Origin: Cliona cf. orientalis
Lineage: Eukaryota; Porifera; Demospongiae; Clionaida; Clionaidae
DNA: 64,000 nucleotides
Assembly (NCBI GenBank): GCA_963930775.1
Contig: OZ005694.1
Span: 5,139,054-5,203,053 of the forward strand
Reading direction: 5' to 3'
A program made the translations under genes and the position numbers. Below are positions 1-64,000 of the stretch, piece after piece (the first letter of the stretch is position 1; every line of letters starts with the position of its first letter). The notes under the pieces were generated by a model. That model did no database searches, had not been told where the DNA came from, and was given only the letters and a program-made list of their open reading frames with translations.

Positions 1-20
1 ACTGGTATAGAGATACATAC

Positions 21-1640
21 CTGCGATTCCTTAACTGTAGTATCACAGGGATCACTACTAGAACAGACTTCACTGGTTTCAGAGAGTTCTTTCTTCATTT
101 TGACTTCCACCGTCAGCTGCTTGTACTGGTGCTGGAGATGCTCATGGTCTGCTACCAGTTTTTCATAGCTGCCTCGAAGTGTTCTAATTTCAGTCACAAC
201 AGCATTTAATTCACAATCTTTCTCTTGCAGCTCTTTTGTCAGCCTTTGCATAGCTTCTGGAGTTTCTTTCTCTTCTTCTAATTTAGCTGATAATTGATGA
301 AGCTGCTTTCGAAGTGACTCTATATCTTTCTTCTTTATCTCTAACTGCTGATCATGCTCCTTCTGCTTTTTTGACACTTCGGCTAAATGTTGCCTTTGTT
401 CACGCTGTAATTTCTCTACCTCACTTTTCGTTTCTTCTATATGCTTCTCTGTCTCGAGATCCTTTTGTTGACTCTCCTCCTTCACCTTCCCCAACTCCTT
501 CGTAAGTCCAGCAATAGTAGCATCCTTCTCTTCACAATTCTTAGACAATGTTTCAATCTCTTTTTTCATTCCTCGCAGCACACCACTGGCAACAGCATCC
601 TGTCTCTTAATCTTTGCTTCTACTTCAGTTTTCTTTTGGTGCTCTTCAGTTTTATGTTTCTCTTCATACTCGGCTTTGATATCCTCAATGGCTTTAGTAC
701 ACTGCTCATCTTTTTCCTTTAATTCAGCTTTCAGTCTATGAACTTCGTCAGCATGTTTTGTAGCAAGTTCATCTAATTTGGAGAGAAGCTTAGTCTCCTC
801 TTGTTCATCCTTCTCCTTTAGAGCAGCCTGCAATTGTCTAATTTCGTCAGCATGATTCTCTTCAGCATCCTTTAACTCCTGTCGAAGCATATCAGCATCC
901 TGCACATTCTCTTGTTTCAATTTAACATCCTTAGCATGGTTCTCTTTAGCTGCTGTCAATTCCTGACGAAGTTTATCTGCTTCCTGTCTACTCTCTTCTT
1001 CCAGGTTTTCCTTTTCTTTAAGAGCAGCCTGTAGCTGATTAACTTCAAGTGTATGTTTTCTTTCCAGCTCTTCCTTCTGTTTCCTTATCTCTTCCAAGTG
1101 ATGGTTGGTTGGGAATGCACACAGCTCCTCCTCATTCTCCTTCTGTTCTTTTAATTTGGTCTCTAATTCTTCTTTCAATTGTACACTCTGTCGTCGGAGA
1201 AATTCAATTTTCTCTTCGCTCTCTTGATTACGCATTTCTTGTTCTTGAAGGCTTTGTTTTAGTTTCCTAGCTTCTTCATCCTTTTCTTCTTCACTCTGCT
1301 TTCTTTCTTGATGAAGGTCTGCTATCACCTTGGAGTGATCATCTTTCATGGCCTGTACATCCGTAGCGTGCTTATCGCTGAGTTTATCTATCTCGTCTTG
1401 CTTCCGCTGAACAGCTTCATGTAGATCTTTCATGTGTTCTTCATGCTGTGTGTTCATCTTTGTCTCTTTAGTTCGAAGAAGTTGTATTTCATCCTCAAGT
1501 TTCTGAATTCGAGTGCTCTTTGTCTCTTCAAGCTCTTTAGCTAATTCAGCAATTATCCTATCTTTTTCGTCTTGCTGGGCCGTCATCTGCCCTGATTGTG
1601 GTTCCACAAAAACATCAGCTGTTTCCATTTGCATATCATC
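21..1640 (-). CDS. gene A exon 2: long type I coiled-coil exon
   Basis: Open for 540 codons, phase 0 at both ends, between a CCATACAG acceptor and a GAATCGCAG|GTATGT donor near the left edge. The translation is nearly all charged heptad-like coiled coil, rich in E, K, Q and L, with no hydrophobic segment. It starts DDMQMETADVF and is homologous to the type I exons of gene B at 37647-38987, 22793-23539 and 43936-44490. It shares the short insertion CAFPTNHHLEEI with the first type I exon of gene B (ALPPNHHLEEI there). At the place where the short gene B versions splice out, this copy reads GAGGAGACT, so the donor GT is absent and the exon runs on. It follows the N-terminal exon at 3258-3839; later exons are outside the window. 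A scaffold or oligomerisation role is inferred from the coiled coil only. Confidence 0.8.
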
Positions 1641-3257
1641 CTGTATGGATAATAATATTCATAAGGTGCTGATTATAATCTATATGTACATGACATTATT
1701 CATAGCCCAGTAGCGTGTAGGGCATGACTCAGGACACCAGAACATGTGGCAATGCATGTCATACGGTCTCATGGAATAATTGAGCCTTTAAATGTTAGGA
1801 AATATTACATGTCCATGCATGTACTTGTATCTCAGCATCTCGTGGTGTTAGTTTCAAAATTTTTCTGGAGGGGCATGCCCCCAGACCCCCTAGTCTTGGT
1901 ATGCTACCGCACGCTAGAACATCCCCTCTATGAAACATCCTTGGTAAACACATACATGTAAACATTACTAGATGTACATCAGTTTATGACTTGATGACTT
2001 CTGTCCATACTACAGTCAGTCGGCAGTGCAAAGATGGTTCAATGAATGCCAATTCAGGCAACTTAAAATGAATCCAGGTAAGCTCACTAGTACAAAAATG
2101 TGTCTGTATAGCCGTATGCTACTCTGTTACGTTAGACAGGATTCACAAAATATCATAAAAGCAGATATTTAATGTATGCACCTGTGCAAATTAAATGACT
2201 GTGGTCTGTTTGTGCTGATATTATCATTACCTAAGTACTGCAACAGAGGTTACTACTACTGATACATGTACATAGTTACTGTATGCATGGACATGCACGC
2301 ATTTTGGGGTCACGGCTAAGAAGGCCTGCCTTAAATAGCTACTTAAGTAGAAGATAGGACAAGCTGAATATTATGGACCAGGAAGAACGTACATGTATAA
2401 TACACTGTAATTATTAACCCTCGGCGCATGTGCTGCAGGGTTACAGTAGTCGTTTTGTGTGTCTGTCTATCTGTCTGTTAGCTCTCTAACTGCTACATAC
2501 CTCGTTTGCGAGTCCAAAGTTCGGCATTATACGGTTCCTTGTGATGTTCCAAACGTATGGATTGTGTGGATTTCTCTGAAAATGCCAGTTTTGGTGTCAT
2601 TTGCAGATTTTAAGCTTCTTGACTTTGCCCGAACTAGCGCTTAGCATGACATTACGTGTAAATAGAACGTTGAGTGTCGCGCGCTATATACGGTATATAC
2701 GTCTATTTAACCCTCGGTGCATGCACTTTAGGCACGGTTACGAAAATGCCTGGTCACTGCTGCCACGCCTTTCTCGCTCAGTCCACTAGCAAGCTTTCAA
2801 CGATTGTGGGAGATAGTGGCTTCGTTTCATTATGTATGCTTAGCTACCAATTTCCATGCACATTCTTGAACAACACTGCTGTGCAAGTATAACATTAGCC
2901 TCGTCCCCAGCTCTTAATGTTATAGTAGCCTCGCCTCCAACCCTTTACTTTCTTTTCTGCATGCAACACTGAAGCGTGTAGCTAGTTACATGCAACGCGC
3001 CAAGAATTTTGTGCTCGAGAGAGCTCTAGTTATGAAAGTGCAGAAGTTTCCAAAATGACAAATGCTTATATAAACTAATCATACTATGGCATTATACTGT
3101 ACAGCAAAAACCCTCCTACATGTAGATGAAAATATTATGGAGAGGCCTTCAAAATATATCACACCACCCATGCTTAGCCTGTACCAGGAGAAACTTTTCG
3201 TAGCGCCCACCTGAATCGTCCACTAAATATTTGAACATAATATTATTATCTTCTTAC
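1641..3257 (-). other. gene A intron 1
   Basis: Intron of about 1.6 kb between the N-terminal and type I exons. It holds fragments of dispersed repeats: a GGGGCATGCCCCCAGACCCC motif near 1872, which recurs near 50705, and two copies of the CCCTC/GCATGC/GAGGG-type repeat near 2418 and 2709. A 'tagcctcgtccccag' repeat end lies near 2896. No further coding sequence is apparent. Confidence 0.6.
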
Positions 3258-3839
3258 CCCGTGTGTTTCAGGTGATGGTTGCTTTGCTCCCTCTTCTATT
3301 GCGGTATCCTGACTGTTAGCATGAACGTGACTACCTTGACTGCTCTCTGAGTGGGTGTGGTGTCTCTGAGTAGGTGGGGGTTCACTGAGAGACGGTGGAT
3401 GTTGTGAGCTTTGGCTTGTCCTTTTGTCACGGCGTTTTGACTGTGATGCACTCCTAGTTCGCTCTTGCGGCTCTTTTTCATCTTGTTTATTTCCTTTCCG
3501 TCCTTTATCTTTTCTATCTTTTTTGTCCGGCTTCTTTTTTTCTTTCTCTTTCGGCTTTTTCAATCCGATTTTCTCCATTAAACCCACTTTACGTCCTCCC
3601 GAAGCCTGCTTTGAATCAGCCCCATCAGCCTCCTCACCACTATTGTCATATTTTGACTTTTCCAAGTGTTCACTATCCTCTGCAGTGGGTGACTGGCCAC
3701 AAGCACCTTCACTTTCAAGAGTCGGTGGTCTGTCATCAGGTGATTTGGGGACAGGGGGGATTTCCCCTTGTTCTTGCTCCCTCTGTTGGGATTCACTTTT
3801 CTTACTTTTGTCACTCTTTGAGCTTTTCCTTATCGGCAT
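3258..3839 (-). CDS. gene A exon 1: charged N-terminal exon
   Basis: ATG-initiated, 194 codons, ending in phase 0 at a GGG|GTAAGA donor. The protein starts MPIRKSSKSDKSKKSES and is a low-complexity hydrophilic region. It has a Pro-rich stretch, an acidic patch, a Lys-rich block (KKPKEKEKKKPDKKDRKD) and a Ser/His-rich tail. It has no signal peptide or membrane segment, so a cytosolic or nuclear product is likely. The exon is paralogous to 49352-49918: shared features include EQGEIP, ESEGACGQS and HHTHSESSQGSH. The start is chosen because the two paralogs align from this Met and diverge upstream. The upstream DNA is also duplicated between the two genes. Function unknown; it probably precedes a coiled-coil/kinase protein like gene B. 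Confidence 0.8.
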
Positions 3840-4151
3840 TGTCCGTCTTAGTAAAGTATCAGTTTTAATGAAGGTGCTGGCAACTGTTCTTTGCTGGACG
3901 CACCCACTAATTCAAGTCTAGCGCCGGGATCGAACAGCGTTTTCAGAATTTTCGTTTTAGATTATTGATGAGATGCTATAGCCAACTTCGAACAGTGACT
4001 CGACAAATTCTCGCAATAACGGGCAAGCTGAATTTCAGATACTCTTGGGCGGGCTGGAGACAGTAGAGGATCAAACTTGCGTTGTCAGCCCTTCAGTAGA
4101 GGGAAAGTACCTTGAAGGATATACGGAGGGGTGGGCGGAAAGAATCCTGCC

Positions 4152-4173
4152 GTGACGTCCCTGGGGATTCCCC
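4152..4173. promoter_or_regulatory. CRE-like and NF-kB-like sites upstream of gene A
   Basis: GTGACGTCC is followed by GGGGATTCCCC at 4163-4173. The latter fits the kB consensus GGGRNWYYCC on both strands. The block lies about 324 bp before the gene A start codon and is matched at the same distance in gene B (50221-50248). A regulatory role is inferred. Confidence 0.5.
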
Positions 4174-4623
4174 ATTGTTTTGGACGGGGTACCCCCGACC
4201 CAACAGATAGCTGGACTTTTGGAAGGAAATTAAATTTAGCTAAAGAGAACGGAGTCTATTATCTATGGTCAAGCACACACCTGTAACTTAGATCTATACT
4301 GTCACTGAAATAATTATTGATCTGATCGACCCTTTGACGGGTCGCCATTGGGCTCGTATTCCACACCCCAGTGGATGATGATGGATAGCTATTATAAATG
4401 AAGGGAAGGGGGTATGTTGGTCAAATATTGATTTGTGTCAGGGAGTAGTATGGCGGATGCGTGGTAATTGGGTGAGTAGCTAGGGGTAGTTTTCAAATTT
4501 TTTTATTATGTCTGGGGGATGAACACCAACAAATTAATGTACAGGGGGTATCTCACGGTACCCCTGCAGGGAATACTTCTGCTGTACAATGCTGTATAAG
4601 GATCTTCCAGTGCACAACTAGAA

Positions 4624-4706
4624 AGTGCCTGCCAGAATCATGAACTGATTCCACTGAATATTGTGACAATATTCAGTGGAATCAGTTCATGATTCTGGCA
4701 GGCACT
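4624..4706. repeat. perfect 41-bp inverted repeat with 1-base centre
   Basis: The left arm 4624-4664 is the exact reverse complement of 4666-4706, with G at 4665 between. It begins AGTGCCTGCCAGAATC. It lies in the intergenic region between gene A and the kinase end of gene B. There is no coding potential; it may be a recent foldback or MITE-derived hairpin. Confidence 0.85.
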
Positions 4707-4970
4707 GTGGCTGCCTTTTCGGGTGCATAACCTTTAACATCAATGCTCAATGGCATCCCCATGTAATAAAATTATGTGCAATTATATGGATATGAAGGGA
4801 GTCATGTACACTATATGCCATTGGAACTTGATTATAGCTTGCTATACTATTGAAGTTACATGGTAGGGTCACAAAATTACACGTATATAGGCCTAGTTAG
4901 TTTATAGTGAGCTCAATCAACTGCAACACTACACCTATACGTACTAGCTACCTGTTGAAATTGTACTGAG

Positions 4971-5258
4971 CAGGCCCGTAGGCAGGGGGGGTGCAGGGGG
5001 GTGCACGTGCACCCCCCTTTTTTCAGCCTAATAATTGCATGTCATTTCACAGAAGTCCTTAATTGCATGAGCCATAGACTGAGGCTGCATGCTATCCTCT
5101 CTATCAGCTTGACAAAACCACACTTAGTGCAGCTAATTAACATCACACCTCAATCAATAAGCAGTTGTGACCAATACATGCATAATTATTATAATAGTCA
5201 CTGTATACCCATACACGTGTGCACTCCCCTTTTAAAAAGTCTGGCTACGGGCCTGCTG
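4971..5258. mobile_element. small TIR element, CAGGCCCGTAG ends
   Basis: The left end gcaggcccgtaggcag is matched by ...ctacgggcctgctg at the right, about 285 bp apart. Internal homopolymer G/C runs follow the left end. It looks like a non-autonomous DNA element; class uncertain. Confidence 0.5.
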
Positions 5259-6287
5259 AGGCGCTAGTATACAAAAGCAGATTCACTAGCTAGCTACATT
5301 GCACTTGAGGGACAGTATATACAGCTACAGCTGTTATTGGCACTTGTAATAATTAATCATCATTCTCCCACAGCATGCAGCAATCAAATGTGGTCCATCT
5401 GCATGGCCTTACATGTTAGTCTCGAACCCAGACCCCTCCCTTTTCCGCTGCAGAAAAGGGAGGGGTCTGAATTCGAAACTACCTTACATGTATACTCATG
5501 AGTCTAGTGACATTTGAGAGCTTTTCTAGATGCATAATTTGACGATGCCAGTAATTCTAGGGGGTAAAAGTATTTGAGTTGTTCATCCATGAGGGTGTAG
5601 CTATATATGACTATTAAATGGAATAGCTATCCCATTGGAACCTAGCTGGCTGAAGGATCCGAGGAAGGCCTATATTGACAGACACAGTAAGATTATTTTG
5701 GTGTGATTAATGCATGGATTAATAGCGGATCGGGGGGATGATCTGATCAATAATTATGAAGCATGCAATACAGTGGAGCACAAAGGTGCAAGTGTCAGTA
5801 CAAAGTTACATGAAACACTGTTACAGTAGACTATAATAATATTATTATTATAGTCTGTATATATAGTACGTCTCTTTGATCCCCTCCCATCATCCTGCGC
5901 AGCACTGCATGGACTCACCATGGGTTTGAGACTATTATACTAATAAGTAGGTATATAAAATTAATGTATCAAAGCATGTGCATTAATTATTATATATATA
6001 GTACACATGGCATTGCAATTGTGCTACTTAGCTACTGCTTATAATTATGATTCATATACTTGTAGCAAACATATTATGCTACAGCAAGTGTACATGTATT
6101 ACCTTACTGTAGTACGGGCACGTGTATGGCATTTTTATTATTAATTTTATTGGAACCAATACTGCATGGTCGATCGCGATACGTACGTACAATCATCATT
6201 ACTATAGGTATAATATTATATTAATAATACACAATTTAAATAAACAGTATTATTATTGATACAAAAACTAGAGCAAAATTAATAATT
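5259..6287. other. intergenic DNA between gene A upstream region and gene B 3' end
   Basis: AT-rich, without convincing coding sequence. It contains two small foldbacks: 5413-5480, with CAGACCCCTCCCTTTT paired to AAAAGGGAGGGGTCTG, and 5829-5857, agactataataat/attattatagtct. The rest shows nothing I recognise. Confidence 0.5.
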
Positions 6288-6356
6288 AAGTACTTCCCTA
6301 ATAATGATTTTAATAATAAAATTTTTATTATTAAAATCATTATTAGGGAAGTACTT
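6288..6356. repeat. perfect 34-bp inverted repeat spanning the kinase stop codon
   Basis: Arm 6288-6321 is the exact reverse complement of 6323-6356, with one base between. The last codons and the stop of the kinase exon (stop at 6343-6345) lie in the right arm. A minus-strand AATAAA (6324-6329) lies in the loop-proximal part. The mRNA 3' end could fold into a near-continuous hairpin. Confidence 0.85.
6324..6329 (-). promoter_or_regulatory. candidate poly(A) signal of gene B
   Basis: AATAAA on the minus strand, about 14 bases after the kinase stop codon and inside the 34-bp hairpin. It is the nearest canonical signal downstream of the stop. Confidence 0.45.
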
Positions 6357-7302
6357 CATTGAAATAAAGAAGCATTTCTGTATGCGCTTTGGCTACTGCT
6401 TCCATTGATAGCTTATTGTTCAAACTGCCAAGATAATTCTCCCTAAGCTGGTTCACTGTTGGTCGTTTTGAAGGAACCCTTTGCAAACAGTGATAAATTA
6501 AAGGAAGAAGAGAGTACCCTTTGTCCAATTTCGAAACCCACTGATTGCGAATAAACACTTCTTCTTCACCTCTGTCTCTAATATTATGCGGTATAATATT
6601 ATCACTGAGGTATAAATTCATTGGAAGTTCTGGAAATTCTTGAATGGATACAAATAAGGTCAAAACTCCAAATGAGAATACATCGAGTGCAGTGTCATAC
6701 TTTGGTTTGTCAGTCTTAGCTTCAGGGGGCATGTACGCAACATTACCAGGAGCTTTGGAAAGGTTTTGTGACCGATTGTATAGCTTTGAATTACCAAAAT
6801 CTGAAATCTTTGCTCTAACGTGATGAGTAAGTAGGACATTCTTTGCTGTAAGATCACGATGGAGAAGTAGGAAGCTATGGATGTGAGAAAGACCCTGACA
6901 GATATCAATGAGAATGGACAGTTTTATTGGATTTGGAATGTTGTAATTCCTCTTCTTAGCCTCCTCTAAACATGTATGAAGATCAATGGGTAGGTGCTCC
7001 AAAAATAGCACCAAATCAAGACTCTGATTGTCATTACAATAGACTCCCATAAATTGAACAACATTTGGATGACGCATTCGACAGATCGTGATGCACTCCT
7101 GATGAAAGTTTTCTTGCATTGGTCTTCTTTCTTCCAAGCTTACACTTCCTCCTACAAGGGCATTATAAATGGTTTTCGCTGCACACTCTACTCCACTGAT
7201 TTTCACCAGATCTACACTTCCATATGCTCCTCGACCAATATTTTTTATTGCATTAGGACGGGCATCCACACCAGCTGGTATAAAAGGTGATAAATCATTT
7301 TC
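6343..7302 (-). CDS. gene B last exon: protein-kinase domain
   Basis: A terminal exon of 319 codons plus stop, entered in phase 0 at an ATATAG|GAAAATGAT acceptor. It encodes a complete protein-kinase domain. The glycine loop is GRGAYGSV and the ATP-anchoring Lys is in AAKTI. The catalytic loop is HRDLTAKN, the metal-binding motif is DFG, the APE-equivalent is MPPE, and DVFSFG marks helix F. All key catalytic residues are intact, so it should be active. Loop features (HRDLxxxN, AYMPPE) place it nearer tyrosine-kinase-like/tyrosine kinases than AGC or CMK groups; specificity is uncertain. There is no Met before the domain in this exon, since the codon before DARPNA is GTG, and the reading frame runs to the splice site. 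It must therefore be joined to upstream exons (7373-7417, 9640-9699 and the UBAN exon 15638-16201, all phase 0). Confidence 0.9.
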   Translation of the reverse strand, partial: ENDLSPFIPAGVDARPNAIKNIGRGAYGSVDLVKISGVECAAKTIYNALVGGSVSLEERRPMQENFHQECITICRMRHPNVVQFMGVYCNDNQSLDLVLFLEHLPIDLHTCLEEAKKRNYNIPNPIKLSILIDICQGLSHIHSFLLLHRDLTAKNVLLTHHVRAKISDFGNSKLYNRSQNLSKAPGNVAYMPPEAKTDKPKYDTALDVFSFGVLTLFVSIQEFPELPMNLYLSDNIIPHNIRDRGEEEVFIRNQWVSKLDKGYSLLPLIYHCLQRVPSKRPTVNQLRENYLGSLNNKLSMEAVAKAHTEMLLYFNEVLP

Positions 7303-10300
7303 CTATATTCGATTATTAAAGTATTATAATAATATTAATTTAAGTTCTATAGCTAATATAATATTATTATACCTTCGCCACTTGATTTGAAAATTTCAAT
7401 GCTTCACGGTTAACCCACTACAAAGTTAAATAGCAATAATAATAATTGTTATACAAGCAATACCAATTGTCATTTATATTCCATAGGGGCCCAGCACTCC
7501 ACATTCCCCACTTGCTCAATTACCTGATCCCCATACCCTATAGCTAGCTGGCACGCAAACTATTATCATTATCCTCATGCGTGCATGAGCCAGAGTGCAT
7601 ATATAGTGGATCTCCTCACTTATTGTTATATATCACCAATAAAGTGAGCATAGATTATGCTGATATGCCCACTAATAGTTAGCCAAGCACGTGCTGACCA
7701 CACAGTACCCTTGTACCCACGAAGTTAAGCTCATAGCTTACACTCTATATAACATATTGCCAGGAATGGGGCCATATGGCTTAGTAACAGCACTATATTA
7801 AAAAACAATTGTCATTCGTAATCCACAGGGGCCCAGCAAATACGCAGCACTCCAGATGCTCAACTACCCAATCCCCATACCCTAGCTGGCATGCAAAGCA
7901 CTACCATTGTCCTCACGCGTGAGCCAGAGCGCACAGCATGATCTCTTCGCTTATTGTTCTGTCATCACCAAAGCGAGCATAGATTATGGGGATATAGCTT
8001 GACTACGACATGCACTTCCACCGACAAGCAGCTGTACAGTCATGTACCACATTAAATACTTTTAAGCATTCATTGTTAAGTAATGTCTGACTTGTGTCTG
8101 CATACTATCATTATACTTCATTCATTAACTACACGTAATTATTTAATCTTACATAACTATATCACCTATGTTTAGTTACTATAATTCTGGGTACATTACA
8201 AGTTAGCATTGTTGCTATTTATGTAGCCATGCATTTATGCAGAATTATTATATACAAAAAAAAACACTGCAGATGCTTCAGGTAGCGGGATCGAACTATG
8301 GGGCATACTGACTCGAAGCACACAACTGGCTGCAATGCCATGCATTGGCAAGGATTGAGGGATCACGTACCAATCCACACAAAAGAACGATCAACATTAT
8401 CTAAGCATTTTTTAAGCAATATTATAATTCAAAAACAATCCTTAGATTTTAAGATTATGTTGCATGCCAATTATATATTAAGTAGGGCCAGTATTATACA
8501 GTGCAAGTGCGTAGTCCTGTGATATCAAAAAATTTAATGATCACGTTCTTTCCTGGAGCAGGTCACAACTCTTTAGGCAATCATGTAACGTAGTTACGGT
8601 GGCCCTGGAGGTCACGCGTCACGCCAGTGGCTATCACGTATCACTCCAGTATCCTCTCCTCCTACCGTCGTCACGTCACCGCCGTCCGTAACGAATTCGT
8701 CCGTAACGCTGATGTCCGTACCGTTCAGTCTCCGTACCGTCGCCATTCCAGTACACATGCTAATAATACGACCATGTACCAGTCCTAGCCAGGGGTGTGG
8801 TTATCGACGCTTACCGCCACACCCCCATGGCTCAGTAGGGTACGATACACACGTAGCCTGAAGAAGCAGAGTGTAGCCTCGTCCCCGTTCTTGAGTATAT
8901 TGTGTGTTGTTGCTCTTTCAATCATTTACAGCATAGATGTAAATGGCTCATAATACAGTCAAGATATATTATAGTACATACGTTTTTTCGCCATACTTAA
9001 TAAATGTGGCATCATAGAAGTTTCCAGGGTGACCTGTTCTTGGGACATAGGGTCAAAAACGTAATAAGATGACGGAGTGTGTGGATTACACGGTGGTGCG
9101 TCCGTACTATCATCTATATCATTGGTACTGATGGTACTATCAGTTAATAAATTCATTATCAACTTCTGGATCATCCCTTCAATGCTTGAGAGAACAAATT
9201 AGCCTATAACACACTGAGGTATCTTAGATTCTATCACTGACAATAAGAACACAGCAACAAATCAAGGGTAACATACTCGTTGATTTTTAATATCATAAAA
9301 TAATTTATTTGTTGACCTTAGCTACGCTCACATCGCACCCTATAATACTCGGGGGGCCGGGGGGTGTGGCGGTGAACACTTGATAGCCACACCCCTAGGA
9401 CTGGTTGTCATGTGTACTGGAATGGCGACGGTACGGACATCAGCGTTACGGACTGGAATGGCGACGGTACGGAGACTGAACGGTACGGACATCAGCATTA
9501 CGGACGGCGGTGACGTGACGACGGTAGGAGGAGAGGATACTGGAGTGATACGTGATAGCTACTGGCGTGACGCGTGACCTCCAGGGCCACCGTAGTAAGT
9601 TCAAATAAACAATTGATTCTCTAAGTGACAGTATTATACCTGTAATTGACTTTCAAGGTGGCTCACAGTTCTTTTATATTGCAGTAGAGCTGGATTAGTC
9701 TGGGGAAAACAAGTAGGATGATCAGATGGTAATAAAATTATTATTATAGCTACAATCTAAATAATGGCTTTTACCACAATTACATTATACAACATCATTA
9801 TTCATAGCCGTGGTTGCATGCTAATAATTTTAAGTGTAACCAATCGAGGGTCCATGGTTTTATTAATTTTGGACAATCAAGCAAGAAATTGGTTTGCATT
9901 TCAGGTAAATATGTTAATATTCTGATATATAGGCTCATTGCTATGACTTAAGATGTAGGAAATGATTATTGAGCTTGTCAATAGCAGTGGAAACAATTAT
10001 AATTCAGTACATTTCGGTCCGTGGACCTTCATCAGCTGAATGACAACAGTGCACTGATACAACTAGATTTATAATATTATATGCTAGTATTGTCTATCTT
10101 AAATAGTGAAACATGAATATTGGAAACTATTATGTAAGCTAGATCCAAGCCAAATGTCTATATACATTTCTATGCCCCAAAAGACCATCTTTCTCACTCC
10201 TAGGAGCAAGATTAATGAGCTTGTATAAGGGATACTGGAGTAAAGAGTTACATTCAGCCATCAAAGAGTTCCTTGGTAAGGCCAGACCAATTAAATAAGT

Positions 10301-13300
10301 TGTTGCACGGATTCGCTCGCTCCAATTTTTGGGCAAACAGAATAAAAAAATTAATTAAGTTGGGTGGAGCTTATGTATAGTAGAGTGATTTTTGTAGATT
10401 CCCTGGTCCTAAATAGTCACATTAGTCTGTCTTAATTAGATTGTGGTCTATAACCACACCCCAATTGATTGCTTTTTTTTCTTTTTTTTTTCGATCGCTC
10501 GGTCCAATTTTTACCTCACAATATCCGAGCAACAACAAATTAAATTGGTCTGGCCTAAGCGGTATAAAGGTGAGGTTTAGTGTCAATTACCACCAGCTCA
10601 ATCACCGTGACAGAGATGGAAGTATATGTACCCCAAATAGACAACTCACAGTAAGATATGTTGTTGAAACCAATGTTTTTATTGCTTTTGATCTGGCATC
10701 TGCCTTTGCAAGATAGAGCTTATAGTTCAAGAGAAAAATCAGCTTTCGTGATTCACTCAGGACTTTACGAGTTCACTGTTATACCCTTTGCACTGGCGAA
10801 TGCTCCCTTAATATTACGATGACTCATGGAGTCATGTGCTGGTTCAACTTAGTATTGAGAAATGTATTCACGTTCTCAGGTACCGTGTGACTAAGGCATG
10901 GGAATACATAATAGTTAGACACTGTTTAGGAGGTTTCTACGTGATTTAGAAGACCGAAGGGCTCTATGTAGAATCCCGAGTGCAGCGAGGGTTCTACGGA
11001 GCCCTGAGGTCTTCTAAATCACGTGGAAACTGACTAAACAGTGTCTAACAAGTTTAGTTCATAATAGTAGAACACTGTAATAGCCCGAGGATACAAAGTT
11101 GTAGGGGTTCTATCAAAATCTTGTAGGGCCCGGGTTCTATCAGACTTGTAGGGGTACTATCACATATAGGTACCTGCTAATGACCAATCAGATTGCAGTA
11201 TTTGTTACAAGTATGATCTAAAATTTTGCATATATATTATTATATCGGCGGTTTCTGCTCATGAATATCATTAATTTTGTATATCATTAATGTGCATGCA
11301 CATCAAGAAACTACTCATCGATTTTCGGAACAGAAGATGACCGTTTATGGCCATAAGAAGAGAACATTCAATACCTATGCTTAATAGATTGTCTATAATA
11401 GTTTATGCATTCTATAGCATGGGGTACACATGAAGTTAGCAAATACTGCTAATATGAAAAAGTGGACCCAAAAATAAGACAGTACTAGTGAAACACAAGA
11501 TAATGAGGCAATGAACATAATAACTAGTGTCATGCAGGGCCTGTTTGGGGCGAGCCTGAGCTGAGCCTCTGAAAGTCTCTGTCAGTAGCTGAGACTCGAA
11601 AACTTTAAGAAAGCCATAGCGGCACAATAGATCATGCAGACCACCGACACATATCCAAGCATACACTGACAGACAGTCTCATAGTGCTATGTAGGCCTAT
11701 ACATCTGCACGATAGCTCAGTAGTTCCCTCGACAAAGTGTCGGGCTGCCAACAGTCAAGAGAAAAGATAATTTTAATTTAGCCTGCCTCTATTGTCAGAG
11801 TCAGTTAGCAGCACGTCTATCTTTATCGCGTCTTAGCTGGTCCTTGCGCTGTTGAGCTGCATGACGACGAGCTCTGTCTCGCTCTCTCCTCCTTTGGAGT
11901 CCGGCGCGGTACAGCTTGATACCAACGCACGGTAGCTCCTATACGTACATACATGCAGGCACGATTGTAAATTTGCAATTCACTAAATTAGAACGACGTA
12001 TATATGGCGCGTAGCCCAGGCATGAGAATGCGCAATAGAATATTTCGCGCTTATGTCCATAGAGCCATGCTGGGCATATATATTTCGCGTGACCGACGTA
12101 CCATAATAATAATAATAATATATATACAATTTGCGCACAGCTGTACCGTTTATGTGGGGCTCGCTCAGGCTCGCCCCAATTATACTTAAACACATTAAAA
12201 GATGGTGCATTGATAATTTAAAGGGTAAACAACATGTATGAGGCACAAATGAAAACAGGAAATAATTTGTATGTGCGCATGATAAAGAGAATGGAGAAAA
12301 TGCATGTGTTACTGAATAGATTACTCCCGAAGTTTAGCAATTCCATCGGGAAATAGCAAAGTTCATGCATGATCTTAAAAGCTGCCCATGCAAGTTTCTA
12401 ATCAGCCTCCTTTCAAGTGTTGGTAGCTCTCATACGCGAAGTATCAATAGATCTTGATAGCGTGCATTCCAGGTATGTACATGGCTATTCTGCATGCAAA
12501 TTTTTTGCTTGTTCTTAATTGCTTGAATATTTTTGACTACATGCATGTACGTGAGGAGCCTAGACTGGAGAACTGAATCTGAATACTTGTAGGTGAAGAA
12601 ATAATCGAACTAGCTGTGGATTTTGAGGCCTGTTGAGCTCATGCCTTGCTCAAGAGTAAACCTTTTACAATCCTCCTAGATAGTTTGAGGTACTTGAGCA
12701 TCTTCTTAACTACCTTACGAAGTTGGAAGAGAAACTAATGTCATCTTCTGTTCCAGATTTTCGTTTGTAAACATTGTGTACCATTTTTGTTTACCATGCC
12801 CAAGGAATGACTGGTATGGTAATTACCCAATCTGGTCCTAAATTAGATTAAGGTATCAACATTCATTAGATCAAACCTGACATACATATCTAGTTTTTAT
12901 TAAACAAAATTACATGTCCCATGCCTTAATGCACCTGAGTTCCAGAATCTAAGCCAGATGTTTGAGAAACCTATAGGTCTGCTTAAGTTAATTTCTACGT
13001 ATACAGCATCTATCCTCAGACAAGGTACAAGACTAAATTTCATGAAGGCGTCTACAGTGGTTATTGGAGATGCAAAAATTACAGGAGCATGGAATGCATC
13101 CAGATATTGTTAGCGATGTTGTGAGTGCATTGCTTGTCAGGGCCGTATAGGAAGGGTTTTAGAACTGGGAGGCTCTAGCTATGTAGAGGTTTGTGACCAT
13201 TTAGCGCGCGCAAAGTGTGCACGAAAAATTTGAAGCCACGTCCACAAACGATTAAACCACACCCAAAATTGCACCGTTCGCGGTAGCCTCGTCCCCAGGC

Positions 13301-16300
13301 CACTCCCACGTTTTCTGATGGCCTGGGGACGAGGTTAATTTCATGGATAGTTGTCCAAATATAATAATTATTATTTGTATGTTGAAATGCATCGTTGAGA
13401 TGAATCAAAGTTATTGGTGCTGTACATGGTTCTTGTTATGATCCAGTGGTACAGTTAATCTCAATCAGATTGTTTGAATTCACAGCCGAAAAAGTGCTTC
13501 CTATAATCACTGCCATCAATAAAGTCATTGGCAATATCTATGAGGTCAAGATCACATCAGTGTGACTCTTGTGAACATGCAGTAGCATCAAATGATTTAG
13601 ACGCTGCTGGGACATAGTAGAGCGGAGGTACGTCTTGATACGTCGTACAGAACTAAAAGACCGCTCACTCTCTGCACTTGTTGCTGGCATTACAAGCAGT
13701 AGCCTCACAAGCTTGCTCACTTGACACATCAAACCTATTTGACTAGGTGTGCAACCACGAAACAAGCTAAGAATATCAGACAAGACAACTTAAGTCTCTA
13801 GCTGTCTGAAAATTCTGAGAAAAGATCTCCAGCTGTGCTGAAAGCAAGAAGGAGTCAAAATCAGAGCCATAGAATGAGAGAACATATCTCAATTCTTCAT
13901 CATACGGCTGTGATGCTGCTGCTTTGAGGAGGAGGGCCTGCACTTTCCCATACGTCTTGTAGCCAGGCTGGTCAAAGCGATCTGAAATACACTAAGAAAT
14001 TAGATCAAGAGCTTCAAAATATATGACACGGTAGTGTTCCTCAACTGTTTCAGGAAACGTAGGTGTTGCACCATCATCAAGATGATGGGGAACTTTACGA
14101 CGGCGAGGTAGAGTGGGCTTCTCAACATCTAACTCTTCCTATGAAGTACAAATCCTTTGCCAAAAATGATCAAAGCTGGAATCATTGCGTAGTGACTTCA
14201 AGGTGGAGAGAGTTAAGTACATTACCTCTTGGCCTTCAGCTGCTGACATATCTGCCTTCTGCATTGTCCTGCTAAGATTGTCAGTATGTCGCAAGATTAA
14301 AAGACCAAGAGACACGCCAAAATAGAAATCAAATTTCTTAATTTGAGCAGCAACCCCTTGGATCCTAGCCTTCATTTCTGTTTCCCTGATAACCTCCAGC
14401 AACTCATCCCAAAGCTCCAAAAGAACATTAAAATTATCGAGGATGGTCTTCAGTGCTTCAGCCTTTACAGTCCATCTAATTGGACACAAAACACGAATTC
14501 CTGGGGAGTCACTAGCCATTTCCTCCTTAAGACGCTTAAAGATGGCATCACGATGCAGGGATTTCTTCATTAACTTGGTTATTTCATGAGTGCATGGTGT
14601 CTAGTGGATCCCGCATTAATTTACATCGCTTAATGGTACCCATCTGAGACAAACTACAACCTGTTCCACATTTGCAACATCCGTTGTTTCATCTAGCATC
14701 ACAGTGTAAAATGATGTGCTCTGAAGATTAATGGAAATCTTTCTAAGGATATGTAAAGCCATAACCTTCACCATCTCATTTTGCATTTCAGGCGAAGTAT
14801 ACTTGCTTGTCTTCTGCTTCATCCAATCAACAAGGTTACTATCATCTTCAGAGCGGAGATTCAATAATTGCATGAAATTAGAATCTGATTCATTGCTATC
14901 TCCACGAAATGCAAGACCTTGTCTGGAAAGGTAACGAGCATTAGACAGCAACTTCAGAAAGCATTTCCTGCGCTCTAAACGCTGCTTTGCAAGCTGAGAT
15001 GACAGCATCTCGCCTACATTATCTGTTGTTGCTGGAAGAGTGATGGTTTTTAGCACCGCCTCTTTGTGACACTGGCTAGCCTCATGCTTGTTGATCCATC
15101 CAGTTCAAGAATCCTGTCGAGATGAACGTCTGTTCCAGACAAGAAACAGATTGCAGGTGGTTGTTTTGGAACACTACAATGCAAGTAAAATAAAACGCGA
15201 GATCCTTGTCTTCATCATAGTGAAGCCACAACCATCTATCGAACCATTGCAGTTGGAAAGAACGCTTCGCTACCTCGATCGACGAACTTGCTGAACCAGC
15301 ACCAGCTGTTTTGCGTGCACGTGTTGCGGTGTGCATACCGATCATGCGCGCGGGCGTATGTGTATGGCCTGTGGCTTGAGTGGTCAAAGGTCAAATGGAA
15401 GGCTCAAAAAGTGGGGCGGCTCGAGCGGCCACAGTCGCCCCGCCTCCGACAGCCCTGCTTGTACTGCTTGACAGCCAGGGAAGAAACTGAAGTCCCCACT
15501 AGTCTTATTCCAATACCATGAGTAGGGGTTGACATACAAAATTGTAGGGGATGGACCTAATTTTATGTGATGATTATATATTTGATTAATGTTTTATGAA
15601 ATTAATGCATCTATAAATGTATGTTTGTCAGACTCACCTTTTGCTCATTATCTTCTTTGAGCTGTCTAAACTGTTTCTGGTAGGTTTCAAGTTGCTGCTC
15701 ATACTCGGCAATCTTAGCCCTCTTATCCTTTACTTCAGCTGTCAAACCATCCACTTGAACTCGGAATTGTTCTACTTGTTTACTATACACCAGCTTTACT
15801 TCTTGTGTTTTGGTTTGACAGTCACCTTTACAGGCTGCAATCTCCTCATTGGCTCTGGCAATTTGTTGTCGTAGTTCAGTGCTCTCAGACTGCAGCTGCT
15901 GAAGCTGTTCTCGCAGATGACTAATATTATGTTCATGATTTGCTCTTAATTTCTTCAGCTGGTTTTCTAAAGCAGATTTGTGAGCTAGTGCCTTCTCAAG
16001 ATCAGCCTCCTTTTTTCGATATTTATCATCCAATTTAGCATGAGTTTCATCTAAACTTTGCTTCTCAGTGAGAACTACTTGTAAATCACCTATTAAGTTT
16101 TGAATCTCTCCCTCTAACCTTGTGCGCTCTTCTTCAAAATCAATAGACAACTTCTGTCTATCATTTCGTTCGCACTCAAAGTCCTCTTTGTACGTTTTGG
16201 CCTGCATTTATAAAGGTGTGGCAAAGCTAGATTAAAAAATGTATAGGAATTTTAGATATTGCAAGTGTACTTCTTACTGAAGTAGCACTAACAAGGTTTC

Positions 16301-19300
16301 ATTCAGTTGGGACGGGGAATCTTCCTCCTAATTTGAAATTCTCTAGCTTTCTCCCTAAGTTTTAAATCAAGCATCATCATGGCACTGCAATTCTGACCAA
16401 TCGTGGGCCTGCTGAACTTGTAGCAAAGCGCATCTAAGTTTGTGCCCTCCAGGTTAGGACACAGACTATATAAGAAAATTTTTGCTCGGAAAATATTTTT
16501 CTTTGTATTGTAATACAAGTCACCTAATCAAATCATCATTTCTCATTATCAGAACATAACTGAAATAATCAAAACGAAATTCTCCTAATATCGTAAGGAA
16601 CTTGGTAATCTATGTATATATACCCACTCATTCCAGATGAAAATCCTGCCTTTGAATGTGTACAGAGGTAAAACATTATCACCACATCTTTTGTATTATG
16701 ATTATGTGCATGTATGCATGTCTGGAAATGTTCTGCCAGGATATTTATTAACCCTTGACACATGTGCCATGGAGTCACAGTGCACAATATAGCGGCTAAC
16801 TTTGGCGAGTATTAAATTTGGCAAAATGGCTCTCCATTGGTATCGATAAAGTTTAAGTTAGATTGGTGAGTTTTAATTTGACAATCTATACCAAATTTGT
16901 CAAATCGCCTAATTAAACCCTGGCCAAAGCTTCCAGCTATACAATATACTTATCCTAAGTGTATTTATAATAATATTACAACATATCTATATAATGTGTA
17001 ACTCCACTTTCAGATCGACAAAGGTAGCAGGGCGCTACTCTAACACTCCATGCAGTAGCATGAAAGGGTGCTCTTTTTAATGAAAGAGACCTTCAAAAAG
17101 AGGTGATAATGGATTATTCAATACATGCCATTAGTTGAAGAAGTACTCAAGAAGTTCCTGTAAATGTACAGTAAGTTGATCAGTACACTGTAGTGAGTAA
17201 ATAATATTTGAATATGTACATGTATACGTAGCTGCGGGCTGAGCTGTATGCTATCACCAATAATACTATTGCAAATGAATATAGGTACCAGCTTTTACAT
17301 GCAAATATTATCATCAGCACTTACCGACATCTACCGCATACAATATAGTACTGTTCTTCCTGATCCAATTTCATCATAATAATACCATACAGTTTCTTTT
17401 TCCACTACCTATCTCCATCTCTAATTTTCTATTTTAGATATTAGGGTTTGCCATTGCTCATCTGTATCTATTGATACCACACACTAATACAGTGGTAGCA
17501 CAGCATGAATAATGTCAGTTTCCAAGAGTTCTCGAACCTGTGCACTTCATGTTCACAAGCCAGTGCACAAATTTGCGACCATCCCAAGTATGCAAGCTTG
17601 CAAACCACTTGCAAACTATCAAGCCAGACCACAGCATGGAATCCAAACGTGTTTTCCATTTGCCCACAAGCTTGCACACGTTCATTTTAATAAGCGCATG
17701 CGCTTAAGCGCTTATGATATGTAGTACGTGCAGGTAAGAAACCTAGGCCAGACGCGCGTGAGAATGCAACTAGCTACTAGTAGCTGTCAGAGTCTGAGAC
17801 AGGTGTGCTACCTTTGATTTCGTAGCCATACTTATCAGGCCAGGTGGAAAGGACCTTATAGGTGAGTATCTTAAATGTGTGTGTAAGGGATCCAAGTAGG
17901 CCGAAATCACGGCAACCTTTCATACCTGATTTAATATTCTATTTCAAGTCAGTATTCTCAAGCCTCACATTAATTTTAAATAGCCTACCGTACGTGGCCC
18001 ACCATCGTAGACAGTATAAACGAAGCCTATTTAAACAATCAGTAAGAGAACTAGCCGCGCCAGCCTAAATCCTCATACTCGGCTATAAGTGTGTGTTGCT
18101 ATTGAGTAAGTTTAGTAGCATGAGTTTTAGCTTTGCGCGGACTTGACTCTGTTTTCAGCTACATGTAAGTTGAGCCCATCATGTTTTTTGCTGTATTCAT
18201 GCAGTCAAGGTTGACAGTCCGTGTTCAGCTGAGTTGAGCCCACCATATTTTTTTGCTTTGAACGGACTCGAGTCTGTGTTCATGTAAATAGAGCCCACCA
18301 TGTGTTTTGCTGTGCACAGACTTCGTCGGTCTAGGCTGACAGTCCGTGTTCAGCTAAATAGAGCCCACCATTTGTTTTTGCTGCGTGTGAACTTCGTCAG
18401 TCTAAGCTGACAGTCCGTGTTCAGCTTAATAGAGCTCACCATGTGTTTTTGCTGCGCGCGGACTTCGTTGGTCGAGGCTGACAGTACCGTGTTCAGCTAA
18501 ATTGAGCCCAGCATTTGTGTTGTGTGTTTTGCTGTGCTGCATTCGTCAGCGATACGGGCACTATATATCCGTTTATCCAGACCCCTTCTCTCTCCGTGTG
18601 TGAAGGGAGCTGGGTACCATACTATGGGGAGACTTACCGTGTGTATGCAGCTGCAGCTAGTCGAAAATATGAGTGTTCGATGACAGTGGAAAGCAGATAG
18701 ATGACATGGAGGAAAGTGTATCTAAGGTGGAAGAAGATGCTAAGAGAAAGATGTTCAGACAGCACCATTTTATAGGGTAGCTAGGAGTGTTAGTATCACA
18801 CTGCCAGTGCTACTCAAAGTATTCATTTCAATTACAGGAACTTTATAATCGTCGATCAGTGATATTGAATGAAAAAGAAAAGTGTTGGAACAACTCTGAA
18901 GAGCCCACGGCAGGCCGTAATGATGACAGCTTGCATGGTGAGCTACTATTAGAATTGCATGTTTACAGTGTGTACTATTTTCAATCTCATGCTTGCTACT
19001 CAGAAAATGTTATTATGCCATATACATTTGTAGTAGCAGTAATGACAATAGTATTATTATTATTGTGTCCTGTGCATTTAGCGTAAGTCATCAACTCTCG
19101 ACCGCCTAAGACATTCGGGACTGTAACTCGGGTTCTGTATACGCTATGAACCTCGAACAAACTCCAATCGGTAGATAATTCATTTGTCTATTAAACGACC
19201 ACTTACCATGTATTACTCTCGTTTCTGCAGGTCACTATGAGCAAGTATGCTAGACCCAAGATTTTATGAATTGGCGACCGTTTCCACCTGTTGTCAACCG

Positions 19301-22300
19301 CCCAGTAATTTGTAACAGCGCTAATGTCGACTGATCGCCGATTTTTATAATAAATATGCATGCAAGTAGTAGATACTTAAAATAATACTTTCATCATGAT
19401 TATTACTTACAATTATCATAAATATCAAGTTTTTATATCGAGTGAAACTTTTATATATGCAGGATGCACAAAATCAATACCATCGCCATACGTTCATAGT
19501 GCATGGCAAAATGCGATCACACCCGAGACCACCATATATCGGTCGACAATAAAAGGTGGTCGACTATTGATGACTTACGCTATGCACATCTGAATGAATT
19601 TGTATGTCCGCTAGATAAACATGCATGCAGTAGTTCAAGAAGGTCCCAAGGAAAGGGGCGACTATGCCAAAGACGGTATGGAGAAATGGAGCACCATCCA
19701 CAAGGAATCCATATAAGGATGCTCCTGAGTGGACTACTGATGCAGGTATGTACACCAAATAATATAGTCATTAACCCTCAGTGCATGCGTAAGGGTTACG
19801 GTGGTTGTTTTATGCGAGTGTTGTGTGTGTGTCTGTTACCACGCTAACTGCTACATATCTGGTCTATACATCGGAAACAAGGCTGCTGGCTTAGCTTACA
19901 GATTTGCAACATAGTAGCTATAGCAGGAGTACATGGCTATAGCTATTGCAACGCGCCCGGGAATTTTGCACTATTCAGTGCGTATAATATAATAATAATG
20001 GGCCTGAAATTTTATGGACTTATGTAGTTTCCATTGGCAGAACACTGAGTGTCGACCATTATCAATGCTAATGATATAGAATACAAAGGTCAAGATCTAT
20101 GTTGAACTGGCGTAGATTAGATTCTCTATGGACCATGGACACCTTAGGTACATTGTACAATAATATTATTGTTATTGTGATATTGACCTTATATGGTTAT
20201 GAATTAATTATTAATAGAATCTGATGGTTGTATATTCAAAAGTGCTTATGGAGTGGGCAAAAAGTGTGCAAAGGTGTACTAGCCTCAGAAGTGCACAAAA
20301 TAATGTACAAGATGTGGCCAAAATGTGTACAAAATTAATGTGCACAAGCTGTACACTCCAGGTATGACAACCTTGGATACTATCTTGGGAAATTGAGTTC
20401 ATTTCCCAAGCAGTTTCCAAGTGGCACACAGGCAGTATTCAAACTTGTGCACCACTTGGATATGTATGTGCACAAGAGAGTTTCCAAGCTGCGCACGGCC
20501 TACTCAGGTACGTTAAGGCCTGGGTATGTAGAGGTCAGAGTGTAATCACGTGTGCGCCATATATCCCTACACGTTTGTCATATGATCGCGATCATCGCCA
20601 TATAGTTGCTGTACAAAGTTAGGAGGCAGTTGAGGCGGCGATGAAATCATCTAGCTGAGGGCATCTATCCATCACACGAGGGAAGTATTCTATATTTCGA
20701 GTTATAATTTCATTTGGCACGACAAAAGATGGTTCGAGGTGGAAGATATTCAGGTAAGTATGGTCGCATGATTACCAGGTTTCTTACACTTTGTGCTACT
20801 GTAGCTTTTTCTGCCAACCAATCTGCCTGACAAATGTGTTTCAAGTAGTTTGGCATAAGGGCTATCTACTGAGCCTATAGAGACTGGTTGATCTAGACCA
20901 CCGCCTCTTGCGATTTAGATATCCCAATGGCCATCGTTTATGACATCATAGGATCGAGACTAATTAAGAGGCGTGGCCGAAGGTAGTTCTGCGGTTTAAG
21001 GAAGAGTTGCTCTATCTCATGGTGAAAATAAGGTGTCCATATCATGTTCCATTACAGAGATTCAGGCTGTCAAAACTATCCCAAAAAACACTCTGAAATG
21101 GGTGTCCCTGGCCTGAGTACTTTTGTGCTGTGTGGAAGTTAAGGAATTCATTGCTTTTGAAGTCCTCCATCTGATTGCTCCACATACCAAATAAACTCTG
21201 CTGAGCAGATTTGAGATAAAGTACTTTATTCTGTGCAATGCCATGCATAGAATCTTGTACATATACCCAGATTCCTCTCAGTATTTCAATGTTAGCTACA
21301 CGTAGAAAAAGGAGAGAATCTGGTAAAAAATTTACATAGAGGTAGAAGGACCAAAAACTACTGAGTCATCACCAGAGCATGCCAGATGGCTAAGCCATTT
21401 ACAGGCCTAGCTAAGCTATTTCTTGCGCTAATTAGATCACGTGTTTTATTAGCATAAACACGGTATAGAGTTAACTCCAGTTTAACTGAAAAATGGCCAA
21501 CTTTGCAACATTATATTATGATATCTTAAGCTAAAATTTGTGAAAGAAAGCTTTTTAGTTGAAAACCATTAGAGTTTGGTGCAAAATATAGTACGCTCAT
21601 TTTGTTACACAAATATCTAATGCAGGCAATAGGGTGGGAACAAATAGACAAACAAACTGACTATCATAACTCTTGTGCGCATATGTATGCTGAGTACTAA
21701 CTAGTCACATATACGATTATAATCAATAGGTGTGTGATAATCGAGAATAGAAAGTATACGGATGTACATGTATAGTGGATGCAATTATCAGTACAAATTG
21801 TTTGTCTTCATCTTTTAATTTTTGCTCAATATTGTATTTATAACTATAGAGCTCTGTAGAGCACATGCATACCCCGTGCGCTCTATAGCCTCAGTAGCGC
21901 AGTATTGCAACACTGTGGTAGCCTCGTCCCCAGTGGCCTGGGGACGAGGCTAACACTGTGGTATATAATATATAGCTGCTTTATGACTTGATGACCCTTT
22001 GCAACACTGAGCTTGAGCATGCACAGACTGCATCAGCATACTAATATTATGCTAACAGAGTGGGTGTGGTTGATGAACCACAGGCATGCTGAACGAAAAA
22101 TGCACAATTTGTAGTACTAGTGAGCTGTTTGAGCAATTTTTAAGCGCATACAAACCAGTTTTTCACCGATATCTACCGAGTTGTTGTGCTTACAGCACAC
22201 ACAGATGCCTAGAACGCGAGATCTGGCAATTTTCGTGCTGACGACGACGACAGATAGACAAACCGATTGCTTTACCCCTTGCGCATGCACGCAGGGTAAT

Positions 22301-25300
22301 TATCAAGACGGTTGAGTATATTATTACTATTACTACCTACTTACTGTGATAATGCCTACCTGGATTATTTGGTGCTCCAGCTCCTCTGTCCTTTCATCTA
22401 AAGCTTTTGTCTTAGCAGTCAAAGCAGCTCCACTCATTGCATCCATTTCACCCCGATCCTTATGTAGCTGTGATAATTGTTGTGTTACAGTACCATATTC
22501 AGCCTCTAGGCGGTTGTGTTCCCTTTCTAGCGTCTGTAGTTTTTGCAATAGATTCTGATTCTCCTGTTTGACTTGATCACATGTATGCCCTTGTACTGCA
22601 TATCTCACAGTTAGTTGAACTTCATTAATCTATATGATACAAAAATAGAAGAGTATAGTAGGAACATAATATACAAGTGTAATATATAATAATATTATAA
22701 TATTATAATGCTTAGATAGTTAATGTATTGTAGACAGGAAGTTATGGCAGATAACCACCCGAGATCCGAGGGTGGAGATAAAGCTTAGTCACCTCTTGTT
22801 CATCCTTCTCCTTTAGAGCAGCCTGTATTTCATATTTCTTGTTGGTATCCTTTAATTCCTGTTGAAGGATGTCAGCATCTTGTTTATTCTCTTGCTTCAA
22901 TTCATGCAGCTCTTCAACATCCTTAGCATGCTTCTCATCAGCTGCTTTCAATTCCTGACGAAGTTTATCTGCTTTCTGTTTACTCTCTTCTTCCATAGTT
23001 TCCTTTTCCTTGAGAGCAGCCTGTAGCTGACTGAGTTCAAATGCATGTTTTCTTTCCAGCTCTTCCTTCTCTCTCCGTATCTCTTCCAAGCGATGGTTCA
23101 ACTCCTCCTCATTCTCCTTCTGCTCCTTTAATTTGATCTCTAATTCTTCTTTCAATTGCACACTCTCTTGCTGGAGAAGTTTAATTTTCTCTTCGCTCTC
23201 TTGATAAAGCACTTCTTGTTCATGAAGGCTTTGCTTTAGTTTTTTAGCTTCTTCGTCGTTCTCTTTTTCACTCCGTTTTCTTTCTTGATGAAGGTCTGCT
23301 ATCGCCTTGGAGTGATCATCTTGTATGGCCTGCATTTCCAAAGCGTGCTTATCATTTAGCCTATCTATCTCATCACACTTCCGTTGAACAGCAGCAAGTA
23401 ACTGTGTGTTCATCTCTATCTCTTTAGTTTGAAGAATTTCTATTTCAGTCTCAAGTTTCTCAATTCTATTGATCTTTGTTTCTTCAAGCTCTTTAGCTAG
23501 AAGTTCATTTTGCTCTTCTAATTCAGCAATTTTTCTGTCCTGTATATGGATAAATAATATTCGTAAGGTGCTGATTAATAATAAATATGACATTATTAGG
23601 GCTCAGGGGACTCGAGTATCCCTCTCTGCTCTTAATTGGCCTAGTTGACATCCATATGGCAGCCTCATCCACCACCCCCTTGGCTACTCCAAACCATTAT
23701 CTACCACAAAAAACTGTCTTTTGCATCGGAGAAGTTTAATTTTCTCTTCACTCTCTTGACTACGCATTTCTTGTTCTTGAAGGCTTCGTTTCAGTTGCCT
23801 AGCTTCTTTGTCCTTTTCGTTTTCATTCTGCATTCTTTCTTCTGCTTATTGTCTTGGAATGATAAACTTTCGTGGCCTGTATTTAATCTCTTTAGCCAGA
23901 AAATTCTTTCGCTTTACCAATTTACACACACTCAGAACGACTACCTTAATCCTCACGCATGCGCTGAGGGTTAAAAAATCTACGTATTATCATTTAATTA
24001 TACATGTACATGTACTTATTATGAGGATATTTGGGGGAGGGGGCTATGCTTAAGCAGAGTGCTACATATGAACTTCCCATAATGTCACTAGAGAGCTCAT
24101 ACATAATCCCACTCGTAGCTCAGACATGAAATAATAATAATATTGAGCTCTGCACATGCAAATAATAAAAAAATATCAATAAAATCTTTACCTTTCATAA
24201 AGCATAGCGTGGGCTAGTGGGTAAGGCTAACTATATATAATGTAGAGCTACATGTGCATGTAAATGTATAGAGTTTCATTTAGGATTCTCATCAAGGGGG
24301 GGGGGGGCAAACGCGACAATTGTAGAGTTAAAAGGGGCGAGGACTATACTAATACTTCAACGATGGAAACAACGTACCAAAGTATGAGCCTCTCAATGAA
24401 CATACAAGCCTCCTTCCTTCCTCTGTCACATTCTCTCTGTCTCTCTCACAGTACGCGCCCCTGCATAGACACACACTGCCTGTCTCTCTCTCACATACAT
24501 CTTCACTCTCCCTCCACCCCCAGGGTTTCATCTAGCGACAAAAACTTGGGATGGAAGCGCGATAAATGAGTGGGCGTATTTAGCATACCAAGTTTCTTGG
24601 GGCGTACCGTATAGCCGGAAATATTGGTGGAAATTAAATTTGGCGGTTGAGCCCCAAATCGCTATCACAGAATATTGGCGGATTTAAACTTGGCGGTTTG
24701 GTATGGGATCGCCATACGTATATATACGAGTAGGAAATTTTGGCCGATTTTAATTTGGCGGTTGTAATATAGACCACCAAACCGCCAAATTTTCCGGCTA
24801 TACGGTATGTTTAGAAGATTTTTTTTAATTCCTCCAGATTGTCTCAGGTAATTTTGAAGCTTCCCCCTCCTCCCCACTGGATGAAACCCTGATCCCCTCC
24901 CTCTTTTTCTCTCACGAGTATGACCACATGTGCACGCAAACTCTGCATGTTTTTAACAAACCTTACCCATCCATATATTACATGGGGTGTGACCAATTTA
25001 GTATCGACTTTTAGTGTATCTAGGATTTAAGCGCATATTATATAGTGTTCTCCCCACGCTAACTGATGGGTGAGCATAGTTGGGTGGAGCCTGAGTCCAT
25101 AATAATGCTCATGGATTATCCTATTCCCACATCAAAGGAAACTCTGCACTAAAGGATTGTTGGGCCGACATACCATAGGTATGCTAGGCAGAATTCTAGC
25201 TGATACTCCTATAGTTTTTTTGCTGATTTGCTATAGGTGCACGTGCTTAAATATCCATGGCACGTCTATGGTATATAATATCTAAAAGAAAAAGAGACCA

Positions 25301-28300
25301 TCGTAACCCTCGCGTATGCACCGAGGGTTAATAATATGTGTTAGCCAGCACAAACACATATTCTTCCCTTGTAGATCATTGGGATAGCCTATACACATTA
25401 CTGTCCATTTAGTACTGGGCAATTGCAAAGCATCGAGTACCACTGGATTATGATGTATTACATGACATTGTATGATTTTCGCTAAGACAAATAGCCATAT
25501 GATATGTAAATTGTACAGTACCTATGCTTTTAGCACTGCATTGCCAAGTCAAAAATGTAGGGATATTTGTAATGACTTATTAATAAATTGTCTGACCTGC
25601 TCCCGGCAGAATCCCAGTTGCTGCTCACACATGGCAATCTTAGCCCTGTTATCTCTCAGTTTAGCTGACAAACCATCCACTTGTTCTCGGAATTGTTTTA
25701 CTTGTTTACTATACAGCAGTTTTACTTCTTGTGTTTTGGTTTGACAGTCACCTTTACAGGCTGCAATCTCCTCATTGGCTATGGCAATTTGCTGTCGTAG
25801 TTCAGTGCTCTCAGACTGCAGCTGCTGAAGCTGCTCTCGCAGATGACTAATATTATGTTCATGATTTGCTCTTGACTTCTGTAGCTGGTCTTCTAGATCA
25901 GATTTGTGAGCTAGTGCCTTCTCAAGATCAGCCTCCTTTTCTCGATATTTATCATCCAATTTAGCGTGAGTTTCTTCTAAGCTTTGCTTCTTAGCAAGAG
26001 CAACTTGTAAAGCATCCTTGTCCTGCTCACTCTGCTCTTGGACCCTTCTTAACTCTCCGTTTAAATTTTGAATCTGTTCTTCCAATTTCGCACACTGCTC
26101 ATTCATTGTTGTCTCTTTTATTTCAACTTTAATCTTTAAATCTTCAATTTGATCTTTCAATTGATTAGTTTGTTGTTTCAAATCGTCAACAATCTCTTGA
26201 TGCTGTATGCTCATAGCAGTTTTCTCTTCTTGATATGCACTAGCCTGTGCTTCCTTATCCTTTCGCTCATTATCAAAGTCCTCTTTGTATGTTTTAGCCT
26301 ACAGAAAAAATGTAATCATCTTGACAGTGGAAGTAGCTGGATTAGATGTGCATGGTATTTAAAAATCAACGGCCAGTAGCTGATATAGGACATGACTATT
26401 GGTTTTCTGTTTACATGTATTTTTACTTCAAAGCTATACCCAGCGATATAGAAGAAACTGAAGCAATCGAATACTATCATAATATTATTATATCGTATAA
26501 CCGGAAAATTTGGCAGGGAATTACAACTGCCAAAATTTCCTACTCGCATATATACGTATATGGCGATCCCGTACCGAACCACCAAATTTAAATCCGCCAA
26601 CATTCTTGCTATAGTGATTTTGGGCTCAACCGCCAAATTTAATTCCCGCCAGTATTTCCAGCTACACGGTATTCACTGTTTATCGTCCATAGAACTGCAT
26701 GTCATGCAAAACCCTCGAATAATCAGTAACGTGACCGGCCGTTATGGAGACTCCTGGACCAGTGCATGATGCACATGCAATTATATGTACCAGGCCTTTT
26801 CTCCTCCTCCTCTTGAAGGGCGAAGCTAGCACCAGTGTTGTATGGGTTATACAATTAAAATTTGTATGCAAAGAATGGTCCTTGAGCTATCAGCTCGTGT
26901 GAGAGTAGACTCACTGATTCAGAATTACATCTAGTACACCATTTAATATAAACAAAAATGTACGGAGTTGATGGTAGCTATGAAATCTAGTCTTACAAAA
27001 TGAATGCAAAGATTGACATGGTCATTCCTACGAAAATATTTAACACGAAAAATAGAAAAATTAATAGTTCATAATGTAAACTCCACCATCCCAACTGTCT
27101 TAAGGGGTGGATAGTAGTGAATGGCTTTTTCATGCACCCTTCATATTCCATGCTTATGCAGTACATACCTTGGCTGAGCATAATATTATTATTAGCAACA
27201 ATACCTGAAGTTGTTGCAACTCCAGCTCTTCTGCTATTTCATCTAACATTGTTTGCAATAAATTTTTGTCATCCTTTAGACCACTTGCTTCAATAGCTTT
27301 CGCAGTTATAGCTTCACTTATAGCAGCAGTCTGTTCTTTCATAGCATCAATTTGACCCCGATACTTATGTAGCCGTGATAGTTGCTGTATTATAGTACCA
27401 TATTCAGTCTTTAGGCGGTTATGTTCCCCTTCTAGCTCCTGTAGTGTTTGCAATAGGTGCTGATTCTCTTGTTGGAGTTGTTCACATCTCACAGTTAGTT
27501 TGTTTTTATCAATCTACATGAAATAAAATAGAGTCGAAACACAATGCATGATATAACATATTATTATTATATTTATCATTAACAGGTTGTACAAAAAGTA
27601 CAGAAACATGAATACTAGTATAATTATCATAATAGCTGAATACCGTAGGATTGGTATATTATGCGGTATGCAAATTTTATTGAAATCGCACAATTAAAAA
27701 TTGCAAAATAAACATGCGCATTGTTGTAACATACTTTGCACAATAGGGCAGCCAGCCGAGGCGCGCACCAGGTACACGTGGTCATATTGCACGTGCAAAT
27801 GATCTGTTCTATGTAGCTAGTAAGCGCTCAGTCTGTTTGGCCGAATGGTATACAACAGTTTGAGTCTGGAAAGAGCCAGAGAGAAGTACGCCACCAATAT
27901 TCACGGACTATACTAGTGAGTATTTTCAGCATTAATCACCTCTATACCAAGGGGTGATAACTCTTTCCTCTACTAGAGCAGGTAGTCTCCCACCCTCGGA
28001 GGTGGAGTCTGGCTCATAGTATTATCGCATAAAATTTTTACTAGAAAATCGCAAAAATTTAACCTCGTGTAACATACCAATCCTACGGTGACCATTATAA
28101 TACAAGGCATATCCCATAAAGTAACATGGTTATTGGAGATATTGTGGGTATAAACATACTCCTAATAATTGGGGCGAGCCTGAGCGAGCCCCACATAAAC
28201 GGTACATCCATGCGCGAATTGTATGTATATATATATATTATTATGGTACGTCGGTCACCCTGTAATAGCCAGCTATGGACATAAACGCGAAATAGTCTAT

Positions 28301-31300
28301 TGCGCATTCTCATGCCTGACACTACGAGCCGTATATATGCTGTTCTAATTTAGCGAATTGCAAATTTACCCTCATTTTTTCCTACATCGCGCACGCACTG
28401 GACGAGATTGAGAAGTACAGAAAGCAGGAGAGAGAGAGAGAAAGACAAACTCATCGTCAGCTCAACAGCGTGAGGAGCAGCTAAGAACGTGATAAAGATA
28501 GACGTGCTGCTCACTGAGCCTGTGACAATAGAGGCAGCTACACTATAATTTTGACTATTGGCTATGGGTAGATACGTACGTGGAAGGAACTGTCATGCAG
28601 CTACACAGTACTATGACTGTCATTGTCTGCTTCGATCTATATGTATGTCAGTGCATGGTCTTCAGGATCTATCGTGCTATGGCTTTGTCTTTGGCTACTC
28701 CCGGAGTCCAACAGAGGCTCAGCTCAGGCTCGCCCCAAACAGGCCCTGCATGACACTAGTATTATCATACCCTCGCGAAAGAGGGCCCACTACGGAATGT
28801 CGGCCCACCCCCCACTTTGGGCTCAATTTCCTGCTAAGGTCTAGTGTTTATTCGAATATGTGCCCATGTGTAGCTGCCCTTGAAAACGCAGTTCAAATGC
28901 CTGGTTTATGAGGACTGAACTTCGAATAGTCTAAGTAAGATCGATAAGTAACGTGCTAAACAGCCGCAAAACTAAGCCTAGCTAGCTTTATGCCACATTT
29001 CAGCACAAATAAACGATCGTACACAGCTAGCGATCGTAGCCACGCCCACTTAATACGGCTGCAATCAACGACACACGGTGAAGTATCGCGGGCGCCCTTG
29101 CTCTGGATTGGTAGCCGTGCTGGAATAAGGTTGAAATAAATAGTAGCCGCTGCTACTATTCAAATTATGAAGTTAGCATGGTTAACTTAATTACCTGGGC
29201 GCTCTTTCGCGTATAAACGCGACACTGATACGTCGAATATCGGCCCATCCCCCAATCTTGGCCCAATGTAAGGTACATCGCCCATGGGCCCTCTTTCGCG
29301 AGGGTACGATATATAGGGAAGGAGGGAGGGAGGGGGAGAGAGAGTGAAAGAGAGATAGGGACAGAGAATTAAATTATACATCATGATTAGGTTGAGGTGT
29401 ACAAAGAGGATTTTCGCATACGTATCGTTAATCAGGTACTATACTAAAGTGTTTTTTTTTGCTTATTGTGTGTACTCTTTCTACCACCATCTTTAGCCTC
29501 GTACATGTATAATTAGTCCTTCCTATTGTTATTGTGATGCTCCATGAGAAAACCAAATTAAATGGAGCCTCAGGATTACAACTGAATTTATAACAGTGGT
29601 AATTACTTCATAACACATATGTATTAATGTGTACATTTAAGTGGTTGCTAGGCAATGGCCACACACATCTGTACATTATACATACACTGTACACTGTATA
29701 CAGTAGGATCTTCAGGAGTAAAAGAGCGTGCAAGTGAGGCGGCTGTGACTTAGAACTACAAATGAAGACAATGGTAAGAGTCAACTGAAATCTGTGGGCA
29801 AATGGAAATCACGGAAAGCGGAAGCGGAAACAGGGACGGGAAAATGGAAAAGGTCGTCAGGTGAAATAACACTGAATTGAATGGTAGTTAGTCACCAATC
29901 CCAATACAATATCTAACATTGGATTAAGACCCTTCCACATGCAACCTCTACGGCCCGTAGTAGCTATAGTACGTAATATTAGATCCACAGGCAGGCCACA
30001 ATTGAGCTTCCGAAAGCTTTCCATTTCATGATATGGCCACCACAAACAATGAAACATGTAGCCCCACCCCTGACACAATTATTTATCAATTAAATTTTGA
30101 TGTCAAATCACACATTAATTTTGATATCAAGTCATGATATTGCTCAGCAGTGGAGCATTATCAATACATGTACTACAACACAATGCATACCATGAGCCAG
30201 TTGGGTCTATACCATGACTGCTGTCTTGCTAGCTGTCACAGTACAACAGTGATGTACAAGTGTGCCATTGATTATAGTATTTACATAGCTACAGGTGTGC
30301 TGTGCATGTGAACACGATACAGTTAGACACTAGCATATTGTAGTGGTCAATAGGTAACTATTAGGCCACTCCATATTAATTCATTGTTTCTCATCACCCC
30401 TGAGCCAAAAACTGATGCGGGCGGGCGGCTGGAAATGGTCGCTTAACCACAAGTGTGATGGGAAATGGTCGTCAAAATCATAAGTTCAGCAGTCCAAAAA
30501 TCGAGGCGGTATACTTTTGTATTGTGCTGGTGCTGATGGAAATACTTGCGGGCAGAAATCAAGAGGGGATGAGATTGTTTGGAGTGGCCTTATCTATGGT
30601 TAGACACTTAGGAGATTTCTACGTGACGTACAAGAAGACTGAAGGGCTCAGTGACAATTCTAGATCTACTGAGCCCTGAGATATTAACGCAGAAATTGAC
30701 TACGTGTGTCCAATAATATTAACTATCTCATATCTACATAATAATTATATACTAACTAGCTACCCCATCATGGAGCATAATATTATGCTCGAGCTCAGAC
30801 AACGCCTTTAATATCGATCACTGTAGTAGATCTATGCATGCATGAACTGGCTCTTCATTTTCGGCCCAAGGGAGTAGAGGAATACTGTCAAGAAGACTCC
30901 AGCTTACTAATGTTATATCTTTAATACTCAGCCAATCTGTACAAGTATCACCAGTGCACCTAACAACCTTTCTTAGTTTCCGTTCCCGTTCCCATTCCCG
31001 CTTTCCGTGATTTCCAGTTACCCAAAGTCTGTAGCGTATGCATACCTCTGTTACGCGCGCCTCTGTTACAGGTTACTGTAGTGCCTGGCTATAGAGCACG
31101 GGAAAAAGTAAACCATCAACTTAGGCCTCAAAATTCTCTGGATCTTTGCATGCTTTTAGTGCATGCTCATTATGCAAAATTTAATGACGATAAGTATTGG
31201 GCAGTGTGATCATGTGGCAGGTTGAGGTCACGTCCGGGCCAGGTCAACTCGGCTCACACTCCAATATGCAATTATGGAGTATGCACAGATTATATTTTGG

Positions 31301-34300
31301 GGTGGTTGATAGTTATTGTGTCTGTTTGTGGTTCTGTGTTGGAGTAGGTATTCCCAACAAGCATCAGCATATTATAAGACAAGCTCTTGTCAAATGTCTC
31401 ACATTTCATTGCAATGCAGTATTGGTTGTTTTCTTTGAGGAAGGAACTAAGTTAGGGAGCACGTAGAAGAGTAAGGCTTGATCATTTCAGGTTGAAGTGT
31501 ATCGAGAAAATTTCAATAATAAGCGTACGGACCAAGAGAATGCATACATACAAAAATTCACTTGAAAAACGTTAATTATTTGCAGCTAAATTGCACAGCA
31601 TAGAGTAATTTATCAATCATCGGATAGTACTAGATATCGGACATGGCTATCGATTATCCGGACATTTTACTTTTGAGACACACCCAGCTATCTATTCGCT
31701 GGGGGAATTATGTGCACCGAAACTGCATGGGTTATATTATATCAAATTTGTACGCATGCGCAGTTGGTCCTTGAGCTATAACCTCGTGCCTTATTTGTGT
31801 GGAGAAAGAGGAAGACAAGAAGTAAATATTATCCATTAAAACGTGTTATCATCTATCTTTATGAATACCTTTGAGTGCTGATTAGTTTTAAATTACTGAT
31901 TTCCATTTTTTAGTAGAGTAGTATTAGATGGCATCATCACTTGCTGGAAGTATCACTAGAAGGAAGGAGTTCAGAGTGATGATGAAGATATTGTAAAGTA
32001 GGGAGAGTATTAGCCCAATTTCTTACAATAATTGGGATGATGCCGTCATGGAAAGCGCACTAGAGGAAGCTTCCTCAGGGTCCATGACCATCAGATGTGC
32101 TACTGAAGACTACGGCGTCCCAAGAAGCACTTTGGGGGACTGTGCTTCAGGATGTGTAGTTCCTGGCACTAAGATTGGTGCACCAACCTACCTATCTCCA
32201 TAGAGGAAGAAGACTTGGTTCAGTTTTTGACAGGAAGTGCTGACATTGGGTATCCCAAATCTGTGCGAGAAGGACGGGCTGTGGTTAGTGCAATATTTTT
32301 GAGAAATGATGATTCTGATGTTGGGTGTGTCAGTACGGGATGATGGGAGCGTTTCAAAAAGTGGCACCCTAATCTTTCACTTACGAAAATGTAGCGTATG
32401 CGCATGCAGTGGATTCCAGGCCTTCCCTCCCCTTCCCCCCTCAGAAGGCCTGGGAACCGAGGTTACTTCACATGCTAATGTGCTTCTCGAATGGTAGGCA
32501 TGGCTCAGCTACTAATCGAGAATGGTCTCTGATCGAGCAAATACAGTACTCCTTCTAATGCACTCCTGTACATAGTGGTCATCAATATACCTCCTGCTGC
32601 AGTTCAAAATCCATTGGCATTCTTAGACTACTTTCATCATAATTGAATATACAAGAGGATCGATCTCCAAGATTATTAAATTTTTTTGAAATTGTTTCCT
32701 CCAACAAATCGAAATACTTGTCGATTACATCCCTGTTAGTCGCTATGGCTCTTTTGTAGGCTAAAGACTCTCCTTGGTGCATACTTTACCATAAACATCT
32801 CCGTACACTAATTCTTACTATGTGCTGATAAGTGAAACGGTCCGTATGTCTAAAGAATACTGGATGACTTCTTGATCTTTGTATAATGTACTCCAGGCAT
32901 ACCATATATTATATTTATATAGTGGGGAACTTTCGAGGGAGAAAATCTTCATGTATTTCATGATTTTTCTACCATCTACGAAACGAAATTTTAGGCATGG
33001 CATACCCATTATGCAACTAGTTTTAACATTCTACGAGAGCTTTCACTGTGAAATGCTCCCTTCCTGCCAATCCACGAAAGTTTTCTCCCTCAAAAGTTTC
33101 CTGCTGGTACTCTATTGATACACCCACTGTATTCACCTACACAACCTCAGATTCATTTACTCGCGTATTATCTACGTCATCCTCCCGAAACGTGTTTGCA
33201 TGTAGTCCAACACTCCTATGTAATCTACTCCTGATGTGTCATTGCCTTGAGACTTTTCAAAAACGAAGGGATAACCTTCTGGTACTCTACAGCATTTATA
33301 GCTAGACACATGCATCTCGATCACTATAGCATTGATTTATGTGTCCCCACCATTCAAAGTTACCGGCTAATCGTCTTTGCACATAATTGATACCTGGTCT
33401 ACCTCGAGTATTTGGATATTTATATGAGTCTACCAGTTCTATGATATTTACATAATATACATATTGTTATACCTCTAGTGTGGTCATAGCAGAATACAGA
33501 TCTTTAATTTGGCCTTCACACTTAGCCTGTAGAGCTTGAAAATCTGGAAAGAAATCATTCAGTGACATTATAATAGATATACTAGTATTTTTTGCTATTC
33601 AAATTTTTTGTTTTGTGTAAACTTTTAATTGTTTATCTATGCTAATCTATAGTATATACACCAAATATATGGCACGCATTCAATATATTCTGTAGTATCC
33701 CGCACAAGCACCCACTCCCAGGTAAGCATCCATGTAGCTTGTTTCAAGGGGTCAATGTAGCAGCTTTTATATAAATGTACGGAAGTTTAAATCCCAGGTA
33801 AGCACCCATACCGGCCAAATTCACAAGTTATGTTTAAGTGTCCATGTCCGGGACACTACAGTGATTGTTACACAAAAATTTGTGAATGAAAATTAATGCA
33901 AAATTTATGGTAGCCTATGTAACTGGGATTGGAATATCTCACATGGTATAGCTTCACGAGTTGGTGCTCGCTGAGTATCATCACTCAATTCCTGTAGATC
34001 AGTCTTAGCTTGCTTGGCACCTTCTTCTGCAGTAGCTGCTCTCTGAAGCAATTTCATTCTCCCCATATTAGATAAGGTAGACTTATCTTCCTGCAATGCA
34101 AAAGATTAGTGTCTACATGCATGTCGTTATTGTCACAAAAAATCACACCACTTTAAAAGCAGGTATCTTAGCAAGTGATCATGCTTCAAATATAGTATAC
34201 CATAATACTATATAGAATATTTCGTGGAAGATCAGTCTTCAAAGTTCTCGTGGTTTAATTTCAACATTCATGCTTATTTACGTATCTAGTTTTCACGGAG

Positions 34301-37300
34301 AGTAGCTTATCCACTAACTTAAAAGTTGGACCCCTTAAAATTTCCCACTAAAGGGATACTTTGTGTCTATTGCTTGATACAAATCATGTGGTCATGCATG
34401 CCTATTGACTATGCCTCCTCCTCAAATTTATCATTTACAACTGTGTATGCTCAAGGTTATTATTATACATGTACACAGTGTAGGTATACTGTATAAAGGT
34501 CGTCGAGCCATCAAAGTTGTATGAGTAAACAATATAATCAATAGAGTGCAGCTGTGCTACCCTGAGTTGTATGCACAACTGCACTAATTTATTGAGAATG
34601 ACGTCTGATCGAGCGAATCATAGTGATTGCACCCACATATATATCGAAACACTATACCATATCCCCAGTGTCAGAGAAAGTAGCACGCAGCTTAGAAGGT
34701 ATTCATTGGATACATACATTAATTAGCCTGGATACTCTACATACTCCCTGATTTTCAAGTCTCAGAGCGGCTCCAAGGAGGCCCTAAATTTTATTACCTC
34801 ATAAAAATTATGCCATAATTACCTCATAACCACAAAAAGTAAATTGCTACAGGAGATATATTATAATGAAAAACTAACTACATCCCTCGTCCCTCATGAA
34901 AAGTATTCACTGTGCCTCCTGTACGCTGCCATTTATCAATCTTGGACACATTGACAAACTGCGCATGCTTCGTATACGCGTATATTGGGGCACGCGGCTT
35001 AAGCAAGTCGACCCGGACATGACCTCCACCTGCCATATGTTAGACTGAAATGGGAAATCCCCCCAGAGTGCGAGCTTGCCAAAGAAAGCAAACTGAGAGA
35101 ATCGCCATATCATCGATAGTCTATGATGCAAGCTAAACATTTCAAACAGTCTTCACAGCAATTTCATCATTAGTTTCATCATCATTTCATCATAATACTA
35201 TTATTAGGTTGAGTTGTTGTTGTTGATTGGGACTCAGGATGTAAGTATGAATCCAGGGTGGGCATATATTATTTGAGTATACTTTAGATCTTTGCAAGTA
35301 ATTGAACCCAAAGTGGGGGATGGGACGATATTCCGTAGATAGAGAGTGGGCCCCCTTACTTTCGAAGATATACCGCATACTTTCTAATTGCAATAGGCGC
35401 TGCTAAATAATAATTGATCTTATAGGTGCCTCCACTTGGAATCGAAAAATTCATGCAAAGCGCGCCTAAGATTCATAATTAGAATGGTTTTGGAAGTTTT
35501 GCCAGAGCCCAAGTGCTATGAGTGACCGGCACTATTTAGCGGCAGTGAATGTGTCAGTGGTGAAACAACAAAATATGGTCGTAGTTTGATTTTTTTGGGG
35601 AAATTTCACTCAAATTGCTGGATCATGCTCGAGTTGCAGGTCCTGTAGCCATCAGAACAATTGTCTCTAACTCCAGAAGGACACTGAAGCAGGGTAAGGT
35701 GTCCATAAAATGAAAGAGGTGGTGCCTACCGTATAGCAGGAAATTTTCGTTGGTGCAAATTTTTGTATGATTGACCAAAACACCCTTGGAATAAAGTTTT
35801 CGTGTAGTTTTTAATTTCGTATGCTTACTGTGGGAGATTGTGTGCATGTGCAGCTGATAGCGCTCACACTTACGTGCAGTGTATGGCAACGCTAGCATCA
35901 CTGGCTTAACGTTACGAATACGCATGCGTTTACATTTTGTATTTCTAATTTTCGTTTGTGTTATGACATACAAAAATAGAACGATGATGGAAATAACCAA
36001 AAATACGGTACTTTATGTCATACTGTAAACTTTTCCAGACAATTAAGAGAAGAGGTCAAGCAAACATAATCGATGCTGATAGTGCACTATAGATAGCGGT
36101 CCACTGGGATCAGAAAGGTTACTCTGTTTCGACGCCTTGGCAAAGAACTGATAAAGATACATCGTTCAGTGAGCTAGCCTTGCATTTATATAGCACTTTC
36201 TGCTAGCGACCGCGTGTAGCCGCGGTAGGCATATAGGTCAAAGGTCACGTGCGAAAGGAAAAAATTTGTACGTTCAAATTTTCACAGTTTTTATTTTCGT
36301 ATAAGGGATGGAGCATACGAAATATACGAAAATTAGCACCGTATGATAATTTCCTGCAATACGGTATATTAGAACATATACAGCATATAGAATACATTGC
36401 TGAAAATGTTTATCATGTATGGCACCGTCTTGATTACTTTTCGCTGACTCATTACCAATATAAATATGACATTAGCTACAGCATGTATAATTTGGAGAAA
36501 GGAGGTAAAGGTTTAAAGTTTGTCTGCACATTACATACTACCGTATTTCTTCTAAAAATTCGGCCCTTCTAATTATTCGGCACCCATTACCGAATGATTT
36601 AATAATATAGTCTCTAATTTTTCGGCAAAGGTCGTCATGCGTATATGCTAGACACAGGAATGGAATGCGCACGCAGATAGAATGTTGAATATTAACCTCT
36701 AAAAATTCGGCGAAGCTAAAGCAATATTATTATTTTCATGCCGAATTTTTAGAAGAAATACGGTATTACTTTTAATGACAAACCAATAGGTAGTGCATCA
36801 CTATTACATGTAGCTTATCAATTGCATTATTGTGATATTAATATTGTGAAAACTTACAAAACTTTCATCTAGCCCAGCTACCTTTACATTACCTTGGTGG
36901 ACTCTTCACCAATGTGGTAAACGTCACTATATCTTCTATGCAATCATTAACAGAGGAGAAAAATCTCATCCCTCACACTACCCAATTAAGGTCTCGAAAC
37001 TATGTGGACAGCCTGATTGACAAATTGGGGTATGCTGGTATAGCATGGATTCCAGTGGTTACACAACAATGTAGTTATATGCTGTATATACCTCTTCTAA
37101 AATTTCGGCCCTTTTGATTATTCGGCACCCTTTACTGAATAAGGCCACTCCAAATCAATTAGTAGTTTCTCATCCCCCTTAATTTCCACCCACATGCATT
37201 TTGTGATTAGGAGCACGATGCAAAAATATACCGCCTCCTTTTTTTGCAAGCGATTTTGACGACCATTTCCATCAAAAATTACATATATTGATGACCATTA

Positions 37301-40300
37301 CCACCGCCCGCCCGTATCAATTTTGGGCTCAGAGGGGCTAATTGATTTGGAGGGGCCTAATAGAAAAGTCTCTAGTTCATCATATTTTATGTGGAGTACA
37401 ATGCACACACGGATGGAATATTGAATATCAACACCTAGTAAAAGTTTGTTGAAGTTCGAATAATATGATTATTATTTTTCATGCCGAATTTTTAGAAAAA
37501 ATACGGACAAATGAATGTGCTTACCCATCAGTAACTACATATGACCTTAAGGATACGATTGGATACATATATTTTACAGCCAGGAAAATTTCAATAAAGG
37601 TACATATTATTATAATACAAACTTGCATAGAGGTACATGTACATACCTGTGGTTCCATGACTGTTACAGTAATGTCACGGGGATCACTTCTTAAACAGTA
37701 TTCATTGCTTTTAGAAAGCTCTTTCTTCATCATAAGTTCCACTGTCAACCGCTCATACTGATACTGGAGATGCTTATGATCTGCTTCCAGTTTTTCGTAG
37801 CTGCTTTGGAGTGTTTCAAAGTTGGTCACAATTGCTTTCAATTCATGATCTTTCTCTTGTAGTTGCTCTTGCAGCCTTTGCACAGTTTCTGGTGTTTGCT
37901 TTCCATTAATTAATTGAAGCTGCTTTCTGAGTGACTCAATTTCTTTCTTCATCTGTAACTGCAGATCATGTTCCTTTTGCTTTTTTGAAACTACAGCTAA
38001 ATGTTGCATACGTAGATCATGCCTCATTTTCTCTACATCAGCTTTGGTCGTTTGTATGCACTTCCCCATTTCAAGATCATTTTCCTCCTTCATAATATAT
38101 GCAACAAGTTTATTACACTGTTCATCTATTACTTCAGCTCTTAGCATAAGGGCTTCTTCAGCATGTTTTGCAGCAAATTTTTCCAATTCAAAACGAAGCT
38201 TAGTCACCTCTTGTTCATCCTTCTCCTTTAGAGCAGCCTGTAATTGTCTAATTTTGTCAGCATACTTCTCGCCAGTATGCTTTAACTCCTGTTGAAGGAT
38301 GTCAGCATCTCGTTTCTTCTTTTGTTTCAATTCATGTAGCTCTTCAAGATTCTTAGCATGCTTCTCATTAGCTGCTCTCAATTCCTGACGAAGTTTATTT
38401 GCTTCCTGTTTACTCTCTTCTTCCATAGTTTCCTTTTCCTTGAGAGCAGCCTGTAGCTGGCTGAGTTCAAATGCATGTTTTCTTTCCAGATTTTCCTTCT
38501 CTCTCCGTATCTCTTCCAAGCGACGGTTCAGCTCCTCCTCATTCTCCTTCTGCTCCTTTAATTTGATCTCTAATTCTTTCAATTGCACACTCTCTCGCTG
38601 GAGAAGTTTAATTTTCTCTTCGCTCTCTTGATAAAGCACTTCTTGTTCATGAAGGCTTTGTTTTAGCATTTTAGTTTCTTCATCCTTCTTTTTTTCACTC
38701 AGCTTTCTTTCTTGATGAAGGTCTGCTATTGCCTTGGAGTGATTATCTTTGATGGCCTGCATTTCTGTAGCGTGCTTGTCACTTAGCCTATCTATCTCAT
38801 CATGCTTCCGTTGAACAGCTTCACGTAGATCTTTCACGTGTTCTTGATACTGTGTGTTCATCTCTATCTCTTTAGTTTGAAGAATTTCTATTTCAGTCTC
38901 AAGTTTCTTAATTCTATTGATCTTTATCTCTTCAAGCTCTTTAGCTAGAAGTTCTTTTTGCTCTTCTAATTCAGCAATTTTTCTGTCCTGTATGGATAAT
39001 GATATTCATAAGATGCTGATTAATATGACATTATTCATAGTCCAGTAATAAGTACGGCATGACTCAGGCACCAGAGCCTGTGGCAATGCATGTCATATGG
39101 TCTCATGAAATAAGCCTCTTAATGTTAGGAAACATTACATGTACATGCATGTATATGTATCTCAGCTGGAGGAGCATGCTACCAGAATTCGCTTCATTTG
39201 GCCTAGTTGACATCCATACAACAGCCTCATCCACCATACTCCAAACCATTATCTATTACAAAAAATGCTTAGAAGACATTCTTGAGTCTTCACTCTCTTG
39301 ATTAAGCTTTTCTTGTTCTTGAAAGCTTTGTTTCAGTTGCCTAGCATCTTCATCGTTTTCTTTTTCACTCTGCTTTCTTTCTTGATGAAGGTCTGCTATC
39401 GTCTTGGAATGATCATCTTTGATGGTCTGTATTTTAGCTCTTTAGCCAGAAGTTCTTTTTGCTTTTCTAATTCACACACACTCAGAACGACTACCGTAAC
39501 CGTTGCGCATGCATTGAGGGCTAAAAAAATCTACATGAAGTTGTATTATCTATGTATATGTACCTATTATGAGGATATTTGGGAGAGGGGGCTATGCTTA
39601 AGCAGAGTGCTATACATATGAACTTTCCATAATGTCACTAGAGAGCTCATAGATAATACCACTCATAGCTCAGATATGAAAAATAATAATATTATTGAAG
39701 CTTCCTGGCTCTGCACATGCAAATAATATGCAGCCACATCTCTTAATCTTTACTTTCAAAAAGCTTAGCGTGGGGTAGTGGATAAGGCTAACTATGTAAT
39801 GTAGATCTACATGTGCATGTAAATGTATAAGGTTTCATTTTTTGGATTCTCATCAAGGGGGGGGGGGTGCAAATGTGACAATTGTAGATTTAAAGGGGGC
39901 GAGGACTATACTAATACTTCAACGGTGGAAACAACGTACCACAATAAGAGCCTCTCAATAAACACACAAGCCTCCCTCCTACCTTTGTCACATTCTCTCT
40001 CAGACTGTCTCTCTCAAAGTACGAGCCCCTGCATAAACACACACTCCCTGTCTCTCTCACATATACTTTCACTCTCACTCCACCCCCTCCCTCTTTTTCT
40101 TTCATGAGTTCGACCGCATGTGCACAAGAACTCTGATTGTTGTTGACAAACCTTACCCACCCATATAATAATATACATGGGGTGTGACCAATTTAGTATT
40201 GACTTTTTAGTGTATCTAGGATTTATGTGCATATATTATAGTGCTCTCTCCAAGCTAATTGATAGGTGAACATAGTTGAGTGGAGCCTGAGTCCATAACA

Positions 40301-43300
40301 AAACTCATGGATTATCCCTGTTCCTACATTAAAGGAAACTCTGCACTGAAGGCTTGTTGGGCTGACATACCATAGGTATGCTAGGCAGAATATATACTAA
40401 TACTCCTGTAGATTTTTGCTAATTTTGCTATAGGTGCATATGCTAAAAAACCGACATCTATGGTATAATAATAATATTATTATTATGTCCAAAAGAAAAA
40501 GACACCATTATAAGCAAATAGCCGCAACTACAGTATACAACTAGAGCTCTCTAAAGCACAAACCCTCGGCATGTTGCATGGCATTTACTCCATAAACAGG
40601 CAACAGTAGAACATTAGGCCATGCAAACTACATTGACTTCCTAGGTTAGCATGAGCACCTGCATGCTTCTTAGCCTTTCTACTTCAACTTGTTAAATTGG
40701 AGGGGTAAGGTCTTCGAAAATTGCATTCGCTGGGCAAACCATAGATGAATTAAAGTTTTCCGTGAAGGGTTAGTGTAGTTTTAGTCACACGATCTTGTCC
40801 CTGGACTCCACCCTCATAACACTAGTGATACCATACATGCTGTATATAGCACACAGCACATGATGTTCTATTATACTAGGTCATGCAACCGCTAGCTGGG
40901 AAAAGTTAAGAAGCTTAGAATCAGCAAAATTTAATGATGCCAAAACTGGCTAACAAAGAATTTTCTGCGAAATGCACACAAATCATGCATTTGAAATTCA
41001 TGAGGAATAATATTATAACACCCCACTTTGGATTCGCAAACGAGGTATATATACAGCATCTAGCATGGTAACAGACAGACGGACACACAATGACTATCGC
41101 GATCGTAACCCTCGCGCATGCACCAAGGGTTAATGATATGTGTTAGCCAGCACCAATACATACTCTCCCCTTCGTAGATCATTGGGGTAGCCTATACACG
41201 TACAATATAATTGTCTCTTTAGTACTGGGTAATTGCAAAACATCAAGCACTACTGGATAATGAATTTATAGTGTATTACATGATTTTATGATTTTTATAG
41301 CCATAATGATACGTAAATTGTACCTATGCTTTTAGTACTGCATTGCCAAGTCAAAAATGTAGGGATACCGTATTTCTTCTAAAAATTCGGCCCTTCTAAT
41401 TATTCGGTACCTTTACTGAATGATTGAAAATAGTCTCTAAGTTTTAGCAAAGGTCGTCTCACGTATATATGCTATAAAACGGGAATAGAATGCGCACGCA
41501 GACAGAATGTTGAATATTAACCTCTAATAATTCGGCAAAGCTAAAGCAATAATTATTATTTTCATGCTAAATTTTTAGAAGAAATACGGTATTTGTATAT
41601 ATTGTACAAATATGCATATTACACATGTGTTCTTGTCAGCCTTACCTTTTGCTCTTCATTTTCATCAAGCTGTCTGACATACCCCCGGTAGAATCCCAGT
41701 TGCTGCTCATACTTTGCAATCTTGGCCCTATTATCTTCCAGTTCAGCTATCAGCAGGTTTAGTTGTTGTGTTTTGGTTTGACAGTCACCTTTACAGGCTG
41801 CAATCTCCTCATTGGCTATGGCAATTTGCTGTCGTAGTTCAGTGCTCTCAGACTGCAGCTGCTGAAGCTGCTCTCGCAGATGACTAATATTATGTTCATG
41901 ATTTGCTCTTGATTTCTGTAGCTGGTCTTCTAAATCAGATTTGTGAGCTAGTGCCTTCTCAAGATCAGCCTCCTTTTCTCGATATTTATCATCCAATTTA
42001 GCGTGAGTTTCTTCTAAGCTTTGCTTCTTAGCAAGAGCAACTTGTAAAGCATCCTTGTCCTGCTCACTCTGCTCTTGGACCCTTCTTAACTCTCCGTTTA
42101 AGAATTGAATCTGTTCTTCTAATTTCGCACACTGTCCTTTCATTGTTGTCTCTTTTATTTCAACTTTAATCTTCAAATCTTCAATTTGATCTTTCATTTG
42201 TTTTTTTAAATCTTCAACAATCCGTTGATGCTGTACGCTCAAAGCAGCTTTCTCTTCTTGATATGCACTAGCCTGTGCTTCTTTATCCTTTCGCTCATTC
42301 TCAAAGTCCTCTTTGTATGTTTCAGCCTATAGAAAAATGTAATCATCTTGATGACAGTGGAAGTAGCTGGATTAAATATGCATAGTGGTTTAAAATCAAC
42401 AACCAGTATATACCTGATATAGGACATGGCTATCCATTGTCTGTTTACATGTATTTTACTTCAAAGCTATATGCCCAGCGATAATAGTTTGCTGGCAATA
42501 GGTTTCACATGCACAGATATTAATATGCACCAGAGTAGCCCTGTACCCAGGCCCTTCAAGAGGGAGAGAAAGAGCCTGGTACACATTGCACGCACATACA
42601 CTGGGGGACCACAGAATAAACTGGGTAATAGAATACTATCATAATATTATTATTATACTCGCCGTTATCGTCCATAGAACAAGCACCTCATGCAAAATCC
42701 CCATACAATCACTACGGTAATGCGACCCGCCACTATGTAGACTCCAGTGCATGCGCATGCATGCAATGTGTACCAGGCCCTAGGCCTGGGTACAAGGCTA
42801 GCAGCAGAGTTGCACCTTTCCAATTGTCTAAAGGGATGTATGGTAGTGAATGGCTCTTTTCACCCTCCATATTCCACACATAACATGCAGCACCTTGGTT
42901 GAGAATAATAATTATTAGCAGTAAGTATGTTTGATGTCACAATCATGGGATAATGTGGCTAATATGCATGAGTTACTCACAGTATAGAATTATAACCTCA
43001 TATACTCAAAGAAAATCTAAACAGTATCATGTCCCTAGCTGTATGTCAAATGCGTTAGTACAGTGCACATGCAGCAGCACGAACTTTGAACCTATTACTT
43101 TGTAGATCACACCACTCAATACAGGTCAGCAGCAGCTGCTCGGACTCAACACTGCAATGGCGACGTTCTCGCTCTGCTCCAATGTCGAATCTGCCACCAC
43201 ACTATTACAAAGAACAGACCTCGTCTCTTGCTTCGCTTGAGGCTCGGTGGCACATGCATGGCCTGCATGCTGAGCAGGCCTCTCGAAACGCGCGGTGCTT

Positions 43301-46300
43301 GGCATTCGAGAATGCATCTCTATGGCCACCCTCGTTTGTGCACACAGCACTACAATTCTGACCAATCGTGGGCCTTCTGAACTTGTAGCAGAGTGCACTT
43401 TTGTGCCCTCCACATTAGAACATGGACTATATGAGGAAACTTGTCGTTCTGAAAAATATCTTTCATTGTATATAGTATATGTATAACAATACCTGGATTT
43501 TTTGCTGCTCCAGCTCCTCCGCTATTTCATCTAACATTATTTGCAGTGAATCTTTTTCATTCTTTAGATCACTTGCTTTGATAGCGTTCACAGTTATAGC
43601 TTCACTTATAGCAACAGTCTGTTCTTTCATTGCATCAATTTGACCCCGATACTTATGTAGCCGTGATAATTGCTGTGTTACTGTACCATATATAGCTTTT
43701 AGGCAGTTGTTTTCCTCTTCTAGCTCCTTTAGTTTTTGCAATAGATGCTGATTCTTTTGTTTGACTTCTTCACATGTATGCCCCTGTGCTGTATATCTCG
43801 CAGTTAGTTCAGCTTCATCAACCTAGATGTAAGGTGATACAAGAAGTAGAATAGTAGTAAGTATACATGTACAATATTATAATGCTATGGCAGAAAACCA
43901 CCCGAGACCCGAGGGTGGAAACAAAGCTTATTCACCTCCTTCTTCTTTAGAGCAGCCTGTAATTCTCTAATTTCATCAGAATATTTCTTGGTGGTGTCCT
44001 TCAATTCCTGCAGCTCCTCAACATCGTTAGCATGCCTCTCATTAGCTGCTTTCAATTCCCGACGAAGTTTATCTGCTTTCTGTTTATTTTCTTCTTCCAC
44101 AGTTTCTTTTTCTTTGAGAGCAGCCTGCAGCTGACTGACTTCAAGTAAATGTTTTTTTTCCAGCTCTTCCTTCTCTTTCCTTATCTCTTCTAAGTGATGG
44201 TTGGGTGGGAGTGCACACAGCTCCTCCTCCTTCTGTTCCGTCAATTCAATCCCTAATTCCTTGCTCAACTGTACAATGTCTCGCTGGAGAAGTTCAATTT
44301 TCTTTTCACTCTCTTGATCAAGCACTTCCTGTTCATGGAAACTTTGTTTCAGTTTTCTAACTTCTTCGCCCTTTTTTTCACTCTGTTTCCTCATTTTGTC
44401 AAACTGTAATATTGCGTCGGTTTGATCATCTTTCACAGCCTGCGTTTGCATATAGCATACATGGTTGTTACTTAGCTTATTTATATTTTGCCCAGATAAT
44501 TTCCTGCTATACAATTATACAACTATTTGTCATTTTTGAAACTTCCACCTCCATAATATTATAGATATAGTATACACTCTTCCTTTTTTTTGGCGTATTA
44601 GCCATCATCCCACAACTATTATGTGTGGAATATTCACAGCTTATTTGTATCAAGCAGAAAGTCCTATCTTCTTCTTATGTAGCCATTAATACCAAGCCTT
44701 TTCAATAAATAACATCATGTACATGAACAAAGTATAGTTTTAACGATCTTTACCCTATGTATAATATGGTTGTGATCATTATAACATATAATTCAATTGT
44801 AGGGTAACTCTCTGGGATAACACTACCATGATTGAGCCCACTGGTACATTGTACATGACCAGAGTAAAGTGTTGGTGGAAGCCCCTGAGCAATGAGCTGG
44901 TTTGCTGGACCTCCACCCTGCCGCTTAGCCATCAGATGGGGGACGAGAAGAGTTCTCCAGTCCCCACAATCCCGGTACGGCAGGAAGCGCCTTCTAACGC
45001 TGAAGGCTTGGGGTCCATAATACCAGGGGGGAGTGGCGTCACTACAAACGGCTAATCACGCCGAGCGAGTCGGCAGAGAGGACAAGCAACAATACACAAA
45101 CAGACAGACAACATGTACAACAGAATACACATACATGTAATATATTTGTGAAGGGAGGGTAGGACGACATAAAATGCAGCTCTGCAGCGCTTCTTGCCAC
45201 AGCAACACTGAGCTCTTACTCAACCTAATGCACTTGCCAGCTACGCTTGCAGCAGCTTAAGTACCCTGGGTCCTTTCCAACCCTGGCACCAGTTTCAACC
45301 TGCACAAGGGGTGCCTATGCTTGTACTATTATTACCCCGCGTGCATGCGTAAGGGGTAAGGTAATCGGTCGTGTCGTTGTCGTTGTCGTTGTCGTGAGCA
45401 CAAAAGTCGCCATATCTCGAGATGTAGGCATCTAAGCAACTCGTAAGCACAACGAATCAATTGAATTCGGCGAAAAACTGGCTTTAGTGTGCGTCAAATC
45501 GATGGATACGGTCTATGGGCGTCACAAATAGTGCCTTTTGTTGGCTAACGTAGCCACACCTATCGACAGTGCCTACTCAATGCATAATGCATGCTCATTG
45601 TGTTTTCTGCTCATGCGCACAACTAGTCTAAGTAGCCAAGAATAATATTATGACTGGTAAAGATCGTCGAAATTAATGAAATCTATAGTCTATCCGCATC
45701 CGCTGATGCAGATGAAATCTGCAGCCTATGGAACCAAATCATAATGTATATTGGCCAAGATCCTACTTGTAACAAATACTGTGATCTGATTGGTTAAAGT
45801 GAAGTATCTATCCTTCATAGAAAATCATGTAAGCTCTATAGAAATCATATAAAATTTCTTGCCTATGATTAGGGTTGTTGCTAGGCAGCAGTTTATATGT
45901 CAAGCTTTTGGGCATTGTTGCTAGGATCTAAATATGTTAGACACTGTTTAGTCAGTTTCTACATGATTTAGCCCTTGAAGATCTCAGGGCTCAGTAGAAC
46001 TCTCGCTTCGCTCGGGATTCTACACAGAGCCCTTCGGTCTTCTAAATCATGTAGAAACCTCCTAAACAGTGTCTAACTATTATATATAACACAGATATTG
46101 AAAGTATCAATTCATATCCCCTAGTAGTCTAGATCTGGTGCAGAGAGAGTGTTTTTTTGTCACCGAGACCTCCGGTAGCTATATACAATTAAGCAGCATT
46201 TCCACTAATTTCTGAAGTTCACAAAATTACCGTAAATCTGGAAATTTTCGTTGTAAAAATATTTTTCGTAGTCGATGGCGGCTACAAAAATTAATCTTAC

Positions 46301-49300
46301 GAAAATTAGCATGCATTATTAACGCTAATGCAGTAAGGGGTTGTTCCTACGAACTATTTTCACACGAAAATTTATCATAATAATAATAATTATGAAAGTT
46401 TCTTTACACGAAAATTTACGGTATAGCCATGCATGCACACAAAAGCAACTCTATAGATTGCGCAATGTGCGCATGGGGTATGTGCTCTATCGAGAGCTCT
46501 AGTTGTTATTATTGATACTGCCAAAAAGTATACTGTGTATGTCTTGACGCCCGCTAATTACACGGCCTCATGCATTGCACCTGCATGCACATGCGCAATT
46601 CGCCTGCTCATGCAGGACGGGGACTTCCTATGCAATTAACCTGCTTTAAATGTGACCATTAAAACCTACATGTATCTTATATATTATGTGCATGTATGTG
46701 CATGCTTTCCTGGTAGTTTTGTAATGAGCACCAGAGTATTATACATGTACAGAGCTTAACAGACATTTTTTTGGGTTATATAAGTGGAAGCATTTTATTA
46801 TAATAAGGTGCCTGAATCAGCATTCTTTGAACCATCCTTACGCTGCCGACTATAGTATGGACAAAGCCTCGGTTACTCATGGTAGGCGTTGCCACATGCT
46901 GAGTCATGCTAGATAATAGAGAAGAGAGGAGGGATTGGAAAAGTGCATATAGTCACAGAACAAGCTTGTCAACATGTCACAGACACACCCCCTTTAGCAA
47001 GCCTCAGTACATGGCATTGCTAGCAATATGGTACACATCTATCATAGTCTATATAATTATGGTTCTCCTATGGCCTAGAATTCAATAGTAACCTCCTACG
47101 TGTAATATCAGTATTATAAAGCAGGAGAATTTCAAGTGTGTACAACAGCAGACACAACTAAGACCATTAATTCAGATCACTCTTTCACTATGTTGTCTCC
47201 ATGTACATGTAATATTATTTTCCTTCACAAACAGCAACCAACCCAGAAAAAATTCTGCAGCACCTGGTCTACAGTCAGATATAGAGAGAGAATACAATTG
47301 AAGCATTCACAAGCTCTTTGGATGTGGTGTGCTCTCCAGCGAGTGTTTTGAGACCAAAGTCTACCCATATTCAGGACTCAGTGTAGTCGTTTTATTACAA
47401 ACGTAATTGCTATACATTTTCTAGGTGACCATAGTTTCATGCACGAGCGCGAGGGATATATGGCATTTATTGCACCAAAGCCTGAGGGCGCTTGAGCTAC
47501 ATGTAGCTAAAAAGCAATCGAATTCAGAAATTTGAGACTGTAATAAATGCTAAAGAAGCCGATATAAACTCAAAGATTTACAGCAGCTCTTCCATGGAAG
47601 CACGATGACTTAGAGATGGAGTCGCTACTAAGGTCATTTAAAGAGGTTTGCATGCATATCTCTAAACTACATGTATGCCAGCACTCTGATAAAATGACAC
47701 TCACCATTACCTAGTCATGCATGTACTAGCTAACTTGCAAGATTAAGATGCTATAATAAAGATGTTGCTATAATTTTTATGGCATGTATGTCCATGAAAA
47801 GCTACATATAAATAAAGTTATTTCTAGCTAGCTGGTCTTTTTCTGTCACGTCATAACATTGCTGTATGCTAACTGTTGCCGGCTCAGCAGCACTTTATTG
47901 TCATGATTACCCAATCATCAAGAGATAACTATGAATGCCTTCAGTGAGGGTTATAATTTATGCATGTGCATGGTATTATTAAATGAGAGCTGCTACTCAA
48001 TTTAATATGTACCCATAATATTATGTTACAGTAGCTGACTGATAATTATATAAACAAGGCTAAAGTTAATAGTAGCCATGCCTATTATAATTGTGTAGGA
48101 AATTTACCTGGACGTTCTTTCGCATCTAACTGCGTCAGTGGTATTTTGAATACCGTATTTATTTGAATAGAAGCCACACCCCGATTAGTAGCTGCCCTCG
48201 AATAGTAGCCGCACATGGAGCTCTGTGAAAGAAATAGTAGCCTCCATCGAATAGCAGCCGCACAAGGAGTGTAGCTTAGTTGTTTCTTTGTCAGTGCCCG
48301 GAAACCGCCCCCTGGTAGTCAGATTCAGTATTATCTTGGTATGATTTAGCCATCAGGAAACCCCCTTAGTTTCCAGATTCAATGTGCAGGCACTAAAATC
48401 TCCTGAAATTTAGCCTGGATCTCCTACTTTTGTGCTTTTCCCTGCCAAAATCTCGAGAATCTAGCAAACTCTTGCTGAAAATGGCGATTGTTATTTAAAG
48501 GGCATGGCCAAAATGTGGGGGTGGTCATTAAATTTTTTGTGTGCACTTTTGCACACAACTGCTAGGAAACCCCCTCAGAAATTTCTGGCTACACTCCTGT
48601 GCACGCAATGCCATGCGCAAACACAATTAAGTGGGCGTGACCACGATCGTAAGCCATGAACGATCGTTAGTTCTAGGCAAAAACATGGCAGAAAACGTCC
48701 TTGGCTTGGTTCTGCTGCTTACCGTATAGCCAGAAATATTGGCAGGAATTAAATTTGGCGGTTGAGCCCAAAATCACTATTGGAAGAATATTGGCGGATT
48801 TAAATTTAGCAGTTCAGTACGGGATCGCCATACGTATATATGCGAGTAGGAAATTTTGGCGGATTTTAATTTGGCGGTTGTAATATAGACCGCCAAACCG
48901 CCAAATTTAATTCCCCACCAAATTTTCCAGCTATACGGTATTTATTGATCATCTATCACGAATATTCGAAAACCAATCCTGAAAATCGAGTCTATTGTGT
49001 CAACATCACCAAGAGGTATCGCTCCAAATTAATAAAAGCCGCCCTCGAATAAGAGCTGCCCTTGATTAGTAGCTGCACTCCAGCAAGGTTGAAATTAATA
49101 GTAGCCGTGGCTAGTATTCGAATAAATACGGTAATTATTATCGGCCCATACCCTAGTCTAGGTCCAATGTATGGTACACCGTCCATGAGCCCTTTTTCGC
49201 AAAGTATGGTAATACTATACAGTGTATACCATAATGCTAGCGGCCACCTTAACTTAGGAGTGAGATCATCCCTAGTTAGTTTAACGTGAGGAGTGGGTAC

Positions 49301-49918
49301 CACTCCAGATATTATTATAGTGCCCACCTGCACACAAAGATATTTTTTTACCCCGAGTGCTTTTGATGATGCTTCCTTTGCTCCATCTTCTAGTGATGCA
49401 TCCTGAATATTACTAACGTGACTGTGACTACCTTGACTGCTCTCTGAGTGGGTGTGGTGTCTCTGAGGAGGAGGTGGGGCTTCACTAAGAGACGGTGGAT
49501 GTTGCAAGCTGTGGCTTGTCCTCTTGTCACTGCATTTTGAGCGTGATGCACTCCTAGTTTGATCTTGGTACTCTTCTTGTTTATTTCCTTTCCGTCCTTT
49601 GCCCTTTATATCTTTCTTATCCTTATCCTGCTTCTTTATTCCTTGATCCACTTTCTGCAGGCTCCAATTCATTTTATGTCCTCCTGAAGCTTGCTTTGAT
49701 TCAGCCCCAGCCTCTTCACTATTGTCATATTGTGACTCTTCATTATTCTCTGCAGTGAGTGATTGGCCACAAGCACCTTCGCTTTCAATAGTCGGGGGTC
49801 CAATATCTGGAGATTTGGGGGTAGTGGGGATTTCCCCTTGTTCTTGCCGCTTCTGTTTGGCTTCACCTTTCTTGCTTTTGCCACTCCTTGAGACTTTTCT
49901 TCCCGATGACACCGGCAT
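6343..49918 (-). CDS. gene B: proposed triple-UBAN coiled-coil protein kinase (whole gene)
   Basis: Exons in order: 49918-49352; about 44490-43936; 43822-43496; 42326-41646; 38987-37647; 34090-33943; 33543-33473; 27513-27205; 26298-25597; 23539-22793; 22629-22360; 16201-15638; 9699-9640; 7417-7373; 7302-6343. Every junction is phase 0 except the 33943/33543 junction (phase 1 on both sides); the acceptor of the second exon is uncertain. The product would be about 2,400 aa: a charged N-terminus, three [type I - type II - UBAN] coiled-coil cassettes and a C-terminal kinase. UBAN is the ubiquitin-chain-binding coiled coil of NEMO, optineurin and ABIN, so the protein may couple ubiquitin sensing to phosphorylation in one chain. 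No other promoter-like first exon, stop codon or poly(A) signal was found between the cassettes. Alternative: two or three separate genes produced by tandem duplication, with only the last carrying the kinase. Exon calls are strong; one-transcript linkage is inferred. Confidence 0.5.
7373..7417 (-). CDS. gene B penultimate exon (15 aa)
   Basis: A 45-base exon, WVNREALKFSNQVAK, between TTTGTAG|TGG and AAG|GTATAA. Only this frame is open, and it is phase 0 on both sides. It joins the kinase exon in frame, giving ...NQVAK-ENDLSPF. It is too short to stand alone; support comes from the matching splice sites and phase. Confidence 0.65.
7440..8560. other. intron DNA with a tandem duplicated segment
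   Basis: About 7462-7690 and 7800-8000 are diverged copies of one segment. Shared stretches include ggggcccagca and a 'catacccta...gctggca(c/t)gcaaa' block, and both copies contain a caccaa(t)aaagtgagc-like and gcatagattatg stretch. No coding sequence was recognised. Confidence 0.45.
8597..8835. repeat. left arm of a long inverted repeat
   Basis: About 240 bp of GC-rich sequence (ggtggccctggaggtcacgc onward) matching the reverse complement of 9360-9592 at roughly 90% by eye. It contains internal repeats of 'ccgtaacgctgatgtccgtaccgt'-like units, written here in part. It may be one arm of a composite or foldback element lying in gene B's intron. Confidence 0.75.
8979..9190 (-). other. exon-like open segment between the inverted arms
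   Basis: Open on the minus strand, with a pyrimidine-rich acceptor TTTGTTCTCTCAAG and an AAAAAAC|GTATGT donor. It reads ...MIQKLIMNLLTDSTISTND... and ...YYVFDPMSQEQVTLE. Its phases (2 in, 1 out) do not match the flanking gene B exons, so it is not a simple cassette exon of that gene. It could be cargo of the element formed by the inverted arms, or a decayed exon. Not recognised. Confidence 0.35.
9360..9592. repeat. right arm of the long inverted repeat
   Basis: Reverse-complement partner of 8597-8835. It carries one extra internal unit (ctggaatggcgacggtacgg occurs twice), so the arms differ by a short tandem duplication. Confidence 0.75.
9640..9699 (-). CDS. gene B exon: 20-aa coiled-coil linker
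   Basis: A 60-base exon, TNPALLQYKRTVSHLESQLQ, bounded by GTTTTCCCCAG and CAG|GTATAA. It is phase 0 on both sides. It joins the end of UBAN exon 3 (NEQK) to the WVNRE exon in frame. Short exon; confidence comes from the strong acceptor, codon phase and coiled-coil character. Confidence 0.65.
10003..10040 (-). ncRNA. hammerhead-ribozyme-like motif
   Basis: The minus strand reads ATTCAG-CTGATGA, then AGGTCCACGGACC, then GAAA-TGTA-CTGAAT. CTGATGA and GAAA are the invariant hammerhead cores. GGTC/GACC forms stem II with a CACG loop, and ATTCAG/CTGAAT forms stem I. Stem III would be minimal, as in hammerheads of Penelope-like elements, where such short-stem-III forms are thought to act as dimers. 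Predicted cleavage is after GUA. No flanking reverse transcriptase was recognised. Confidence 0.45.
10560..10875 (+). pseudogene. Ty3/gypsy-type reverse transcriptase remnant
   Basis: Plus-strand fragments resemble the reverse-transcriptase core of Ty3/gypsy retrotransposons. They are VRFSVNYHQLN, FIAFDLASAFA and, after in-frame stops and a frameshift, SAFVIHSGLYEFTVIPFALA. The YxDD region is not preserved. No LTRs or other pol domains were seen. A dead fragment in gene B's intron. Confidence 0.65.
10914..11049. mobile_element. foldback MITE, GTTAGACACTGTTTAG family, copy 1
   Basis: A near-palindromic 136-bp element. The ends gttagacactgtttag and ctaaacagtgtctaac are exact reverse complements, followed by tttctacgtgatttagaagacc and its complement. 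Other copies are at 30600-30711 (decayed) and 45936-46077. Confidence 0.8.
11544..12181. mobile_element. TIR element, TTGGGGCGAGCCTGAGC ends, copy 1
   Basis: Inverted terminal sequence TTGGGGCGAGCCTGAGC at both ends, about 640 bp apart. An inverted second copy lies at 28169-28737 and shares the interior (for example gacgtgctgct and gacaatagaggcag). Non-autonomous; superfamily not determined. Confidence 0.65.
12182..13535. other. intron DNA with a foldback
   Basis: No coding sequence recognised. A foldback at 13285-13336 pairs tagcctcgtccccaggcc with ggcctggggacgaggtta; related hairpins occur at 21919-21953. Confidence 0.5.
13538..15390 (-). pseudogene. broken hAT transposase (TTF-zinc-finger/ZMYM-like type)
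   Basis: Minus-strand pieces in the correct order. 15387-15082 resembles the TTF-type zinc-finger start (FQLQWFDRWLWLHYDED). 15056-14616 has the DUF4371-like core (TVMLDETTDVANVEQ). 14570-14139 is the middle region (LCPIRWTVKAEAL). 13783-13538 is the hAT C-terminal dimerisation region (ATSAESERSFSSVRRIKTYL). Frameshifts and stops separate the pieces and a zinc-finger Cys appears changed (AFYFTC), so it is inactive. It sits inside gene B's intron on the same strand. Family roles are established knowledge; ends and target duplication were not resolved. Confidence 0.85.
15638..16201 (-). CDS. gene B UBAN exon 3
   Basis: 188 codons, phase 0 on both sides, between AAATGCAG|GCC and AAAAG|GTGAGT. 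It opens with the UBAN signature KTYKEDFECERNDRQ, matching NEMO's YKADFxxER. The Asp-Phe pair, which includes the Asp required for ubiquitin binding in human NEMO, is kept. About 150 residues of regular coiled coil follow, nearly identical in their middle (RANHEHNISHLREQLQQLQS) to UBAN exons 1 and 2. The next in-frame exon is the 20-aa linker leading to the kinase. Ubiquitin binding is inferred. Confidence 0.8.
18115..18540. repeat. minisatellite, unit of about 62 bp
   Basis: Six or so diverged tandem copies of a unit containing 'gacagtccgtgttcagct', 'agagcccaccat' and 'gtttttgctg'. No open frame runs through all units. Confidence 0.8.
20729..20753 (+). other. weak candidate first exon on the plus strand
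   Basis: ATGGTTCGAGGTGGAAG... runs into a strong CAG|GTAAGT donor, giving MVRGGRYS. There is no convincing second exon downstream, so it may be chance. Confidence 0.15.
21919..21953. repeat. foldback 'tagcctcgtccccag'
   Basis: tagcctcgtccccag, a 5-base loop, then its reverse complement ctggggacgaggcta. Same family as 13285-13336, and half-copies occur near 2896 and 8874. Confidence 0.7.
22360..22629 (-). CDS. gene B type II coiled-coil exon 3
   Basis: 90 codons, phase 0 both sides, ATATAG|ATTAATGAA to CCAG|GTAGGC. Starts INEVQLTVRYAVQGHTC; the rest is coiled coil (LEREHNRLEAEYGTVTQQ). Homologous to type II exons at 43496-43822 and 27205-27513. It ends exactly where a UBAN exon should begin, as in the other cassettes. 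Confidence 0.8.
22793..23539 (-). CDS. gene B type I coiled-coil exon 3 (short form)
   Basis: 249 codons, phase 0 both sides, CATATACAG|GACAGAAAA to CAAGAG|GTGACT. It starts DRKIAELEEQNELLAKELEE and is continuous coiled coil. It is very similar to the first part of the long exon 37647-38987. If the GTGACT donor were skipped, the frame would run only to HPRISGGYLP and stop. Using the donor joins it in frame to type II exon 3. Confidence 0.8.
23720..23935 (-). pseudogene. decayed type I exon
   Basis: Minus-strand sequence clearly related to the type I exon (the QEQEMRS..SEEKIKLL region), but with deletions and a broken frame. A matching relic occurs at 39290-39470 in the paralogous intron, so decay or insertion predates that duplication. 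Confidence 0.65.
24521..24891. mobile_element. CAGGGTTTCATC element carrying a nested MITE
   Basis: The ends cagggtttcatc and gatgaaaccctg are inverted. The paralogous intron near 40080 lacks the whole insert: it reads straight through ccacccc-ctccctctttt. Nested inside is the CCGTA element at 24607-24805. Confidence 0.7.
24607..24805. mobile_element. CCGTA MITE, GGCGG family, copy 1
   Basis: Ends CCGTATAGCCGGAAA and TTTCCGGCTATACGG, flanked by TA on both sides. The interior repeats the motif aaatttggcggtt in both orientations. Other copies: 26493-26669, 48722-48938, degenerate at about 16790-16945. Confidence 0.85.
25597..26298 (-). CDS. gene B UBAN exon 2
   Basis: 234 codons, phase 0 both sides, TTTTCTGTAG|GCT to GAGCAG|GTCAGA. 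Opens AKTYKEDFDNERKDKE, the UBAN signature, with the Asp-Phe pair kept and a Lys in place of the second Arg of NEMO. Long coiled coil follows. Compared with UBAN exon 1 it ends about 15 codons earlier, using a GTCAGA donor inside what is coding there. It is nearly identical to 41646-42326, showing recent segmental duplication. Confidence 0.8.
26493..26669. mobile_element. CCGTA MITE, GGCGG family, copy 2 (reverse)
   Basis: Ends (t)CGTATAACCGGAAAA and TTTCCAGCTACACGG with flanking TA. The paralogous site at about 42650 lacks it. Inverted relative to copy 1. Confidence 0.75.
27205..27513 (-). CDS. gene B type II coiled-coil exon 2
   Basis: 103 codons, phase 0, TTTCATGTAG|ATTGAT to CAG|GTATTG. 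Reads IDKNKLTVRCEQLQQENQ and continues as coiled coil with LHKYRGQIDAMKEQTAAISE, almost identical to type II exon 1. It lacks the 'QGHTC' segment of the other two copies. Preceded in frame by the exon ending SAMTTLE (33473). Confidence 0.8.
28169..28737. mobile_element. TIR element, TTGGGGCGAGCCTGAGC ends, copy 2
   Basis: Inverted copy of 11544-12181. The flanking 'aggccctgcatgacactagt' is also shared with copy 1, so the true element end may lie further out. Confidence 0.65.
28770..29304. mobile_element. TIR element CCCTCGCGAAAGAGGG, TA target duplication
   Basis: Ends CCCTCGCGAAAGAGGGCCC and GGGCCCTCTTTCGCGAGGG, both flanked by TA. A second copy of its right part is split by another element at 48106-49216; a fragment lies near 35315-35365. 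Confidence 0.75.
30364..30589. mobile_element. Harbinger-like MITE, GGCCACTCC ends, TTA target duplication
   Basis: GGCCACTCCATATTAA at the left and ...TTTGGAGTGGCC at the right, flanked by TTA on both sides. The TWA target and GG-rich ends fit PIF/Harbinger non-autonomous elements. Related copy at 37143-37357. Confidence 0.7.
30600..30711. mobile_element. foldback MITE, GTTAGACACTG family, copy 2 (decayed)
   Basis: gttagacac...ttctacgtga...gaagggctcagt and an imperfect inverse ending gtgtccaat. Shorter and diverged relative to 10914-11049. Confidence 0.6.
32036..32310 (+). pseudogene. pogo-like transposase N-terminal fragment
   Basis: Plus-strand psq-type helix-turn-helix remnant: WDDAVMESALEEASSGSM and YGVPRSTLGD. 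After a frameshift comes EEEDLVQFLTGSADIGYPKS, typical of pogo/Tigger/CENP-B-type transposases. Broken by a stop and a frameshift. Confidence 0.65.
32582..32782 (-). pseudogene. pogo-like transposase core fragment, opposite strand
   Basis: Minus-strand SLAYKRAIATNRDVIDKYF and IFNYDESSLR resemble the region around the first catalytic Asp (N-x-DE) of DDE_1/pogo transposases. It faces the HTH fragment at 32036, so at least one piece has been inverted or they are two insertions. Confidence 0.6.
33473..34090 (-). CDS. gene B exons 6 and 7 (33943-34090; 33473-33543)
   Basis: Two small exons. The first (148 bases) starts after TTGCATTGCAG and reads EDKSTLSNMGRMKLLQRAA...TREAIP, leaving phase 1 at CAT|GTGAGA. 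The second (71 bases) starts after TTTCTTTCCAG, completes the codon and reads FQALQAKCEGQIKDLYSAM...E, ending in phase 0 at GAG|GTATAA. Together they add 73 codons linking the long type I exon (ends EPQ) to type II exon 2 (starts IDKN). They are unique to this cassette; the other two cassettes lack equivalents. Function unknown. Confidence 0.7.
33690..33862. mobile_element. small element with repeated AAGCACCCA/CCCAGGTAAGC motif
   Basis: Related to 54363-54541. Shared motifs are caaggggtca, atcccaggtaag, ggccaaatt and ttatgtttaag, with ends containing gggacac(t)acagt in opposite orientation. Non-autonomous; class uncertain. Confidence 0.5.
35729..36364. mobile_element. CCGTA element, GCAGGAAATT family
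   Basis: Ends CCGTATAGCAGGAAATT and AATTTCCTGCAATACGG, flanked by TA, about 636 bp. cgaaaat-type motifs recur near both ends. A solo terminal fragment of the same family adjoins the first type I exon near 44494-44513. Confidence 0.75.
36541..36763. mobile_element. CCGTA MITE, TTCGG family, copy 1
   Basis: Ends CCGTATTTCTTCTAAAAATT and AATTTTTAGAAGAAATACGG, flanked by TA. The motif (a)attcgg recurs at least five times inside. Copies: 37091-37506 and 41368-41589. Confidence 0.9.
37091..37506. mobile_element. CCGTA MITE, TTCGG family, copy 3, with nested insertion
   Basis: The left end is eroded (CCTCTTCTAAAATTTCGG) and the right end is gaatttttagaaaaaatacgg. It is interrupted by the Harbinger-like element at 37143-37357. 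Confidence 0.75.
37143..37357. mobile_element. Harbinger-like MITE, GGCCACTCC ends, TAA target duplication
   Basis: GGCCACTCCAAATCAATT at the left and AATTGATTTGGAGGGGCC at the right, flanked by TAA. Inserted in the TTCGG MITE 37091-37506, so it is younger than that element. Confidence 0.75.
37647..38987 (-). CDS. gene B type I coiled-coil exon 2 (long form)
   Basis: 447 codons, phase 0 both sides, CCATACAG|GACAGAAAA to CCACAG|GTATGT. It starts DRKIAELEEQKELLAKELEE and ends VTVMEPQ. It is continuous coiled coil with no transmembrane segment. The first half aligns to the short type I exon 22793-23539. At the point where the short form splices (GAG|GTGACT), the same sequence is present here but is read through, so an alternatively spliced short form is possible. 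Gene A's exon at 21-1640 is the other long form. Confidence 0.85.
39290..39475 (-). pseudogene. decayed type I exon
   Basis: A type I-like minus-strand sequence: LEKQKELLAKEL, then a deletion and a frameshift, then a region matching HQERKQSEKENDED. Counterpart of 23720-23935 in the duplicated intron. Not used. Confidence 0.7.
39480..41367. other. intron DNA paralogous to 23940-25560
   Basis: Aligns by eye with the intron between UBAN exon 2 and type I exon 3, including ggggggggg runs, the 'tttcattt' block, and the ccaagggttaatgatatgtgttagcc region. Part of a segmental duplication of at least 5 kb. No genes recognised. Confidence 0.7.
41368..41589. mobile_element. CCGTA MITE, TTCGG family, copy 2
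   Basis: Ends identical to copy 1 and flanked by TA. The paralogous locus at about 25563 reads gtagggaTAtttgta with no insert, which is a clean empty site proving a TA target duplication. Confidence 0.92.
41646..42326 (-). CDS. gene B UBAN exon 1
   Basis: 227 codons, phase 0 both sides, TTTCTATAG|GCT to AAAAG|GTAAGG. Opens AETYKEDFENERKDKE, the UBAN signature of NEMO/optineurin/ABIN. Coiled coil then continues to ENEEQK. It is nearly identical over most of its length to UBAN exon 2. The downstream neighbour is the long type I exon 37647-38987, which starts in the same phase. Ubiquitin-chain binding is inferred from the retained Tyr-Lys-x-Asp-Phe-x-x-Glu-Arg pattern. Confidence 0.8.
43100..43470. 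repeat. dispersed repeat, copy in intron
   Basis: Similar to 60730-61115 and, for its right part, 16370-16520. Shared blocks are cgttctcgctctgctc, gcttcgctTgaggctcggtgg, aggcctctcgaaacgcgcgg, ttctgaccaatc and ggactatat(a/g)a(g)gaaa. Possibly SINE- or MITE-derived; I could not place Pol III boxes. Confidence 0.6.
43496..43822 (-). CDS. gene B type II coiled-coil exon 1
   Basis: 109 codons, phase 0, ACATCTAG|GTTGATGAA to ATCCAG|GTATTG. Reads VDEAELTARYTAQGHTC, then coiled coil including LHKYRGQIDAMKEQTVAISE. Lies between type I exon 1 and UBAN exon 1, as in the other cassettes. Confidence 0.8.
43936..44490 (-). CDS. gene B type I coiled-coil exon 1 (5'-truncated short form)
   Basis: About 185 codons homologous to the type I exons, beginning around LSNNHVCYMQTQAVKDDQTD, which aligns to LSDKHATEMQAIKDNHSK. 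The N-terminal part present in other copies (DRKIAELEEQ...) is missing. Upstream lies a fragment with the end sequence of the GCAGGAAATT element, so the acceptor is uncertain; AATAAG|CTAAGT would be phase 0. The exon ends at GAG|GTGAAT in phase 0; if unspliced it stops at HPRVSGGFLP. It shares the NHHLEEI insertion with gene A's type I exon. Confidence 0.65.
44515..45935. other. intron DNA, unrecognised
   Basis: Part of the 4.9-kb first intron of gene B. 44820-45060 has a GC-richer, open plus-strand stretch without recognised homology. At 45334 is a copy of the CCTTACGCATGC..GGGGT palindromic repeat, followed by a short gtcgtt microsatellite (45379-45397). Confidence 0.4.
45936..46077. mobile_element. 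foldback MITE, GTTAGACACTGTTTAG family, copy 3
   Basis: Ends gttagacactgtttag and ctaaacagtgtctaac are exact complements. Interior gggctc...gagccc arms match 10914-11049 in inverted orientation. Confidence 0.8.
46230..46421. mobile_element. CCGTA MITE, CGAAAATTTACGG family
   Basis: Ends CCGTAAATCTGGAAATTTTCG and CGAAAATTTACGG (the left end carries a short insertion relative to the right), flanked by TA. The subterminal cgaaaatt motif repeats inside on both strands. Confidence 0.8.
46422..48105. other. intron DNA without recognised features
   Basis: AT-rich with many gcatgc/tacatgta words. No homology to the cassette exons and no convincing splice-bounded open frame was seen. Confidence 0.4.
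48153..49131. mobile_element. CCGTA element, GAATAGTAGCC family
   Basis: Ends CCGTATTTATTTGAATAG and CTAGTATTCGAATAAATACGG (the right end is longer), flanked by TA. Internal repeats of gaatagtagcc and its complement occur near both ends. Related decayed sequence near 29140-29165. Confidence 0.8.
48722..48938. mobile_element. CCGTA MITE, GGCGG family, copy 3
   Basis: Ends CCGTATAGCCAGAAAT and TTTTCCAGCTATACGG, flanked by TA. It lies inside 48153-49131. Confidence 0.88.
49352..49918 (-). CDS. gene B exon 1: charged N-terminal exon
   Basis: ATG-initiated, 189 codons, phase 0 at a CTCGGG|GTAAAA donor (a second GT lies after CTTTGTGTGCAG). The protein begins MPVSSGRKVSRSGKSKKGEA and parallels gene A exon 1: EQGEIP, ESEGACGQSL, KGRKGNKQE and HHTHSESSQGSHSH. 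Low complexity, hydrophilic, with no signal peptide. The lysine block of gene A is partly lost. Start chosen by alignment of the two paralogs. The upstream 370 bp is also related to gene A's upstream region. Confidence 0.8.
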
Positions 49919-50220
49919 TGCTCCTATAAACAGTAGAGCGTCCGTTTTAACAGAGGTACTAGGCTGGCAACTGTCCTTTACTCGATATCATCATACCGGC
50001 ACGATGCCGGCATCCACTGGCAGAATTCACTTTAGCGCCGGGATCGAGCAGTGCTGAGTTTACAATTCAGTGAGTCTTGATCCGTGACGAGGTACTATGG
50101 TTATTAGAAAATTGCTATGATCGCAGTGACAAGTACCGCAAGTTCTCCCTAGCTCTTCGGCTGGCGCCTACGTTTTCCTTGATGAATATACGGACGCTCG
50201 ACCGGACGGGTGGGCTGAAA

Positions 50221-50248
50221 GTGACGTCCCTGAGGCCGGGGAGTCCCC
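50221..50248. promoter_or_regulatory. CRE-like and NF-kB-like sites upstream of gene B
   Basis: GTGACGTCC (50221-50229), then GGGGAGTCCCC (50238-50248), about 320 bp upstream of the start. It matches the gene A block in order and distance. The kB-like site differs from gene A's by its central base and is a weaker fit to consensus. Confidence 0.45.
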
Positions 50249-50346
50249 AAGTCGCGTGCCCATGCAGTCTCACGCGTACGGTACGAGACTAATAATTGCA
50301 GGCTACTATTAATTAAATTAAATAATAATTTATGATTCTATTTACC

Positions 50347-50817
50347 CACTGGCGTAAGAACCAGGGGGGCTGGGGGGGCAATTGCCCCCCCCCCCCCAGT
50401 CATAAGATTGGGGGGGCAGAGCCCCTCTGATTTTTAGACTGCTGTACAAGCCAGAGGGTGGGGCTCACCCTCTGAGGTTTGCACTTTTCTTTTTCATCTG
50501 TTGCCACAATCAGGGTTGAGTTATTCATGATTGTGGTGTATCTTAGCCCCACGGTGTGTAGATATCAATAATTGTCACACGTGAACACAGATCAGTAGTC
50601 ACTACTGATCTGTGTTCACGTGACAAGCTAAGAGTCCAGAATATCCTCGAAAATGCACTAGAAAAGCTCTCAGAAGGTCTAAAACTCCAAAATTTTCCTG
50701 GGGGAGCATGCCCCCAGACCCCCCTAGCTTTCGCGCGCTATATATGTGCGCGTAAAGCGAGTCTTCACCTGCTTACTTTCAGCCCCCCTGTTAAAAAACA
50801 TCTTCCTACGCCACTGT
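50347..50817. mobile_element. CAGTGGCGTA-ended element
   Basis: The left end ctggcgtaagaac is followed by G/C runs; the right end is ttcctacgccactg. It contains gcatgcccccagacccccct, seen also near 1872. The ends resemble widespread CAGTGGCG-type DNA transposons. It includes the hairpin 50578-50622. Confidence 0.55.
50578..50622. repeat. perfect 22-bp inverted repeat
   Basis: cacgtgaacacagatcagtagt, one C, then its exact reverse complement. Sits inside the CAGTGGCG element; it may be an internal hairpin of that family. Confidence 0.85.
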
Positions 50818-51343
50818 TACCTAATGCTGAAACGACTCCCTGGCCGTGATCCACCGGGAGGAAATGACTTCCCCAGATCATTATCCTCAAACACAAGAAG
50901 CCACTTTAATTAATTTGTACATTATACAATCTAGGGGCCAATTATTATTATGTGCATGGAATGATGATGATAATATTATTATGCATGCATATGCACATCT
51001 GAGCATCACGTTAAGCTTAAGAGAAGTATATTATTATATTTTCAAAAATAAAAAGGCACACAACTATAGCTTGCACGGCCATTCTGCCACACTGTGGTAT
51101 GCCCACACAATTGCAAGTGAAGAATTCACTCAGTTAGATGATGGTCCTATATAGCTATTAGACACAGTGGTTAATTAATTACTAAGATATTAAACCACAT
51201 TGATGCACCATAATTATTATTATACAGATACAATGTCATTACATGTATGTATGTATGTATGAAGCAATTGAATGAAGATAGCCACACCATTGAAATTAAA
51301 TTTTAGCATCGAAGTCTATATAAAATGGCATTAATTTTAATTA

Positions 51344-51531
51344 TCAATTCGCTGCCTTTCCTTCATTGCTATCTACTATTCCATTAGCAGTCTCATTGCT
51401 TGTCTGTAAATTTTCCTGTGTTTCTGTCTGGCATGTACATTGATCAATATCAGAGTTTGTATTCAGGATCTGGGCTGTATGATTGCCACCATTGACGACA
51501 GTCCAGCTCCCTTCATCCTTCCCACTATGAC
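51344..51531 (-). CDS. candidate terminal exon (isoform of the phosphatase, or unknown gene)
   Basis: Minus strand, open after a pyrimidine-rich acceptor (TTTCTTTGAAG). Reads HSGKDEGSWTVVNGGNHTAQ, then a hydrophilic Asn/Thr/Glu-rich tail ending NEGKAAN and stop. If the alternative acceptor GTCATAG is used, it would follow phosphatase exon 4 (54763) in phase 2. Not recognised; no good AATAAA nearby. It could also be chance. Confidence 0.4.
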
Positions 51532-51714
51532 CTTCAAAGAAAGATCAAGCAACAAGAAAGAAGTCGATCAGTGTCGTTACAATTATTCACATTCTATTAA
51601 TGGTACAATTATACAGTACAGAAAGTATTATATTCAGTGAGCACTATAATACCAACCTACTCTTCCCTAATATCCATGAATGCTTATAGTCATTGGGAGA
51701 CATTAATAATAATA

Positions 51715-52287
51715 CCGTATCCTCCCGAAAATAAGTCCCTTCCCCTCTTTGACCCTCAAGTTCTTGCACAGGTATGTTTGCCTCGATTATAAGCCCCCCT
51801 CCCACCAAGTAGACAGCACACGTACACGCGCGCTCAAGTGCGTACGTACATACGTAACCACACCCTTCAATTGACTACGAGTACAAAGTGTATGGTGGTG
51901 TCTTTTAGAAAATCCTGTTTGAAGGCATTGTTGATGGCACTTCTACCTTGGCGAAGACACTAAGTCTTATGAGCCGGTCGAGATGCTTTTGCTTTCCGGA
52001 ACGAGTCCTTTTCCCACCACTGATTGTCGTTTGTTGCCGTCTACTTGACAAGTTATCTCGCTGCCGCTCTTTTGGAGAAAAAAAAACACAGCAAACCCTG
52101 GATATTTCCCGCGGTACGTGACCAACGATGGTGTCGTCCTTCCACACGGCGACTGCAAATGGGGGCCAAGGGGGCGGGGGGTGCTTATATTCGAGGGAAA
52201 GTGCATATTCGAAAATAAGCCCTCCCCAGTCTTAGTCATGTCTACTGTTGAAGAAAGGGGGGGGGGCTTATTTTCGGGAGGATACGG
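51715..52287. mobile_element. CCGTA element, GAAAATAAG family
   Basis: Ends CCGTATCCTCCCGAAAATAAG and CTTATTTTCGGGAGGATACGG are exact complements, flanked by TA; 573 bp. The motif gaaaataagccc recurs inside near the right end. Confidence 0.92.
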
Positions 52288-52744
52288 TAATTTATTATTA
52301 TTACTGACTCACCCTCATCACAAATGTCTTGACTTGGTTTACTTGCCTACAATTGAAAATTTGTTTGGAAATCCAGGATGAATCATGATTAATTTTACAC
52401 AAAAATCGTTGTCTATGATGGCTTCAACTATATAGACTAAGTCTACATTCAAAATTACATGTACCGGGTGAGATTCATTATGGCAAGGGGATGGAGAATA
52501 GTCAGAATTTAAAGATAAGAGCCAATATAGCTATTCTGAGTCTCCCCAGAGAAATTAGTGACTCTCAGAGAGTGCTTCAAAGAGTTGTGGCAGTTTTGAG
52601 GCTTCTTTTTGTTGCATACTGAAAGTATGCATATCCATATTTTAACTAACCTCTCCCCACCCCCCTCCCGTTAGCGTTTGGCAATACCACTGGACAAAAC
52701 GACAAATTTCTCGCCTAAAGAAACACATGGAAACATGAATGGCC

Positions 52745-52750
52745 TTTATT
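52745..52750 (-). promoter_or_regulatory. poly(A) signal of the phosphatase gene
   Basis: AATAAA on the minus strand, about 30 bases after the stop codon at 52781. Confidence 0.6.
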
Positions 52751-52780
52751 TGCTAGAAGCCACAGAAACACATTTTCATG

Positions 52781-55700
52781 TCATGTTTTAAAGATGCCAT
52801 TTCGTCCAGCGTCATTATAGGTAACTATAATGGCTACCTTTTCAGAAGTGCTGTGACTCAAGCTGCTGACGGCAATTGTGGTAAATTTCTTTGAGCAGTG
52901 GCCTCCATACTGCTCCACCCTCAGAGCATCCAGTGTCTCTCTGAAGAAATCCATCCTACATGTTACATGATCAGGCTTCAGGTAATAAGTGTGCATCAGT
53001 ATCGTTACGTTGAAGTGTACCCACTAACGCAGATAAAGCTTATACCCTAATACACGCTTGATTATGGTGGCCGAGAGGGACACTGCCGCGGCGGCCCAAG
53101 CCGAGTTGGGGCCGCCCGAAAGCCACCGTTGGCCGCCAAAGAGCCGCCCATCGGCTGCGGCTGGCCACCGCGGCTTGGCCGTACCCGCCAAAAACTTTAA
53201 AATCGTTATTTAGTTCACGAAAGGTTAACTGGACAACGTTAGGTGTGGTCTAGATCGTTGAGTTTACTCGTGAATTCACCCCTCCGCGTATTTGTCAGAA
53301 AACAACTAAACGCTGTGGTGGGAGTATCGAGAGGGAAAGGGCTTTTGTGACGTATACCACCCTTTCTTTATCAGTGGTGATCGTTCTCATGCTTAGCAGA
53401 GATTGAAAGCGTATGCTTAAACGTTGTGGTGGGCGTGGTCTGGTAAGTTAGTGCGCATGGGCAGAAAGCACGCGGTTGGTAGGCGTGACCAACAAGCATT
53501 TTAGCCCCTGTAGCCAGTATCAATCGAATCCAAACGAGGCCGAGTTCGTTTCTTTGTTGTATTTTATCGCCGTTATAACCCACCGTGCCCAGATGCCTAT
53601 GCTTATTGTGCGGACGATGACAAAGACAGACCTACAAACTGGCCGCTTGGGCATGCGTGCGGGATAATAGTCTAGTTAACCATTCGTAAGCTAGAGAATC
53701 AATTTTCAAACAGATTGGCGGGTGCAGCTGAGCCGCGGCGGCCAGCCGCAGCCGATGGGCGGCCATTTGGCGGCCAACGGCGGCTTTCGGGCGGCCCACA
53801 GCGGCCTTGGCCGCCACGGCAGTGTCCTTCTCGGCCACCGTACTTGATATCTGCCAGCTTAAAAATTTGATAGTAATAATAATATTATTATTGTATACTT
53901 TAAGTGATATCAGGAGCACATGAAGAGAAGCAGCGTACATCTAGAATTATCGAAAAAATTAATAAAGTAAATTGTATCACTATCTTGTGATAGCCTCGCT
54001 AAAAGTGAGTAAATCTAACTACACCTAGGGATAATTGTAGTGGGTGCTATACTATACCAAGAATAGCATAATGTGCCATATGAACACTGTAACCACAAGT
54101 TATTTGTAAAATGTTCTAAAACTTCCATATGTGGCAGTTTTCTAACTTACCAACAATAACATATTGTGGTGATTCCTGCTGCTCCCATTACTAGTCATAT
54201 CATTTGGATTACGGAACTTTAGTCAAAATGTTTCTACCTGCTATGCATTAGCAGGAATGAAAATCTGCCAGTGTTACTTCATTTTTCAATACTACCACTA
54301 TATATATACATGTAATATATGACTTATACGCTCCTTTTCTCCATGTGCTCTTGGTGCTATACATGATACTGGACAAGCGCCCATTCCTGGGTATGCACCC
54401 ATGTACCGTATTTCAAGGGGTCACTGTTGCATCTTCTGTACAAACGTACGGGATATTGATCCCAGGTAAGTGCCCATTTGGGCCAAATTTGCAAATTATG
54501 TTTAAGCGCCCATGGGCGCTTACCCGGGACACCACAGTATTAATGATTCCATGGGTATGAAGTTGCCAATTTGGGACTAAGATGCTGGCACATTATTCCT
54601 ATATTAAAGCATTGTATAGCACATTTAATTTATTATTATCGCCTGTAAATATTGTACATGCATGCACATAGGTACATTGTTTATAGTCTACTAACAAAGG
54701 AGTATCCAAACATGGTAAGATAATCATGACACACATAATTATTTAGAATCAAGAATACTCACTTTAGTTGCACTTTGTACTCTGGAGGTAGCTTTCTGAC
54801 GAGTTCGAGAAAGATGCTGAATTCATTATCAAGAACACGAACATCCTCCGAGTTTCTTACAAGAACTGTATAATAGTATAATGAGGTACTATTGTAGTAA
54901 TGATACAAGAGAAAAATAACGTGAAACAGGAAGAATTTGAGGGATTCAACAGATAATTGAATATGCCCAAAACAAACACCCACATGATAGTAAAATGCAT
55001 GATAAGTTTGATTGTGCACATCAGCGAAAAGTACATACAAAACTTTAAGATGGCTTATCTGCGAAAATTGAACACACCATAGCATGATAATAGTAGTTGA
55101 ACACTGCATGTACATATCTTGCAATAACTTTTTGATCCCAATGAAAGCACGTGTACACTCTTACCTACACACATACTCAGCAACTCAATGCACAACAGAC
55201 ACCAAATAATATTATAGTATGACACTCATATATAAACCGTCATTTGACATTATTGTATATTATACAATACACATATTATTAACCTCTTAGTTCCTTCTCC
55301 ATCTCTTCTAATGCCTTTTTGTGATTAGCTTCCTCCTAATGTAACAATACACACGAGCGGGATAATTAACAATTATAGCTACTAATGATAAGAATTGTTG
55401 ATGATCTAAATGAAGTTAGGAGAACAACACTGTACCTTTTTGAGAACAGAGCTGTTAACCTCTGGAGCAGCGGGGAATACAATCAGCACCACTGTCGTAT
55501 CATCAGGAATATTGTCGTACTGTGGACAAGTATGTGCATGTATGTGACATGTGCATGTGCATGGATACATACACAATATCACCGGCACTAATGCCAGCAC
55601 TACATGAATCTACCCTTTTCAGAATTAAACACACACATACATACATGCACACCCAAATCTGTTGGTTAAAACTGCTCTTAGTGCAATGCTGTTAAACATA

Positions 55701-57314
55701 AACCAGACAGTATTAATTAATATCTTCATAATCAGTGTAGGCCTAGTACGTGCGTACAATTAAGATAGATAGCTTAATCACACATTATTAGACTAGTAGT
55801 TTCAAATTCAGAAGTGTAAAAGGAACTGCATAATTTTGTATGCATCATGGTGAAATACATGTAGATGTTTAGAAAACAACCTGTCCTTTATCCTTATAAC
55901 ACAATAGAATCAGAAAGGCTAGTGGAAGGTGCATGCACGGAGACCTGCCTATTGTTTGAAATCACATAGGATAAACTAGCTAGAGGCTAAGAGAATATAA
56001 TTTTGTAAATTCATGATAGTGTTTTTATGAAGTTGACTTGATGCAAACCTTGTATCAAGCAAGTCAACTTCATCACAGACTATCATGTAGTTAAGAATCA
56101 CATGTTGGTCAAAAATTGATCATATTATTAAGTATATGTGCACATAATCTTATTGTGTAATGAATTAATATGAAAGTTGAAATAATTATTGTACACCCTT
56201 TATCAGTCTGACCTCGATCAGGTGTGTTATCATTTCATGGGAATAATCTACTGGGACTAGTTATCAGGTGAATAAGTTACAGTATTAAAAAGTGAGTGTG
56301 TATATCTCAGTCTTTATCATGTTTAGAAATAAAGCAGCTTCAAAATCCGTTTTCAACAGAAACTTGATTAATAGAGTCTAAGTGCTAACATGCTAATAGT
56401 GAAAATCAGTCATTTTGAGTAAATCACTGATAATATTATCTACTACAAACCCACACTAATTAATTATTATTAATATCTGCTACAAACCCACACTACGTAA
56501 TAGGCCTGGGCCAAATATTCGTGCATAATTATTTTTTTTGAATAATAGGCAGCTTCTTGAAGAAGTTGAATAATGGGCTTTTCAACTGCTCAAGGAAGCT
56601 AGTGTGCATACACATTGTGTGCTTAAAATAGAAAACTTTGTGTCATGTGACATGAATCTGGAGGAAGCACTTGACAATGAGCAAACAGCTCAAATAACTA
56701 GTCATCGATCATTAATTTTTTGGGACTCGGTGCTAATTCCTTTAGCCTCAGAACTTACAATAAAGAGAAGATTTTCATGTAATCCAGCACTTCTTGGCCA
56801 AAATATATATGTACATTCTGGTCATATTCATGTTTCATTTGCATTTTTTTCAGCTTTTTTTTTAAATAATAGGTACTTTTGTCTTGAATAATGGGGTAGA
56901 TAAGTGAAGAATAATTATTTGAATAATGGGCAAATTTAAAGGAATATTTGGCCCAGGCTTACTACTTAAAATACACAACTTCATTAAAAATGTGATACAA
57001 CTTCGAAGTGGTTTTCCCAGTAAAGCATGTAGCATGGAGGTCATGGATGGATGTGGAACCCTCACCCTTGTACAAGGCTCTGGCATAACATGAGCTCAGC
57101 ACCTCACTAATAAACTGGCAGCTACTATCAATAACAAACTCACACTGGCCTCAGAGCTTCACTCCATTTCTCATCACTACTTGGCCTAAAGCAGCATTCT
57201 TTGTCAGCCAACAAACTTCAAAAATGTTGCTAATTAGAGGACGTGGCCTTAAAGAATATGTCGCATTTTGATTAAGTATCGAGTCCTTGCTGTATCACTA
57301 CCTGTAGCCCCCCC

Positions 57315-57364
<50 letters not shown>

Positions 57365-59085
57365 CTCTCCCCTTCACCCTCTAACTACTTTCAAGTCCAC
57401 GATAAGTACTTTAATTTTTTTTTAGTCTACACATGCACAGATAAAGTTTATCACTATACCTGTATAGTCTAGAGTTATTGATGCACTATGCCAAATCTCC
57501 ATGCAGCTACACACTGATGTTGATATACATTGTGAATGCTTAGCCAAAGTCAAAGCTGCTGCTTCTAATGACAACAAAATTGGATGATTGTGTATGAGTA
57601 TGATGCTTATAGAACTCACTGACACGGCATCTTTGCCACAGTATAAACTACCGTATAGCGCCTTAATTTCGCGGAGCTTTAATTTCGCGGATAGCTCTCT
57701 ACAAAGTTTTCGTTGAATAAATTTCGCGGTTCCGGCCTGGTATGGGCGCGCGCTCGTGGGCATTGGAAATTTTCATTGAATAATTTTCGCGGAAGCCGTT
57801 GTATCCGCGAAAACAGCGAAAATTAAGTCCCACGAAATTTAAGCGCTATACGGTAATAATTCATGCTCTTAAGCTATTGTGGCTGATCCATAAACAAACT
57901 ACTGTGTATACATTTGGTTTGAGGTCATGCATTTAGATGCAGCTGATTTGTATACATAATCAGATGCCACTTGCCAATGCAATGTAATGTATACATTCTA
58001 TGTTATTTTAGAGTATGCACCACGCCACATGTACTTACCGAGTAGTAGGCTGTTAGGATCAAGTCTCGGCAAATGCCCGCCAGGTCAGTCGTGCACTGCA
58101 GCTGCTTCAGAACGAATTTCATCACCTGCTCACTCGAGAGAGATTTATAAATACCGTCCGAAGCTAGCAAGAGGAACTGATCAGTTTGATAATCACGCTG
58201 TACCACGTGGATGTCTGGAATAGGGGAAACCATGTACTCTTCAGGTGGCTTATCGGTTGGTATCTTGAAGGCGAAATCTGCTAGCGCCCTCGAAATTGAA
58301 AAATCACAATTCCCGTCGATATCTGGGTCCATGATGATCGTATGTTTGTTAGGGTTCGTGTGCACCCTCCCTCCTGCGGCCTTGACCCTCTTGGCCTCAT
58401 CTTCCACAGCAGGACTGTGGTCCTTGGTCTCAAAGTGGAGCTCGTTGCTTCTACAGAGGATCGTCCGAGAGTCGCCAAGGTTGGCAAATATGATATCCTC
58501 ATCAGAGATGAAGACGGTGGTGGCTGTCGTTCCACTGTACTGCAGTGGGGATTGGCTGGATCCAGATGGTATGTGGGACGGTGTGGTACTACCAGGCACA
58601 GGTTGATACAACACTCGCTCATCACGGAGTTGTTGATCGAACTTGACAAATGTCTTGTGGATACCAGATCTCATCAGGTCAGTGGTGATATGCTTGGCTG
58701 TACGGATCGCCTTTCGTCCGTACATGCTCCCCAGGAATGTCTCGGCACAGAGCGAAGAGACGCAGTGGCCTCGCAATCCATGGCCGTCGTACACGGCAAA
58801 AGACGCGCTGGGCTCCCTCGACGAGCCGACGGCATAGTTGGGTACGCACTGGTAGTCGTCTTGCATGTGTTTACGAAAGCCTTGCATTGCATAGGCTGCG
58901 TATTTGAGGTTACATTGGCTCCAACCGCTCTCTGACTTCTCAAACTTTTGTGCGTACATTTTCTCCGTTAGCGAGAGACCCTCGCCGAAAGGTGGGGCCT
59001 CAGGGATGTACCGAGGGATCCTGTTCACCCACGGGTTGCTATTAGCGCTCTTGAAATAAACACTTCGCTTCTTTACCAAGGCCAT
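52781..59085 (-). CDS. PPM/PP2C-type protein phosphatase (five exons)
   Basis: Exons 59085-58039, 55519-55436, 55335-55284, 54865-54763 and 52955-52781 (phases 0, 0, 1, 2), about 486 aa. Exon 1 carries most of the PP2C fold: MQDDY near residue 74-78, FAVYDGHG near 96-103, SGTTATTVFI near 184, NLGDSR, DHSP, SRALADFAFK and LLLASDGI. Exon 2 completes it with YDNIPDDTTVVLIVF, the DN(x)T strand with the last metal-binding Asp. The metal-binding Asp residues are kept, although ASDGIYKSL lacks the usual WD. It is therefore probably an active Ser/Thr phosphatase rather than a TAB1-like pseudophosphatase. Exons 3-4 add a short coiled coil (HKKALEEMEKEL) and LELVRKLPPEYK. Exon 5 is supported by phase and a poly(A) signal. 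It lies head-to-tail after the adaptor gene, with about 320 bp between. Confidence 0.75.
53066..53842. mobile_element. GC-rich element with long terminal inverted repeats
   Basis: The ends begin ggtggccgaga(g/a)ggacact. Arms of about 115 bp are composed of ggcggcc-type words, at 53066-53185 and 53728-53842. The interior of about 540 bp has no recognised gene. It lies in the phosphatase intron upstream of exon 5. Confidence 0.8.
54363..54541. mobile_element. small element, GCGCCCA/GGGTAAGC motif, copy 2
   Basis: Related to 33690-33862. The left end caagcgcccattcctgggta is echoed inverted at the right as gcgcttacccgggacac. Confidence 0.6.
56501..56961. mobile_element. hAT-like non-autonomous element
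   Basis: Ends TAGGCCTGGGCCAAATATTC and GAATATTTGGCCCAGGCTTA. The flanking 8-mers ctacgtaa and ctacttaa form a target duplication with one change. An 8-bp duplication fits hAT. It contains a 95-codon plus-strand open frame (56604-56891) of unknown meaning, and repeated gaataatgggc/gaataatagg motifs. Confidence 0.75.
57313..57362. repeat. CT microsatellite
   Basis: About 23 uninterrupted CT repeats in the phosphatase intron. Confidence 0.95.
57651..57853. mobile_element. CCGTA MITE, TTTCGCGG family
   Basis: Ends CCGTATAGCGCCTTAATTTCG and CGAAATTTAAGCGCTATACGG, flanked by TA. The motif aatttcgcgg occurs about six times over both strands. Confidence 0.9.
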
Positions 59086-59404
59086 GGCTGGCTCGAGCGG
59101 CTATATGATGTGGTCTTTCAAGTGGCCAGGCTGTGGTATTCACCCCAAACAAGCCCCACCCTCTTAAATAAATTCATGAATGCAGCTAACTATAGGATGT
59201 CCAAATAGTGCTTATTGCTAAAAATAGTAACTTGAAAAGGGGGCAACATTACTCAGAAATATAAACAGTGAAAGCTCAACACAGACAATCAAATATCAAA
59301 TGATAGAGCACCTACCACATCTTGTAAAAAACACAAACACACAAATTTAATTATTGTACAGTATATGCACACTGATAATATAATTACAGGGATCATTTAC
59401 ATTT

Positions 59405-62400
59405 TCAGTCATCATCAGATTCTGTTCCAGTGCAAGTGCTAACATGCTTCTTAAACTTCTGGATCTCACCGATTCGAAACTTCCTCCTGCACATTGGGCA
59501 GACGAGATTGGGGTCAAAAGGTCGCTGGACATCGGTCTTGACGCCCCGTCTTCCTCCACTGACTTCCTGAATGACTTGAGCAGCTTGTTGGTGAATCTCA
59601 TCATCCAGCTCCTTCTGCAGGGGATTCTCATACTGAGCCGTACTGTCTTCGAGCTGCCTCTTGTCCTCGACTTCATGATAACGCGAGTCAGCTCTTTGTT
59701 GAGGTATCTGATCGCCTCCAGATGAATCGGAAACACTGAGTCGACCCTGTTGGTTGTATGGTTGATCATTACATTGAGCACCAACCGGCTGATCCTGCTG
59801 TATCGGCTTGGGGGTGGCTTGAGCCTGATGGGATTGAGGAGTCAGTGGTTGAGGTAGTGGAGCGACGTGTAGCGGGTTGTAGACTAGTGGCGGAGCATGA
59901 TGATCTGCAGCCTGGAGGTTAGGAGCTAGCACCTTCTCCTGCTGATCTGGTCTTATCTGCTGTGGTGCAGCAGACTCCTGCTCTGGCGGCGAAAACCCAA
60001 GGTTTACTGGGTGCTGTTTTTGTGGGTGCAGTGCTCCTCCTTGAGAGTATGGATTGGGACCGTCAGCATCCACTTCATCGGCCATGAGGTGGATGGTTCG
60101 GGGCGCTAGCTGAGACTGCTTCTGACCAGTGAGGGGAGAGACAGGCTGATGAACATAGGGCTCCCCGTGAAGTGCTTCATCAGCATAAAGTGGCTGCCCG
60201 GGAAGATTCATGTCCACAGGCTTAGGCTGAAAATCATACAGCATGGTAATAAAGATTGATTGCAAAAAATTAGCAGAGAAACTTACCCCGTATGGTGCAA
60301 TAGTGCGTGGGACTGCAGACTCCGAAATTCTTCTTCTGAGCTGTTCATTTTCTCTTTCTAGCATTTCAATTCGATCTCGATGACGAGAATTCTCCTCTGA
60401 ATAATACTGCAAAAGAAATTTGTGATAAGCAATGGGAGCATGATAATGCAGGTATATGAGATGTACATGTATGAAGGGATCCGGGGCATACACCCCAAAT
60501 CCAGTACAACCCCCCCCCCCCCAACAAATTTCTTTTTGTTACAAGTATGTTTAGTGTCACAATCATGGGATAATGTGGCTAGCATGCATGATCACCTATT
60601 AACAGTACATGCTCACAAAACAGTTCATGCACAAACAGTATCCTGAAGATTGCCCACTAGTACCGTGCGCATGCGCAGATGGAAGCAGTTGCAGAGGCCA
60701 CACCCCTTGGCAAGCAAGCGCAAAGCAGCTCCAACTAAGTGTGCAATGGCAACATTCTCGCTCTGCTCGAACATTGCTACCGGACTACTGACAGGTATGA
60801 ATAGACCTCGCCTCTCGCTTCGCTCGAGGCTCGGTGGCTAGCGCCAGCGCCTGCTTAGCAGGCCTTTCGAAACGCGCGGCGCTTTCGCGCCTATCGTTCG
60901 ACAACGCGTCTCTAGCTGTAGCTATGGCCCGAGGCATTAAGGCCACTCTTCTTTGTGCACACGGCCCTACAGTTCTGACCAATCCTGAGCCTTGTAGTGC
61001 TGCTCGTTCATAGCAACCGGGCGCATCCAAGACGCGTATCCATGCCCTCATGTAATGACACGGACTATATAAGAAAAATGACCGTCTGAAAAATATTTTT
61101 CATTGTATATAATATAACAAGGCACCTGAGAATAATAATTTGGACCACAAAGTTTTGCTTGCTTTGCAGCTTGTCATCTATTGGAGGGGGGATCTCGTCT
61201 CCCTACAGGGGGGATTCCAGGATCTCCCCGTCCTCCAAATGCAATATTGAGTACCCTCCCCCATAAGGTGTACATGTATAATTATGTACATGTAGTCTGC
61301 AGGCTCACCCATTTTTGCTGTCACACAAAGTGGGCAATAAAGAACTGGAGTTGGGGGGGCGGGGGGGGGGGGGGGGGGGACAAAGCTAGCTTGGTAACCA
61401 TGCATGCACCAACCTGAATATCATGTTGTGCTGTCTTGTAGAGATCTTCCAATTTGGATTGCTTAATTCCAGCTGCACCAGTAGGGCTGGCCATCTTGCC
61501 CGAACTTCTATTCCTGCTCTGTTCAAGCTGGATCAAACACACATCAGCAACAATTAAACCCCAGGTATAGTGTCCATGATGCATGTATACCTTAGGATGG
61601 GTTTTGATTGCATATAGTTTAATGACTGTGAGTTAGGCTCATCAAGCCTAATTGCGATTCTAATGATTGCGATAGTGGACCCCATACCGTATGATAGTAA
61701 TACGCTCATGGAGACTTCACAATTCTTTTGATTGTGAGCTTCAGAAAAACTTGCAATTCTCAATCATTAGAATCTCGCAATCATGACCCAACCTATGGTA
61801 TAGCACAATATTTATGAATGTCCATTACTAGCTCTTACCTCCCTCTTGAGACGATCATTCTCTTTGGCATACTGTTTCACCTGGCTGGCCTTTGCCTGGA
61901 TTTCCTGCCTTAGATTCTCGTTAACTTCCTCGACGGACAAGAGAGATTGTTGGTGCTGCACCAGTTGACTGCTGAGTACCTGGTAGTTGTGCTTCAGATC
62001 CTGGTGTTCTCGGTGATAGACTTCCCTTTCTACGTCAATCTGGCCCTTCACGCGAGCACCTTTCTTTTCCAACTCTGCCATTCTGCTGTGGGCCTCAGCT
62101 CTGTCTTGCCTTTCTTGGTCAAAATCAGCCTTGTACACAGCAACCTGAAAGCAATTCAAGAAGTTGATTTAGTTTACACATTATCATAAATCACGAATAT
62201 TTTGTTGCCAAAAATAATATTTTCGGACAGCCTAGCTTATTATGCAAAACTTAAACATGTGAAAACACATGCACAATATTAATGATAATGCGATCATACA
62301 GGGTTGTTTATCTGAAAAATAATTAATTATCACACGAAATATTTTAGACACAAAATGTTTGTGATTTAAGGTATGTGTAATATGTTACGGTAACAAAGTT

Positions 62401-63399
62401 ACCTGTGCATTTAGAGCAGCTACTTCATCCTGCAGTTGTTCTTTCATCTGTGTTTCCCGTTCTAGATTTTGCTTAGCATCTGTCAGCTCCTTATGCATCT
62501 CACCACATTCCTCCTGCAATCAGAGAACCAAGGTCATACCCATACAATTTCCATGTCCTGAGCTAATACACCAATCCAAAATTTAATGTACATGTATGCT
62601 ATTGGCATACAAAAAGTGCACTTAATCAGGACAAATGAACATAATCAATTCATAATGTACAGCAAATGCATAACTTCACTATCATTCGAGTTTATGAGCA
62701 TGATGATCCTTACCTATGTCATTAAGTTCAAGCAGCACATGGTAAGACTAGGTACGGTTGAAGATCGTGGCCGATAAAACACGTACATAGTTCGTAGTAC
62801 TCATGGCCATTATCAAGTTCTCAGCAGGCACTTGTAGCACACTATCTATGGCAATTTTAGAGCTAACTAACAATGCATGACCCTCACAATGAGCTACATG
62901 TAACAAACAGTGTCTACTATAATTCTATTATCCAAATCACACATGATTATCTGTTCATGGATCATAACCCATTGTTTAACCACAACAGCCAATGAATATT
63001 GATAGTCATGGCCCACCTGCCACGCCACACTATAGAAACAGAGATTCTGTCTGCAATAATATTCATATCCTACTAGTCACTGCCGACATAATGTCACTGC
63101 TGCTACTATGGCAATATTCTCATGTTCTTCTCACAATAGAGTCACTGAAATCATATGACAGCCTTTTAGCTAATGACCTCAACTCAATGGGAGCATGTGA
63201 TTATAGCGGTCATGTACCGTGCGACCACGCAACACAAAGTGCACGCATGCAGCACAGGTGCAGGTGTATGTTATCAAAAGGACTCGTGCACATGTACTGT
63301 AATGTCCTATTATAGGCGAGTGCCCCCCACTCCCATTATATAATGTCATGTACATGTACATGTAAATACCTGTATACCATGTTCATTGGATGCTTCCAT
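59405..63399 (-). CDS. NEMO/optineurin-like ubiquitin-binding adaptor (six exons)
   Basis: Exons 63399-63370, 62513-62403, 62144-61839, 61527-61414, 60406-60287 and 60226-59405, all joined in phase 0; 500 aa. Exon 1 encodes only MEASNEHGIQ. Exon 3 opens VAVYKADFDQERQDRAEAH, a clear UBAN motif (NEMO's YKADFxxER, including the Asp needed for ubiquitin binding). It runs on as a leucine-zipper-like coiled coil (QVKQYAKENDRLKRE). Exon 5 adds another coil. Exon 6 is a Pro/Gln-rich linker, then a single zinc finger with Cys470, Cys473, His488 and Cys492 (CPMC...HVSTC), the C2HC/C2H2 arrangement found at the C-termini of NEMO and optineurin. Probable role: linear/K63 ubiquitin-chain sensing in NF-kB or autophagy signalling. 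NEMO versus optineurin cannot be decided here. The start is chosen as the only ATG upstream with a matching donor. Confidence 0.85.
60730..61115. repeat. dispersed repeat, copy in adaptor intron 4
   Basis: Similar to 43100-43470 and 16370-16520. It shares tctcgcttcgctcgaggctcggtgg, split by small changes, with the 43 kb copy, and gtctgaaaaatatttttcattgtata at its right end. Confidence 0.6.
61352..61380. repeat. poly-G tract
   Basis: A run of about 28 bases, almost all G, just downstream of exon 4 in the adaptor gene. It may form a G-quadruplex on the plus strand; the transcript carries poly-C. Confidence 0.8.
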
Positions 63400-64000
63400 C
63401 CTTATACTAAGATTATAGTTGTCTGTGCATGCGTGCGTACAAGCGGGAGGTGACCGGAAGCGATTCGACCCGAGCTAAAAAATGTTCTTTCTCGCCGTCA
63501 CTGGACTTGGGACGCTACAACAGAGAGCCCACTGACACGGCTGGCTATGGCCCCAGCAGCCACTAAAGTGAGCTGCTTCAGAAAAACAGCGGGGCAGAAT
63601 TAGACTGAATTGTACACTTACATATGACGGCCTGGAAAATGCGAAAGGATGACATTCTGGAGTCGATGTTGCCCATCAATGCTTTCCAGAGAGAGGCGAT
63701 TCTATTCTAAGTGTCTTCTCTTGGGACCCCATGCGAGCGAAGCTACAAGACAAGTAACGAATTCTGATTGACAAAGTCACATGATTAGGCAGGATGTGCA
63801 CGTGCGCTAACTTTGTCTCCGCGCATGCGCATAAACACGTAGGTAAGGTCGTCGACCTCACATGCACAATAATAACACAGGGATAAAGGAGTGAGCGAGC
63901 GAAGCGAGCTCACTCCTTTATAATACATGTATATCATATCAGGCTGGAATAAGCACTAAGATGGGTAAAGTATTCTGGGGACGGTGCTACTCATGTATAC
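63400..64000. other. upstream region of the adaptor gene
   Basis: No coding sequence recognised. A foldback at 63885-63922 pairs ataaaggagtgagc with gctcactcctttat. Possible promoter of the adaptor gene; no clear kB site seen. Confidence 0.4.

Follow-up and report, generated by a model that had tools for sequence, protein, structure and literature searches.

A putative UBAN-kinase fusion gene among NEMO/optineurin-like genes of the sponge Cliona cf. orientalis

The window, as we call the whole 64,000-nucleotide stretch of DNA analysed here (G000:C6:5139054-5203053, from a genome of 217 Mb), carries on its minus strand a gene, termed gene A, that appears from its sequence to join a UBAN coiled coil to a protein kinase. 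In better-known animals, ubiquitin reading and kinase are split between separate proteins. The explanation that we consider best, with a probability of roughly 0.75, is that a kinase replaced a zinc finger in the common ancestor of gene A and a paralog, locus C, and that a UBAN cassette was triplicated in gene A. Both loci would derive from a cluster of NEMO/optineurin-like genes encoding a coiled coil, a UBAN split between two exons (b and c) and a C-terminal C2HC-type zinc finger. Before A and C diverged, the zinc-finger exon would have given way to a TK/TKL-like kinase with two short leader exons; the a-b-c cassette would later have been triplicated within gene A by way of phase-0 introns, and exon c would be spliced to linker 1, linker 2 and the kinase in one mRNA.

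Exons and domains of gene A

As modelled from the N-terminal exon to the kinase exon, gene A forms a single open frame of 2359 amino acids (Table 1). Between its two ends lie three a-b-c cassettes, each made up of a long coil, a CC2 half and a UBAN core, and two linker exons. An earlier note on this DNA had placed UBAN exons starting at 42326, 26298 and 16201 on the same strand as a kinase exon at 7302-6343; these were confirmed, and the two small exons that it claimed were also found on the minus strand. The note had further described the splice phases as compatible. The frame is open as modelled; however, every modelled intron of gene A is in phase 0, so compatible phases constitute weak evidence and were set aside as an argument for one gene. 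Furthermore, the canonical donors of three exons are lost. Exon c2 lacks the AAG|GTRAGK donor that c1, c3, gene B and copy D retain, and its frame continues to a stop codon at 25551-25549 (..VRQFINKSLQISLHF, then stop) unless a CAG|GTCAGA site is used. Exons a1 and a3 lack the type of donor present in a2 and in the a exon of gene B, and the in-frame ATGs located directly 5' of their acceptors, at 44451 (a1) and 23593 (a3), are possible alternative starts. Scored with a donor matrix, the c3 donor reaches 8.3; of the GT sites of that strand, 0.06% have a score of 7 or more and 2.35% a score of 3 or more. The fallback GTCAGA has 2.98, more than 11 of the 19 undisputed donors. Two stretches near 34.1 and 33.5 kb that resemble exons of B or C were left out, as they misfit the phase-0 model.

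Table 1. Gene A, its exons and the related loci. Exon positions of gene A are those of the window.
Feature	Position	Strand	Remarks
Gene A	window 49918-6343	minus	N-terminal coding exon to kinase exon
Exon N	49352..49918	-	start codon; Ser/Lys-rich N-terminus MPVSSGRKVSRSGKSKK...; weak donor GGG|GTAAAA, score -0.16
Coil exon a1, cassette 1	43936..44439	-	a2-type donor lost; fallback GAG|GTGAAT
Exon b1, cassette 1	43493..43822	-	CC2 half of UBAN coiled coil
Exon c1, cassette 1	41646..42326	-	UBAN core, Y/D/F/R kept, Lys at R319 position; donor AAG|GTAAGG
Coil exon a2, cassette 2	37647..38987	-	donor CAG|GTATGT, same as gene B
Exon b2, cassette 2	27205..27513	-	CC2 half
Exon c2, cassette 2	25597..26298	-	UBAN core, Lys at R319; end set at weak CAG|GTCAGA
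Coil exon a3, cassette 3	22793..23539	-	a2-type donor lost; fallback GAG|GTGACT
Exon b3, cassette 3	22360..22629	-	CC2 half, shortened
Exon c3, cassette 3	15638..16201	-	UBAN core, Gln at E320; near-consensus donor AAG|GTGAGT
Linker exon l1	9640..9699	-	20 aa TNPALLQYKRTVSHLESQLQ; coil-like by eye; no Met
Linker exon l2	7373..7417	-	15 aa WVNREALKFSNQVAK; no Met
Kinase exon	6343..7302	-	TK/TKL-like; catalytic motifs present; stop codon
Gene B, N exon	window 3839-3258	-	neighbour of A
Gene B, UBAN core exon	C6:5125974-5125021
Gene B, zinc finger	C6:5119679-5119539
Locus C	C6 ~5294.5-5325.3 kb	plus	paralog of A
Copy D	C1:6263782-6263075	minus	lone UBAN exon
Gene E	window 62168-59405		UBAN and zinc finger
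F	C6:5208556		UBAN match
G	C6:5215027		UBAN match
H	C6:5404171		UBAN match
K6	C6:5113320-5117069	+	kinase-first locus
K5	C5:5863553-5867491	+	kinase-first locus
K16	C16:2506951-2501573	-	kinase-first locus

Each UBAN domain is interrupted by an intron that separates the CC2 half from the core, which weakens the signal of the CC2-LZ family (PF16516, curated gathering cut-off 35.3 bits) when exons are scanned singly. In such unspliced scans c3 matched CC2-LZ (E 9.3e-4) less well than several other coiled-coil families, and the 25 families listed for c1 or c2 did not include it. After joining of exons b and c, CC2-LZ became the best Pfam family for all four pieces searched, a set made up of the three of gene A and that of locus C. 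The locus C piece scored 36.4 bits, above the cut-off, and those of gene A fell below it, at 20.1 bits (E 9e-4) for cassette 1, 23.1 bits (E 1e-4) for cassette 2 and 28.9 bits (E 1.6e-6) for cassette 3. A profile of nine aligned UBAN rows, in which the core Y/D/F/E/R/D is invariant, gave 24 PDB matches at E <= 1. Twenty of these are ABIN1, ABIN2, NEMO or optineurin, with ABIN2 (TNIP2) the best at 1.8e-7; the other four are "Sc-apCC" chains, which we read as designed coils. These domain searches support the UBAN identity of the gene A exons as predicted from their sequence.

Among the residues of human NEMO that contact ubiquitin, F312, R316, R319 and E320 are named in PMC6462001. All four are kept in 7 of 13 copies (B, C, G, H, K5, K6 and K16). 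The UBANs of gene A each deviate at one of them (Table 1); elsewhere F has His at 319, and D and E have Lys and Ala, respectively, at 320.

Searching the whole genome for CC2-LZ at E <= 1 returned 19 matches; matches below the cut-off also occurred in 2 of 14 control genomes, and the weakest of the 19 may be due to chance. The genome searches were run exon by exon, and the resulting counts are lower bounds. At C6:5435783-5435917 (+), CC2-LZ reaches its highest score in this genome (42.5 bits, above cut-off). Copy D is a lone intact UBAN exon with acceptor and donor, around which blastn found no a, b, linker or kinase match in 9.5 kb upstream and 11.5 kb downstream. The UBAN exon of gene B has an in-frame internal duplication of the coil and encodes 318 amino acids, compared with 188-245 in the other copies.

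The kinase exon of gene A matches the Pfam families Pkinase (1.2e-34) and PK_Tyr_Ser-Thr (2.4e-32) and ends 31 amino acids past the Pfam match. The G-loop, Lys, alphaC Glu, HRD, DFG and PPE motifs were all found; in agreement with the earlier note's description of a catalytically intact kinase, the domain is apparently complete and active. The best PDB match was TNNI3K, a TKL kinase, followed by the tyrosine kinases BMX, EGFR and JAK2. IKK was absent among the 58 PDB matches at E <= 1e-15, and a genome-wide search for IKBKB_SDD (PF18397) at E <= 1, the sensitivity of which is limited by exon splitting, gave zero matches. A fusion of NEMO with IKK, which the note had implied, was rejected because the kinase is TK/TKL-like and not IKK-like. 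The genome holds a very large family of related kinases (1055 first-look candidates, 125 of them scored), and among those scored the only close copy is that of locus C, with 86% identity, the next best reaching at most 45%. Between A and C the dN/dS of the kinase is 0.24 (p 1.9e-12, simple Nei-Gojobori method, as for all such ratios here), and the kinase exon is thus under purifying selection. A 38-bp inverted repeat (97%, with a 1-nt centre) at window 6284-6360 spans the kinase stop codon; by eye, it is absent 3' of the locus C kinase.

The zinc-finger sisters and locus C

Gene A lies in a cluster of UBAN genes at C6 ~5.10-5.44 Mb, mostly on the minus strand. In five sisters (B, E, F, G and H) the UBAN core is followed on its own strand, after ~1.5-6.3 kb, by a C2HC-type zinc-finger exon, and none of the nine zinc-finger matches in the genome (E <= 1) falls inside A or C. 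A zinc finger also lies 13 kb beyond a sixth UBAN match, at C6:5242536, and two zinc-finger matches, at 5252538 and 5359228, are without gene assignment. A profile of the sister zinc fingers was nearest to TAX1BP1 and NDP52, weakly (best E 0.026). The NEMO N-terminal family was not listed for the two ORFs scanned, 48992-49987 and 37521-39005. An exon for a protein phosphatase 2C (window 59100-58003, minus strand, E 2.2e-45) sits between gene E and gene A, all on the same strand. On another contig, the Rel homology domain is matched above cut-off by three exons at C19:5539045-5543793 (-), and an NF-kappaB-type factor is therefore present in the genome.

Locus C is located ~180 kb from gene A on the same contig and the opposite strand. 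Its exons a, b, c, l1, l2 and kinase are conserved in the order of gene A and all lie on a single strand, with one UBAN cassette in the stretch read and an N-exon-like match upstream (80 nt, 82.5%). From exon c to linker 2, linker 1 is the only strong match of A with C (E 2e-17, in a comparison of 6.0 kb of A with 11.1 kb of C); the next best (0.023) is an AT-rich repeat, and a reversed control gave 1.2 at best. Conservation at linker 1 ends at the splice sites. The stretch that separates UBAN from zinc finger showed no comparable match in B or E, and we rejected the idea that the linkers are exons common to UBAN genes. A transposase remnant, DUF4371 (E 2.1e-8), hAT-like, lies between UBAN exon 3 and linker 1 at window 15104-14616 (-), on the strand of gene A.

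Synonymous divergence between A and C is similar for the kinase (dS 0.32), linker 1 (0.28), exons c (0.33-0.54) and exons b (0.42-0.46), as expected of one co-duplicated unit, with the exception of linker 2 (1.0 over 15 codons). Against locus C, dN/dS was 0.38-0.44 for the c exons and 0.32-0.49 for the b exons, a weaker constraint than that on the kinase. The history may not be that of two simple sisters, since the coil exon a of locus C is nearer to that of gene B (89% over 473 nt), and B has no kinase. Moreover, the UBAN exon of locus C is missing the canonical donor and reads to a stop (..LDKHKMQ, then stop), so locus C would need the CAG|GTCAGA site (2.98) or would have to skip exon c.

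Cassette number and the proposed join to the kinase

In gene A, the stretch from c1 through the intron to a2 matches that from c2 through the intron to a3 in five aligned pieces (dS ~0.11-0.14), and a tree of c exons groups the three cassettes of gene A (98/98). Together these results suggest that the array grew inside gene A and that the intercassette intervals are probably intron-derived. The same tree splits {B,D} from {A,C} at 92/94, below the star of the tool. When the N exon of gene B was used as a query, two copies were recovered from the genome at E <= 0.001, B itself and that of gene A; a separate gene for each cassette is disfavoured, as the N exon was found only in A and B.

That all three UBANs are present in a single protein is, on the exon model, a tentative proposal with somewhat less than an even chance. 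A narrower fusion, which we judge to fall just short of an even chance, would place UBAN3 and the kinase in one transcript, with the N exon optional, and cassettes 1 and 2 in other isoforms or in a separate upstream transcript ending at the c2 stop. Each protein would then have one UBAN, as that of locus C would, and the single cassette in the stretch of locus C that was read is consistent with this. The lost donors of a1, a3 and c2, the read-through of c2 to its stop and the in-frame ATG upstream of a3 point in the same direction; in addition, phase-0 introns allow cassettes to be skipped in frame, and a one-cassette version of the gene A model encodes 1070 amino acids. However, no second N exon was found between the cassettes at E <= 0.001, in a search that also missed the diverged N-like match of locus C, the matching intervals look intronic by origin, and GTCAGA outscores the donors of b1, b2 and the b exon of locus C (0.38 each). 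The threefold valency proposed in the earlier note is uncertain, given the lost c2 donor and the one deviating contact residue in each UBAN of gene A, although avidity may offset these imperfect contacts.

The join to the kinase itself appears firmer. The kinase exon had been said to lack a start codon before the domain, and no in-frame Met occurs in it before residue 62, which already lies inside the domain; linkers 1 and 2 contain none. The kinase would therefore take its start from the UBAN exon or exons upstream of it, or else from a non-conserved exon that escaped notice. The latter would suit a pair of adjacent genes, namely a UBAN gene that lacks its zinc finger and a kinase gene with a short start exon between 15638 and 9699, the order being kept in locus C only through joint duplication of both. 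Same-strand adjacent genes are ordinary, a non-conserved 5' exon would escape the comparison of A with C, and the UBAN exon of locus C ends in a stop. Nevertheless, we consider such a pair unlikely: linker 1 is the only strong conserved block in the interval, the strong c3 donor would be left without a partner, and in three of the four related kinases read (L036, L037 and L038) an in-frame Met lies ~20-30 codons before the glycine loop. In the fourth, L035, the open frame contains no Met before the domain, so A and C are not alone in lacking a nearby Met. Least probable of all is that the upstream cassettes are decaying duplicates and the kinase part alone is functional: the donors lost in a1, a3 and c2 and the high dN/dS among the b exons of gene A (0.64-0.93, not distinguishable from 1, p 0.13-0.51) would fit, but all nine cassette exons are free of stops and frameshifts as modelled, with c2 cut at GTCAGA, and synonymous changes exceed non-synonymous ones for c against C (rough p 2.7e-5 to 3.1e-4) and for a against B (4e-10 to 1.3e-4), pairs that do not tell which lineage is constrained.

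Fusion of a UBAN with the kinase, as in the zinc-finger replacement that we prefer, is thus well supported, both by the paralog that shares the linker exons and by the zinc fingers of five sister genes, and UBAN3 and the kinase are probably part of one protein. Of the single UBAN-kinase gene proposed earlier, the fusion is backed by locus C and the linkers, and three UBANs in one chain are less sure. No UBAN-kinase fusion was found described in the literature, as judged by titles and the starts of abstracts, with subscription journals thinly covered.

Kinase-first loci and known systems

Genome-wide comparison of kinase, CC2-LZ and zinc-finger matches brought up three further loci, K6, K5 and K16, in which the kinase comes first. 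Their kinase exons have their own ATG and end at a phase-0 donor (K6 AAG|GTATGT, K5 GAG|GTAATA, K16 AAG|GTGAGT), with a stop only inside the intron. On the same strand follow an exon that is coil-like by eye and then a UBAN, ~2.4-2.9 kb beyond the kinase exon. The CC2-LZ scores of K6 (31.5 bits) and K5 (28.5 bits) are below cut-off, and that of K16, which additionally carries a zinc finger, is weak (16.4 bits, E 0.013). By chance, 0.02-0.23 cases of a kinase at most 5 kb upstream of a UBAN match on the same strand would be expected, depending on the counts used, a rough and after-the-fact estimate. K5 and K6 are 65% identical, and this close relationship makes the three loci nearer to two independent cases than to three. 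We regard them as candidate kinase-first UBAN fusions, less certain than A and C and based on partial gene models. In a kinase tree, A and C form their own branch, and K5, K6 and K16 fall within another group (82/84). Derivation of the A/C kinase from those of K5, K6 and K16 is unsupported by this tree, the separating fork of which reaches only 82/84; as the two sets are not sisters, at least two origins would be implied. The UBAN-kinase combination thus seems recurrent, in both orders. That this animal repeatedly wired kinases to UBANs, by an N-terminal kinase in K5, K6 and K16 and by zinc-finger replacement in A and C, with A tripled, is a speculative extension to which we give rather less than even odds.

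Known UBAN proteins act as adaptors through which kinases are recruited or steered. In gene A the UBAN coiled coil would dimerise and bind linear or K63-linked ubiquitin chains; chain binding would cluster the dimers, bring the tethered kinase domains together and lead to trans-autophosphorylation. The outcome would be a ubiquitin-gated kinase in one protein instead of a NEMO-plus-kinase relay, and, if true, the fusion would represent a minimal switch from ubiquitin chain to phosphorylation within one polypeptide, as well as a compact system for testing kinase activation by chain binding. Recurrence in an early-branching animal would suggest that domain fusion gave rise more than once to the ubiquitin-to-kinase signalling step.

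Gene A shares with NEMO (IKK-gamma) and optineurin a coiled coil with a UBAN (CC2-LZ) and its Y/D/F/R core, and the likeness extends to the cluster, where a Cys2-His-Cys zinc finger follows the UBAN in five sister genes. Human NEMO, as described in PMC10694592, has no kinase; its domains are a kinase-binding one, a UBAN and a zinc finger. In contrast to NEMO and optineurin, A and C have a kinase domain at the place of the zinc finger, and A has three UBAN cassettes. The UBAN core is closest in sequence to ABIN1-3 (TNIP1-3), of which TNIP2 is the best PDB match; the ABINs are not known to have a kinase domain. By analogy, the TK/TKL-like kinase in a presumably ubiquitin-linked setting may be likened to TKL kinases of the RIPK/IRAK type, with the difference that a built-in UBAN would sense ubiquitin here, in front of a kinase that is not placed in a named vertebrate family.
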